A DNA stretch of 64,000 nt from Paragyromitra xinjiangensis (lineage: Eukaryota; Ascomycota; Pezizomycetes; Pezizales; Discinaceae), in contig JBCAMK010000001.1 in assembly GCA_038503065.1 (NCBI GenBank), positions 2,976,001-3,040,000 of the forward strand. Reading direction: 5' to 3'. The notes under the pieces are model-generated. The model was not told the DNA's origin, made no database searches, and was given only the letters and a program-made list of their open reading frames with translations. A program made the translations under genes and the position numbers. Positions 1 through 64,000 of this stretch are shown here, in pieces. How positions within the stretch are numbered: position 1 is the first letter of the stretch; every line of letters begins with the position of its first letter.

Positions 1-1508
1 AAGCATAAGTTATACCTGTCACCTTACTCAATTCACTGATGTCACACTGTCACTCAGGTTTTGAAAATTATTTTGACTAATTATTGACTATCTAATGGAT
101 CTATATACATCGAACGAGTCCCCGCATCCTCCTGCTTGCCCTGCTGCATCCTACTCATCCTACTCCTCCCATTCCGAGCCTGCTGCTGAGCTTGCCCTGG
201 AGTCAATTTGGAGGCAGGAAAGCACGGGATTTGGAGTATATTCAGCAGTCAATTCAGCAGGATTCGGAGGCTCAGAAACAGCCGATTCGGAGTCAATTCA
301 GCAGTCAATTCAGCAGCCAATTCAGCAGGATTCGGAGGCAAGCAGGCAGCTGCTTCAGAGGCTGCTCAGGAGGAGGTTCAGGAGTCGATTCGAAGGCAGG
401 AAAGCACGGGATTCGGAGTCAATTCAGCAGCCAATTCAGCAGCCAATTCAGCAGGATTCAAAGGCTTAGAAACAGCCGATTCTGAGTCTATTCAGAAGTC
501 AATTCAGCAATCAATTCAGGAGTCAATTCGGAGTCTATTCAGCAGTCAATTCAGCAGGATTCGGAGCCTTAGAAACAGCTGATTCGGAGTCTATTCAGCA
601 CTGGATTCAGAGGCTCAGAAACAGCTGATTCGGAGTCTATTCAGCAGTCAATTCAGCAGTCAATTCAGCAGGATTCGGAGGCTTAGAAACAGCTGATTCG
701 GAGTCTATTCAGGAGTCAATTCGGAAGTGAATTCAGCAGTGGATTCGGAGGCAGGAAGGCACGGGATTCGGAGTTTATTCAGCAGTCAATTCAGCAGCCA
801 ATTCAGCAGGATTCGGAGTCTATTCAGGAGTCTATTCAGCAGTGGATTCGGAGTCTATTCGGAGTCTATTCAGGAGTCCATTCAGCAGTGGATTCGGAGT
901 CGATTAAGGAGTGGATTCAGGAGTTGATTCGGAGGCAGGAAAGTAAGGGATTCGGAGTCTATTCAGCAGTCAATTCGGAGGCTCAGGAACAGCCGATTCG
1001 GAGTCTATTCAGGAGTCGATCCGGAGGCTATTCAGCAGTGGTTTCGGAGGATCGGAAGTAGTGGATTCAGCAAGGGGAGTGATGGGCCTATTCAAAGTTA
1101 GCTACTATACAAAACACGTTGATCTTGGAGATGGAGGAGAGGAGGCATGGGCGTCGCAAAGAGGGTTAAAAGGGGTGGGTGGATAGGGGGTGGGCGGCCT
1201 GGGTGGGTTGGGGCAGCAACAGGGAGTTGAAATAAATTCTTCTAAGTCCCTAAGCGAGATCCAATAGTTTGCGATTCAGGGAGTCTCTGGCAGTGGAGTT
1301 GAGGTCCAGGAGCGGGGTGGAGGTGTGGTATCGTGCCTTTGGCTCATGGAGGATACAGTATATCACGGGAGAAGCCATATCCTCCAGGAGATGCAGGTCA
1401 GGCGCTCGTGCCTCCAGGTGCCCTGGGAGCGCATGGAACACCTGGAGGATATTGCCTCCCCGGGAGACGTGCCCATGCTCCTGGAGGCGTTAATTATTTT
1501 TACTGATG
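1..1508 (-). mobile_element. CATCAG-family element D0 (left end outside window)
   Basis: The element ends at 1,508 with TTTTTACTGATG, the inverted copy of the CATCAGTAAAAA start found in D1 (27,765) and D2 (31,297). Reading the minus strand from 1,508 gives the same order as D1 and D2: a TAATTAACGCCTCC start, a hairpin-rich segment with CTCCTGGAGG, the ACTTAGAAGAATTT motif near 1,237, a pyrimidine-rich stretch, a tandem array, then the TGTATATAGATCC motif near 100. By comparison with D1, roughly the last 200 bp lie beyond the window edge. No transposase-like protein is encoded. The right flank is GA at 1,509-1,510; its partner would lie outside the window. Confidence 0.75.
230..1070. repeat. 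12-bp-based tandem array inside D0
   Basis: This array is made of degenerate units such as GGAGTCTATTCA, GCAGTCAATTCA and GCAGGATTCGGA in higher-order order, broken every few units by GGCTCAGAAACAGCCGATTC or GGCAGGAAAGCACGGGATTC. Because unit lengths are multiples of three, all plus-strand frames stay open and give Ser/Gln/Ile-rich apparent proteins. I do not regard these as genes. The same array type occurs in D1, D2, G and B. Confidence 0.85.
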
Positions 1509-1513
1509 GATTC

Positions 1514-3124
1514 CATCAGCAAAAAAAAAATGTCACCCCAACACTTTCCTGTCTTCTGGAAGGCCATATTCCGCCCGCTGAGTTTGTGGCCTTCCCGACC
1601 GCCTAGGCGAGCTGCTCCAAGTGCTGGTCTGTGTGGGTGCAACCTACACACTGCACCGACCTCCTGGCGCTCAGCTGCGGCCACCTGCGCCCAGATGTGT
1701 TACTTAGCGAAATCCAGCAGGCTGCACCCATCGAATTTTTCTAAGTCCCTGAAAACTTGGGACTTAGCAAAATTCACGTCGCCTCCCCCCAGGCACTTAG
1801 TGATTTTCAAAAATCTCCAGGTCGCTTAGTCATCGCTTAGTCGTCACCAAAGCAACGCCAAATAAGACACCAATCTCCACCTCTCCCGTCCTTCCTACTA
1901 TTGCTTCCCCCTATTCCCTCCCACCCATCCCCTATTCACTCCCACCGATCCCCTACCTCGCTGTACCATAGTACTTTGCTAACATCGTGACTTTTAGGCT
2001 CGAAGTACTAAGCTCTGCTTGCAAAGAACCTCCTAGGTAACATCCTGATTCCGTTTATTTGACTCACGCTGATATGCCTCCTAGACTCGCTTCGATCCGC
2101 TGCTTCAGCTTCCTCTGCCTCTGCTGGCTGCCTGCTTCGCTGCTTCCGCCTAAGCGAGCTCAGGAGGTGGCTCAATTGGCTGATTGATTTGCTGCCTGAG
2201 CTTCCTGAGCTTCTTGAGCTTCCGCTGCCTCCTGGAGGTCGTTGATCCACTGCCTGAGCTTCCTCCACCTCCGCCATATGGTCAATTCGCTGCTTGAGCT
2301 TTCGCTGCCTCAGTCAATTGATCGATTCGCTGCAGCAGCCTCCGCTGCCTCCGCCACATGGTCGATCCGCTGCCTGAGCTTCCGCTGCCTCCGCCATATG
2401 GCCGATCCGCTGCCTCCGCCTCCGCTGCCTGAGCTTCCTCCGCCTCCGCCATATGGTCGATCCGCTGCCTGAGCTTCCGCCACCTCCTGGAGGTCATCGA
2501 TCTGCTGCCTGAGCTTCCGCTGCCTCCGCCATATGGCCAATTCGCTGCTGCAGCCTCCGCTGCCTGCGCCATATGGCCGATTTGCTGCTGCAGCCTCCGC
2601 CATATGGCCGATTCGCTGCTGCAGCCTCCGCTGCCTGCGCCATATGGCTGATTTGCTGCTGCAGCCTCCGCTGCCTACGCCATATGGTGGATTCGCTGCC
2701 TGAGCTTCCTCCGCCTCCGCCATATGGTCAATTCGCTGCTCAACCCCCCTCCCTACCCGTAGAGTACGAAGAACAGACACATGTACATATAGAACTATAT
2801 AGATCCATAGAAATAATAGAACAATTGTAAACAAGCATATGGGCTAAAGCCTCCAAACTAGACTACAGGGCGAACTGCTGAAAATGTGATTCTGTGGGCG
2901 CACTGCTTTCCCCCCGCTGTCCTCCAGACGCTCGTCAACTCTCCGTGGTTGCCCAGAGAATAGCTTCCTGATCCTAGGGCGCCCCCATGCCGACCTCTAG
3001 TAAGCTGTCGCCCAGACGTGAAGGGCAAAATTTACAGCCTGAGGGAGGGCTATATTCCACCCCGACTGCTCCAGTTGCCTGATGCATTGGGCGGACCAGG
3101 CGACAATCCGTTTTTTTGCTGATG
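1514..3124 (+). mobile_element. CATCAG-family element C1
   Basis: C1 is a complete element. It starts CATCAGC plus oligo-A and ends oligo-T plus GCTGATG. It is flanked by TC (1,512-1,513) and TC (3,125-3,126), and removing it rejoins the surrounding satellite as GGATTCGGAGGC, a standard unit of that array. Inside, in order, are a TCTTCTGGAAGGCC segment shared with the short H elements, the CTTAGCAAAATTC motif, a CCCACCCATCCCC-like pyrimidine tract, a 40-bp tandem array (about 2,140-2,740), and the TGTACATATAGAACTATATAG motif near 2,780. No coding region is recognisable. Related copies are C2 (inverted), C3 (truncated) and C4 (inverted). Confidence 0.85.
2140..2740. repeat. 40-bp tandem array with CCATATGG palindromes (C1)
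   Basis: Units read CCGCCATATGGTCAATTCGC followed by TGCCTGAGCTTCCGCTGCCT, with variants in which CTGAGC becomes TGCAGC. Spacing between successive CCATATGG boxes is mostly 40 bp or a fraction of it. The same array occurs in C2, C3, C4, A1 and A2, so it is a shared component of two subfamilies. Open frames across it are composition artefacts. Confidence 0.85.
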
Positions 3125-3729
3125 TCGGAGGCTCGGAAACAGCCTATTCGGAGGCAGGAAAGCACGGGATTCGGAGTCTATTCAGGAGTCTATTCGGCAG
3201 TCAATTCAGCAGTCTATTCGGTAGTCTATTCAGCAGTGGATTCGGAGTCCATTCAGGAGTCAATTCAGCAGGATTCGGAGGCAAGCAAGCTGCTGCTTCG
3301 GAGTCTATTCAGCAGTGGATTCGGAGTCTATTCAGGAGTCGATTCAGCAGGATTCGGAGGTTCAGAAAGAGCCTATTCGCAGGCAGGAAAGTACGGGATT
3401 CGGAGTCTATTTAGCAGTCAATTCAGCAGGATTCGGAGGCTTAGAAACAGCCGATTCGGAGTCTATTCAGCAGTCAATTCAGCAGTCAATTCCGCAGGAT
3501 TCGGAGGCTCGGAAATAGCCGATTCGGAGTCTATTCAGGAGTCGATTCGGAGGCAGTTGGATCAACAGCAGAAACAAGACAATGGGTGGAATTGCATCCT
3601 ACATGTACAAAGAGCAGAATAGACTTTTAGTGCCATACAAAGCAGCGTGACAAGCAATGTGACATCGTATGCCCAATGCGCCCAATGCCGTCCAACGCAC
3701 CCACGGGAGGCTGTACGTCCAGTATGTCA
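3125..3729. mobile_element. Element B, inner part (array plus flank)
   Basis: The region continues the 12-bp satellite interrupted by C1, then leaves the array at about 3,555 and runs into unique DNA up to A1. By the inversion argument (see findings), 3,729 was once continuous with the reverse complement of 7,640-7,825, the end of an element called B here. B inserted into the chromodomain of gypsy-1. Its other end lies left of the window. D0 and C1 are nested in it. Confidence 0.5.
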
Positions 3730-4243
3730 TATCAGTAAAAAAAAAAAGGCGTCCTGAAGAGTAACATTGCATAATGGCATTTTGACCCTCTTGAAGACAG
3801 TGATTGCCTCTCGAACCCCTCCTGACAGCCTGCCTGCGCCTGTGCTGCATCTAGACGTGCTTTGACCAACTTTTACTGCCAGCCAACGCCCAAGCGCCTC
3901 TCCAGACCGACCTGTGCGCGTCCGACACCCTCCCGATGCGTGCAGCTGCCGGAACTTTTTTTTTATTTCGCTAAGTCAAAACCCTGACCCTAGGCACTTA
4001 GCGATTTTCAAAATCTTCAAGCTTCGTCTGCTGCTGCCAACGCCTTCTAAGACGCCTACCCCTCTCCCTTCCCACATGCTTCCCCCTATTCCCCCCTACC
4101 CATCCTCAACCTCGCTGTACCGCTGACATTGTGACATTTAGGTTCGAAGTAACGAGCTCTGCTTGCAAAGAACCACCTAGGTAACGTCTTGCTTCCGTTT
4201 ATTTGACTCCCGCTGATATGCCTCCCAGACTCGGTTCGATTCA

Positions 4244-4293
<50 letters not shown>

Positions 4294-5243
4294 CTGCTTC
4301 CGCCCAGCCGAGCGGTGAGGCAGCCACCCGCTGCCTGCGCTGCCTGCGCCTGCGCCATATGGTCGATTCGCTGCCTGCGCTTCCGCCGCTTCCTCCGCTT
4401 CCGCCATATGCTCAATTTGCTGCCTGAGCTTCTGCTGCCTGCGCCAATAGGTCAATTCGCTGCTGCAGCTTCCGCTGCCTGCGCCATATGGTCGATTCGC
4501 TGCTGCAGCTTCCGCTGCCTGCGCCAATAGATCGATTCGCTGCCTAAGCTTCCGCTGCTTCCGCCATATGGTCAATTCGCTGCTGCAGCTTCCGCTGCCT
4601 GCGCCATATGGTCAATTCGCTGCCTGAGCTTCCTGCGCCTGCGCCAATAGGTCGATTCACTGCCTGAGCTTCCTGCGCCTGCGCCATATGGTCAATTCGC
4701 TGCCTGAGCTTCCTGCGCCTGCGCCATATGGTCAATTTGCTTCCTGAGCTTCCTCCGCCTCCGCCACATGGTCGATCTGCTGCCTGAGCTTCCGCTGCCT
4801 CTGCCATATGGTCGATTTGCTGCAGCTGCCTCCGCTGCCTCCACGATATGGTCTATTCGCTGCCGCAGCTTCCGCCGCCTGCGCTGATTGGTCAATTCGA
4901 TGCGGGTAGTAAATGTTTGTACATATATATAGATAGATCCAGAGAATAGTAGTAGATAAATCAGAACGAATTGAAGCCATACGAGCCATACTAGAAAAGC
5001 GTGCAATTCCAAACCTACCAAAATGTGCTGGCCCCGCAAGAGGTTCCCCCGGACGTACAGAGGTCGACAGGCTTCGTCCAGACGATCAGAGCCTGCAACG
5101 CTGCCTTCCACATGACCAGAGCTCCTACCCCATGTCTTCTGGGCGACATGTAGTTGGACCACGCTGCGTCCAGAAGGGTATGTTTTCGCCATGGCATTTT
5201 GGCGTCCAGAGGGACTTTATGGCATTTCCGTTTTTTGCTGATG
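3730..5243 (+). mobile_element. CATCAG-family element A1
   Basis: The element starts TATCAGTAAAA (first base C to T relative to the consensus) and ends TTTTTTGCTGATG. Inside are GGCGTCCTGAA at the left end, the GCACTTAGCGATTTTC motif near 3,990, a pyrimidine-rich tract, a (CCTG)n run at about 4,245-4,290, a 40-bp CCATATGG array (4,350-4,890), and TGTACATATATATAG near 4,920. The flanks do not match as they stand (CA left, AA right), but they match those of inverted copy A2 after the interval 5,244-7,825 is flipped. No protein-coding gene is apparent. Confidence 0.85.
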
Positions 5244-7639
5244 AAGGTCATGCCCTTTGGACTCACCAATGCACCTGGCACCTTCCAACGCTTTGTTAAT
5301 GATTGCCTTACCAAATACCTGGACATCTTTTGCACCGCTTATCTTGATGACATCTTGATTTACAGCGACAACTTGGAGGAACACAAGGAACATGTTCGTA
5401 AGGTTCTCCAGGCCCTAAAACAACAAGGGATCCTCCTTAAACCTGAGTAATGCGAATTCCATACCCAATCAACAAAGTACTTGGGTTTAATTCTCTCACC
5501 GGACGGTATCAGCATGGATGAGAAGAAACTGAAAGCGGTACGCGAATGGGGAATTCCAAAATCAGTTAAAGACGTCCTAGCTTTTTCAGGGTTTGCAAAC
5601 TTCTACCGACGGTTCATATTCGGGTTTTCACGGCTTTCGTCACCCCTCACAGCGCTAACAAAAAAAGATACACCTTTTGAATGGTCCCCAAAAGCACAGC
5701 AGGCGTTCGATTACTTGAAACTCGCTTTCACCACCGCTCCAATCCTGATTCACTTTGACCCTGATAAGAAAATCTTTGTGGAAACGGACGCCTCCGATTA
5801 TGTGTCTGCCGGTGTTCTTTCTCAGTATGATGACAACGGAGTATTACATCCAGTGGCCTTCTTTTCCAAAAAACACTCTCTGGCAGAGTGCAATTACGAA
5901 ATCTACGACAAGGAACTGCTTGCCATCATTCGCACCTTTGAAGAATGGAGACCGGAACTGGAAGGAGCGGCACACCCCATCTCTGTTATTTCCGACCATA
6001 AAAACTTGGAGTATTTTATGACCACCAAGCAACTGAACCGTCGACAAGCCAGATGGGCCGAGTACCTTTCACGCTTTAATTTTGTCATCACTTACCGCCC
6101 AGGGAAACAAGGAGGAAAACCGGACGCATTGACCAGGAGATCAGGAGATCTCCCTGAAGAAGAGGATGAAAGACTTGCACACCAGAGTCAAGTGGTATTA
6201 AAGAAAGAAAATCTGGATCCTAAGCTAAGTTTGTTGGCGGGTTCTTTATCAAACGAACCCGTTGAATTGGACGCCACCCTACTTTCACTATTTAGAGAAG
6301 GATATAAAGCTGACCCATTCCCGGAAAAAATCCTTACAGCATTGGAAAAGGGAGATAGACAATCAAAAGAAATCTCACTGGCAGAATGCACCAACACCAA
6401 TGGGCTCCTCAAGTACCGCCAAGGCTTCTTTGTTCCCGACTTCAATCCACTTCGTCTCGAAATCCTGAAACAATACCACAATACACCAGCAGCAGGACAC
6501 CCAGGATCCGAAAAAACCTTTGAATTGACATCGAGGGAGTTCTATTGGCCAAAGATGAGGGAGTATATCGGCCTATACATTAGGAACTGCCATGTCTGTC
6601 AACGAGCAAAGCCAACAACGCAAGGCACGCAAGGAGTTCTATGCCCCCTACCTATTCCAAATAGACCCTGGGAAGTATTATCAATGGACTTTGTGACTGG
6701 GTTACCAGAATCAGAAGGCTTTGATGCAATAATGGTTATTGTTGACCGACTGTCGAAAATGAGGCACTTGATTCCTTGTAACACTACCGTGAACGCTAGA
6801 CAGGTGGCCGACCTGTACCTTCAGAATGTTTGGAAAATCCACGGCCTACCATCTTATATTACCTCCGACCATGGTACACAGTTCACTGCCAAGTTCTGGA
6901 AAGAGCTATGCCAACAGCTACAAATTAGTGCCAGGATGTCAACCTCCTTCCACCCAGAAACAGATGGGCAAACCGAAAGACTTAATGCGGTAATGGAACA
7001 GTACCTCCGATGCTACGTGTCCTATCAACAAGAAGACTGGGTCAAATGGTTACCAATTGCAGAGTTTGCAGCAAATAATCAAGAATCAGCAAGCACGAAG
7101 ATCACGCCTTTCTTTGCCAATTACGGCTATCACCCTCGCTTCAATACTTTGACAATGCCAACCTCCCGTGACCCACAGGCTCTTGATGCCAAAGACTTTG
7201 CCCAGCGTATGGAAGAACTCCAAAACTTCCTACAAACACAGATCTGGACGGCTCAAGATGTCTACGAAGTCAGCACCAATAAGCACCGAATCCCAGCCCC
7301 AGCTTATGGTATGGGGGATCAGGTTTTTGTATCTACTAAGAACATACGCACCTCTCGGATATCGAGGAAACTGGACTGGAAATGGATGGGCCCATACCCG
7401 GTTAAAAGAGTAGTGTCTCCCTACGCTTATGAGATTGACCTCCCTTCCTCTGTCAAATACCATCCCATCTTTCATGTGTCCCTGATGAAGCCAACTGCGA
7501 CGGATCCCTTGCCAGGGCAGGTTATTTTACCACCACCCCCGGTCCAAGCTAATGATCATGAGGAATATTACATTGACGAGATCCTGGATTCAAGGCTGCA
7601 ATACGGAAAACTGGAATACCTGGTTAAGTGGACAGGTTA
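5244..7639 (+). pseudogene. Gypsy-1 pol, second half (RT end, RNase H, integrase, chromodomain)
   Basis: This is the C-terminal part of a chromoviral Ty3/gypsy polyprotein. In order: the RT motif [13 protein letters not shown] directly at the element A boundary, the catalytic YLDDILIY (about 5,340), RNase H-like FVETDASDY and VISDHKNLEYF, the integrase zinc-binding stretch ending CHVCQRAK, integrase core residues in SMDFVTGLPES and TSDHGTQFTAKFW, the C-terminal HPIFHVSLMKP motif, and a chromodomain start EYYIDEILDSR..LEYLVKWTGY. The frame is broken by TAA at 5,448-5,450 where a Lys or Gln codon is expected, and is then open to the chromodomain. The chromodomain is cut at 7,639 by element B. 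The first half of the same pol lies on the opposite strand at 9,293-10,055, so this piece has been inverted. It is a non-functional copy. Confidence 0.9.
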
Positions 7640-7825
7640 CATCAGCAAAAAGCCAGGTTTGCGTCCAGTCGCGCCTAGAGCAGTAGGCGCACTGGGCGCA
7701 CTGGGCTCAGATTTTTTTTAGGCACTGCGTTAGGCGAATCGTCTAGTATGGCGTACGTGTGGGTGCGCTGGACGTAGGTCCTGCCTCGTCCACACCCAGG
7801 CGCAGGCCTGGAAAATCTGAGCCTG
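7640..7825 (+). mobile_element. Element B, terminal segment
   Basis: The segment starts CATCAGCAAAAAGCC immediately after the chromodomain Gly-Tyr codons of gypsy-1 and runs 186 bp to A2. It contains GTGGGTGCGCTGGACG, which resembles GTGGGTGCGTTGGACG read on the minus strand at about 3,700. This supports the view that both flanks of A belonged to one element. The TA before 7,640 would be one half of its target duplication; the other half is outside the window. Confidence 0.6.
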
Positions 7826-8722
7826 CATCAGCAAAAAATGGAAATGCCGTAAAGTCCCTCTGGACGCCAAAATGCCATGGCGAAAACATACCCTTCTGGA
7901 CGCAGCGTGGTCCAACTACATGTCGCCCAGAAGACATGGGGTAGGAGCTCTGGTCATGTGGAAGGCAGCGTTGCAGGCTCTGATCGTCTGGACGAAGCCT
8001 GTCGACCTCTGTACGTCCGGGGGAACCTCTTGCGGGGCCAGCACATTTTGGTAGGTTTGGAATTGCACGCTTTTCTAGTATGGCTCGTATGGCTTCAATT
8101 CGTTCTGATTTATCTACTACTATTCTCTGGATCTATCTATATATATGTACAAACATTTACTACCCGCATCGAATTGACCAATCAGCGCAGGCGGCGGAAG
8201 CTGCGGCAGCGAATAGACCATATCGTGGAGGCAGCGGAGGCAGCTGCAGCAAATCGACCATATGGCAGAGGCAGCGGAAGCTCAGGCAGCAGATCGACCA
8301 TGTGGCGGAGGCGGAGGAAGCTCAGGAAGCAAATTGACCATATGGCGCAGGCGCAGGAAGCTCAGGCAGCGAATTGACCATATGGCGCAGGCGCAGGAAG
8401 CTCAGGCAGTGAATCGACCTATTGGCGCAGGCGCAGGAAGCTCAGGCAGCGAATTGACCATATGGCGCAGGCAGCGGAAGCTGCAGCAGCGAATTGACCA
8501 TATGGCGGAAGCAGCGGAGGCTTAGGCAGCGGAAGCTGCAGCAGCGAATCGACCATATGGCGCAGGCAGCGGAAGCTGCAGCAGCGAATTGACCTATTGG
8601 CGCAGGCAGCAGAAGCTCAGGCAGCAAATTGAGCATATGGCGGAAGCGGAGGAAGCGGCGGAAGCGCAGGCAGCGCAGGCAGCGAATTTAGCTGCCTCCT
8701 GAGCTCGCTTAGGCGGAAGCAG

Positions 8723-8772
<50 letters not shown>

Positions 8773-9292
8773 TGAATCGAACCGAGTCTGGGAGGCATAT
8801 CAGCGGGAGTCAAATAAACGGAAGCAAGACGTTACCTAGGTGGTTCTTTGCAAGCAGAGCTCGTTACTTCGAACCTAAATGTCACAATGTCAGCGGTACA
8901 GCGAGGTTGAGGATGGGTAGGGGGGAATAGGGGGAAGCATGTGGGAAGGAATAGGGGTAGGCGTCTTAGTAGGCGTTGCTTAGGCAACACCGAAGCGAAG
9001 CTTGAAGATTTTGAAAATCGCTAAGTGCCTAGGGTCAGGGTTTTGACTTAGCTAAATAAAAAAAAAGTTCCGGCAGCTGCACGCATCGGGAGGGTGTCGG
9101 ACGCGCACAGGTCGGTCTGGAGAGGCGCTTGGGCATTGGCTGGCAGTAAAAGTTGGTCAAAGCACGTCTAGATGCAGCACAGGCGCAGGCAGGCTGTCAG
9201 GAGGGGTTCGAGAGGCAATCACTGTCTTCAAGAGGGTCAAAATGCCATTATGCAATGTTACCCTTCAGGACGCCTTTTTTTTTTTACTGATG
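7826..9292 (-). mobile_element. CATCAG-family element A2 (inverted copy of A1)
   Basis: A2 starts CATCAGCAAAAAATGG and ends TTTTTTTACTGATG. Read on the minus strand it follows A1 nearly base for base, including the (CAGG)n run at about 8,728-8,771 and the 40-bp CCATATGG array, but it is 1,467 bp against 1,514 bp. The flanks are TG (7,824-7,825) and TT (9,293-9,294). With A1 it forms a 1.5-kb inverted repeat around the gypsy-1 pol piece. Confidence 0.85.
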
Positions 9293-10055
9293 TTGTATTC
9301 ATAGAGGCCGTAACGGGTGCGAAATGCTGTTTTCCATTCTTCTCCCTCTGCCATCCGTATTTGATTATACCCCATGCGGAGATCCAGCTTAGTGTACCAT
9401 TTTGCCTTGGCCAAGCGGTCTAGGGTTTCTCGGATGAGGGGAGAAGTATATCGGTCTTTAATGGTGATATTATTTAATCCGCGGTAATCGACACACAAAC
9501 AAAGAGATCCATCAGTTTTTTTAACGAAGAGGACTGGGGACCCAGCTGGCGATGAGCTGGCTTGGATGAACCCTTTTCCGAGGTTGTCTTCTATGTATTC
9601 TTTCAGTACTCGGAGCTCCTCTCGGGACATACCATATAATGGTCCAAAGGGGGGTTCTTTTCCGTTGAGAAGTGGTATCTTGTGATCGTAGGGGCGGTGT
9701 GGGGGGAGTCCATTGGCTTTGGTTTCATCAAACATGTCCAGGAACTCGTGGTACTCCAGGGGGATTCGTTTTTTCCATTCCTCCTTGGTAATTTTTTTAT
9801 CGAGGATCTTATTGATCTCATACAAAGAGATGGCATAAATTTGGGAGGTCCGTTTCCTAACTAGTCGGCTAAAAGCTGTGGCTCCAATGAAATGAACCCT
9901 GAGTTTTTCTGGAAGCTGGATGCCATGAGCGGTGACAGGGGGTGCAGTGGGGGTGCAATGGGTACGGCAGCGGCTGGACCCAAAGGTTATTTTGTTGGCC
10001 GCAAATTGCAAAGAAATATCATGGTGCTTCATCCAAGGGATTCCCAGGACCAGCG
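9293..10055 (-). pseudogene. Gypsy-1 pol, first half of reverse transcriptase
   Basis: Read on the minus strand, the segment starts at the H1 boundary with LVLGIPWMKHHD, the usual linker after a gypsy protease. It continues through the RT fingers (FGPLYGMSREEL, SSPAGSPVLFVKKTDGSL, LCVDYRGLNNITIKDRY) to YTKLDLRMGYNQIRM and FRTRYGLYEYN at the A2 boundary. The next expected residues, VMPFG, are found at 5,245 on the plus strand. The frame is open throughout. No promoter or start codon is expected, since this is an internal part of a polyprotein. Confidence 0.9.
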
Positions 10056-10302
10056 CATCAGCAAAAAAATTAATTGTCACCCAGTGCGTTTTGGTCTTCA
10101 GGTGCATCCTGATCTTCTGGAAGGCCACATTCCTTCAGAAGTACCAGGTGCAATTTTTCACTTTTAGTATGTTATCATTCAGCCTAATCCGGTAACAATA
10201 TTTTTGGCACCCAGTATCATTTTGGCACCCAGTGCATCCTGATCTTCTGGAAGGCCACATTCCTTCAGAGGCACTGGGTGCCACTTTTTTTTTTTGCTGA
10301 TG
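10056..10302 (+). mobile_element. 247-bp CATCAG-family element H1
   Basis: A short non-coding element with ends CATCAGCAAAAAAATTAATT and TTTTTTTTTTTGCTGATG. The inverted ends extend further and share GT..CACCCAGTGC. A direct repeat, CATCCTGATCTTCTGGAAGG, occurs twice inside. It lies between the protease and RT of gypsy-1. The flanks are CG and CA on the plus strand, a 2-bp duplication with one G-to-A change. Removing it restores the codons for HYPLVLGIPW. Copies of identical length lie at 19,455 and 38,761. Confidence 0.9.
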
Positions 10303-11822
10303 CAGGTAGTGACCAAGTTGTGTCACAAAGAAGGGGGCTTTTTCTTGGTGGTCTTGGATATAAAGCCCACAATGTACGAGGTGGGTGATGGCGCCTGAGG
10401 AAATGGGCCTTCCATCGATGACTTCAAGTTGACGGGAGTTCTTAAGAGAAACAAGAGGAAGATTATGGTGACGTGCAAATTCTTCGTCCATGAATGCAAA
10501 TCCTGAGGCTCCAGTGTCCAATAGTGCGTGAGTTTGAATGGTTTTATTGTTACTCAAAAGGCTACATGAAATAACAAAATGATCCCCATCCAATTGATCC
10601 TCCACGCACACATCAGATACCGAAAAACCCGAAATAGAAAATGCAGACAAAGGAAAAGAAGAAGAAGAAACCAGAGCAGGGTCACAAATCGACTCTGGTT
10701 TTACAAGTTTAAAGACTGGGAGACATCCGCAGCCGTGAAAGAAGGTAATGGGTCGATGGACCCAGAGGAAGAAGAAGAGGCAGCAGGAGCAGTGTTGACC
10801 AAAGCTCCCCTCATTGCCGGTTTCTTTGGCGCTGAGGGGCAATTGGCGTAGGAATGGTTTTCGCCTGCGCAGAACATACATTTGCCAGTGGAACGACGCC
10901 ACTGTTTTTCGAGGTCCAAAAGCTTTTTTCGTCCATTGACCATGGTGAATCGTTGGTCCGGTGGAGGGCACGAAAGGTTACTAGTTCTGCTGAAAGATCC
11001 ATGGGGGCAAGTCCACCAGGAACATGGGATGGGTGAGAGGTGAAGGCGGCAGGTGCAGGGGCAATGAATTGTCCCATGTTGCTCCGGTTGGTCCCCTTTT
11101 TTTCTTCCTTTCTTGCCTTGATGCGATTATCTAGACGAAGTAGATGGGTGGTGAGGGTGTTGAAGGTGGTGGGGGGATCCGGAAGGATAACCATGGCTTC
11201 CTTAAGTTCTTCCAACATTCCATATTCCAGAGCATCCATTTTTGCCCTTTCCTCGTACATTAAGCGGCCCATGATTCGTTGGAAGTCCGCCAAATAAGCG
11301 GAAAATTCACGCTTACCTTGCTGAAGTTGGTGGAGTTCTCTCCTTGCTGTACCCATCAGGTCAGGGTCACCAAAAGCTGTTTCCAGGGCAGTGATGAGTT
11401 CGGCAGCGGATGCTCATGTGGTTAGGCCGGTGGGGAGGACAGTGTGGTGGATTTGCTCGAGAGCAGCCCCTTCCAAACGGTTGATGGTGTATAGAATTTT
11501 ATTGTTCTCATCGGTGAATCTGTCATGGTTGACTGAGAGCTTGGAACGGAGTTGGAGCACAAAGCCTGGGAGCTTCTCACGAGACCCGTCAAATTTTTCT
11601 GGGTCTGGCATCTTTTCAGATTGGTGGGAGGCAGGACGTAGGTTATGATCAGGTGGGGGTAATACTGGTGTCGCCACACGTTGGGCTTGGCCAAGTTGAG
11701 TACGAAGGTTATTTCGCTCTTGACGAAGTCTGTTGATGGTGGAGGTAGCTTGGGTATAGTTCTCTGTTAAATTTGTGAGCTGAAGCCGGGTGGTGTTAGC
11801 TGCAAGCTCTGCCTGCCCCCTC
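10303..11822 (-). pseudogene. Gypsy-1 gag (most) and protease
   Basis: The minus-strand reading continues gag after element C2 with RGQAELAANTTRLQ, followed by a capsid-like region (about 11,830-11,000), a CCHC zinc knuckle CMFCAGENHSYANC (about 10,850) and an aspartic protease with ALLDTGASGFAFMD (about 10,500). It is degenerate: a TGA at 11,414-11,416 interrupts gag in frame, and a frameshift lies near 10,940 between the capsid and the zinc knuckle. The protease end is interrupted by H1. One retroelement family is represented by this and the neighbouring pol pieces. Confidence 0.88.
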
Positions 11823-11824
11823 TC

Positions 11825-13342
11825 CATCAGCAAAAAAACGGATTGTCGCCCGGTCCGCCCAAGGCATCAGGCGCCCCAGGCGGTCCGGGCGGAATATAGC
11901 CCTCCCTCAGGCTGTAAAATTTGCTCTTCACGTCTGGGCGACAGCTTACTAGAGGTCGGCATGGGGGCGCCCTAGGTCCAGGAGGCTATTCTCTGGACGA
12001 CCATGGAGGGTTGACGAGCGTCTGGAGGACAGTGGGGGGAGAGCAGCGCGCCCACAGAATCACATTTTCCGCAGGTCGCCCTATGGTCTAGTTTGGGAGT
12101 TTTCACCTGGCCTGGCACCATATGCTTGTTTACAATTGTTCTATTATTTCTCTGGATCTATATATAGTTCTATATGTACATGTATCTGTTATTCTTACTC
12201 TATGGGTAGGGGGGGGTTGAGCATCGAATCGACGACCTGGCGGAGGCGGCGGAAGCTCAGGCAGCGAATTGACCATATGGCGCAGGCAGCGAATTGACCA
12301 TGTGGCGCAGGCAGCGGAAGCTCAGGCAGCGAATCGACCATATGGCAGAAGCTCAGGAAGCTCAGGCAGCGAATTGACCATATGGCGGAGGCGGAGGAAG
12401 CTCAGGCAGTAAATTGACAACCTCCAGGAGGCGGCGGAAGCTCAGGCAGCGAATTGACCATATGGTGCAGGCAGCGGAGGCTGCTGCAGCGAATCAATCA
12501 ATTGGCTGAGGCGGCGGAAGCTCAGGCAGCGAATTGGCCATATGGCGGAGGCGGAGGAAGCTCAGGCAGCGGATCGACGACCTCCAGGAGGCTGCGGAAG
12601 CTTAGGCAGCAGATCGACCATATGGCAGAGGCAGCGGATGCTGCAGCAGCGAATCGACCATATGGCACAGGCAGCGGAGGCTGCTGCAGCGAATCGATCA
12701 GCATATAGAGCTCGCTTAGGTGGAAGCAGAGGAAGCTGAAGTAGCGGATTGAAGCAAGTCTAGGAGGCATATCAGCAGGAGTCAAATAAATGGAATCAAG
12801 ACGTTACCTGGGAGGTTCTTTGCAAGCAGAGCTTGTTACTTCGAACCTAAATGTCACGATGTCAGTGGTACAGCGAGGTAGGGGATGGGTGGGAGTGAAT
12901 AGGGGATGAGTGGGAGGGAATAGGAGGAAGCAATTGTAGGAAGGACAGGAGAGGTGGAGATTGGTGTCTTATTAGGTGTTGCTTTGGCGACGGCATGGCG
13001 ACTACTAAGCGATGACTAAGCGACCTGGAGATTTTTGAAAATCGCTAAGTGCCTGTGGGGAGGCGAGGTGAATTTTGCTAAGTCCCGAGTTTCCAGGGAC
13101 TTAGCAAAATTCGATGGGTAGAGCCCGCTGGATTTCGCTAAGTGCCACATCCGGGCGTGGGTGGTCACAGCTGAGCTGCAGCCGAGCGCCAGGAGGCCGG
13201 AGTGTTGCGCAGCCTATGCCCGCACAGGCAAGCACTCAGACCAGCTCGCCTGGGTTGTAGGGAAGGCCACAAGCGCAGCAGGCGGAATATGGCCTTCCGG
13301 AAGACAAGAAAGTGTCGTGGCAACATTTTTTTTTTGCTGATG
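11825..13342 (-). mobile_element. CATCAG-family element C2
   Basis: A complete element opposite in orientation to C1, starting CATCAGCAAAAAAACGG and ending TTTTTTTTTTGCTGATG. The flanks are TC (11,823-11,824) and TC (13,343-13,344), a perfect 2-bp duplication. It interrupts gypsy-1 gag; removing it rejoins LREDE to RGQAEL in frame. It contains the TGTACATGTATCTG motif near 12,175, the CCATATGG array (12,220-12,700) and the CTTAGCAAAATTC motif near 13,100. No transposase is visible. Confidence 0.88.
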
Positions 13343-13344
13343 TC

Positions 13345-13518
13345 GTCTTCCCGGAGGTCGACCTGGGCCTCAAGTCCTTGAACATGACTCAATAGCTGTG
13401 CATACAGGGCGCTGAGGTCCGCCTCCGCCAGCAATTCAAAACGTGTTTGAGTAGCGAAGATCCAGGTTTCCGGAGCTGGATCGTTGGTCTGTGGTGCAGG
13501 GTTGGGTACTGCTGCCAT
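13345..13518 (-). pseudogene. Gypsy-1 gag, N-terminus
   Basis: The minus-strand ATG at 13,518 opens a frame (MAAVPNPAPQTNDPAPETW...) of 58 codons up to the C2 boundary, where it joins RGQAELAANTT in frame after the 2-bp duplication is discounted. The segment includes a helical, leucine-rich stretch (FELLAEADLSALYAQLLSHV) of the coiled-coil kind often seen at the start of fungal gypsy Gag proteins. The start codon is the first ATG after the probable LTR/leader. Confidence 0.75.
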
Positions 13519-13911
13519 GGTGAGGTGGGTAAGGGTGGATCTCTAAATGATTTTGGAGATTGTGGAGGGGATCGAGTTGGTCCGTAGGTATTCGTCATCA
13601 AGCCAGTAAGGTACCACCAGTGAAGGTTCAAGTGATTTTGTGGTTTGTTTTCGGGGTGTGGCACAGGGGAATAATTGAGCAATGAGTTGGTAACTCCAAG
13701 AGGCTAAGGTCATGAAGAGATCCAGAGTATTAGGGATCGCTGGTGAGGGGTGTGGATGAGGAAGCAACGTAATCTCAAGGAACGAGGTCTCGTCAAGCCT
13801 TTCAATATCCCTGAAGGTGAGCAGTGCTACTTGAAGGAGACTTCGCTACGATGATAGTACAATGTTTCCACAGGCCTCACGTAGTGTAAGAATCGAAGTG
13901 ATTCTGGGGTG
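13519..13911 (-). other. Probable 5' LTR and leader of gypsy-1
   Basis: On the minus strand, TGTCACACCCCAG begins at about 13,911, a typical gypsy LTR start, and the gag ATG follows about 390 bp later. A TGGTACC box near 13,610 could be part of a primer-binding site. I see no second copy in the window, so the LTR limits cannot be confirmed. Confidence 0.35.
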
Positions 13912-14198
13912 TGACAGTGATAGCGACAGCGATGTTTCTGAGGTAGAAACAGAGATGTTATTTGGATAACAGTACAGTAGAAGTAAAGTAAGAAAGGTAA
14001 GGTATTTTATTTCGCACTGAAGCAACTAAATGCTTATGGCGCTCCGACACACTACGACTAACTACAGTAATTATGGTACACTACCAACCGCACATCGCGT
14101 TACAGCGCAGGCCATTATCGTAGCTCCCCCAAGAAAAAGAACAACATAAACGTAGGAGAAAAGGAAATCCAGCCACGGAAACCCAAAACCTACACCAC
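13912..14198. other. Non-coding repeat-derived DNA
   Basis: No gene is seen. At about 13,998, ATTTCGCACTGAAGCAACTA resembles the 3' end of the ORF1-only LINE at 17,055, so a further LINE tail may be present. A segment of about 65 bp from 14,057 (CTAACTACAGTAATTATGGT...) is repeated with few changes at 16,001. After discounting the LINE inserted between them, the two copies are about 155 bp apart. Confidence 0.4.
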
Positions 14199-14215
14199 GG
14201 AATACAAGCAACTCA

Positions 14216-15983
14216 TTTTTTTTTGTTATCTCATTGTTTCATTGTTTTAGGGTACAAGAATATCGCATGCAACAAAAGTTATGGCGTGAACAAAACCCAC
14301 AAAATAAACTAAATAACAACAAAAAAAAACAAAAATTCCCACAGATAACATTGTAAAATGAGAATCTCTCAGTGTATGCTCTACGAATAAACGATCTTAA
14401 GAAGTAACCTCCATAGTGTCTCCATTCTTTGGGGGGCAGGGTCTTTCAGTACATTTATGATAATGGGATTCGTGAGGGCCATGACAGTTAACACACTTGA
14501 CAATGGTGTGAAGGCATGGGGAACCTTTTTTCTTACAGGTGAGGGATGGGCATGGGTGTAGCTCAGAGTGGTGGGAGCCTGCACACCATCTGCATCATGC
14601 AGTGGCGGAACAGCGGTTGGTATGATGTCCATATCTTTGACATTTTCCGCATTGTGTGAGAGGACCAAATCGTAGTCGTCGTTCGATTCTGAATGTAGAA
14701 GAGAGTGCTGCCAAGCGAGAGCGTTGGGCTAACTCCTGGGCCTTCATGCCCGTTATAGTGATGACCACGGAGGAAGCTTTCTTAAGCTGTCTCTGGTCGG
14801 GGGTAGTAAGCCATCTAGGGGTGGAAGCCAAGATAAGGCCAGGGTTGAAGGAAACAAGTTCTGAGGCGAGTGTGTCTAGTGGGGTGGTTGTTGGAATGCC
14901 GTGGACAATTAAATCAGTTTGGGCAGTGTCAAGTTGTAGAGCCGTTGCTCCCGGAATAAGTGTGAGATGGGGGCCAATTTTTGATATAACTGATGCCACT
15001 TTAAGTGGTTCCATAACGATGAGGTCCACAGAAGACCTGCTAAAGGTTACCGTTTGCACCATAACAGATCCTAAGGCTTGATTAAGCAAGTCTCTGATTT
15101 GGAGTGGTGTGTTGGTAAAAGGAGAGTTGTTGCATTTGATAACGATGCGACGGTCTCGAAGAGTGGTAGTTGCTTTCTTGGGTGGGGGGTTGGTTTTTGG
15201 TGGTGCCATAGCAGGAACCAAAGTGGGGGTATTGGTCTTGGTTTTCTTCCCTTTTTTTGCAACTTGGGCCCACGATTGGGGTTTTGGTTGAGGAGGAGGA
15301 ATAATAGGAGGTGGGAGAGGGGCGGCTGTTTGGAAGGGAGCAGCTGCAGGGTTTAGAGGTGGAGGGGCTTGAGGGAGAGTCTTGAGGGACTCAATCTCAT
15401 GCTGGAGGGTTTGGATGGTGTCGTGAAGGTCAACAATGTCCTTAGCGAGGACGGTGGTGAAGGAGTCGAAGTGGTGGATGATTTTGTCTGCCATATAGAC
15501 CATAGCGAGGTTCGGTTGGATTTCTCCAACTGGACGATGGGGTGTTCCTGATCCAAAGAGCCCGGTATTGGGTTCCTTGGGTTCTTGGGAATACTGCTGC
15601 CAAATATCATCGGCTGAGATCAGAGATGGGGAGAAGCCCCCAAAAGGGAGAGCTCTGTCAGAGAGGGTAGATGTGCGTGGGCATTTGAAGGGAGTATTGG
15701 CCCGGAAAGGAATCAGTGAGATGGTTTCTAACAGGGAGGTGGTGAGGGTGGGCATGGGATCATGGACAGGGGTATTCTCCCTTGCAGCTCTGGATCTTGC
15801 AAGCCTTTCATTTTTGGGGTTGCTGTAAGCAGACATGAGGGTGGGAGCAAGAAACCTTGGTCTTGCAAAAGAGGGGTAAGGGTGAAGCCAAAAATTTTAC
15901 AATTTTTGTCTTGTGTGACGATCGTGGTTGCTAACCGAGGTGGTTGGTTTTCAAAAACCGAGTGAATAGCGGGAAAGAAGGTT
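14216..15983 (-). mobile_element. LINE-2, internally deleted (ORF1 only)
   Basis: This is a non-LTR element on the minus strand, with its oligo-A tail seen as oligo-T at 14,216. It is flanked by a perfect 17-bp target duplication, GGAATACAAGCAACTCA, at 14,199-14,215 and 15,984-16,000. Its last 60 bp (GTACAAGAATATCGCATGCA near 14,255) match the 3' end of LINE-1 (about 30,060). It carries ORF1 but goes directly from ORF1 to the 3' end, with no endonuclease or reverse transcriptase. It therefore moved, if at all, with help from a complete element. Confidence 0.85.
14397..15836 (-). pseudogene. LINE-2 ORF1 protein (nucleic-acid binding), one nonsense codon
   Basis: The frame opens at the ATG at 15,836 and runs for 479 codons to TAA at 14,397-14,399, with a single in-frame TGA at 14,595-14,597. 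The protein has a Pro-rich middle, a basic WAQVAKKGKKTK stretch, an RRM-like central region and Cys-rich knuckles CGKCQRYGHHTNRC (CX2CX4HX4C), then after the TGA, CAGSHHSELHPC and CVNCHGPHESHYHKC. LINE ORF1 proteins of the Tad/I type bind element RNA. The nonsense codon lies between the first and second knuckles. Confidence 0.8.
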
Positions 15984-16000
15984 GGAATACAAGCAACTCA

Positions 16001-17030
16001 GCTAACTACAGTACCTATGGTCCGAGTACCAACCGCACATCCCGTTACAGGGCAGGCCGGAAGAAGAGAAGTGACGTCAAGTAGGGAAGTCTGGAACACT
16101 AGCGAAGTGTTAGACTGTTTGTCGAGAATGATTTTGACCAAGAGCGAAGGTTGGTCGGTCGATGGGGTGAAGGAGTGAACTCCCTCGGTAACAATGGTTG
16201 GTCTTCTGGTTTAAAGTCCCAGCGTGTCCTCTAATGACTGGAATAGTTTAAGGTCTGCTTGCGACCATATTGATGAGGGTGAGATTGAAGTATCCCAACT
16301 GGGGAAGGGGTAGGTCATAAGCGACCACGGCTGTAAGATTGAATGAGACCGACTAAGACCGCTAAATACGATCCCTAAGGTACTATGATAGACATGTCAC
16401 AGTGGTCCCAGCGAAGAGGAGGTTGAAGCAAACTGAATCCAAATACGATCCCGTAGGTACTATGATGGAAGACAGTATGCGGAGGGGGGAAGCAGGGAAA
16501 GGTAGCCACACAGACGGACTGGTGTGGCACAGTGGATGGGGCGAGTTAACCAGGGTTAACTCAGCGAGAATGGGGTGACGTGTCATGCGGCAAATGCCAT
16601 GACTTGTCAGGGTCAAACGGATTCCCTCAACACCAAGGTAAGAGGGGGTCGAAGATGGGGTGAGAGAAAGGACGCGAACGTTTCTCTCGTGTAGATGGGG
16701 GTGGAGAATAGGTAAATTCTCCATTCAAGCGGAGATGGATTCACGTAGTGAATCCGGTTGTAATGGGACCACTCTGGCGAAACGAATGAACGATTCATGA
16801 GTGGTGTTGAGGCGGGGTTGTGCTCGCTTAACACAGAAACATCGTGAGTTTGATGGCGACACTTCAGCAGTGACCAGAGGTGATATCGACGTCGACAGTA
16901 CGCTCAAACGACGGGGAAAACGGTGTGATAGTAGAAGCAATCCTTTAGCGTAAAGGTACTATCATTGAGGAGGGAGAAGTTCAGGCGTGAACTTCCTCAC
17001 GAACGTGCGCCCGAAGGTTTGCGTCGCGGA
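16001..17030. other. Unassigned repeat-derived DNA between two LINEs
   Basis: I recognise no gene. A short motif, AAGGTACTATGATAG or close variants, recurs near 16,376, 16,454 and 16,945 on the plus strand. Apparent minus-strand frames at 16,383-16,940 have no recognisable domain. LINE-2 and LINE-3 are inserted at its two edges. Confidence 0.4.
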
Positions 17031-17042
17031 GAGAAGAAGAAA

Positions 17043-19219
17043 TAATAATAATAATTTATTTCGCATAGAAGCAACTGAATGCTTATCGCGCGCCAACCTA
17101 CCGCCATAAAATTAAATACATAAATGGGTTACTTCTGACCCGCGCAACATGAATCAAATCAAACGTAAATATCAAGCGGCAAAAAAGGAAAATAAAATAA
17201 AACCTTTACTAAAGAGAACGCGAAAGGAAACTTAAACCTCCATCAGGACTTCCTTCCCCTTGCCTTTGTTGCTAATGGCGTGTTTGACCCTTGATGGACA
17301 ATTTGGGTCGTTGGCTTTGTGACCAGGTCTGCCAGGGCAGTTGGCACATTGGATGGGTGGATGGGTGCATGAGGAACCTCCTTTACAGGAGGTACACTTG
17401 TGATTGCGAGTGAGATGAGGTTCGGCGCAAACAGCGCAGCGGCCGGTATCGTGCTTGCACATTGTGGTGGCATGCCCATAAGCGAAGCATTTCCTGCATT
17501 GGGTGTCGGGTTGGAATGAAACATAGGGTTGGACTTTGCAGTTCCGGTTGAACATGATGAAGCTCTTAACACCAAGGGTAGACATGTTGTAAGAGCCGTT
17601 GAAGGAGAGGACCATGGAGGAGTGTGTTTTCCCTTCACGGGACTGGGGAGAAGAAAGCCAGCGTGGGAGTTGTGCGAGAGTGAGAAAGGGGTAGGCAACC
17701 TTGAGCTCCAAGGCCACTAGGTTGCCTGCATCAGATCCATCGCCGACGGAGGTGGGTATGCCGTGGACGATGAATTTCGACCAAACTTGATTAATATGGA
17801 TGGAAGAGACCAAAATCCCTTCTTCCTGGAGGGCTTCTCCAATTTCCCTGGAGTAGACATCTACTGCAGAGGCTGGAGTATCGAGAGGGGTTTCAAGGAT
17901 AATATTATTGCGTGGAGTTTGGCGTGCCATGATGACACTGGTACCAGTGCTATCAAGGACTTTGTTGACAAGGGACTTAATCTGATCATCAGTGGGTGGG
18001 TTGGGGATGGGACCCTCTACCTGTACAACCAGTTCTCGATTGACCCTGGTGTAGTCAGGCTTAATAAGGGGGGCAGGCTTAGGTTTGGGGTTGGGCTTGG
18101 GAACTGGGGCGGGAGCGGCAGCTACTGCGGCCCAGTTAACTGGTGGAGGGGGAGGGACATTAACTGTAGTAGCCAAAGCTGCTAATGGCGCAGGCACGAC
18201 TGGTGGAGGGGGAGGAGGGCGGGTGGCAAACTTAAGTACTTGCGAACGTAGGTCTCGCGATTCTGTATGAAGGCGAGCTACCTCTGTCTGAAGCTGGGTG
18301 ATGATCTTGAGGAGGGGCAGGGTGGCGTGGGTGGAAGACCAAGCTTGGAAACTCGCCATGAGCCAAAGGTCATGACTAGGAAAAGAGGCTTTACAGCCAG
18401 TGTAGTCAACGCTGAGGTTGAAACCTGATTCAAAATCAGAGTCGACCGGCGGGCGTGGGGGGAGGTTGGTGTCCTGGGACTCCGGGAGGGGGGTCTGGCT
18501 CCATGGAATGTTACCAGAGTGCTGAGTAAAAGTAATGGGAGGGAGGGGAAGGGGGTTGAGTTGGGTTTCCTCAACTCCAGAGCTCATTTCCGTGTCCTGG
18601 GTTGGGGCTGGGGTGGGTGAGCGAGAGAGGGTAGGGAAGATGACTCCATTGAAGTCAGGATGATGCGGATGAGCTGGGCAGTCAATGCCCGCTTGGATCC
18701 AGTCTTGATCGTTGGTTGTGGAGAAGTGTCCAAGGAGCTTCTCCCAATGTAAAGGGCGGGGGACGAATCTGCCCACAGGTTGGGGGATCTCAGGAATGAG
18801 ACCTGGTGGGTGCTGCAGGAGTTTCTGGGTAGGGGCAGGATGGTCAAACATTCCTTTTGGCTTTTGGGGTGGGCCACCGTAGGCATAACTGAGGGTGGTT
18901 TGTACTTGAGGCTGGTTGGGGTTGGGGGTCTGGGACCTTCCAGACTGTGAGGAGGGGGCTCGCTTATTGCGAGGCATGTTTTGGCAGGGGGTTTGGTCAG
19001 CCAGTTTTGATGCCGACCGAGTCAAAAACTAACGGGTGGGTAGAGGAGAATGAGGGCTCTATGCGAATACCCTTTAGGCGAAACAAAGTTGCGTTGGGGA
19101 AGCGAGGTCCAACGTGTCGTTGTGCGGGGTAGGCGTGAAGCCAAAGTTAAAGAACTATCGTAAGAAAGTGGAGAAATGTTGGCGTTGCTATTTCCTAATA
19201 GGGAAGGTCGCGTAGTGAG
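17043..19219 (-). mobile_element. LINE-3, ORF1-only non-LTR element
   Basis: A non-LTR element on the minus strand. Its 3' end is a (TAA)n tract at 17,043-17,056, and it is flanked by the 12-bp duplication GAGAAGAAGAAA at 17,031-17,042 and 19,220-19,231. It holds one long ORF1 and then about 190 bp of 3' sequence; no endonuclease or RT is present. It is unlike LINE-1 and LINE-2 in sequence and in tail type (TAA repeat against oligo-A), so it is a separate lineage. Confidence 0.8.
17232..18977 (-). CDS. LINE-3 ORF1 protein, intact
   Basis: The frame is open from the ATG at 18,977 (MPRNKRAPSSQSGRSQ) for 581 residues. Upstream codons in frame lack an earlier ATG. Seen in order: a Pro/Gln-rich N-terminal third, a leucine-repeat stretch near residues 230-260 (LLKIITQLQTEVARLHTESRDLRSQ, a probable coiled coil), a Pro/Ala/Lys-rich linker, and C-terminal knuckles CRKCFAYGHATTMC (CX2CX4HX4C), CAVCAEPHLTRNHKC and CANCPGRPGHKANDPNC. 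The end is Lys-rich (NKGKGKEV). This is the layout of a Tad-type LINE ORF1 nucleic-acid chaperone. The absence of stops suggests recent insertion. Confidence 0.8.
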   Translation of the reverse strand: MPRNKRAPSSQSGRSQTPNPNQPQVQTTLSYAYGGPPQKPKGMFDHPAPTQKLLQHPPGLIPEIPQPVGRFVPRPLHWEKLLGHFSTTNDQDWIQAGIDCPAHPHHPDFNGVIFPTLSRSPTPAPTQDTEMSSGVEETQLNPLPLPPITFTQHSGNIPWSQTPLPESQDTNLPPRPPVDSDFESGFNLSVDYTGCKASFPSHDLWLMASFQAWSSTHATLPLLKIITQLQTEVARLHTESRDLRSQVLKFATRPPPPPPVVPAPLAALATTVNVPPPPPVNWAAVAAAPAPVPKPNPKPKPAPLIKPDYTRVNRELVVQVEGPIPNPPTDDQIKSLVNKVLDSTGTSVIMARQTPRNNIILETPLDTPASAVDVYSREIGEALQEEGILVSSIHINQVWSKFIVHGIPTSVGDGSDAGNLVALELKVAYPFLTLAQLPRWLSSPQSREGKTHSSMVLSFNGSYNMSTLGVKSFIMFNRNCKVQPYVSFQPDTQCRKCFAYGHATTMCKHDTGRCAVCAEPHLTRNHKCTSCKGGSSCTHPPIQCANCPGRPGHKANDPNCPSRVKHAISNKGKGKEVLMEV

Positions 19220-19231
19220 GAGAAGAAGAAA

Positions 19232-19454
19232 CGTTGCTTAAAGAGAAAAGAAGGAAAAGAACAGGAACGAAAACATCCATCGCTTATATATCCCGCTTTT
19301 CCCTTATCCTGACTCATCCATGACTCAACACATTCCAGGCAACCGCCCGACATTTTCAGACAAGCCACCGAACCCGAAAGAAAGACAAAGAAACACAACA
19401 ACATTCCAATTCGAATCCAATCAACCCTTTATCTCCATTCCATCCATGAAAGCG
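19232..19454. other. Short unassigned stretch
   Basis: This 223-bp stretch lies between LINE-3 and H2. It contains TTATATAT near 19,285 but no gene or repeat that I can place. It is not gypsy sequence, so the gypsy-2 part that should precede H2 is missing here. Confidence 0.4.
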
Positions 19455-19701
19455 TATTAGCAAAAAAATTAATTGTTACTTAGTGTGTTTTGGTCTTCAG
19501 GTGCATCCTGATCTTCTGGAAGACCACATTCCTTCAGAAGTACCAGGTGCAATTTTTCACTTTTAGTATGTTATCATTCAACCTAATCCAGTAACAATAT
19601 TTTTGGCACCCAGTATCATTTTGGCACCCAGTGCACCCTGATCTTCTGGAAGGCCACATTCCTTCAGAGGCACTGGGTGCCACTTTTTTTTTTTGCTGAT
19701 G
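19455..19701 (+). mobile_element. 247-bp CATCAG-family element H2
   Basis: Same length and sequence as H1 apart from scattered transitions, including the start, which reads TATTAG instead of CATCAG (two C-to-T changes). It ends TTTTTTTTTTTGCTGATG and abuts the RT of gypsy-2. The flanks CG and TA do not match, so the left flank has probably been replaced by rearrangement. Confidence 0.85.
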
Positions 19702-19753
19702 TATGGCTTGTATGAGTACAATGTCATGCCATTTGGTCTGTGCAATGCACCCT
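19702..19753 (+). pseudogene. Gypsy-2 pol fragment (RT)
   Basis: This 52-bp fragment encodes YGLYEYNVMPFGLCNAP of a chromoviral reverse transcriptase. It is cut on the left by H2 and on the right by element G. The reading continues at 21,682 with SSFQAMINEV once G and one CT are removed. Confidence 0.85.
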
Positions 19754-21679
19754 CATCAGCAAAACCGATTCTGATCCAGGCTTGCGCTTCCAGGTCCCGC
19801 ATCCTCCAGGATGTCTGAGCGTTGGTGTGAGAGGGTCCTGAGCGCAACTGGATCAACCACCCGTGTTGTGGCGCACTCTGGTACCTGCAGGAATGAAGGA
19901 CTGTGCTCCAACACACTCCATGGACCTCGTTTGCAAGGCCATGGACCTTCCTGGAGCTCCTGGAGCTCACCTGCACGGTCCGTGGCCCTCTCTGGAGTTT
20001 TGTACCCATCCCCAGTGCCAATCAGGGTTCACTTTTCCAGGTCCATGGTGCTCTTTGGATACCGTTGAAGTGTGTACCTCCACTCCACCAGCGCCCTGAA
20101 TCATGTACTTGCCCTCTATTAGACCCCTGAAGCACGTACCTGCCCTCTTTTACACCCCCAAATTGCATACCCCACTGACAGGAGATCGCAGGACCCCGCT
20201 TGCAAGCGACAATCAATAACCCTGACCTTAGGGACTTAGCGAATTTTTGGCGAAGGTCTTTTGCTGCTACCCATACCGTTGCCATGTTACCCCTATTCTC
20301 CCACACCCACTCCCATCCACACCTATCCGCACCCATCCACACCCTCTATTGCCTTTACATGAACTTTGCTAAAATCGTGACTTCAGTTCTCACATCCCAC
20401 GTACATTCGGACATCGTTGACAGCAGACATAGGACCCTATTACGTCGGACCTTGCTTGGTCAGACCCTCAGCAGCAGACCCCTTCAGCAGCAGACCTCGC
20501 TCGCTTCCACAGCCTGCTGAATCGACTGCTTGACGGCCTCCTGAATAGACTCCGAATAGACTCCAGAATAGACTCCGAATCGGCTGTTTCTAAGCCTCCG
20601 AATCCTGCTGAATTGACTGCCGAATTGACTGCTGAATAGACTCTGAATCGGCTATTTCTGAGCCTCCGAATCCCGCTGAATTGACTGCTTAATAGACTCT
20701 GAATCAACTCCCAAATCAACTCCGAATAAGCTCCTGAATAGGCTCTGAATTGACTGCTGAATAGGCTCCCAAATAGGCTGTTTCTAAGCCTCCGAATCCT
20801 GCTGAATTGACTGCCGAATTGACTGCTGGATAGACTCCGAATCCCGCTGAATTGACTGCTCAATAGACTCCGAATCGACTCCCGAATCGACTCCCGAATC
20901 GACTCCGAATAGGCTCCCGAATAGGCTCCCGAATAGGCTCCTGAATAGACTCCGAATCCTGCTGAATTGACTGCTGAATTGACTGCTGAATAGACTCCGA
21001 ATCGGCTGTTTCTGAGCCTCCGAATCCCGCTGAATTGACTGCTCAATAGACTCCGAATCAACTCCCGAATCAACTCCCGAATCAACTCCGAATAGGCTCC
21101 AGAATAGGCTCTGAATTGACTGCTGAATAGGCTCCTGAATAGACTCTGAATCCTGCTGAATTGACTGCTGAATTGACTGCTGAATAGACTGCTGAATAGA
21201 CTGCTGAATAGACACCCAATTGACGCCCGAACCTCTGCTGAATCCACTGCCTGCCAGCGCCTGAATCAACTGCTGAATAGTAGACCAAACAATCGATTTT
21301 GGTCAGGTGAGTTTAGTGTGGGGGTGGTTGATTTTGTACATAGAGATCCCGTAGTGTAGCTTTTCAATATACATAGCCGAATTGATACCAATAATCATGA
21401 ACATTCACATACCCCTAGTAGTATAGGTGCTTTACAAGCGACCTACAAGCGACAGGGTGGTCCACGGGAATTGATAGAGCTCCAGGAAGGTCCGCTACCT
21501 ATGGTAAGTGGTCCAGGGAGGTCCACGAGGGTCTGTGAGAAGTGGTGTGTGGTCCAGGAACCATGTGCCAGGGTCCTTGTGATATGGCTCTTCCATGGAC
21601 TGGCACTTGCCTCCATCTGGTCCGCACGGTCCATGAGGGTCCGGGAGTGCCCGGGAGCCGAGAATCAGTTGTGCTGATG
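19754..21679. mobile_element. CATCAG-family element G
   Basis: A complete 1,926-bp element. Its ends, CATCAGCAAAACCGATTCT and (inverted) CATCAGCACAACTGATTCT, agree at 17 of 19 positions. The flanks are CT (19,752-19,753) and CT (21,680-21,681), and removal restores AAPSSFQ-type codons NAPSSFQAM in gypsy-2. It contains a stretch around 19,800-20,160 rich in TGCAGG and TCCTGGAG boxes, the GGGACTTAGCGAATTTT motif at about 20,232, a CACCCACTCCCATCCACACC tract, the 12-bp satellite (20,520-21,290) and the TTTGTACATAGAGATCC motif at about 21,330. No protein gene is recognised. Confidence 0.88.
20520..21290. repeat. 12-bp-based tandem array in G
   Basis: The plus strand reads GAATAGACTCC, GAATTGACTGCT and GAATCCTGCT units, the complement of the D0 array. 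Interspersed CGGCTGTTTCTGAGCCTCCG blocks give a higher-order pattern. Apparent minus-strand proteins (for example 20,468-21,247) are Ser/Phe/Gln-rich products of the repeat. Confidence 0.85.
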
Positions 21680-21681
21680 CT

Positions 21682-23420
21682 CCTCTTTCCAGGCTATGAT
21701 CAATGAGGTTTTACATGACCTCCTAGACCTCGGAGTTATAGTATACTTAGATGATATACTTATATACTCCAAGAACATGGAAGGACACCAGTTCCTCGTC
21801 AAGAAGGTGTTAGGAAGGTTGAGAGAAGCCAACCTCCATGCCCACATTGACAAGTCCTTCTTTCATTTGAAAGAAGTGGAATATTTGGGGTACAACATCT
21901 CCGAGCATGGCATCTCTATGTCCAAAGAGAAAGTCAATGCTGTCAGGGAGTGGCCGGTACCTAGAACTGTGAAGGATGTGCAGGCCTTCTTAGGCTTCGC
22001 CAACTTCTACAGGAGATTCATAGCAGGTTTCAGTCGGGTTTGCAAGCCCTTGATGGATCTGCTGATGAAAGACAAGAAGTGGTTCTGGACTGCCGCTTGT
22101 GATAGGGCTTTTGAGGAACTCAAGCAGCTGTTCACAAGTGAGCCAGTCCTAGTTCATTTTCACCCCAGTAGGCGCACAGTTGTAGAGACTGATGCAAGTG
22201 ACTTTGCGAAAGGTGCAGTGTTATCTCAGTATGGCGAGGATGGGAAGCTACATCCAGTAGCCTTCTATTCCAAGAAGTTTTCCCCCGCCGAGATAAACTA
22301 TGACATCCATGACAAGGAAATGGGCGCCATAGTGGCTGCTTTCCGAGAATGGGAGCACCTTTTGAAGTCAGTAGAGGGAGAAGTTACTGTGTTCACCGAT
22401 CATAAGAACCTAGAGTACTTCAACAGTACCAAGGTCTTAACCCGCCTGCAGGCCAGATGGTCTGAAGACCTGGCGGGTTATAACTTTAAGGTGGTCTATA
22501 GATCCGGTGAAAAGAATGGGAAGCCAGATGTCCTATCTAGACAGTGGGATCACCGCCTAGGAGAGGGAGGTGAACCTGCAGTTGCAGAACCACAGTTGTT
22601 TTTCCGTCCAGGACAATTGGTATTGAACCCTGCTGGGCTAGCGGCCATCAGAGTTCACCAACTCCAATCTACATTCTTGCAGAGGCTTGAAGCTGTGGCA
22701 GCTCTCGATATCCAGTGGCAAGGCATCCGCCAGGCACTACAGGAGAAGAAAGAAGGATTAGACCCGTCACTGTCCCTCAAGGATGGTTTAGTGTTCTACA
22801 AGAACCAATGGTATGTCCCGGAAGGCAGAGACCTCCGCCAGGAAATCTTCACTGAGTGTCATGACAGCAAGATGGCTGGTCACTTCGGGCAGTTCAAGAC
22901 AGTTGAAAAGATTAAGTCCAACTTCTACTGACCCAACATGGATAAGGACATTGAAGAGTATGTCTGGAGCTGTGATAGCTGCCAGAGGAACAAAACCACC
23001 CGCCACAAGAAGTATGGTGAGCTACTACCTCTGGAAGTGCTCTATCGCCCATGGACCTCAATCTCTATGGACTTCATAGTGGGATTACCTGAATCCGATG
23101 GAAATACCAAGATCTGGGTCATAGTTGACCGGTTTTCGAAGATGGCTCACTTCATTCCGCTACCTAGCGAGAATAAGACTGAGGACATGGCAAAACTCTT
23201 CCTGAAAGAAATCTGGAAGCTTCATGGTCTCCCTGATGACATAGTCTCGGATAGGGATAGCAAATTCATCTCCCACTTTTGGCAGTCATTGATGGATCTC
23301 CTCAATGTGAAGTTAAACTTGTCTACCACATTTCATCCACAAACCAATGGTCAAACCAAAAGGGTTAACCAGGTTCTAGAGCAGTATATACGGAGCTATT
23401 GTTCCTTCCAGCAGGATGAT
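21682..23420 (+). pseudogene. Gypsy-2 pol (RT end, RNase H, integrase)
   Basis: A chromoviral Ty3/gypsy polyprotein segment: SSFQAMINEVLHD, catalytic YLDDILIYS (about 21,750), VETDASDFAKGAVLSQY and VFTDHKNLEYF of RNase H, then the integrase zinc region around 22,850-22,995 (ending CDSCQRNK) and core motifs SMDFIVGLPES and VSDRDSKFISHFW. One TGA at 22,929-22,931 replaces the Trp expected in NFYWP. At 23,420 the frame is interrupted by LINE-1, and it resumes at 30,134. It differs in sequence from gypsy-1, so these are two families. Confidence 0.9.
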
Positions 23421-23548
23421 CATGCTCCGTCTCCCCTACACTTCACCCCCTACATTTGCACCTTCCTATTTTGGCCACCTAACCTCCTCACTTTTGTGAA
23501 AATTTTTTCACCACACCAAAACTTCAGCTTCACTCCTAGCATACAGTG

Positions 23549-25054
23549 ATGGCTGAATTTCCCCCGGTTGCCCTCCCCCCCCCTTCCTCCAGGGCTCTCT
23601 CCCGAACTACTTCCCCCCTCAACTACAACCAACCCACCAATAGACCATCCACCCCTGACTTGGTTCCCAAGACAGTCCTGGACTCTATCTCTGATGTCCT
23701 TCGCGACTTCACTTATCACCAAGGCTTTTCAGACTCCCCCGTCGCTAGCCTCCTCTCCCAGCTTGATCTGGCAGAGCCATCCCCAGTCGAGGCTATTCTC
23801 CTCACCATCGCCCTTTCTACCGCCAGCCAACTCGCCAATCTCTCTTCGAGAGTCACCAGCTTCGAAACAGCCCTTTTAGGGCTCCTGAACAAACCCCACT
23901 CTCCCCCCCTCCCCTCCAACACCATCTCACAACTCCAAACCTCAGTCGCGCTTCTCTCCGACCAGGTTTCCCTCCTTCCAAAGAATCTTAAAAATCCTGC
24001 CCCTCCTCCTGCCCTCCCGGCGGCAAAAAAACCCAAAACATTTGCCGACGCCGCCAAAGCCCACCAACAATCCGAACCTCAGGTTCCTAAGGCAAAAAAG
24101 AACACCACCAGCAAAGACGGTAAAGAAAAGGAAAAGAAATCTCCTCTTCCCACTGCATTCAGACGTTTCTTCGCCACTCGCAACACACCTGAACCCTTCG
24201 ATGACCCCGCTTCCCTCGCTGCTTCCCTTCCCATACACCTCGGTCGCGCCCTCAGGGCAGCCAACTTTCGTGATGACCTCTCCGTTTCCCTCTCCGTTAC
24301 TATTAACGCGAGAGGCACCATAACCCTCCTCGCCGACCCTTTCACCCCAGCCCTTGAATTTATCCAATACTTTTCCCTCCTCACCAAAGTCCTGAACGAA
24401 AACTGCCCTGTCAAGGAAAATCCGTTCTTGTCTCTCAGATCTGCCCCAACCGACGTGGACCTCGCCATCCACAACATCCCTATCCATGTTCTCCCTGCTG
24501 ATGACATAACAACACTCATGTCTGACGCCGTCCTCTTCGCAACAAACGTTCAGATCACCAAAGCCCAATACCTCAAACCCAAACCTTCAGATCGTGAAGG
24601 CAAAAAGACAACCTCAGTTGTTATCTCTTGCTCTCCAGAAGACGCAAAGAAGATAGGTTCTACCATCCGCCTCTTCTCCAGACCCCGCAAAACCCACCTA
24701 ATGTGGTCCGACTCCCCCACCACCCAATGCCATTTCTGCCAGAAATTTGGCCACTCCGACATCCGCTGCACTGAAGTAAAGAATAAAGGCATTGGTCAAT
24801 CCTCTGCCACTTGCTCAATATGTGCGGGCCCTCATCCCACATCCGCCCACCGCTGCACCATCCCCACCTGTCCCGGTGGCGGCTTCATCAAACGCATTCC
24901 TAACTGCTGCCCCAACACTCCAACCAAATGTGCCAATTGTCAAGACCCTCACCAAGCAACCGACCCATCCTGTCCCACCCGCAAAGCTGCTTTTGAAAAA
25001 GCCCTCTCCCGCAGATCCCAGTCTGCCCCTACTGATACCAATATGTCTATTTAA
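23549..25054 (+). CDS. LINE-1 ORF1 protein
   Basis: The 501-residue frame starts at the ATG at 23,549 (MAEFPPVALPPPSS). It has a Pro/Ser-rich N-terminus, a Lys-rich middle (about residues 150-195, KKNTTSKDGKEKEKK), an RRM-like central region, and three Cys clusters near the C-terminus: CHFCQKFGHSDIRC (CX2CX4HX4C), CSICAGPHPTSAHRC and CANCQDPHQATDPSC. Such proteins bind the element RNA and form RNP particles. The stop codon TAA at 25,052-25,054 shares its last A with the ORF2 start codon. Confidence 0.88.
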   Translation: MAEFPPVALPPPSSRALSRTTSPLNYNQPTNRPSTPDLVPKTVLDSISDVLRDFTYHQGFSDSPVASLLSQLDLAEPSPVEAILLTIALSTASQLANLSSRVTSFETALLGLLNKPHSPPLPSNTISQLQTSVALLSDQVSLLPKNLKNPAPPPALPAAKKPKTFADAAKAHQQSEPQVPKAKKNTTSKDGKEKEKKSPLPTAFRRFFATRNTPEPFDDPASLAASLPIHLGRALRAANFRDDLSVSLSVTINARGTITLLADPFTPALEFIQYFSLLTKVLNENCPVKENPFLSLRSAPTDVDLAIHNIPIHVLPADDITTLMSDAVLFATNVQITKAQYLKPKPSDREGKKTTSVVISCSPEDAKKIGSTIRLFSRPRKTHLMWSDSPTTQCHFCQKFGHSDIRCTEVKNKGIGQSSATCSICAGPHPTSAHRCTIPTCPGGGFIKRIPNCCPNTPTKCANCQDPHQATDPSCPTRKAAFEKALSRRSQSAPTDTNMSI

Positions 25055-25058
25055 TGAA
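25050..25058 (+). promoter_or_regulatory. UAAUG stop-start overlap between LINE-1 ORF1 and ORF2
   Basis: The sequence TTTAATGAA places the TAA of ORF1 and the ATG of ORF2 on a shared adenine. In some LINEs (SART1 of silkworm is the known case) this arrangement allows the downstream ORF to be translated by termination-coupled reinitiation. The same use here is inference. Confidence 0.6.
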
Positions 25059-27764
25059 TAGTACAACCTCAGTACCACAGGAATTTAAAACCTTTTCAAT
25101 CATACAACACAACACTGCTGGGAGCTTGTCTGTGTTTCACTCACTTTTTTCATCAATTGATCACTCCACCCCGATCATTCTAATTCAAGATCCTTTCCTT
25201 TGGAATCACAAACCACTTTGTGCACCAGGGTACAATATTCTCTATCCACCTACCACTCAACCTAAAAAAGTTAGAGTATGCATTTACATTAACATTTCTT
25301 TTGTTCAATTATTAAAAATTTCGTTTCTTCCCCTTTTTTTCGACAGAGATGACATGGTTGGCGTCATGCTTTCATCTACTGAAGGATTTTTCTCCTCCAA
25401 CAACAAACAACTTATTAATTTATACAACCGCAAACGTATAAACTCACCCGGTCACCACATACACCCCTCCCTCATCTTTCCAGAAACAAATATCCCTACT
25501 CTTATTGCGGGCGACTTTAACATTCACCATTCCTCAACAGACCCAAGCAGGATCCTTTCCCACAATGAGAAAACCCAATCGGACAAATATTTTTCCGCCG
25601 CCTTTTCATCCAATTTTACTGCCATCAATAACCCCGGGAGCTTCACCCGCTTCCCCTACGATTCCCACTCCAGACCAAGCGTAATTGACCTTACATTTGT
25701 CAACTACTCCCTTCTTCCCTTTTTACTACAATGGTCCAACGACCTCCCCCCTTCAGGCTCTGATCACACTTGCATTAAAACAACCTTCTCCCCCCTTTCC
25801 TCCTCTTCTTCACCCCCGATTCCGAACTGGCCACTAGCCGATTGGAGTAGCATAATACCTGCGCTCCAACAAGTCATTATCCCTCCCCCAACTAACTCTG
25901 ATATTGATTCCTGGTTCACCCACAACCTCTCTCAAATCACCATTCCACTTCTCCTTTACACACCAAAAAAACGACCCACTTCTTGGTCCAAGAAATGGTG
26001 GTCCTCTGAAATCTCAGAACTCCGTCGTATATTTCATTCAGTTTCCCGGGCCCATAGAGCCCGCTATCATCATCAACGTCCCCCTCCCTCCAAAGAAGTC
26101 AAAAAGGCGAAAAATGCTTATTTTAAAGCAATTTCGCAGGCAAAGAAAGCCCATTGGAATAACTTCCTCTCCAACGCTTCCCCCGCCAATGTTTGGGCCG
26201 CTAAAAGACTCAAAACGGCTAACAATATCACCCAACTCCCCTCCCTCCCAAACGCCACCACTCCACAAGAAATTAATTCTTCCCTTCTTAATCAATTTTT
26301 TCCCCCCAGAATTAATTCCTCCCCCCCTCTTCCTACTTTCTTTCCTGAACATCTTCCCATTTCTCCTGATGAGGTCAGTGCCGCATTAGCGAAATCCTCC
26401 AATTCTTCCACCCCAGGCCCCGATTCCATTCCTTATTCTGTCTGGAAACGAATCAACCGCCATCTGCCTTCTCTTCTTCCGTCACTCCTCACTCCACTCA
26501 TGCAATTCGGATACCACCCTATTTCCCTAAAAAAGGCCAATGGTATCGTCCTCCCCAAACCAAATAAACCAACTTATTCTCTCCCTTCCTCGTTTAGAGT
26601 CATAGTTCTTCTCGAAACTATTTCTAAAATTCTCGAACGCATTGTTGCAAATCGATTAGCCGATATCGCACACCACCTTTCACTCATCCACCCTGGGCAA
26701 TGCGGTTCTCTGAAACTCATCTCAGCGGCGGACGCCGCTACGGCTCTCATCCAAGATGTTCGCACCCTCCAAGCCGCGGACCTTAAAGTTTCTACTCTTT
26801 TTCTCGATATAAAAGGGGGCTTTGACAATGTCAACCCCATTATTCTTCAAGCTCGTCTTCTTTCTCATGGAGTTCCTCCATATCTTGTTTTTTGGATTAT
26901 TTCCTTTCTTTCTCAACGTGAATGTCGTCTTTTATTTCAAGGCGCTGCTCATGATTTTCATCCAGTTTCGGTAGGAGTACCTCAAGGGTCCCCTATTTCT
27001 CCTTTATTATTTGTTATCTATGTTTCTCCTCTTCATACTTTGTCTTCTTTATCTACTATTGTTCTTTCATATGTGGATGATTTTGCTCTTACTGTCGCAA
27101 GCAAATCCATTCACACCAACATCCGATTACTCGAAGCTGCCGCCTCCGACATTGAAATCATTGGGGCAGCAATCGAAGTATCTTTTTCCATTCCCAAAAC
27201 GGAACTCATTCACTGGGTTACCGCTCGCAATCAACTTCCTCCTTCTTCTCATAACCTCCCCATCATTATCCAAGGAAATTCCTTCCCCCCTCAAAAACTT
27301 GTTCGCTGGCTGGGGTTCTGGTTTTCTACCAACATGAACACCGATGCACATTTTCTCTGCCGACTCCAATCAGCCCAAAAAGCTTTTTTCGCCATCAAAT
27401 CACTTGCCCCACCAGGAGCTGGTTTAAATTCCCTCAACTGTCGCCGCCTAGCTCAAGGCCTCATCCTCCCTATTCTATCTTATGGAATGGCTATCTTCAC
27501 CCCTTCTTCCAATAGCTTATCTAAAATTAACCCCTTCTGGAACTCGGTTCTCAGATGGGTCACAAACTCTTTTAGATCCACCAATATTGCAGTCCTCACC
27601 AGAGAAGCTTGCCTTCCTCCCATCCTCCCCTTCAGCCTCTATCTCAAAAGAAGGCACACCCTACGTCTTATTTCTCTCACCACTTCCGCCAATCCTGCGG
27701 CAGCCCGACTTCCTCCCTCCTTTCCTGCTTATCCTACTCCGTCCCTATTACTCCGCACTCACCT

Positions 27765-29192
27765 CATCAGTAAAAATAATTAACGCCTCCAGGAGAATGG
27801 GCACGTCTCCCGGGGAGGCAATCTCCTCCAGGTGCTCCGTGCGCTCCCAGGGCGCCTGGAGGCACGAGCGCCCGACCTGCATCTCCCGGAGGATATGGCT
27901 TCTCCCGAGATATGCTTTATCCTCCATGAGCCAAAGGCACGATGCTGAGCCTCCATCCCACTCCTGGACCTCAACACCACTGCAAGAGACTCCCTGAATC
28001 GCAGACTATTGGATCTCGCTTAGGGACTTAGAAGAATTTCTTTCAACTCCCCGTTGCTGCCCCAACCCACCCACGCCGCCCACCCCTATTCACCCACCCC
28101 CTTTTAACCCCCTTTGCTACGCCCATACCTTCTCCCCTCCAACTCCTCCATCAACGCATTTTGTACAGTAGCTAACTCTGAGTAGGCCTGTCAATCCCCT
28201 TGCCGAATCAACTGCTTCCGAGCCTCCGAATCCACTGCTGAATTGACTCCTGAATAGACTCCGAATTGACTGCTGAAATGACTGCTGAATAGACTCCGAA
28301 TCGGCTGTTTCTAAGCCTCCGAATTTACTGCCAAATTGACCCCTGAATAGACTCCGAATCCACTGCTGAATTGACTCCTGAATAGACTCCGAATTGACTG
28401 CTGAATTGACTGCTGAATAGACTGCTGAATAGACTCCGAATCGGCTGTTTCTGAGCCTCCGAATCCACTGCCGAATTGACTCCTGAATTGACTCCGAATC
28501 GGCTGTTTCTAAGGCTCCGAATCCTGCTGAATTGACTGCTGAATAGACTCCTGAATAGACTCCGAATCGGCTGTTTCCAAGCCTCCGAATCCACTGCCGA
28601 ATAGACTCCTGAATAGACTCCGAATCGGCTGTTTTTAAGCCTCCGAATCCTGCTGAATTGACTGCTGAATTGACTGCTTAATAGACTCCGAATCCCGTGC
28701 TTTCCTGCCTCCGGATAGGCCGTTTCCGAGCCTCCGAATCCATAGCTGAATTGGCTGTTTGCCTGCCTCCGAATCGACTCCACGGCAAGCTCAGCAGCAG
28801 GCTCGGAATAGGAGGAGTGGGATCCAGTAGGGCAGGCAGGCAGGCAGGCAGGAGGATGCGGGGACTCGTTCGATGTATATAGATCCATTAGATAGTCAAT
28901 AATAATATTCAAAATATTCTCCAAACTTGAGTGACAGCGTGACATCAGTGAATTGAGAAGGGTGACAGGTGTAATTTATGCTTCTCCACAGCTCTCCATG
29001 GCGCTTTGGGAGTGCCTATATCGATCTCCTAGAGTCTCCTGGAGTGCTTGCTGCTCCTCCGTGTGCCTCCCTGAGGAGGTTGGTCGCGAATCGCTCCTCC
29101 AGGTAGGCACATATTCTCCACGGGTATCCCAAGCCTCCCGGCGATCCCGAGCCTCCTGGAGCTCAGGGAGAAAATAATTCATTTTACTGATG
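27765..29192 (+). mobile_element. CATCAG-family element D1
   Basis: A complete 1,428-bp element with ends CATCAGTAAAAATAATTAAC and ATTCATTTTACTGATG and perfect CT flanks (27,763-27,764 and 29,193-29,194). Inside: a hairpin-rich left end (CTCCAGGAGAATGGG...CCCGGGGAGG), GGGACTTAGAAGAATTT (28,022), a CCCACCCCTATTCACCCACC tract, the 12-bp satellite (28,195-28,790), and ATGTATATAGATCCATTAG (28,874). It is the newest layer of the nest: gypsy-2, then LINE-1, then D1. It contains no transposase. Confidence 0.92.
28195..28790. repeat. 12-bp-based tandem array in D1
   Basis: GAATTGACTGCT, GAATAGACTCC and CGAATCGGCTGTTTCTAAGC units repeat as in G and D2. The long minus-strand frame at 28,325-28,945 spans the array and its flank. 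It recurs in frame in D0 and D2 (MDLYTSNESPHPPAC start) but ends in satellite-encoded Ser/Gln repeats. Confidence 0.85.
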
Positions 29193-30133
29193 CTTCGAGG
29201 GCTGGGCCAGAAAAGACCAAGACCATGGAATTCTAAAGCCATATCCAGGGTCAGGCCCCTCCCCATCGATCAGATGTGCTATGATATTTCTTCTTTCCTT
29301 TCACCTGAAATTCATCCTTTCTTCTCTGGGTTTACTATCGATAAACCCAATCTTACTATTGAAAAAGCGGCTTTTGCCGCCCTCCCTCACGTCCGAAACA
29401 GTCTAATAGAGGACTGGAACAATACTCTCCCCTCTCCCGAATATTATCCCTTTCCTACTTCGCTAAAACCTCATCTTTTCATGAGTCTTCCAAGGTTCGC
29501 CTCAGGACGAATTCATCAAATGCGCGCCCACAAAAGTTACCTCAAAGCTCACCCCGACTGGGCCCACTCCTTCCCCCCCCTATGCTGCAGATGCAAATCA
29601 GATAATGAAAATATGCATCATGCCATCCTCACATGCCCTCAACGTCAAGAGGAACGATCCCGATACATCCCCAACATTGTGTCTCTGTCTCCTGACGCCC
29701 CCGTCTGGTCGAATATGCCCATGATCATTTCGCTTTCCGAATATATCAAAGCATCCCATACAAACTACCCGCCCTCTTGGAATAACTGGGCAGACTTCGT
29801 ATCAACATCTAGACCCTCAGATATATTATCTTCGGTGTCTGCTTCTATCTGAGTTTTTCACGTATACTTTCATTTACTTTTTAACATTGTTGTTGATTAG
29901 TATAATTTCTGTTCTCGGTTGGTTTTATAGGTTATAAGTTTAAGTGTTGGTTGGAAAATTTAAAAATGTTTTTATTTTTTATTTTTTCTTATGTTAGTTT
30001 TGATTTATTTAAGGAGGGTTGTTGGTTGGGTTTTATTAACGCCATAACTTCGGTTGCATGCGATATTCTTGTACCTTAAACAATGAAACTATGAGTTAAC
30101 AGAAAAAAAAAAAAAACCTTCCAGCAGGATGAT

Positions 30134-30871
30134 TGGTCAGATCTCCTCCCCCTCGCTAAGTATGCCTATAACTCTGCTATCTCCGAGTCCACCAAGGTAT
30201 CACCCTTTTGTGCAAACTATGGGTTTGAACCTCGGACCAATTGGCCAAATGCAAAGCCAAGAGCAGATTGGGATAACCTGGCGAGTCAAGTTAAGGTATC
30301 TCAGTGGAAAGCCATTTGGAAAGCCATTTGGCATGCCATGCAGGAGAACCTGGAGAAGGCTAGGATCCGGATGGCCCGCTGGTATGATAAGCATCACCAG
30401 AAGGGACCGGAACTCAAGCCAGGTGATGAGGTTATGCTTGATCGGCGCAATGTACAAACAAATCGACCGATGAACAAGCTGGATCAGAAGAAGTTTGGGC
30501 CCTTTAAGGTCAAGAAAGCAGTGGGGAAGTGAGCCTTTGAGCTTGTCTTGCCTCCGGGTATGAAGATACACCCAGTATTCCACATCAGCCTCTTGGAACC
30601 TTACAGAGCGCCAGCAAACTCTCTGAGAAGAGAACCCCCACTGGAGATGGAGATGGTTGATGAGGAAGAGAACTGGGTGATGAGAGAGATAGTGGACTCC
30701 AAGGTGAACCGCAAAAAGAAGAGAGTGGAATATCTTGTACTCTGGGCGGGTTATGAACAGGAAGAGGCTACATGGGAACATCTTAGGAATAGTGCCAAAG
30801 AAGCCCTTTCAGATTTCCACAAGAGGTACCCTAAGAAGCCCCAAGACAGGAGGATTGCGGGGCCAGAGTAG
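30134..30871 (+). pseudogene. Gypsy-2 integrase C-terminus and chromodomain
   Basis: The segment resumes the integrase after LINE-1 with DWSDLLPLAKYAYNSAISEST and FCANYGFEPRTNWP. It then carries the integrase C-terminal module (KPGDEVMLDRRN, KKFGPFKVKKAVGK, HPVFHISLLEPYR) and a full chromodomain, WVMREIVDSK..VEYLVLWAGYEQEEATWEHL, ending at TAG 30,869-30,871. One in-frame TGA at 30,530-30,532 separates the module from the HPVFH motif, and a short frame slip with a duplicated GGAAAGCCATTT occurs near 30,310. Chromodomains of this kind direct chromoviral integration to particular chromatin. Confidence 0.88.
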
Positions 30872-31028
30872 CCCATTTCCTTATAGTTCTTGTTTTCCTT
30901 TGGTTCAAATTATTTCCGCTATGTACACGAGAATTTCCTATTGCAGTACTAGAGTAGTAGACCTAGAAGTTTAGAAGAATAGACTAGACTATAGAACTCA
31001 AGCAGTAAAAGATCCCGAAGACAGGATC

Positions 31029-31044
31029 TAGGAGAGGGAGGTAC
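31029..31044 (+). promoter_or_regulatory. Polypurine tract of gypsy-2
   Basis: TAGGAGAGGGAGGTAC lies directly before the TGTAAC start of the 3' LTR and after the end of pol. That is where the plus-strand primer of reverse transcription is made in LTR retrotransposons. Confidence 0.65.
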
Positions 31045-32912
31045 TGTAACGGACCCACAAGGCTGTTACATGCGAAAGGTAGAATAGACCCGGGCAGACG
31101 GAGAGGTACAAGGACCAGCATGAGTGGAGTAGCTACCACATGCTAGGGAACACCAGTACCCCGCTGACCTGGTGGTTAGGAACATCAAGAGGTGTTAAGG
31201 CTGATGGGCCTGTAGCAGATCCCCGATGACATCAAACACTAAGAGATGTGGTTGAGTTCCTAATCCACCTATGCATGCCCCACCAGCTATGGCTGACATC
31301 AGTAAAAATAATTAACACCTCCAGGAGCATGGGCATGTCTCCCGGGGAGGCAATCTCCTCCAGGTGCTCCATGTGCTCCCAGGGCGCCTGGAGGCACGAG
31401 CGCCTGACCTGCATCTCCTGGAGGATATGGCTTCCTCCGAGATATGCTGTATCCTCCATAAGCCAAAGGCACGATGCTGAGCCTCCATCCCACTCCTGGA
31501 CCTCAACACCACTGCAAGAGACTCCCTGAATCGCAGACTATTGGATCTCGCTTAGGGACTTAGAAGAATTTCTTTCAACTCCCTGTTGCTGCCCCAACCC
31601 ACCCACGCCGCCCACCCCTATTCACCCACCCCCTTTTAACCCCCTTTGCTACACCCATGCCTTCTCCCCTCCAACTCCTTTATCAACGCATTTTGTACAG
31701 TAGCTAACTCTGAATAGGCCCGTCAATCCCCTTGCTGAATCAACTGCTTCCGAGCCTCCGAATCCACTGCTGAATTGACTCCTGAATTGACTCCTGAATA
31801 GACTCCGAATTGACTGCTGAATAGACTGCTGAATAGACTCCGAATTGACTCCCGAATCCTGCTGAATTAACTGCTGGATTGACTCCTGAATAGACTCCAA
31901 ATAGGCTGTTTCCGAGCCTCCAAATCCACTGCTGAATTGACTGCTGAATAGACTCCGAATCGACTCCCAAATCCTGCTGAATTGACCGCTGAATAGACTC
32001 CTGAATAGACTCCGAATCGGCTGTTTCTAAGCCTTCGAATCTACTGCCGAATTGACTCCTGGATTGACTCCTGAATAGACTCCGAATTGACTCCGAATCC
32101 TGCTGAATTGACTACTGAATTGACTCCTGAATAGACTCTGAATCGGCTGTTTCTAAGCTTCCAAATCCTGCTGAATTGACTGCAGAATTGACTGCAGAAT
32201 AGACTGAATCCTGTGCTTTCCTGCCTCTGAATAGGCACTTTCCGAGCCTCCAAATCCTACTAAACTGACTCCTGAATAGACTCCGAATCCACTGCTGAAT
32301 AGACTCCAGAATAGACTCCGAATTGACTCCCGAACCTCCTCCCGAGCAGCCTCCGAAGCAGTAGCTTGCTTGCCTCCGAATCCTGCCAAATAGACTCCTT
32401 AATAGACTCCGAATCCACTGCTGAATTGGCTGCTGAATATACTCCAAATCCCGTGCTTTCCTGCCTCCAAATTGACTCCAGGGCAAGCTCAGCAGCAGGC
32501 TCGGAATGGGAGGAGTAGGATGAGTAAGATGCAGCGGGGCAAGCGGGAGGATGCGGGGACTCGTTCGATGTATATAGATTCATTAGATAGTCAATAATTA
32601 GTCAAAATAATTTTCAAAACCTGAGTGACAGCGTGACATCAGTGAATTGAGTAGGGTAACAAGTATAACTTATGCTTCTCCACAGCTCTCCATGGCATGT
32701 TAGGAGCGCCTATATTGATCTCCTAGAGTCTCCCGAAGTGCTTGCTGGCTCCTCCCAGTGCCTCCCAAAGGAGGTTGGTCACCATTCACTCCTCCAGGAG
32801 GCACATTTTTTCCAGGAGTCTCCAGCGCCTCCCGAGCCTCCCGAGCCTCCTGGAGCTGAGGGAGGAAATAATTATTTTTGCTGATGTGTAACAGCCTTGT
32901 GGGTCCATTACA
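31045..32912 (+). repeat. 3' LTR of gypsy-2, interrupted by D2
   Basis: The LTR starts TGTAACGGACCCACAAGG at 31,045 and ends CTTGTGGGTCCATTACA at 32,912. D2 occupies 31,297-32,886. The first and last 26 bp of the LTR are inverted copies of each other with one mismatch, much longer than the usual TG..CA ends. Without D2 the LTR is about 278 bp. The 5' LTR and the front half of gypsy-2 are not in the window. Confidence 0.7.
31297..32886 (+). mobile_element. CATCAG-family element D2
   Basis: A 1,590-bp element in the same orientation as D1, starting CATCAGTAAAAATAATTAAC and ending TAATTATTTTTGCTGATG. Its left 330 bp are close to identical to D1; the satellite (31,730-32,470) is longer and differently ordered. 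The flanks GA and TG do not match, so either the duplication has mutated or one end has been exchanged. It lies within the gypsy-2 LTR, close to the end. Confidence 0.85.
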
Positions 32913-34307
32913 TATGGTAGAGGCAACGAATCAATCAATTGACTGAGGCTGCGGAAGCTCAGGCTGCACAATGCTCCAGCCTCCTGGCGCTCAGCTGCAG
33001 CTCAGCTTTGACCACCCATGCCCGGATGTGGCATTAATCAAAATCCAGCGGGTTCTGCCCATCGAATTTTGCTAAGTCCCTGGAAACTCGGGACTTAGCA
33101 AAATTCACCTTGCCTCCCCATGCACTTAGCGATTTTCAAAAATCTCCAGGTTGCTTAGTCATCGCTTAGTAGTCGCCATGCCGTTGCCAAAGCAACACCT
33201 AATAAGACACCAATCTCCACCTCTCCTGTCCTTCCTACTATTGCTTCCTCCTATTCCCTCCCACCCATCCACTATTCACTCCCACCCATCCCCTACCTCG
33301 CTATACCACTGACATCGTGACATTTAGGTTCGAAGTAACAAGCTCTGCTTGCAAAGAACCTCTCAGGTAACGTCTTGATTCCGTTTATTTGACTCCCGTT
33401 GATATGCCTCCTAGACTTGCTTCGATCCGCTGCTTCTGCTTCCTCTGCTTCCGCCTAAGCGAGCTCTAGATGCTGGTCAATTCGCTGTCTGTACCATATG
33501 GTCAATTCGTTGCCTGAGCTTCCGCCGCCTCCTGGAGGTCGTCGATCCGCTGCCTGAACTTCCTCCGCCTCCGCCATATGGTCAATTCGCTGCTGCAGCC
33601 TCCGCTGCCTCCGCCATATGGTCAATTCGCTGCCTGAGCTTCCGCTGCCTCAGTCAATTGATCGATTCGCTGCTGCAGCCTCTGCTGCCTGAGCTTCCTC
33701 CACCCCAGCCAATTGGTCAATTCGCTGCTGCAGCCTCCTCTGCCTCCGCCATATGGTCAATTTGCTGCCTGAGCTTCCACCCCCTCCGCTAATTGATCGA
33801 TTCGCTGCTGCAGCCTCTGCAGCCTCCGCCATATGGTCGACCTGCTGCCTAAACTTCCTGAGCTTCCGCTGCCTGAGCTTCCGCCGCCTCCGCCAGGTCG
33901 TCGATTCGATGCTCAACCCCCCCTACCCATAGAGTACGAAGAACAGATACATGTACATATAGAACTATATATAGATTCATAGAAATAATAGAACAATTGT
34001 AAACAAGCATATGGTGCCAGGCCAGGTGAAAACTCCCAAACTAGACCATAGGGCGACCTGCTGAAAATGTGATTTTGTGGGCGCACTGCTCTCCCCCCGC
34101 TGTCCTCCAGACGCTCGTCAACCCTCCATGGTCGCCCAGAGAATAGCCTCCTGAACCTAGGGCACCCCCATGCCGACCTCTGGTAAGCTGTCGCCCAGAC
34201 GTGAAGAGCAAATTTTACAGCCTGAGGGAGGGCTATATTCCCCCCAGACTGCCTGGGGCGCCTGATGCATTGGGCGGACCGGGCGACAATCCGTTTTTTT
34301 GCTGATG
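32913..34307 (+). mobile_element. CATCAG-family element C3 (rearranged left end)
   Basis: The right end is complete: TGTACATATAGAACTATATA near 33,952, then CGACAATCCGTTTTTTTGCTGATG ending at 34,307, matching C1. The CTTAGCAAAATTC motif (33,105) and CCATATGG array (33,490-33,900) are present. The left end lacks CATCAG: a short piece of C in reverse orientation (32,913-32,960) abuts the body, where the gypsy-2 LTR joins. Confidence 0.7.
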
Positions 34308-34735
34308 TCAGCAGGAAACATATAAACCGAAGCAAGATGTACTTAAGAGTTTCTTTGCAAGCAGAGTTTAGTACTTCGAGCCTAAAAGTCATGATGTTCA
34401 CAAAGTCCTATGGTACAGCGAGATTGAGAATGGGTGGGAGGGAATAGGGGGAAGCAATAGAAGGAAAAATGGGAAGGAATAGGGGGAGGTAGAGATTGCT
34501 GTCTTACTAGGCATTGCTTTGGCGACGACTAAGCGACGGCTTGGCAACTACAAAGTGATGACTAAGCGACCTCAAGATTTTTGAAAATCCCTAAGTGCCT
34601 GGAAGGTGAGTGAAGTGAATTTTGCTAAGTCCCGAGTTCTCAGGGACTAAGCAAAATCGGAAAATTTGCTAAGTACTCAGGCTGCCCCCCAGCGTTGCCG
34701 GATGGCAGGAGGTCGCTTGAAAGCGCTGCAGGCAG
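34308..34735 (-). mobile_element. Remnant of an A/C-type CATCAG element
   Basis: Between the right end of C3 and the left end of C4 lie about 430 bp resembling the arm of A2 and C2 after the array: CTTTGCAAGCAGAG, TACAGCGAGATTGAGAATGG, GGCGACGACTAAGCGACGG and GTCCCGAGTTCTCAGGGACT. It has no terminal motif of its own, so it is probably the older copy into which C3 and C4 inserted. Confidence 0.55.
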
Positions 34736-36522
34736 CATCAGCAAAAAAACGGATTTTCACCCGGTCCGCCCAATGCATCAGGCACCCCAGGTGGCCTGAG
34801 CAGAATATAGCCCTCCCTCAGACTGTAAATTTTGTCCTTCAAGTCTGGGCGACAGCTTACTAGAGGTTGGCATAGGGGCGCCCTAGGTTAAGGAGGCTAT
34901 TCTCTGGGCAACCACGGAGGGTTGATGAGCGTCTGGAGGACAGTGGGGGGAGAGCAGTGCGCCCACAGAATCACATTTTCAGCAGGTCACCCTGTGGTCC
35001 AGTTTGAATGCTTTTGCCCATATTCTTGTTTACAATTGTTCTATTATTTCTATATAGCTCTATATGTACATGTATCTGTTCTTCGTATCCTAGGGGTAGG
35101 GGGGAGTAGAGGCTCCTGCAGCGGAAGCTACAGCAGTGAATTGACCATATGGCAGAGGCAGCGGAGGCTGCAGAAGCAAATTGATCAATTGACTGAGGCG
35201 GTGGAAGCTCAGGCAGCGGATCGACCATGTGGCGGAGGCAGCAGAGGCTGCTGCAGCGAATCGATCAATTGACTGAGGCAACGAAAGCTCAGGCAGCAGA
35301 TCGACGACCTCCACGAGGCGTCGGAAGCTCAGGCAGCAAATCAACCATATGACGCAGGCAGCGAATTGATCAGCATATTGAGCTCGCTTATGCGGAAGCA
35401 GAGGAAGCTGAAGCAGCGAATCAAATTGAGTCTAGGAGACATATCAGCGGGAGTCACATAAACGGAATCAAGACGTTACCTGGGAGGTTCTTTGCAAGCA
35501 GAGCTCGTTATTTCAAACCTAAATGTCATGATATCAGCGGTACAGCGAGATTGAGAATGGGTGGAAGGGAATAGGGGATGGGTGGGAGAATAAGGGATGG
35601 GTGGGAGGGAATAGAGGGAAGCAATAGTAGGAAGGACGGAGATTGGTGTCTTATTAGGCATTGCTTTGGCGATGGCATGGCGACTACTAATTAATGACCA
35701 AGCAACCTGGAGATTTTTGAAAATCGCTAAGTGTCTGGGTGAATTTTGCTAAGTCCCGAAATTCCTGGGATTTAGCAAAATTTGATGGGTAGAGCCTGCT
35801 GGATTTCGCTAAGTGCCACATCTGGGCGTGGGTGGTCACAGCTGAGCTGCAGCCGAGCGCCAGGAGGCTGGAGCGTTGCGCAGCCTGCTGTCACGAATCT
35901 TGAACAAGCACTTGTGTCTTGTCTATCATGTCATGAAAAGAACTAATGGAGGGAGAAACTAGGTCATGTATTGCGTCATGAAGATCATGACGAGGGGACG
36001 CGCAATGTATTACCCAGTTGGATTTCTTATGACATCATGTACTGAGTCATGACTACGCAATAGCTTGCGTAGGCATTACATCATAGCTAATGAACGCGTC
36101 AGGGACTACGCAATGGTATTGCGTAGAAGGAAGTACAAAAGTCATGTATCGACCTCTATATAAGAGAGATCGAGTAGATAGTTAGTTTAGTTCTGTACGC
36201 AATCTTCTAAGTTATAAATCGAAGTCCTTACTCAACTACGACAACACTTATAGAATGTCTACACTAAAGACAACGACAAAGTGAGTTGAAACACGAGGAT
36301 CGATTGACGCTCGAGTAACAAATACCATGTTACGGAACTGTCATATTCTTGACTTAATGTCGTGCAACGATCGTGAGCGGCATGGTCGTTACACCTGCGC
36401 CTGCACAGGCCAGCACAAGAGCCAGGTTGCCTGGGTTGTAGGGAAGGCCACGAACGCAGCGGGTGGAATATGGCCTTCCAGAAAACAAGAAAGTGTTGGG
36501 GTGACTTTTTTTTTTGCTGATG
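34736..36522 (-). mobile_element. CATCAG-family element C4 carrying a solo LTR
   Basis: Orientation is as C2. It starts CATCAGCAAAAAAACGG and ends TTTTTTTTTGCTGATG. It contains the TGTACATGTATCTG motif (35,065), a shorter CCATATGG array (35,110-35,390), GCTAAGTCCCGAAATTC (35,748) and the TGGAATATGGCCTTCC segment near the right end. A 505-bp solo LTR is inserted at 35,889-36,393; without it C4 is about 1.28 kb. The flanks AG and CA do not match. Confidence 0.8.
35889..36393 (+). repeat. Solo LTR
   Basis: The sequence starts TGTCACGAATCTTG and ends GTCGTTACA, with a perfect 5-bp duplication CCTGC on each side (35,884-35,888 and 36,394-36,398), typical of LTR retrotransposons. It contains a TATATAAG box (36,157-36,164), and ATCATG or GTCATGA boxes recur in the upstream part. 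It has no internal coding region, so it is what remains after recombination between two LTRs. It is unrelated to the gypsy-2 LTR; its TGTCAC start resembles the presumed gypsy-1 LTR only at the ends. Confidence 0.85.
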
Positions 36523-37608
36523 CACCAAAACAGTTCCCGCACAACACTAAATTCTCATCCTCTCATTGAGTATTGTGAACAAGCAAGTTTTTCTGCACAA
36601 ACAAATTTTATTTATATTAAGTTTCTGTGAGCTACTTTGAATCTTGACTATTTAATTTCTTTTTACACACATTCGCACGGTCGCGCTCCATAGTCCTTGT
36701 CTATAGGAGAGCTTTCATGACACATGCATGTATCATTCAAATATTGTCTTGCATTGTTCACTTTGGGTGTGTGTTGCTATTGTCTTGGGGGATGAGGGTA
36801 CCCAAAAGTACTGCAACAAAAGCGTGGGCATGGGAAAGGTTTTCTCATCACAACTAATTAGTTTTACAATGTACAACAAAAAAGATAAAAAAACTCTATT
36901 GACAGGGCTCTGTAGCTAATCTAGGTGCTAGAATCTTCCTTGTAAACTCTGGGGAGCCAATAGTAGTCCTAAATCTCAAATCTAACGTTTTTCAATCTTT
37001 TTTACTGTTCACTGTATAGCTCCTCATGCCTGCCCTGAGCACTCTAGCATGTATGTGCATAAAAGAAAGAAGGTGTGGAAATTGAAAGTTCAAGGTACTC
37101 TAACACAAAAATAGTGCAAAGAAGCACTACTCTGATAAAGTAGCTTCAACCAATTGTATTCCTTTCTTTTTAAAATTGTGGTCGTTTAGTGACAGGACAC
37201 ATGTGAAAACACACCAAAATCACACTTTTACATACCATTTGTTCAACCACTCAACACTTGAGATAATTTCTATCCTCAAGAATCAGATAGATTTTTCTCT
37301 GACATTTTCAAATATGTAATTCTTGCTTTAATTGATTGCATTTTATAAGTGCACTGTTCTTGTAACCAGGCTGAGGTTAGTTGCATCGCCAAATCCTCAC
37401 CAAAACTCAGTAAAAATCAGCTTTTTTGAGGGTTCTCTAGCTTTCATTGATGGCCATTCATGAAAAAAATGGAATTTTGGGATGGGAAAGCTATTAGGAT
37501 AAATTCTAGAAGCACTTTGACCTTCCTATAGACTTATGAGATTATTAGAATTTTCCTTCATAATTAAGTAGTTGACTGAAAAGGTGCTGTTAATGTTTTG
37601 GTGTGTTT
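36523..37608. mobile_element. Old repeat J, left arm
   Basis: This is AT-rich, gene-free DNA. The stretch 36,901-37,208 (GGGCTCTGTAGC...ATCTAGGTGCTAGAATCTTC...GTGACAGGACACA) is matched in inverted orientation, in shortened form, by 40,343-40,475. The two arms enclose about 3 kb that includes element I. At about 36,793 a motif, GAGGGTACCCAAAAGTACTG...GGGCATGGGAAAGGTT, recurs in the TIR element at 44,769-45,186. This is probably a decayed inverted-repeat transposon into which I inserted. Confidence 0.5.
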
Positions 37609-38129
37609 TCATCAGCAAAAAATTCGTTCCTCCACAGAGGTCAGAGCGTTGGTCACGCCTCGGCTGCCTCGCTGTGCCTCGCTGGAAATTTCATGATCTT
37701 GTTTCCCCTCGCTGACCTCGCTGCAACTTTAGGAGCACTCCCGTCCTCGCTGGCCTTGGCAGAGATCAGGATCATGACCTTCGTCCTCTGCAGAGATCAG
37801 CATGACGTTCTTCGTCCTCGCTGGCCTTGGTAAAGATCAGGATGACGTTCTGTGTCCTCGTAGAGACAGCGCTCGGCTCAGGCCTTGGTAGAGGGTCAAT
37901 TGGGGCAGGAATTCGGCCGCTGCTTCTAGGGCTCTGAATAGTGGAAATACGCTTGATTCGCTATCTCTATATCTATTGAACAATAGCTATGTAAAGAATT
38001 CGCTATCTACAAGTCACTCTAGGACAATATTTATGTACAGGCTTCTTCATTCATATGCACCAATGTCCCAATCACTATCCACATCGACAGCGAGCCCAGA
38101 ACGCAGACAGTGGATCCAGCAGTTAGGCT

Positions 38130-38500
38130 AGCCTAGAGACAGCAATAGGAAGTCAGCAAATTGAGCAGCTAGGCGCGCCTGGAGGAGTCAGCGAATTCAG
38201 CAGCTAGGCGCGCCTGGAGGCAGCAATAGGAAGTCAGCGAATTGAGCAGCTAGCTGGGCCTGGAGGCAGCAATAGGAAGTCAGCAAATTCAGCAGCTAGG
38301 CGCGCCTGGAGGCAGCAATAGGAAGTCAGCAAATTAAGCAGCTAGCCGAGCCTGGAGGCAGCAATAGGAAGTCAGCGAATTCAGCAGCTAGGCACACCTG
38401 GAGGCGGCAATAGGAAGTCAGCGAATTGAGCAGCTAGCCGAGCCTGGAGAAGTCAGCGAATTCAGCAGCTAGGTGCGCCTCCAGGCAAATAGTAGGAAAT
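38130..38500. repeat. 46-bp tandem array in I, left arm
   Basis: The unit is GTCAGCGAATTCAGCAGCTA then GGCGCGCCTGGAGGCAGCAATAGGAA; successive GTCAGC starts at 38,233, 38,279 and 38,325 are exactly 46 bp apart. Some units lack the CAGCAATAGGAA part. Confidence 0.85.
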
Positions 38501-38760
38501 CCAGCAAATTTGGCTGCTAGGCAGGCTCAGGAGGGATCATGGAAGTGGAGGAACAGCGGAGGGTAGGCAAGTCGACCCGAATACCTGTAAATAACACGTG
38601 TTAGCAAGTGATCAGCCCAAGACTTAGAGGAGACCTAGGAAAGCAGAAGATCGCGAGATTTGCAACAGGCGGAGGAGGGAGAAGGGGGAGAGGTTGCCTA
38701 AATCAGGATATGGATGTTTGCTTAGGCCGGGTAAATCCGCTTATTAAGCCTGGCTGAAAG

Positions 38761-39007
38761 CATCAGCAAAAAAAAAAAGTGGCACCCAGTGCCTCTGAAA
38801 GAATGTGGCCTTCCAGAAGATCAGGGTGCACTGGGTGCCAAAATGATACTGGGTGCCAAAAATATTGTTACCGGATTAGGCTGAATGATAACATACTAAA
38901 AGTGAAAAATTGCACCTGGTACTTCTGAAGGAATGTGGCCTTCCAGAAGATCAGGATGCACCTGAAGACCAAAACGCACTGGGTGACAATTAATTTTTTT
39001 GCTGATG
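38761..39007 (-). mobile_element. 247-bp CATCAG-family element H3
   Basis: Third copy of H, in reverse orientation and again exactly 247 bp, with perfect AG flanks (38,759-38,760 and 39,008-39,009). It lies near the centre of element I and is therefore younger than it. CATCAG and CTGATG ends are unmutated, unlike H2. Confidence 0.92.
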
Positions 39008-39359
39008 AGGGAACCATATTTTCTTCGCAATGCACTTCAACATTTATTTTGGCTGTGTTCTCCATACATTTGAGATGCTGATTTGCATAAAGAATAAATC
39101 ATAGTTCGGCGCAAAACGAGTGATTTGGTGTGGCTCGATTCCGCTTATCCGGCTGTTAAGCTCGCCTCTTGGCGCAAATTTCCCCTGTTCCCAACCTCCT
39201 TCCAACCTCTTGCCCCTATCCTCCTGCCACTTCACGATCTTCAGCTTTCCTAGGTCTGCTCCAAGTCTTGGGCTGATCACTTGCTAAGACGCGTTATTTA
39301 CAGGTATTCGGGTCGACTCGTCTACCCTCCACTGTTCCTCCACTTCCTCAATCCCTCCT

Positions 39360-39835
39360 GAGCCTGCCTAGCAGCCAAATTCGCTGGATTTCCTACTATT
39401 TGCCTGGAGGCACACCTAGCTGCTGAATTCGCTGACTTCTCCAGGCTCGGCTAGCTGCTCAATTCGCTGACTTCCTATTGCCGCCTCCAGGTGTGCCTAG
39501 CTGCTGAATTCGCTGACTTCCTATTGCTGCCTCCAGGCTCGGCTAGCTGCTCAATTCACTGACTTCCTATTGCTGCCTCCAAGCGCGCCCAGCTGCTGAA
39601 TTTGCTGACTTCCTATTGCTGTCTCCAGGCTCGCCTAGCTGCTGAATTTGCTGACTTCCTATTGCTTCCTCCAGGCTCGGCTAGCTGCTCAATTTGCTGA
39701 CTTCCTATTGCCGCCTCCAGGCGTGCCTAGCTGCTGAATTCGCTGACTTCCTATTGCTGCCTCCAGGCGCGCCTAGCTGTTGAATTCGTTGACTTCCTAT
39801 TGCTGTCTCCAGGCTCGCCTAGCTGCTGGATCCAC
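39360..39835. repeat. 46-bp tandem array in I, right arm (inverted)
   Basis: Units read GCCTAGCTGCTGAATTCGCT then GACTTCCTATTGCTGCCTCCAG, the complement of the left-arm array. The array is longer here (about ten units), so the arms are not exact copies and have gained or lost units independently. Confidence 0.85.
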
Positions 39836-40340
39836 TGTCTGAGTTCTGGGCTCGGTGTCGGTGTGGATAGTGATTGGGACATTGGTGCATATGAATGAAG
39901 AAGCCTGTACATAAATATTGTCCTAGAGTGACTTGTAGATAGCGAATTCTGTACATAGATATTGTTCAATAGATATAGATATAGCGAATTAAGCGTATTT
40001 CCACTACTCGGAGCCCTAGAGGCAGCAGCCGATGAGTGACTGAATTCCTGCGTGACGTGACCCTCCAGCGAGACCACAGCTGAATGCTGTCTCTCTAGAG
40101 ACGAAGAACGTCGTCCTGATCTCAGCCGAGGACGAAGAATGTGATCCTGATTTCTGCCGAGGACGAAGAACGTGGTCCTGATTTCTGCCGAGGATGAGGG
40201 TCGTGGTGCTGCTCCTCGGTGGAGGTCAGAATCTTGCTCATGTCTCGGCAGAGATCAGGATCTTGCTCATGCCTCTGCAATTCATAAGTTTCCTCGGTGG
40301 CCTCGGTGGCCTCCACAGAGGAATGAATTTTTTGCTGATG

Positions 40341-40612
40341 TTTGCTTGTGTCCTGTCACCAGATGACCGCCATTTTATGCACATTAATGTAGAGTACAGT
40401 GAACAGCAAAAAAAATCAAGAACCATTATTGGCTCCCCAGAAGATTCTAGCACCTAGATTGACCACAGAGCCCTAGGCTCGTTCCCATCCCCCTGTCAGT
40501 ACCTGCGCCGTTGAAAAGTCTTTGTGTTACATGCAGAATAACTGCTAGTTATTGGGGTTTAACTACATGCCATCCATCACGTGACATGAAGACTTTTCAG
40601 CGGCAGCATGAG
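40341..40612. mobile_element. Old repeat J, right arm
   Basis: 40,343-40,475 is the inverted, shortened counterpart of 36,901-37,208 (TGTCCTGTCACC, GCACATTAATGTA, GAAGATTCTAGCACCTAGATT). The GCACATTAATGTA box also appears at 48,830, which hints at another remnant there. The last 130 bp up to element K contain nothing I can place. Confidence 0.5.
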
Positions 40613-41050
40613 TACCGTAAAAACTCGAAAAATTGGGTAGTGCACTTTCCTGAATCTAGCTTAAATTGGTTTAGAAATGACCTGAGGTTGGCTTAGACAC
40701 GCCACTTGATCTCCAAAAAATTCCTTTACGGGTTAGTGGTGAGGTTAATACAGGGTGGCACGGCCGGATGGTGGATACTGTCGGATGGCGGACAGGGGCT
40801 AGGCTTGGCAAGGACTATTGAGAGGGTACTGATTTTCAGTACCTTTCTTATAGTCCTGTACCCTCTCAATAGTCCGTATATTGCTTTTAGAAATAAGTAC
40901 AAAAAATCAGTACCCTACCCATAGTCCTGTACCCTCTCAATAGTCCTTGCCAAGCCTAACCCCTGTCCGCCATCCGACCGTATTCACCATCCGGCCGTGC
41001 CACCCTGTACCCCTGTAAGACGCTACCCAATTTTTTGAGTTTTTACGGTA
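40613..41050. mobile_element. Palindromic MITE K with TA target site
   Basis: The ends CCGTAAAAACTCGAAAAATT and its inverted counterpart AATTTTTTGAGTTTTTACGG are bordered by TA on both sides (40,613-40,614 and 41,049-41,050). A second inverted pair, GGTGGCACGGCCGGATGGTG and CACCATCCGGCCGTGCCACC, lies further in, with CTATTGAGAGGGTAC near the centre. It is non-coding. The 2-bp TA and CCGTA ends suggest a Tc1/mariner-type MITE. A diverged end of the same kind occurs at 46,594. Confidence 0.8.
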
Positions 41051-41066
41051 GTTTCTTGAAAATCTG

Positions 41067-41546
41067 GAGCGAACGTTTACAATACCATGGCCAGCAGGGG
41101 GGGTAAGTTTGCTATACCATGCCATACCATGTCAACGAAACTTGGGCCGCCTATCAGCCACACATGCACAGACAATGCACAGACACACACCAAAAAAACT
41201 TGTTACTCTTTTGCATTTTTAGAGTTAAATTCTTTAGTTATTGGTTCGGGTTAGTGGTTAGGAGGTTCGGGTTCAGGGCTAGAGGATTTGGGTTCAGCCT
41301 TAGAGATTTGGGTTCAGGGTTAGAGGGGGTGAGGGTTGTGATGGGGCCCCCAGCAGGGGGATAACAACCCAAGGGGGCTCCCCCCCTTCTTTGGATATTT
41401 TATTTACATAGGAAGAAGGCGAGATCTCAAATCAAACTACATGTATCATGGCCACTTTCCCCTTTGTAGAAGGTTTGGTTGACATGGTATATGATGGTAT
41501 AACAAACTTACCCCCCGGTCGGACATGGTATTGTAAACGTTCGCTC
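41067..41546. mobile_element. Mutator-like MITE O with 9-bp target duplication
   Basis: The TIR GAGCGAACGTTTACAATACC has its inverted copy at the right end, and the inverted similarity extends through TAAGTTTG.TATACCAT. The flanks are the perfect 9-bp direct repeat GAAAATCTG at 41,058-41,066 and 41,547-41,555. A 9-bp duplication is characteristic of Mutator-like elements. The inside is non-coding and includes a degenerate GGGTTCAGGGTTAGAGG-type stretch (41,240-41,335). Confidence 0.85.
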
Positions 41547-41733
41547 GAAAATCTGATCTGTTGCATATGCGGGTACAAAGCCTTGCGTTGCATGTTAACC
41601 AATCTCGCTTCACTCTTCGTTTCGCCCCGCCACACTGCGAGCAGAGACTCCATTGGTCGTGTCGACTTCAGCTTCTAAACTTGGCAGCATATCCGCATGA
41701 GCAGACAACTTCCCGCTCATTCAACTTGAAGTG

Positions 41734-41881
41734 CAGGTGCTCCTGGGGGAACGATGAAACTGGAAGAACGACGAACAGGGGCGTTTACCATAGTAGAAAC
41801 TTCTAGCCAAGCTCAATACCTACCTTAGCACCTGTTGTTTTCTACCCCTTTTCGTCGTTCTCGTTCCCCCAGGAGCGACTG
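41734..41881. mobile_element. 148-bp MITE P
   Basis: The inverted ends CAGGTGCTCCTGGGGGAACG and (inverted) CAGTCGCTCCTGGGGGAACG are followed by AACGACGAAnAGGGG on both arms. The right flank is TA; the left is TG, one transition away. This is probably a mariner-type MITE. Confidence 0.7.
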
Positions 41882-42030
41882 TACCATCAAGTGCAAAGCC
41901 CAAGTCGAACCTAGTTAGATACAAATTATCCTAGATATGGTTGTTTTGTATGAGATGAGAACGCATCCGAGTAGATCAATATTGTGTGAATAGGTAATTG
42001 ATTAGACAGGAGACACGGGCTGGCATCTCT

Positions 42031-42142
42031 TATACTTGGGTCATGGGTGTATGGAGATGGAACATCGGGATTTCTCGCTCTGTGGGGTCACCATAGAAAA
42101 ATTGTGAGACCTGTTCCATCTCCATATGCTTGACCCGAGTAT
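42031..42142. mobile_element. Short palindromic MITE Q
   Basis: ATACTTGGGTCATGGGTGTA and GGAGATGGAAC are matched in inverted order by GTTCCATCTCC and TGACCCGAGTAT about 112 bp away. It is non-coding and its exact ends are uncertain. Confidence 0.55.
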
Positions 42143-42472
42143 GTGCGCACCATCATCTGTCGCCAGGTTTACCCTTATACCCGTGACGACACCGCCCCAC
42201 GTCCTTGCTGGCGGCTCCGCTGGATTGGAAGCAATGAAGAATTCGTTCTATGAAGTCACTATAATGTGGGGCTTGGGTTGTTTTCAGTATCTTACTACGT
42301 GTTGTGACTAGGCCCACACTAGGATCCTCTGCCAACCTCATTAAGTCTGGCACCCTACCCACATATGAGTGCGCACACTCACCTTCTCCGCAACTCTCCG
42401 CAACATTCACTACAATCTCCAGCATAGTGGGCTAGGTGGGCCTGACGATAAACTGGCTCAGCAGTCCGTGAC
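42143..42472. other. Intergenic region before zinc-finger gene
   Basis: No gene is seen. This 330-bp stretch would hold the promoter and leader of the gene starting at 42,473; I see no clear TATA box. Confidence 0.4.
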
Positions 42473-44277
42473 ATGTCCCTATCATCATTTTCCCGGCCAA
42501 ATGAGCGTCACTATTCCCAGAACATTAATTTGGTGATAGAAATCGATCAGGCCAGACGTGAGGTGGACTTCTACGAACGTACTTTGCAGGAAAAACGCCA
42601 GAAGCTAGAAGCTCTACTTAAGCGTTCGGAGGATGAGATTGCAAAGTCTGGGGACCAAGAAAACCAACCAACATCAAATACACGGAAGCCCAACGAGTCT
42701 TACTTAATCCAGCTTCCAATAGAATCTAGCTTGTTTCAGGGTCCAAGGTATTTTGTTTTGTCTTGAGAAGATACACACCAGTCTGATATATCTGGGTAGC
42801 TCTCGAACCACTGAGCACATTCAACAACCGTTCAAATGCAGTGAATGTTCTAACCGTTTCGCAACTGCGCATAACCTCCGCCGTCATCGCAAAATACATG
42901 ACTCGAAGAATTCAGAAAGGTTTGCGTGCCCATTTTCGCTATGTGCACGTTCCCGGTCCGACAGTGGATTCCGTCGCCGCGACAATTTGACAGCACATCT
43001 GAGATTAGTCCATAGCGAACATTTTCCAGAAAAGCATTTACTTGAACCTCTCGTGCCCTCAAGTTCACGGTTGGCGCGACCCGAGGGCCAGGAATTCAGG
43101 TCAGAAGAGCGTACCAAGAGCTTAGGATTCGGTGATCGCGAAACAGCTTCCCGTTCTAAAGGATATCCCGAGGAAGAAGCACTTCTCATCCCGCGGGCGC
43201 AAGTATCACATAGATCTGGTCCTCCCGAGACATCGCTCAGTGTCCGATATCCGCCTATTGACTTGGTTACCAACGGTTCAAGGTCGCCCGATTTACATCC
43301 TAGCCTAGATCAGACGCTGTCTCACGGACCTGAAAACTCCTCATCGTCAGTCACAATGTCAGACCCTGAGGTAGACCACGAATGCTTTCGGGTCATTGAA
43401 CAGCCAAGTAGCAACCGCGAACAGCAACATCCCGAGAGGTAAGACTTCTAAGATTCACGGGAGTTAGGTGGTCGCTGATAGAATTATCAAGTATAAAACT
43501 ACCTGGGTTAGCTACGAGAATATTGAAGGATAGGCATGAATCCAATAGACAGGGAATTTATTCAAGGTCTTCAACGCCTTATGGCCGGCGTCACATATGC
43601 GATTTTCCGGATTGCGGCAAAGAATTTCCCTACGATTCAAAATTAAGGTATGTCCATAAGTGTAGCGTGTTAATTCCATTTATGAAGATTAGAAATTTCA
43701 GGCTTGGGGTCAAGTATTGGTTGGAGCTACTAAAGCAAAGGAACTCAGCTCTCCAATTTGGGTTAGCGGGTATGCCCGCTAAACCTAACCCTAGTTGTTA
43801 CTTGGCGAGGGGTTCTACCCAAGTTTCCCGCTTTGGCGACTTCATCCAATAAGCATCCCAAGTGCGATGATCTGTGCTATATCTCTCTTTAATTTTTACT
43901 TGAGCTTTTTTGTACCCAAAGACCATGACAATTCTTATAAATCCCCCAAATTATTTTGCTTGAAACTTTTACCTCTATTTTCATATATTTTTTTATCAGG
44001 GAGATAGCTCAAACAAGCTCGTGGAGAGGATTTTCAGGCTCTTCTATTACATTCTTGCTGAAACGTATATAGGGATCACGCGCACAGCCATGCTCGGGAT
44101 AAACGTCACGCTTGCGAAAAGTGTTCGAAATCTTTTAAACGCCCTCGAGAACTGCAGGCACACAAGAAGACTCATAGTACAATTTTAGAGAGACAAAAGA
44201 CCACCAGACCTCCTATCGAGCCCCTTGAAAACGCCAGCGTCAATCAGTCATCAAATGGTTCAGGTCAACTTGGATGA
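42473..44277 (+). CDS. C2H2 zinc-finger protein (four exons)
   Basis: Proposed exons are 42,473-42,747, 42,800-43,438, 43,534-43,647 and 44,073-44,277: 1,233 bp, 410 residues. N-terminally there is a short coiled-coil-like segment (EIDQARREVDFYERTLQEKR). Fingers: FKCSECSNRFATAHNLRRHRKIH (CX2CX12HX3H, about residue 108), FACPFSLC...NLTAHLRLVH, then after a Ser/Pro/Glu-rich linker ICDFPDCGKEFPYDSKLRDHAHSH (CX4CX12HX3H) and ACEKCSKSFKRPRELQAHKKTH. The third finger is encoded across the 425-bp last intron; splicing at 43,647 and 44,073 alone restores its spacing. Probably a DNA-binding regulator; target unknown. Introns 1-3 are 52, 95 and 425 bp. It lies between repeat islands. Confidence 0.78.
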
Positions 44278-44768
44278 CAAAACTAGGGTATTTATTTATA
44301 TAGTTACTCTGGGCGTTGTACTCAGGAGGAGGTTGTTTGGAGGATATATTTGGCTGCATCTCTCTTGCGACTGGCCTTATTGGCTGGGCAAATCCCTAGG
44401 CCATGGTGAGTGGCTAAAGTATGGGAGTGAGTACTAGATATTTTGTGCATCTAAAAGCGATTGGACGCGAAGGTGGAAGAGTATCGATACGGCTCCTGGT
44501 TGCTTGGCCAAGGACGGAAGCTACTTGTTGATCGAATCTCCTGGCTTTCGGCGAGAGCAACTAGATGTGAGAGCGACTGGGTACGAGAGCAACTGGGTAC
44601 GAGAGCAACTGGGTACGGATACAGAACGATGACCTGTGTAACCAAAATCGGACTTGGCTGAACCATCAGGATGAACCATTGGATTAGGGATCTATACCCA
44701 TTATCGGTGCGCCGAGCTGTATCCTCTGCTGGGCAGTGGCAAACTAGAAGAAGGGAAAAAGAAGGAAT
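44278..44768. other. Intergenic, small tandem repeat
   Basis: No gene is recognised. GTACGAGAGCAACTGG or close forms repeat about three times at 44,560-44,620. Confidence 0.4.
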
Positions 44769-45186
44769 AACCTTTCCTATGCCAGCGCTTCACCTGCAGC
44801 ACTTTTGGGTACCCTCGCTCCCTAAAACAACACCTGCACCAACACAACTCGATAGCCTGTGTGTATTATTCAATATTTTCGTATGCATTTGGACTTAATT
44901 GAACCAGCGAAAATACAGATGAAAATGAAAATAGAACTGGGAGAAATCTAGCAGGAGGGCTCGCTTTTTGAATGACCAACTGCAAGTATATATATCTATG
45001 ATTAATGTCCTTGGTATGTGCGTTTCTCGGTCTTGGACTTCGATTTCTTAGTAGGTATTTGTTAGATCGCATGTTTTCGATAGGTAAAATAGATGTCCTG
45101 CCCACCGTCTCCCTGTTCTGAGTGTGTCTTTAATGACGGAGGGTATCCGAAAATACTGCAGGCAAAGCGCGGGTATAGGAAAGGTT
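44769..45186. mobile_element. Possible TIR element of about 418 bp
   Basis: AACCTTTCCTATGCCAGCGC at the left is matched in inverted orientation by GCGCGGGTATAGGAAAGGTT at the right. Inside these, CTGCAGCACTTTTGGGTACCCTC pairs with GAGGGTATCCGAAAATACTG. The same terminal block occurs once at 36,793-36,850 within repeat J. Flanking duplications are not evident. Confidence 0.55.
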
Positions 45187-47682
45187 TTCCCGGAGAAGCT
45201 TCGGATCCCACGATTTGCTGAAACCCTATATCGGATTGGTGCTTAGGGCTCTCTTGTGACTTGTGAGGACTAAGTGAAGCATCTACAGCAGCAAGCATCA
45301 CCATTGCACAGCGTAGTACAGAGTTATCTAAACACTCCTCTAGAAAGTAAACATATCAGCCCCACAGAACAATAAGGGTGGTCAACGGGAAGACTCCAGC
45401 ACTCCTTTAGGCGCGAACCACTTTCCACCAGGAACGAAGGTAGAGACAATCAGCTAATAGGCAAGCCAAGAGCCTATACCATCGATAACAAATCCAAGGA
45501 ACACACCAGCATAGTGTGACGTATTCTATTCACCCTTCCAAACACGACATGGAGGGGCTAGGTACTTCTCTAGATGTGGAAAGCAATTCCCAGGACGAAT
45601 AATATCGACAAGTACACTATGCAAGATAGTGCAAAACAGTCTAGGTGCGAGGGGAACCTATAAAATGTCGAGTAAGTATTGGAGGTGAATATCCTGTTTC
45701 TCTTGAAAAAAATTCTAGTGCTTATCATGTTTTGAATTTGGTTGGTGAATTTCACGCAACCAATAAGTGGCTGCCGTAACCAGACTCGGATTCGACCTCG
45801 CACGAGAAGAAAATTTCCTAGTAACCACTAAAAGCTAGAGTCTTTTCAAGGCCGCCCTCGCAATAACGACGGCGATTAAAAGATTTTTGCAGTTGTGGGC
45901 TAAGGAAACCCCCCAAAAGTTGATATGCAGTAGAAGGACGGTATCCTGGATATACAAAGGGCACTGTGGAAATCACGTGTCCGTGTGGGTGCCAGCTTTT
46001 AGATGTGCATTTTTATAGGGGGTTACTTTTGCAAAAAGGCTATGCTGCAACTTGGGTTAGCTTAAGGTAAACCACCAAGCCGCTTTGAACTGATCACGCA
46101 AGCCACATGCAGAGCGGTATTAGAAAAAGGGCGATGGTTAAGGCATACTCACTGCCACAGTCCAAATTCATCCATAAACGTAAAGGTCAGCAAACTCTAT
46201 CAATATCATAATAGCAAGACGGTAACTAACCCCTGTTACAAAAAGAAATAGTCAAATGGTGTTGACAAAGAGCTCGAGAAGCGATGAGGGCTCGAATATG
46301 AAGTTTGTGCGCATTATGTGGGTATCTAGTTCCGTGAGGTCCATGCCCCAGAATCTAACATACCCAGGAATAACTGAGGGTACTACCATGAGTCGTGGAA
46401 GAAAAAAGGCAGCTTCTCTTTTCTCCCTTCTATATTAGGGATGTGTTGTAGTTACGGTAAAACCGCTGGCGATGGCGTCGCGAAGATGACCCGCAAGAAG
46501 TCTCGATTAGCCTAAGGCTGGAGTAGACAGAGGCTTACCGGAAAATCGAGAAAAGATACCTCCTCCAACAATGCGAAAAACTTGATATTTATAGGTACCG
46601 CAAAAATTCGGGGAATTGGGTAGCGCACCATTTTGAATCTAGCCCAGGTTGATTAAGAAATGGCCGGCCTAGAATTAGCTTAGACAAACCTTCACAGACC
46701 CCTTCACGGCATAGCTGCAAGGTCAAAACCCAAATTTTTATGGTATCTAGACTCACGTGTATCCCACAGCAGCATACTTCAGTCTCCTTTCGTTTAGTTG
46801 TAAACGATTTGAGGGGTTGCTTATCAATAGACACTATACTAGAAATGATAACGAATCTACTTCGTATAGCTATAGGTGATCTTTTCTATCTCCAACTTTC
46901 GTAGAACTAGAGAATGACCTAATATTAAAGTGGGAATAGTCCCTGGTAAACTTATCGAGGAACAAGTAGCTATGCAACATGAGAATTAATATAGGGTAGA
47001 AAAAATCAACACTAAGGCGTCATCTATAAGAATACGGGCGTGCCAGACGGCGGAACTAGGATATCCCGCATGGGGAAATAAGAACCTCGTCACATAAAGA
47101 TATTCTTATCATTTTAGGGAGTTCTTCCTAAAGTTTTTATGCAAAGTGGGGAATATCTAAGAACCCTTCGTATTCGAGGCGGGGGTAGAGCAGGAGTGGG
47201 CACAAATACCTCCTCCACGTAATTCAAGATATCAAGCAAAAAAGCATTGATACTGGCTCCCAGCCCCCCATATAGCTAGGCCTCATAGACACTTCCACTA
47301 CCACACTTGAAGTTTTATTTTGTAGGGGCTGCCCTGATATGACAATCTTGGTGCATGGCGCACACTTGGCATTTCTTGTAAAAATATTATCCTTGTAAGA
47401 ATACGGCGACCGGTCCCAGCCCTACTCTAAGAGGTATGGAAATGCATCATTTTCCCTGTGTATAGAGTAGCTTTGTGGGAAAGTCATCTGTAAAGGCGTT
47501 GTTTCCCTTAGCAGGAATTCAAAGCCTGTGGGAAAGGTGCTGTTACGCCTAGCAAGAATTGATTAAGACTGTGTGGGAAAGTCGTTCTTTTTCCTATGGA
47601 GAATTATAGGGAAATGTACTAGTAAATGCATTAGTAAATACACACTTCGGGAAACTATACACATTTCCAAATGCCTTTTACT
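45187..47682. other. Gene-free stretch with repeat relics
   Basis: No gene is recognised in about 2.5 kb. At 46,594 TACCGCAAAAATTCGGGGAA...GGGTAGCGCA resembles the left end and next 60 bp of MITE K. A GTGGGAAAGTC or GTGGGAAAGGTG motif recurs at about 47,467, 47,530, 47,571 and again near 48,011, possibly an old tandem or inverted repeat. Confidence 0.4.
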
Positions 47683-47683
47683 A

Positions 47684-47783
47684 CAGTAGAGTCTCGATAT
47701 AAGCATACGCTCGGGGCCAGAAAATGTATGTTTATATCGAGGCTATGCTTATATCGAGACTCTACTGTATCGAGACTCTACTG
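47684..47783. mobile_element. Mariner/pogo-type MITE N
   Basis: TA then CAGTAGAGTCTCGATATAAGC opens the element and its inverted copy GCTTATATCGAGACTCTACTG closes it at 47,767, followed by TA. An extra TCGAGACTCTACTG plus TA follows to 47,785, a partial duplication of the end. CAGTAGAGTCTC-type ends with TA sites are known from Tc1/mariner-related families. Confidence 0.75.
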
Positions 47784-47829
47784 TAGCCCCAAAAGTAAGA
47801 ATAGTAAGGGAAGGAGGTTGATTAAAAAA

Positions 47830-47905
47830 AACAACTCCATTGGGAGGTATCGAACCCACATTACTCGGTCTAGTATTCTAGACCTCTAACCACTACACTA
47901 TCACT
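47830..47905 (-). ncRNA. tRNA-like relic or tRNA-derived SINE head
   Basis: The minus strand reads TAGTGTAGTGGTTAGAGG, which fits the tRNA A box/D arm, then GGTCTAGAATACTAGACC in the anticodon-arm position, then GGGTTCGATACCTCC, a B box/T arm, and ends in oligo-T at about 47,830. The acceptor ends do not pair, so it is not a working tRNA as far as I can see. It could be a pseudogene or the promoter part of a SINE. Confidence 0.5.
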
Positions 47906-48390
47906 TTATATACAGCAAAGCGCTAATTAACCTGATAAAAGCATTAAACTTTGAGGAAAGTCGTTGGGTAAGTTATACGGAAAGGTGTAGGAGGAAGTAT
48001 ATTTGGGAAAGGTGTATCTGAGAAAGTCGTCTATAAATGCATCATTTTGTGTCTTTGGCGCCCTAATCTGTATGAGCAATGTGTATACTGACGCATTCCC
48101 AAACCTTGTAGAGCTACTAACATAGGGCGATTGTACTATATAGCTGTATGAGACGCCCGCTAAGACCCGGGCCACATTGATCATCAATCGATTGATATTT
48201 CATACACGCATCCAGACCTTAGGCTATAGCGGCACCCTGGGCCACATTAATGGTTGTGTATGAAACAAGAAATCAGATTGAAGCCATAGAAATTCAGACA
48301 CACTAGTAAAATAATGGTGTACAAAAGCACTGGCTAGGCTGACTGTGCAGCCTCCGGTAGAGTATAGTTACTCACTAGAGTAAAAACATA

Positions 48391-48702
48391 CCGTAGCATT
48401 TCGTGAGATTCGTTCCTGCACTAGGGGGTAGAACATAGGTAAAAAGCAAGAAAAACGGTCAGTCTAAACTACCTTAGTGCTAGCATTTACTTCCTTCATA
48501 CTACCGTATAAACTCGAGAGAGTGGACTTGACGCTAAGACGTTGGAATTGCCTCGACGAGTAAGGCGTCAGCTAAAGGGGTCAAAGCTGAGCAGAAATTT
48601 GTTAGAGCCTTACCCCTATAGGCAATTCCAACGTCTTAGCGTTAAGTCCACTCTCTCGAGTTAATACGGTAGTGCCGGAACAAATTTCACGAAATGCCAC
48701 GG
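48391..48702. mobile_element. MITE M with TA sites, host of MITE L
   Basis: CCGTAGCATTTCGTGAGATT at the left is matched in inverted form by AATTTCACGAAATGCCACGG at the right, each bordered by TA (48,389-48,390; 48,703-48,704). Element L is inserted in its right part. Without L it is about 144 bp. It shares the CCGT start with K and L. Confidence 0.7.
48504..48669. mobile_element. MITE L, near-perfect hairpin, nested in M
   Basis: CCGTATAAACTCGAGAGAGT and the following GGACTTGACGCTAAGACG are repeated inverted at the right end (CGTCTTAGCGTTAAGTCC then ACTCTCTCGAGTTAATACGG), with TA on both sides. Arms are about 60 bp, so nearly the whole 166-bp element can fold. Confidence 0.8.
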
Positions 48703-48704
48703 TA

Positions 48705-49785
48705 GGTCTCGCGATCAGCTAGCTAGGACTTTCACTGGTATTTCAGACTCCTAGGGGGTAAAAAACTGGTTGCTCACAAAACCCCACTTTTACAGCAACT
48801 CTACCGAAGGCTTTATTCCTTTCTTTTTATGCACATTAATGTACTCACATCAAGGATATTATTGAAGTAACGAACAGGCGTGTCTAATCTCACTGTTTCG
48901 CCTGTGTTAATCCCTGCTAGCGTCCAAACTCTCACCCGCCAACACATTACACCAACCTATAGCAAACGCAGAGACATGGGGAGCATACGCCTCCTAGGAT
49001 ACAGCCAATTACTACTAGATAATTGGGCCGGAAGTAGTTACTTGCATACGTATTCAGTGCCTCGCAACTTCATTCAAGGAAATTTTTGCGCAGTAAATAA
49101 CGAGGAGCGCCTTGTGCGCACGCTGCGCCTTACTAAGGCGCTCCCTACTCATGATATAATAAGAGCTTTCTAGGATAGTGATAGATGGATAGATAGATAA
49201 TTCATACACGCTTCTAGGATAGTGGGAGAAACAAGTACGCGTTATGGAATCATTAATGGGCAAGCTTACCAAAATGAGAACCCTCCCAAATTACTGTAAG
49301 TTCACGCAAAACCTTATAGTTAGTTTTTGTACGTACCTAACTTGTACATACGACAGCTTCACCCGAGTTGTTCTTGATGACCGATGAAGAATATTCTCTA
49401 ACTCTGTCCGAACTTCCTCTGATGGCCGGACAAGAATATCCTTTAGCTCTGTCCGAACTACAACTGCCTCCAATGACCGGAGAATACGCTACAGCTTCGT
49501 TTGGGCTGGTTGAAGGACAGTTGGGATTTTCTAACCAAATAATCAACTCAAATTCTGAGGTATTCTCCCCTCCTTTCGGTCTTATCTCTGCCTTAGGTTC
49601 TCTTTCTCTCTTAGCTTGAATTACCATCCCTACTATTTTCTAGGACCTTTTTACTAATTATTTTATTACCACCCGCAGAGAGGCTCCAGCGGAAGGCTTC
49701 GGATAGCCGTTAGCCTTCCTGAAACTTCGCATACGACCACTCTCCAGCTATCCGGGCAAAGCAGTCAAATTCAGCTAGGTAGTTC
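48705..49785. other. Mostly unassigned, upstream of zinc-finger fragment
   Basis: An open frame at 49,377-49,619 (MTDEEYSLTLSELPLMAGQE, with repeated SEL and EY motifs) could be a first exon of the zinc-finger gene at 49.8 kb, but I found no convincing splice sites linking them. Nothing else is recognised. Confidence 0.3.
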
Positions 49786-50233
49786 TTGCTTTTATTTATC
49801 CTACCTCAAAAAAAACCCCCTTCCCATGTGTATTTATCAATCGAATATCACAATTTAGGCCAAGAACAAGTCGATCATATAGACCCTCGCCTCCTAAACA
49901 CTGGAAGGAGTGGTGAACCCCCGGCAGAAATCTCCTCAGAAGCCACTACTGAAAATGCACTGTTAGTACATTACACCCCCTATTCATCACCCCTTGAGTT
50001 ATTTTTGATCCAGCCGTTTTACAAGCATGTACTTCTGCAAAGTTCCCGGGTGTATCTCTCGGGGATGCACAAGAAAGCAGGATCTTGCCCGCCATACGAG
50101 GACCAAGCATTCAAAAACCTCTATACTTTACCCATGCTCTCGTTGCGGCAGGGAATTCAACCGAAAGGATAACATGAACGCACATGCGAAGAAAGATAAT
50201 CTCAGAGTGCATAAGAAGAATGAGAAGGCATGA
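49786..50233 (+). CDS. C2H2 zinc-finger protein, partial gene
   Basis: Coding can be followed from at least 49,800 to 49,961, then 50,014 to TGA at 50,231-50,233. A 52-bp intron (GTTAGT..CCAG) in phase 2 joins TTENAL to RFTSMYFCKVPGC. Fingers: YFCKVPGCISRGCTRKQDLARHTRTKH, of the CX4C type with the DLARH signature, and LYPCSRCGREFNRKDNMNAH, a second C2 pair whose last His spacing (AHAKKDNLRVH) is irregular. The start is unknown because no ATG precedes it in frame; upstream exons may lie at 49.4-49.8 kb. It may be a truncated relative of the gene at 42,473. DNA binding is inferred from the fingers. Confidence 0.55.
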
Positions 50234-52886
50234 GGTACAGAAAATATTGGTTGGCGGCGTACGGAGTATTCTGGTAAAAGTTCGGGTTCTGAAATTCTGT
50301 GTGTTCGTTATCGAGGAGTTGAAGGTTAAGTTTATGTTTTTTGTCTCCCCTGGGGGCTGTGTATGAAAGGATTCACAGAGAATTACAAACAATATTTCAA
50401 GAGGCCATAAACCCCCGCCGTGTACCATTGATAAGTTGCCATGTCATAAGACTAAGCCACGTAATAAAGAGAAGTGATGAAGTCTGATAGTTGGAAAATC
50501 AAAACCTTCCCCTACTCCAGTCAATTACTAGCATAGCTACCGGGCCTATTATTGAGTACAATTGGTAGTGTTGATCTTGGTCACAGTATATCACTCGGCG
50601 CATACAATCATGAATTCGAAGCGTCAAAAGTTAAGTATTGGGCATCGCTGCATCCGTGCCTAGAAATTTGTCAAAAAAGCCTTTTAGAGACATCTCCCTC
50701 GGCTTCCATCAAATCACGGGGGATCACTCGGATATCATCAAGAGTTGATGTTGGAGATACTTCCTAATACTCGGAGTCGGAAATGATTGAGAGACAGGTA
50801 CCCGGGCACGCGGGCACTCGGGTACCCGAGAGAGCTATTTAGATAGGGGGCGTATGCCCACCTCTAGCAAGCAAGCAATCGAGTCTTCTATTCCTCCCTA
50901 CATGCCCTAATATTACAATAGTTGATATTGGAAATATTGCGTTCTGGTAGGTTCTCTACTACTATTGGTTGCTCTATAAATGATACTGAAAGAAGTACCG
51001 CTTACCTTTGTAACATACTCCCGCCTGCCCCCCAGCTTTCAGCCTCTATCAGTTCGTCAGGATATTGGCTTCCTTCTTGTTCTAATGAACGACCCGAGTT
51101 TTTGGCCAAATGAACAATATTTATTTTCTGCACTGCGGATATCAATCTAAACAAAATGACCCACAATGATTTATAATGATTTATCCGATTTCTAAGGGTT
51201 AGCACATAAATTGGAGCCGAGTATCTGGCTTAAAGGGAAGCGTTTAAGTAAAACCCTAACCCTGGAACGACATGAGAACTGGCTGCGAAACCATAATAAG
51301 TTCGTATATAGTGTTTCAGCCGCTCGATCACAGCCCAAGCCTAGACTCGAGATCTAGATTCCCGATATATACCAACGTGGAGAAGTTGCTAGCCAAATAT
51401 CGAACGGGAATTTTAGTGTGGCTAGGCGATCGAAGCGACCTTATGCATGATAAGCTTATTTGTTCCTGAGTTCGCTATTGCCCCAGCTACGCCCAAGGAG
51501 TCTGGAGGAGATATCTTGAATTTTGTTTTTAAAGAGATATAGGGTGTTTGATGCAATAACTACATGTACTTTCCAGGCTCACTTTGAAGATCATGGTGAG
51601 ATCTAGAGTACAGTTCATGCAAAGCTTTTAGAGCTGCCGGGTCGATCTCGGGAATATAAAGGGCCGAGGCCCGACGACCCCCGACGGCAGCTTCTGATAT
51701 TGGTCACGAAGATCTGTTGGGAAGGGGCATGGAATATTCTTCAGCCGTTTAACCATTTATCCATCAGCCTATGATATCATTCGTCAGAGCTACCGGTATC
51801 AGTATATCGATAAAAACAGCTCTGTTTTAAAAGCGTGAGAACAACGCAGGTATGCGGCCCAATATCCCACAAATTCTGGCATTGAAAAGTCTGGAGGGGT
51901 TTGCACAGCAAGAGGTAAAATATTTTCTTCCTTTCGGGAGGCTTTGACCGATTGTTAAACGATATGATGACGGTGACAATAACACCGTGTAATCCAATAA
52001 GTGGTTGGTTTATCGCCACGGTGGGGTTTCCGGGGTTCCGCCGGCCGGCGGGGATGCCGAGAAGTTGAGGTACGTAGCCAGGAGCTGGGGGAGGTTTTGT
52101 GGAAACACACCTCAGTGTCCCCCACATGCCCGAGAAGCTGTCGGTAATGGGTAAAATAATACGAGCTCGCTACTTAGGTACATGTCTGAGTTATCAAACC
52201 CATTTGGCCAGTGATATCAAATTCCACATGCAAGAGAATAGCCCCGAATTCCGATAACGGTGCATCTCGATTCTCCGATCAAACCCTGCTGGGCTCGGAA
52301 CCAGGCAGCAGCTATCCCACAAAAGGGTAAGGGTCCTTCCTTGCTGTATCGAAGAGGCGTCTTTTGGGATTCCTGATTCCGGGCGAGGTCTGATCGGGTG
52401 TTGCGGCAACCACAGCAACGGCTCTGCCAGGACCCGGTCGCCTACGGCTGCTGCCTTCAGTAGTTTGCTACATGTACGAGGTCCTTGGTTTGACAAAATT
52501 CCCCGGAGATCTTTTGTTCCTTCCCAATACCTACCACCCCCACACGCTCACCCCTACGCATCATTCAGCCCCTCATTACTCCCACAGTTTCGTTTGCTCT
52601 GTCGAATTTGTCCCTCCCTTCGTCCAGCCGTAACCATCCCGGAACCCCACCCCAGGAACCCCGAAGGCTCTTCCCTTCCAAACTGAGCTGGTACCAGAAA
52701 AAAATAGAGGAGAGAAGGAGCAGATATCCCGGTAGAGTTGACGGACGAATCGAATCTTTAATAGCAGTAAAAGAGCCGGTGACGAAACGTGGGACGAAAG
52801 GGCAGAGAGGAATACGAAACGAGTCAGGAACGCATAGATAGCTGACTAGGCCAATTTCCAAATATTCTACCAACCCATCGGCAATA
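50234..52886. other. Gene-free stretch before the kinase gene
   Basis: I recognise no gene here. Short frames (50,552-50,767; 51,272-51,469; 52,194-52,496) lack known motifs. The final 350 bp (CCACCCCCACACGCTCACCCC at 52,537, then pyrimidine-rich DNA) probably form the promoter and 5' leader of the kinase gene. Confidence 0.4.
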
Positions 52887-55400
52887 ATGGCGTCCCAAGG
52901 CTACACTAATGACGAACTATTGAAAGAAGGACAGGAGAGGAAGGACAAGGCTTTATCGTCAGCGTCGTCCCTACACTCAGCTACTTCTTTCTCTGGACAA
53001 TTTAGGGAAAACGCTGATCAACTCCCAACTTTTTCTATTCCGAAAGGCTTTGATTCCCCTTCAACAGAAGGGACAGCTGGTGTTCCGCCAGAATTTGAGG
53101 GTCTTATCGACGGTGTTGAAGCAGCTTCTTTGCAGAAACGGAGGTTGAGCCTTTTTGACTATCAACCTTTCTCACTGCCTCCTTCTCGCGTATGTTTCCC
53201 CAGATGACTGCTGAATCACCTAAATATCTCTATCTCCCAACTTCGTCACACGCCGCAAAACTTGGGCTTTAGAGATTTTTTAAGTCTTGCAGATTCTTCT
53301 TATCAATCATTACCTATATCGAGCTTATGCTGATATATCCTTGGGTACTAGGTTCCTTCTAGTGAATACACTGCTTCAGCTTCACCTCTTCGCTATCCTG
53401 GCCTAGCCGATTCAAATACGGCCGCAGCCTCTCCAGACAAACCGATGCATTCTCCGCCTCTTACTCCTGCTTCCACCCACGATAGACCTCAATTTCGGCA
53501 TACCCGCTCGGAAGAGATCCGTGGACATGGGACGCAAGCAACAGATCCCACCAAGCTAGCCCCCGGTGATCCCACAATAATGACCCCGCAAACTTCCCCA
53601 CCACGGTCGAGCTCTGCTACAACGAGTTCGGCCTCGAGGCACCCAGTAGAACAACGCCCACACTCTTCTGGATCTTCTCAACCATCATATTTTTCTGGCT
53701 ACCCTGGCACTTCGTCTGAACACCCCACTTTCATGATCGGGCCTTCAGATGGCTCAAACCCACCTTCTCATGAAGATAGTCCAACCGGAACACCTATTGG
53801 GAGTGGAGCGCAAACTCCAACGCGGTTTCCACCATCGAGACCTTTTACGCCGGCTGGGGAGCATGATGATCCATATGCCCGGAGCAGGAGACCCCCAGCA
53901 GTAAAGAAGAAGCCCGAGGAAATCGAACCCCGATTCATCTTTGGAAAGAGCACCCGCCATGGTAATAGCTCAAGTTCTAACCTATTAGGCGATGGGTCAT
54001 CGAGCGGGCTTAAGCCGGAGAAAAAACATCACTCTCACTTTTCACTTCACTCACTTGGGAAGCATCACGGAGATGATAGTAGTTCTACGCTCGCCCTAGG
54101 GGGCAAACAAGGGTCAATGGGTGAACTGAAGCGGTTTTTTAAGGCATCCCAAAAGCGATCCCGTTCTCCTGGCGCTAGCTCTATAAAAAGCTCTAAATCT
54201 TCAACAACCCATTCAAGCGCACCTTTTTCAGATGATCATGGTCTTAATAAGAAGTATGGGAGATTTGGAAAGGTGCTTGGCTCAGGAGCGGGGGGCTCGG
54301 TACGATTGATGAAAAGATCTAGTGATGGGGTTACATTTGCAGTGAAGGAATTTCGCCCAAGGCACTCGTACGAAAGTGAAAGGGAATATGCGAAAAAGGT
54401 GACGGCAGAGTTCTGCATCGGCTCGACCCTTCACCACGGCAACATTATTGAGACATTAGATATTGTCAACGAGAAAGGGAAATGGTACGAAGTTATGGAA
54501 TATTGTCCGTACGATCTGTTTGCGACAGTTATGACTGGGAAGATGTCGAAAGAGGAGGTTTCGTGCTGCTTTATGCAAATCCTTAGCGGGGTCACGTATC
54601 TTCATCAGATGGGGCTAGCACACAGGGATTTGAAGCTGGATAACGTGGTAATGAACGAGCATGGTATTTTGAAAATCATAGATTTTGGGAGTGCTAGCGT
54701 TTTCCGTTATCCATTCGAAAATGATATCGTCGAAGCTTGTGGTACGCATTCTGGCATTTTTTTTGACTTATTGGAAGGTTTACTGATGGTCTCTATAGGT
54801 ATTGTTGGTTCAGATCCATATCTCGCGCCTGAAGTGTGTGGTGAATTGAAGTATGACCCGCAGCCTGCCGATATTTGGTCTCTGGCAATCATATTTTGCT
54901 GCATGACGCTTCGGAGGTTCCCCTGGAAAGCGCCCCGGCAATCCGACAACTCTTTCAAGCTCTTCTCTGCGCCGCCAGATCCCCCCCAGAATACTACATC
55001 GTCTTCGCCTCCGCTACCCACATCCAAAAGTCACCAAAACCGGAGTGCTGCAGCGGCTAGTGCAGAACGCGCTGAAGCTAAGGAGATTGAAGGTTCGCTT
55101 AATAACCCTGCGCCATCTACTGTCCAGGGATCAGGATCAAGTGCTCCGCAAATCAAGGGCCCATACCGCCTTTTGAGACTTCTGCCCAGAGAGTCCAGGC
55201 ATATTATCGGAAGGATGTTGGAATTAAACCCTAAAAAGCGGGCGACACTCGAGGAGATTTGGTACGATGAATGGATTGGAAACTTACAATATTGCACGCA
55301 AGAAGTAGGTGGGGACGTTGTTAAGGCTCCTGGCCATGCGCACGTGCTGGAGGGAACATCAGGCGGGAGCAACGTGAGCACGAGGAAAAGTACAAAATAA
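52887..55400 (+). CDS. Ser/Thr protein kinase, fungal Hal4/Hal5/Hrk1 type
   Basis: Proposed exons are 52,887-53,189, 53,352-54,741 and 54,799-55,400, giving 764 residues. The first ~400 residues are Ser/Pro/His-rich and disordered. The kinase domain (about 400-690) shows GSGAGGSV (glycine loop, about 410), FAVKEF (ATP-binding Lys), HRDLKLDN (catalytic loop, about 524), DFGSA (about 544) and APEV (about 573), with a low-complexity insert before the last lobe. The family belongs to the fungus-specific kinases that, in yeast, stabilise or activate plasma-membrane transporters such as the K+ uptake system and the H+-ATPase; this role here is inference. The 57-bp second intron is a multiple of three without a stop; removing it turns an abnormal activation segment into [16 protein letters not shown]. 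Introns are 162 and 57 bp. Confidence 0.88.
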
Positions 55401-56276
55401 AGGAGATTAGGTTAAGCAAGGACGGGAAGTGAGGACGGGGGTGGCAGTGGTGGTAGTGCGTCGCCGTTGATGATTGATTGAATAGAGATCCACGAGTGTT
55501 CATAATGGACAAGGGAAATAGTTCGGGCATTCCCTTTCCATTAAATCATTGGGGATTTCTTCTCTATCTTGCATCTTATCTTCTCTTGCTCTTCTGGCCT
55601 TTTCTGGATGTTGTTATAAATTTCTTTCCTATTCATATCATGGGCGATTCGGCATAAGGCTGGTGGTCATTATGGTTTCTTCCCCTTTCCCATAGATCGG
55701 GTTGGTATCTGTTTCGTTTCGGTTATGAGAACTGTTTCATGGTGTTTTAGCCCAAAGTGGATAGTGTCCTGGATTTCAGCCGATCGCGTGCTAATATCTG
55801 GGTTTGGGTTCTTGTTTTCCCGTTTTTTTCTGTTTTTTCTTGCATGTTGAGGGCTGAATGGTTTTTTGGAGCGCTTGGTTCGTTTTTGGTATATTTTCGG
55901 GGATTTCTTTTAGTGTTGCGGTTTCTTTTCATTTTTCTGATTGGTTTTTTCTGGCTCTGTTTATATGTTGTAGTAACTACTATTTGTATCTCATTTCGTG
56001 GTTCTTCGATTTGTTGGAGGTATATGACCAACTTGTACAAAAGATTAGAATGGGAATGACATTACTAGTAGACTTCTAGAAGTGCCCAATTTTTCCTAGG
56101 TGAAGGTTGTTGATGGTACATATCTTTCGTGAGCTCGTATATACAAATGTTACGGAACCATCGTGAATCCTTTTGCGCTCTTTCTAGGGTGATTTGGAGG
56201 GGGGCTGCGATTGGTATTGCGCATCGGGTAGGAGAATGGATATTTTACATAGTATTATTGGTGGAAGGATGTGGAT
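55401..56276. other. Convergent intergenic region
   Basis: Contains the 3' ends of the kinase (+) and uL11m (-) genes. It is T-rich on the plus strand (55,800-55,990) with no recognisable gene. Confidence 0.45.
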
Positions 56277-56922
56277 TTATGGAACAACTTTGATGCCGAT
56301 ACTTTGTGCCTGTCCGATGATGCACTTTGAGATCGCCTCCAGTGTGAGACCTGAGAGCCGATCTTCCTGTTTTATCCGATCCAATAAAAATCAGCCTGTC
56401 ACTCCCACCGCATGAACATCTGCACTCTAGACATGGGAAAATGTACACTTCTCTTAATTTTTGCAATCTCGTAAACGTGTTTCAGCGAAACCTCGCCGAC
56501 AAACTCCTTCCCTGGGTTATGTGCACCTTTCATCTTCCCCTTGATTTCGGGGACATTCGCAGCCTTGCGCAACATCCAGGACGTGGCGGGAGTGCGGAGA
56601 TCAAAGAAGAAGGTTCGGTCTGGGCGGACCGTGATGCGCGCGGGGATTGGAATACCCTGTTGGTTCGGGGTGTCAGTCAATTGCTGGTATGATAGCTTGT
56701 TTTAGACGTACTGGGTTTATGTGTGCGGTTCTGGCATTGAATTCCTGTATGTGTTAGAAACCTGAGTTTGATATGTAGGTGGGGGGATGGTACCTTGCAG
56801 AAATCCATACTCTTTACACCTCGAGACCCCAATGCAGGACCGACAGGTGGTGAAGGTGAGGCCTGTCCGGCGCCGACAATTAGCTTGACGATCTGATTGG
56901 TGGTGAGGTTCTTGCGGGCCAT
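56277..56922 (-). CDS. MRPL19: Mitochondrial large-subunit ribosomal protein uL11 (L11 family)
   Basis: Four exons on the minus strand: 56,794-56,922, 56,712-56,744, 56,447-56,656 and 56,277-56,366, giving 153 residues. The N-terminal [29 protein letters not shown] is the L11 signature with the Pro-rich hinge [10 protein letters not shown]; exon 2 encodes only [11 protein letters not shown]; exon 3 has [15 protein letters not shown] and [12 protein letters not shown]; exon 4 ends [21 protein letters not shown]. The organellar/bacterial-like sequence and size point to the mitochondrial protein (MRPL19 in yeast), which with rRNA forms the GTPase-associated stalk base. No separate cleavable presequence is visible. 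Introns are 49, 55 and 80 bp, and every junction restores conserved sequence. Confidence 0.92.
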
Positions 56923-57522
56923 GGTTGGGGGTTCGGGGACGTCTGGAGGGCTGGTACGTGGGGTTGCTGTTTCGTGAGGCTCTAGTACAGGTGTTTCTTT
57001 TCGGTAGTTGTGTTAACGGCGTTGAGGAGGGTTGAGGGCCTAGGGCTGGTGATTAGGGTTTGTAGATTTCTACACCACCTGGGTCCTCCTAAGGGGGAAT
57101 GATGTTCTTTTCCGGAGTATCCAGAGGGGCAGGTGGTTTTCTAAATTAATGTTTATGAACCCTGAGCCGTGGAGCCAGTGACTAGGCAACAGGACCTGTT
57201 TATACACCTGGATGGATTGCCAATAGCCCTGCAAGAGAATTTCCACAACTTCGGTAACTGATCCCTAGCGCTTTCTTTTTTTCCTTTTCACGATCCTCTC
57301 GCGGAGACGTGCAGCAACGCGTCCGACCGACAGACTTGGCACGGTCCCCATGAGGGTTTGGATCAAGAGTTTGAGCCTCACATTGTCTGCACCTTTCCAT
57401 CTCACTCCGTCATTAACTGTCGGAGTTCATTGTTTTTTCCCTCTTTCCCTCTTCCCTATCCCTTTTACTTTACAATTCATCACAAGCAATACCACCGTTT
57501 TAAACCCCATAACATCTCCAGT
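56923..57522. promoter_or_regulatory. Divergent promoter region uL11m / DCN1
   Basis: This 600-bp interval separates two genes transcribed away from each other. A long pyrimidine run (TTTTTTCCCTCTTTCCCTCT, 57,431-57,450 and beyond) precedes the DCN1 start, as is common in filamentous-fungal core promoters. No TATA box is evident. Confidence 0.5.
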
Positions 57523-58802
57523 ATGCCGCCAAAAAGAGCCCCAAAAGCACCACCGCCAGCAGCAGCAGCAGTTTCAACCCGTTCTTCAAGATCTAGGACG
57601 AAAGCTACCGCTGCTGCTGCTACAGACACACAAGAAGCACTGGACTCCAAATCAAGCTCTGGAAAACGAAAGCGCATTGATACTCTCGTTGTGGACGCAG
57701 ACTCGGCTTCGGAGGTAGAGGTCTCACAGGCTAAGACGAAAGCTAAAGCCACATCGAAGAAGACCAAGGCAGCTACCAGTCCAACGAAGAAAGCTCGAAC
57801 GTCCACGTCGAAGAAAGCTAATGCAGTAAGTCCCTTCTGTTAGATTGTGATTGAGGAAACAAACTTGCTGATTGACGTGGTATATAGCCATTCACGAAGA
57901 AGGCTTGCGAAAAGTGGTTTGAGGCTCTTGAAGGTATGCTGCTATTTTTTTGTCCGAGCGTTTTTATTGTTGTGGGAAGAGACTAGGGTGGGGCTAACTC
58001 TGGTTTGGTATAGATGCTGATTCTCCTGGAAACATAACGCACAATACTATCCCGAAATGGTTGGAGGATCTTGAGGTCTCGCCGGAGGGTATCGTGTTCT
58101 ATCTGATTGCCTGGAAATGTAAAGCGAAGCATACTTTCACTATCTCAAAGGAAGAATTTTTGACAGGGATGACTATCTTGGGGTAAGATTGCTATGATTG
58201 TTGTGGATCCTCATAGGGACGATGACGTAGCTTACAATACCCTCAGTGTGGACTCGGATGACGCTCTTCTCCGAAAACTCCCTGTATTACTCAAAGAAGC
58301 AACCCCATCCTATACAAACCAGACTTTTGATAACTTCTACAAATTCTGTTTCAGCTACTTCAAACCCACGGATGTCAAGAACCTAGCATGGGATGTAGCC
58401 TCTGAGCTCCTTACAAGCTTATTGGATCCGGCGAGGTACTCGCTCACGTGGAGTCCACTGCCGGAAGAGGCTCAAGGAGTAGGAGAAACGAAGGGTGATT
58501 TTCCACATAGGAAGGCATTTGTAGAATTTTTAAGTCAGGAGCCGAGCCCTGTACAGGTTATTACAAGAGATCAATATGATCAGTTTTTGCCGTTTAATAG
58601 GGATGTTCCCTGGAATTTGGAGGGGTTCAAGGAGGAAGAGAGTACTTGTGAGTAGTGTTTATTGCAATGGGCGTAGGGAGTCTAGGGATCTGTTGCTGAT
58701 GAGTACTTCGACGTAGGGCCTACTTTGATGGATACGTATATTACGTGGAGGAAGGAGAAATATCCTTTGCCAGAGAAGAAGAAAGAACCTGAGGAGAACT
58801 AA
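57523..58802 (+). CDS. DCN1: Dcn1-like NEDD8 ligase cofactor (PONY/DCUN1 domain)
   Basis: Five exons: 57,523-57,825, 57,888-57,933, 58,014-58,182, 58,247-58,647 and 58,717-58,802, giving 334 residues. Residues 1-101 are Ala/Ser/Lys-rich with basic runs (GKRKRID, KKTKAATSPTKKAR), a possible nuclear signal. The rest is the PONY domain: EKWFEAL near the start, IVFYLIAWKCKAK, EEFLTGMTILGVDS, FDNFYKFCFSYF, VASELLTSLLD and the C-terminal STWPTLMDTYITW, matching the conserved WP-x-L-x-D. Dcn1 proteins bind cullins and the NEDD8 E2 to promote cullin neddylation. Yeast Dcn1 has an N-terminal UBA; here a basic tail takes its place, as in some animal DCNLs. For intron 3 the acceptor at 58,246 was chosen because it restores LGVDS; one at 58,235 or earlier is less fitting. 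Confidence 0.88.
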
Positions 58803-59287
58803 TAAGGGCTTTAGCGGATCTAATGTCTGTACATGTTTCATTTTCTGCTCGTGCGTTTACTTGGTGAGTGGAGTGGGTATTAAGAGTTTATAAAGTCATT
58901 TGGCCCTTTATTAACTCAAAGTCCGGTTTAACTATTCTTTCTATTATTCCTATCGTTTCTTTCTACTGTTAGGGACGGGGTAGTAGTATTATTTTCATTT
59001 CTGGTTGGTTTAGCTAGTTTGCGAACAGAAGGAGCGATTGATGTGAAGTTAGGGGTGCAAGGCATGTATTTATTGTTTTTCGTAAAGTGTATTTCTCTAT
59101 AATGGCTTCTCTCCTTGTATGTTTTCAAAAAGGGGTCTGTAGATTTAAGGTTGATCCAGGTTTTATGTGTTTTCGATTCTTAACAATAGTAGTCTTTTTT
59201 TATACATGATTACTTTGCGCCATCGCTGATATCATTATGTATTACTAGAAAACCAGTTTTACTCCCCCCCTGCGACCTAGGGTCGAT
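58803..59287. other. Convergent intergenic region
   Basis: Contains the 3' ends of DCN1 (+) and the GNAT gene (-). No coding region or repeat is recognised. Confidence 0.45.
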
Positions 59288-60034
59288 CTATGATGAATTT
59301 GTCTTCCTCACTTCCTCTAGCATAGCACGGACCTTTCTCTCATCCTTATCGAAGACCTTGTTGAAGATTTTTGGTATAAAACTTATACGATACGAATCTA
59401 ACCACAACCCCCACGTCAATTTCGCCCTCATATAATAGGTCAAAGGGTTAGGGGACGTACTAGCATGAGCATCCGCAAACACAACCTCCGTATCATCCCC
59501 AAACCTCTTCCTAACAACTTTCACGACCTCCTCCAACAACCCCTTCCCAACACCATGACGTCTATACCTCAACCTCACAGCCAACGCCCACACCACACCC
59601 TTCCCACCCTTCCCTTCTTTCACTAGCTCTACAACCGCTACACCAATAACCTCCTGCTCTGGGCCCCAGCGCGCAACTATCACCTCCCGTCCACTCTCAA
59701 TCATGGCCGCATAGCCAGGCGTACTCCCTACTCTCTCCGCCTCATCGATATAATCCTCCGTGATACGCCCACACAGAGATAACACAGCAATCGTGCACCC
59801 GGCGCCTAGTAACAGCGCCATAGCCGGATTCGAGTTCTGCGCGTAAATCCATGAGAGCAGGAGAATAAACGGTGGGATCGTTAGATGTGGGTGTCCGTAG
59901 AGTAACGAGCGCACAAGGACTGCTCGTTGTTGCGCTATTGAGTCTGCGATGAGCTTGTGTGCACGGATGAGTTCGGGGTCGGCTGCGCGGGAGATTGTGA
60001 GTTCCGGTGTTGGCTCGGGAGATTGGTCGGTCAT
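59288..60034 (-). CDS. GNAT-family N-acetyltransferase, probable membrane protein
   Basis: A single-exon gene of 248 residues starting at the ATG at 60,034 (MTDQSPEPTPELTISRAADP). A hydrophobic stretch at about residues 50-93 (IPPFILLLSWIYAQ...ALLLGAGCTIAVLSLCG) could form one or two membrane segments. The GNAT core follows: EVIGVAVVELV (beta strand 4) and WALAVRLRYRRHGVGKGLLEEV, with the acetyl-CoA-binding R-x-x-G-x-G pattern in RRHGVG (about residue 175). The C-terminus is charged. Small fungal GNATs with an N-terminal hydrophobic segment are common and mostly uncharacterised; the substrate cannot be told from sequence. It is convergent with DCN1 and shows no sign of transfer. Confidence 0.8.
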   Translation of the reverse strand: MTDQSPEPTPELTISRAADPELIRAHKLIADSIAQQRAVLVRSLLYGHPHLTIPPFILLLSWIYAQNSNPAMALLLGAGCTIAVLSLCGRITEDYIDEAERVGSTPGYAAMIESGREVIVARWGPEQEVIGVAVVELVKEGKGGKGVVWALAVRLRYRRHGVGKGLLEEVVKVVRKRFGDDTEVVFADAHASTSPNPLTYYMRAKLTWGLWLDSYRISFIPKIFNKVFDKDERKVRAMLEEVRKTNSS

Positions 60035-61110
60035 TTTTCTCGGTTTGTGGGATTGAGGTACGAGGGAGGGTTCGGGAATGGGGTGGAATGGAATGAGTGT
60101 GATGAGAAGAATTAAGCTTTGACACTTGGATCTTGCCCTGTTTGGGCGTTGAGTAGGTATTTGTGATTACACGTGTGGGTAGGGTTGCTTCTAACTGGGT
60201 GTTGAGGGCAGGGTTGGCAGAGAAGAGGGTTAGGGCTGGGATGTTTCGGAGATGGCCTTGAGGGAGTGAGTGATAGGAGGAGAGTAACGTATTAGCTGAG
60301 AAGGCTTAAACAGTGGTATTTCGCACCCCCATTTTCTGCTTGACGCTCCTCGTATCTCTCGCTTCTAGACTTCAGCTCGTTTGATGGTCGCCTTAACGTT
60401 CACGCATTATCACTCAGTGTGAGTTACGGTTATCTGGGAGGGTGTCAGACTGAAGCCTCAGTCGTTGATCTAAAGGTCACTATTTGAGCAGGGCTTGTCG
60501 CATGAATAATTTTCTTTTTCGAGGGGATAAGTGAAAAAAGGAACTTGTCGGACACGTATCAGCACTCGTGGCCTGTGAAACGTCAACACGGGAAATTCTC
60601 GATGACGAACTGTTGCAATGCAAGAAGGTACATGGAGGTATATTATTGCGAAAATGCATAACTGACCAAAAACGGTAGGTTGGTGAAAGCCTTCTACTAC
60701 CAGCAGTTTTTGATTCGCCTTAACCTGACCGCAAGGACGGACTAATTTATAGGCTCACGCTTGCATCTCGTAGTTTTTGTCTGCCCTATGCATTTTATTT
60801 GATGCGGAGAACTTAATATAGGTTGCGTGGCAGATGGGTGCGGCGCCTGCTTCGCTGGAGTTTTGTTTCATTCCCACTGGCGCACCCATGCGCCGTCGAG
60901 TAGCCAACGCCGAGTGATGGGATATGAATTCTAGGTCGGCTATGGTATTAGCCACACCTCAAAGTTCCCAATACTTCAACCTGCGTGGGCACAATTCTAG
61001 GCTCAAGGTAGCTTAATACGATTCTTGACATGGTACGAGAAGGTCCGTGCACATAGGTTTAGTGACGCATTCCATGGCATGCTTAAGATGTATCCAGCGT
61101 ATCTAAGAGG
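60035..61110. other. Intergenic region upstream of the GNAT gene
   Basis: About 1.1 kb without a recognisable gene. The first few hundred bases are presumably the GNAT promoter (minus strand). Confidence 0.4.
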
Positions 61111-61112
61111 TA

Positions 61113-61555
61113 TGGTGGGTGTCGCCCTTAACCCGGACCAGCTTTTTGAGCCGTTATTCCACCACCCACAGCCAATGTAATTGTTAGCAAAAAGATATAT
61201 GACTTCATATGATACTATTGAAGCTTCATATCTTTTTTCAAGGTATGGTAGCAGGTGGTTGTGGCGGAATAAAAACTCACTTTTGGTGGTGAAATGCATG
61301 AAATGGAACGTTCTAAGGAATACTAAGGGTGACTAAATATACGCAGGGGAATTACCCCCCATATTTGGCTTCTTGGGGGAAGCTCAAGCATCTATAGAGC
61401 TATAGAGTGTATTTCTAGGAGGGGTTTTTTTTAGGGAGATTTTTGATAAAAATTCTCAAATTGAAGAGTTATATGCGGAATTTAGTGGGTGTTTGGTGAG
61501 ACATGGCGTTCCATACCCGATTTTAATTGGTCCGGGTTTAAGCTGACACCCACCA
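61113..61555. mobile_element. MITE R with TA target site
   Basis: TGGTGGGTGTCGCCCTTAAC at the left pairs with the right end GACACCCACCA preceded by GGTCCGGGTTTAAGCT. TA borders both ends (61,111-61,112 and 61,556-61,557). The inside is AT-rich and non-coding. It is the only clear transposon in the gene-rich right third. Confidence 0.7.
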
Positions 61556-61557
61556 TA

Positions 61558-62665
61558 GCCTAGTGATATCCGAGCTGTTTACCGCTCACCGAAAAGTATA
61601 TACTTGCTGAATTGAAGGTGTTTCGAATTGATCTCTTAGACCACAGCCACCCAGGGCCTTTCACAGACTCAGGCTACTAGAATTGAGGGAAAGGAGGAGG
61701 TGCAGCTAAGATAAATGGGGCGGGGAAGGCGGAGTGAGCAGCTATGAAACAGAAAAGTGAGAGCTGATTGCTACGTGATAGGCAATAGGCAATAGAGTTG
61801 ATGAATTGTCAGAGTAGCATGGAAAATAAGCAAGAAGAGTGAAAGATAGATAGGGAGGAACTTGGGAAGGGGGGGCTTATAGTCGGACTGAGTACGCCGG
61901 AAACGCGTGTAATAGGTCCCTTTCCCTTCGAAAGGGATCTTAGATGATGGCTCAAAGGCATTGGTATCTATAATATACATGTAGTAGCTGCTCGTGCACT
62001 ACATGTAGCTGTGCGTGACCGTGGATGAGTAGACATATTTCTCGACTTAGCCCAAATTGCCCACAAAACCTTTTAGCATCAACCAAGAACTAGAATATTC
62101 CTTCGAGTAAGTGGGAACCATCTTTTTACCCACCTCCGACATTTCAAGCTCTTGACATGTTTGCATACTAATTCGTCAGTTCGCCGAGTGACATCCTATG
62201 ACAGCCAAGCTACGCGCTATCCCCAATCGGTGACGTAGTGGAATTGCAAGACCCGTGACCAACGAATCAAGCTGGCAACGATCAAACGACCCCACGGAGG
62301 GAATTCTCCATGATCGTTTTTCATCAACTGCGCATGCGCATCAAATTATTTCGATTAAGCTGAGTAGAAGGTGCCTGAGGAAAGCAGCTTGGTAAGTCTC
62401 TTTTCGCGGTTTTTTTTTCTTGGCAGATATGGAGGGAGTGCTTATAAACGAAGTTCTAGTTTTTGAAAGAATTCTCGTACCAGGGAGCTTAATCTCATCG
62501 CGTCAACCCATCTTTACGTTTCTTGAGATTATCTCTGGCTATACTTCGATTATCTATCTTTCGTTACAGTTAGTGGTCATCAACAGGGAACTGCTACCTT
62601 GCCAAGCACGCCGTCGTTGAGCTTGGGGTATACCATCCAGCTCTCCAACTTTGAGAACGCAAAAT
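61558..62665. other. Upstream region of the F-box gene
   Basis: No gene is recognised. A 64-codon open frame starts at the ATG at 62,429 and ends at 62,620, 45 bp before the F-box gene start. It could be an upstream ORF or chance. Confidence 0.4.
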
Positions 62666-63907
62666 ATGGACAAACTTAGCCCCGAGACCGTCAGTGGTAT
62701 TTTATACTATGTTGAGTCCAAGAAAGACCTTGCAAAACTGCGTCTAGTCCAGCGTTCATTCGCCGATCTCGCGGGCGAATTTCTCTTCGAGACCATCAAT
62801 ATCGAACCTTCCTTTGAAGGCCTGCTCCGACTCCTTAGAATATCCCGTAAACCCGAGTTTGCCCGTCTAGTCAAACAAGTGGTCGTGCATGTTACCGACT
62901 TTAAGGAACTGACCTGGAATCCCTACGTCAAGCGCGTGCTATCTCGACCCCGCCAAGATGAGGCTCGAAAAGCCCGAATCTTTGAAGAATACAGGAATTT
63001 TGATGCCAAGTTCTTCAAGTTCCAATCGACCCCAGACTACACGGCAATGCTGTCTGTTGGGTTGAGTCATCTTCCGCGGCTTGAGGGCGTGGGTATGAAG
63101 CATCAGTTACAGGACACAGAGTACTTTCCGTACGAGGACACCCCGGAGCGGTTCATGAGTAGACGCATGGATTTCCACCGCCGGTGCTCGCTTGAGGAGA
63201 TTCATGGTGAAAACGGCGAGCTAGATGATCTACGAAGCTTCAAGGCACTCGTGGACGCGGCCTACATCGCGGACCTAAAACTCACGTCTTTCCGTACTAG
63301 CGGGAGCATCGGACAGGCTGTGTTTGAAGATTATGAGCTCTTGGGCCGCGCTACGTCTGTTTTTAGAACCTGTCGGGTGCTTGAGCTCGACTTTAGCTTT
63401 GAGCACTGCTACGATACTGATCAGCATGTTGAGAATAACCCCCTCTTTGGTATCCTGAAGCCCGCTACGCATCTGGAGAAGCTTAAACTCTCTGGCGCGC
63501 TCAGACAGGATCCTGAAACCTCGCTCGCGATCTATCTTGGGGAATCGTACGTCTGGGGCCGTTTGAAGAATATTGATTTCATGGGTCTTGGGTTTCATGA
63601 ACACGAGCTCAACGCGTTTATGGGGCGTCATAAGGGGACGCTAAAGATTGTTTCAATTTGGCATTGTAAACTGTATTCAGGGAATTGGCCGGATGTTATG
63701 CGGTTTATGAGGAGGACGAAGTTTAGTTTGGAATGGCTTAGTTTGGATGTGGATCTGCAGGATATTGATGCGACTGGGGAGGAGTATATTTATGATGAGG
63801 AGCAAAATATGTTGATGATGCGGTATGTCATGGATCACGAGAACGAACTCCCTGTTAGTGGGGAGAAGAAGAGGATGTTGCACATTGGAAGTGATCTGGG
63901 CCAGTAA
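62666..63907 (+). CDS. F-box domain protein
   Basis: A single-exon frame of 413 residues. The start is the ATG at 62,666 (MDKLSPETVSGILYYVESKK); the frame is open 15 bp further upstream but without an ATG. The N-terminal 45 residues, LSPETVSGILYYVESKKDLAKLRLVQRSFADLAGEFLF, match a fungal F-box (hydrophobic LP/LSPE start, ...L..LRLV.R.F..L...LF). The remaining ~360 residues hold scattered leucine-rich segments (LSHLPRLEGVGM, FRTCRVLELDFS, LEKLKLSGAL, LEWLSLDVDL) of the irregular leucine-rich-repeat-like kind. F-box proteins recruit substrates to SCF ubiquitin ligases through Skp1; the target here is unknown. SCF cullins are activated by neddylation, the process served by the Dcn1-like neighbour, but adjacency is probably coincidental. 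Confidence 0.8.
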   Translation: MDKLSPETVSGILYYVESKKDLAKLRLVQRSFADLAGEFLFETINIEPSFEGLLRLLRISRKPEFARLVKQVVVHVTDFKELTWNPYVKRVLSRPRQDEARKARIFEEYRNFDAKFFKFQSTPDYTAMLSVGLSHLPRLEGVGMKHQLQDTEYFPYEDTPERFMSRRMDFHRRCSLEEIHGENGELDDLRSFKALVDAAYIADLKLTSFRTSGSIGQAVFEDYELLGRATSVFRTCRVLELDFSFEHCYDTDQHVENNPLFGILKPATHLEKLKLSGALRQDPETSLAIYLGESYVWGRLKNIDFMGLGFHEHELNAFMGRHKGTLKIVSIWHCKLYSGNWPDVMRFMRRTKFSLEWLSLDVDLQDIDATGEEYIYDEEQNMLMMRYVMDHENELPVSGEKKRMLHIGSDLGQ

Positions 63908-64000
63908 TTATTGCTGTTTGTTTTTCTGGATTGTTAGTGGGGTTGGTGTTTGGGGTTTGGTTTGGTTGGACTATGTAGAAAATTGCCTATGTGTATGGGA

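Follow-up and report, generated by a model that had tools for sequence, protein, structure and literature searches.

CACTA/EnSpm transposons carry CAC...GTG ends and generate 3-bp target-site duplications (TSDs). PlavakaB is a fungal DNA-transposon lineage of the CACTA/EnSpm-Mirage-Chapaev-Transib group. The main text describing Plavaka families reconstructed from Agaricomycotina gives 5'-CATCA...TGATG-3' termini and a 2- or 3-bp TSD for PlavakaB, TGT...ACA termini and a 2-bp TSD for PlavakaA, and C(2)C and H(3-4)H motifs for the transposase; the term "nonautonomous" does not occur in that main text (PMC12730594). In Marasmius oreades, Plavaka is defined by the Pfam domain PF18759 and a terminal motif has been characterized; non-autonomous DNA elements there are classed by terminal inverted repeat (TIR) and TSD, and the sections available do not state which of them are Plavaka (PMC8290104). 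Plavaka has also been reported in Rhizophagus, in an account whose available sections describe it as missing from public repeat databases (PMC11075540).

Here we compare these systems with a group of insertions in a 64,000-nucleotide stretch of DNA, hereafter the window (contig C1:2976001-3040000), from the 48.2-Mb, 22-contig genome of Paragyromitra xinjiangensis. The elements are very probably non-autonomous PlavakaB members, and the transposase of relatives about 9 kb long probably mobilizes them.

Insertions, target-site duplications and empty sites

The window contains 22 exact copies of the inverted 12-mer CATCAGYAAAAA, every one before position 40,341, and 46 copies with up to two mismatches, compared with a mean of 12.7 and a maximum of 22 after shuffling. 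Across the genome the 12-mer occurs 829 times versus 12 for a reversed control pattern. The short inverted ends first noticed in the window are those of transposons. Allowing no more than one mismatch, 99 ends in the window and in 20 fetched regions were clustered by the sequence following the 12-mer, and opposite ends of one family were joined into 40 pairs, leaving out 19 unpaired ends. Subfamilies diverge strongly inside the 12-bp ends, and individual end types recur in many copies (clusters of 7-17).

Fourteen insertions were mapped in the window, together with an end fragment and an H-type array remnant; the families lettered H and D here were D and H in the original prediction. Four insertions are of the C family: the non-autonomous elements C1 (1514-3124, minus strand, 1,611 bp, TSD TC), which holds a 40-bp minisatellite, and C2 (11825-13342, plus strand, 1,518 bp, TSD TC); C3 (33116-34307, minus strand), which has no recognizable left end and whose start, set at the onset of its match to C2, may lie further left; and C4 (34736-36522, plus strand, 1,787 bp, flanks AG/CA). 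The array remnant (3125-3577, no strand assigned) lies to the right of element C1 and contains repeat families D8 and D9 and no identified ends. The non-autonomous A family comprises A1 (3730-5243, minus strand, 1,514 bp, flanks CA/AA), whose left end begins with T, and A2 (7826-9292, plus strand, 1,467 bp, flanks TG/TT), which adjoins the fragment, a further end type (CATCAGCAAAAAGCCAGG..., cluster 9) at 7640-7825 on the plus strand. H1 (1-1508, minus strand) is a non-autonomous element with H ends that starts 201 bp upstream of the window, at contig C1:2975800, and has unmatched TA/GA flanks. The other non-autonomous H elements are H2 (27765-29192, plus strand, 1,428 bp, TSD CT) and H3 (31297-32886, plus strand, 1,590 bp, flanks GA/TG), and non-autonomous G (19754-21679, plus strand, 1,926 bp, TSD CT) combines an H-related body with variant ends, CATCAGCAMAAC. 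Three MITE-like insertions make up family D: D1 (10056-10302, minus strand, 247 bp, flanks CG/CA), D2 (19455-19701, minus strand, flanks CG/TA), whose left end has decayed to TATTAG..., and D3 (38761-39007, plus strand, 247 bp, TSD AG). D3 is nested in I (37610-40340, no strand assigned, 2,731 bp, TSD TT), which carries 46-bp arrays in inverted halves.

An exact 2-bp duplication flanks 31 of the 40 same-family pairs, which come from the window and from a non-random convenience sample of 20 regions picked from the first 100 of the 829 places, on contigs 1 and 2. In 10,000 re-pairings of left and right flanks, exact matches averaged 4.4 and never exceeded 13. A 3-bp match was seen in one pair, against a re-paired mean of 0.8. 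The duplicated dinucleotide varies, as had been predicted: TC, TT and TG five times each, GA four, AA and TA three each, CT two, and four others once each. The TA duplication of Tc1/mariner elements thus accounts for just 3 of the 31 exact TSDs, and that superfamily is rejected here, in line with the original prediction, which had counted the variable dinucleotide against it. All six perfect duplications previously listed are present (C1, C2, H2, G, D3 and I, of which H2 and D3 had been called D1 and H3), and the flanks of D1, formerly H1, read CG/CA as claimed, one transition apart. Besides the 40 pairs, we recorded G (CT/CT), the C-type full-length element described below (GA/GA), D2 and H1.

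Nine of the 40 pairs have no exact TSD, and H1 and D2 fail as well; the insertions of the window with unmatched flanks are otherwise D1, H3 and C4, apart from the two A elements. One inversion explains the failures of A1 and A2, which had been read this way before: inverting the intervening DNA yields CA/CA and TT/TT. A second inversion may account for L020:3078-4774 (CA..TG) and L021:3631-5402 (TG..CA), which lie about 31 kb apart in opposite orientation. Five failing pairs remain after these two inversions. Two are one base off, D1 and L015:732-2622 (CA/TA); L024:576-2698 (AT/TA) contains a nested element; and the mismatches of H3 and C4 are without explanation.

Empty sites were sought for 39 insertions by joining 100 bp from each flank, removing one copy of the duplication, and comparing the product with the window and the fetched regions; for the array-bound query K of L024, results refer to the matches listed. 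Three of the 39 aligned without gaps over 200 of 200 bp at 95.5-99.5% identity: L017:6510-8443 with L039 (99%) and L041 (97.5%), L021:1031-2882 with L026 (99.5%), and L018:754-2461 with L016 (95.5%). Partial gap-free matches were found for L027:732-4352 (155 of 200 bp to L018, 97.4%) and L012:1762-3562 (115-123 bp, extending 15-23 bp beyond the joint, at three places). Seven further full-length or nearly full-length matches contained 2-7 gap positions (four for L017, two for L016, one for L018), and one L015 match had just 72% identity and six gap positions. The remaining matches were self-matches or lay within repeat arrays, and for the other queries no match crossed the joint in the sequences compared. 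Both L039 and L041 are loci of a Plavaka transposase, and the empty site in L026 is on the 5' side of a transposase frame, so C elements have landed in or beside Plavaka genes.

Full-length partners and their transposase

The original prediction held that the mobilizing enzyme was to be found elsewhere in the genome, and three elements of about 9 kb outside the window do contain a PF18759 gene. L010:842-9917 (9,076 bp, TSD TC) and L026:385-9667 (9,283 bp, TSD TG) run from end to end, and C2:2817033-2826347 on contig C2 (9,315 bp, flanks GA/GA) has the C-family ends of the window, one at C2:2826347, 5.9 kb upstream of the transposase, and the opposite one at C2:2817033. In L010, PF18759 matches a single frame twice (E 9e-16 and 1.3e-54), on either side of an in-frame TAG that may represent an intron, and DUF6532 matches at E 2.3e-10; in L026 the corresponding values are 2.9e-59 and 4.4e-7, and the contig C2 element contains both matches. 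A third open frame of L010 is 56% identical over 410 positions to a frame in L028 and, in a single comparison, weakly similar to one in L026 (E 7e-6); in Pfam the L010 frame matched Tri-helical best, below the cut-off. Full-length partners with matching ends are present for T1, H and C. None was found for A, D, G or I, and for the C-family candidates C15 and C20 the second C end was not found in the pieces fetched.

Genome-wide, PF18759 gave at least 125 matches, merging to at least 99 loci, a lower bound because 123 of 168 candidate places were scored; the domain had no match in 14 control genomes. DUF6532 gave 88 matches and lay within 10 kb of 61 of the 99 transposase loci, on the opposite strand at 56 and divergently at 51. 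Random placement produced 6.9 (maximum 19), a comparison that overstates the excess to some degree, as it ignores the clustering of transposons. These results tie Plavaka elements to a divergent companion gene for DUF6532, a domain of unknown function.

Across 51 aligned relatives, C95, D113, C128, C131 and E427 show no variation, while 49 retain H403 and 49 retain H407. Conservation thus extends to the motifs D, C(2)C, H(3)H and E, which L010 also has and which fit the motifs, C(2)C and H(3-4)H, in the available description of the Plavaka transposase (PMC12730594); the assignment of catalytic acidic residues is putative. Few of the 120 relatives listed carry an organism name; those named were Maublancomyces gigas (63%), Morchella importuna (48 and 52%), Morchella snyderi and Tuber brumale, and the three of these that were looked up are all Pezizomycetes. 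A host gene of the window, at 62621-63907, matched 10 proteins. When the Plavaka alignment was used as a profile against solved structures, nothing was returned up to E 1.

The elements could instead belong to an undescribed superfamily moved by an unrelated enzyme, with the Plavaka genes as chance passengers. The strong divergence of the subfamilies inside the 12-bp ends and the short copies, in which no transposase was found, would suit such a group, but three full-length elements combine the ends, 2-bp TSDs and an internal PF18759 gene, and the PlavakaB ends and TSD as published agree with ours (PMC12730594, in the sections available). We consider this explanation highly improbable, and an unknown superfamily was rejected on the strength of the full-length Plavaka partners. 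Equally improbable are ordinary CACTA (EnSpm) elements with mutated ends. The conserved motifs would fit them, and 2-bp TSDs and CA...TG termini fall within the CMCT range as given in the same source (PMC12730594); against this, CAC or CACTA ends are absent, a 3-bp flank match occurs in 1 of 40 pairs, and hmmscan up to E 1 assigned the L010 and L026 proteins to Plavaka and to no CACTA family. CACTA in the strict sense, with CAC... termini and a 3-bp TSD, thus disagrees in both end sequence and TSD length.

Short elements and their common body

The short elements resemble the full-length ones mainly at their ends. Five T1 copies have their first 92 bp (90-97% identity) and last 53-74 bp (84-93%) in common with L010, with an extra 45-bp internal match in the L027 copy, and three of four H copies match L026 over 58-143 bp at one or both ends (69-88%); H2 has no detectable similarity to L026. 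From this similarity, the terminal 50-90 bp are the likely recognition sites.

The bodies follow another pattern. Elements of A, C and T1 have different ends and one common body, a 40-bp minisatellite (where the reported period is 40 bp, about 10-24 copies; elsewhere the period is a multiple of this) followed by single-copy DNA, whereas H and G have another body in common, made of short units. Alignments of the A/C/T1 body extend over at most about 430 columns with 71-91% identity between families, and similarity ends before the termini. Genome-wide, a 20-mer taken from the 40-bp unit has 670 occurrences versus 0 for its control, and each of the 13 elements examined from families A, C, T1, H and G carries the core GAATYGAC 7-25 times. 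Among the 40 pairs, the core occurs 1-3 times in C1, in C4 and in an A copy that has a nested insertion, and 30 and 32 times in two H copies. It is absent from L010, L026, I, D1 and the last 23 kb of the window, and since I and D lack it, it is no rule of the whole group. Neither L010 nor L026 contains the A/C/T1 body or resembles the T1 copies beyond the ends, and the three leading tandem arrays listed for each do not include the minisatellite. The absence of array and core from both weakens the case for a direct role of the arrays in transposase function. One C element was scanned against Rfam and gave no match up to E 0.1.

The unusual part of this finding is the common body under different ends, of which we found no account in search listings of open-licence literature or in the available sections of PMC12730594, PMC9674265, PMC8290104 and PMC11075540. 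We infer that ends have been exchanged between A, C and T1 elements around one body. Alternatively, the body has a single origin and its ends diverged in situ, a reading compatible with the PlavakaB explanation and possible, though we lean against it. Array orientation relative to the ends is constant within each family, and 71-91% identity would permit long divergence; however, body similarity stops short of the ends, each end type is present in many copies, and the end pairs of T1 and those of C correspond to separate full-length elements. A stronger version of exchange, which we regard as speculative and rather unlikely, is that non-autonomous Plavaka elements are modular. One non-coding cassette (about 10-24 copies of the 40-bp unit with its GAATYGAC core, plus single-copy DNA) would have come to lie within at least three different end pairs, two of them corresponding to distinct full-length Plavaka elements, and the array would be a functional cis-module rather than filler, such as a set of binding sites for a protein of the element or of the host. 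With one body under different ends, these elements are a natural case for testing how non-autonomous transposons switch mobilizing enzyme.

Classification and comparison with described systems

The group combines PF18759, CATCA...TGATG termini and a 2-bp TSD (31 of 40; 3-bp in 1 of 40), the features of PlavakaB; its CATCAG... ends are not the TGT...ACA termini of PlavakaA. The family had been thought undescribed, which is not supported: the ends and TSD match a described family, PlavakaB, as published in the available sections of PMC12730594, and full-length copies encode a Plavaka transposase. Individual species-level families may still be unnamed.

For these probable PlavakaB members, we propose that the transposase is supplied in trans by the 9-kb relatives, which carry its gene together with one for DUF6532; the two relatives that were read also have a third open frame. 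The enzyme would recognize about 50-90 bp per end, made up of the 12-bp inverted CATCAGYAAAAA and family-specific subterminal sequence, and would excise the element by cut-and-paste and insert it at a staggered break, thereby duplicating 2 bp of near-arbitrary sequence. The analysis gives an understudied lineage, in a pezizomycete, probable full-length partners, empty sites and a TSD rule.

The kinship with CACTA-like families that had been suspected is borne out by the transposase motifs, the short TIRs and the non-autonomous derivatives, although CACTA/EnSpm elements have CAC...GTG ends and a 3-bp TSD and those described here have CATCAG... ends and a 2-bp TSD. The available account of Marasmius oreades likewise has PF18759-defined Plavaka, a terminal motif and non-autonomous elements classed by TIR and TSD; those elements are mostly below 1 kb, compared with 0.25-2.7 kb in the window, where many elements also differ in having minisatellite bodies (PMC8290104). 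The likeness to PlavakaB covers CATCA...TGATG termini, a 2-bp TSD and a Plavaka transposase with C(2)C and H(3-4)H motifs, but the families in the published sections are from Agaricomycotina, whereas the host here is a pezizomycete (PMC12730594).

Inverted A copies

A1 and A2, two non-autonomous Plavaka-type insertions (window 3730-9292), lie in mutually opposite orientation, and their flanking dinucleotides, expected as a 2-bp duplication on both sides of each insertion, pair up crosswise only. This is the pattern that an inversion between both copies would leave.

Another inverted pair of A copies was observed outside the window in the same genome, spaced about 31 kb apart (L020:3078-4774 and L021:3631-5402, coordinates of the fetched regions). 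Their flanking dinucleotides also agree crosswise only.

Element I and the right part of the window

Element I (window 37610-40340) is built of two halves of 46-bp arrays, mutually inverted, which flank the nested element D3. A search of window 41001-64000 returned zero exact element ends, and the GAATYGAC core repeated inside several element bodies was absent from the same interval by motif count. Judged by eye, the open frames there look like host genes, including a zinc-finger-like frame at 42723 and a kinase-like frame at 53352.

Plavaka transposase loci in the genome

C insertions hit or adjoin Plavaka transposase genes at L021:1031-2882 and L017:6510-8443, and empty sites for both are present elsewhere in the genome. 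Separately, two element ends are directly joined at L017:2543-2544, with 0 bases in between. Genome-wide, a match to the companion domain DUF6532 lies within 10 kb of 61 of the 99 Plavaka transposase loci, and the arrangement is divergent in 51 of those 61.
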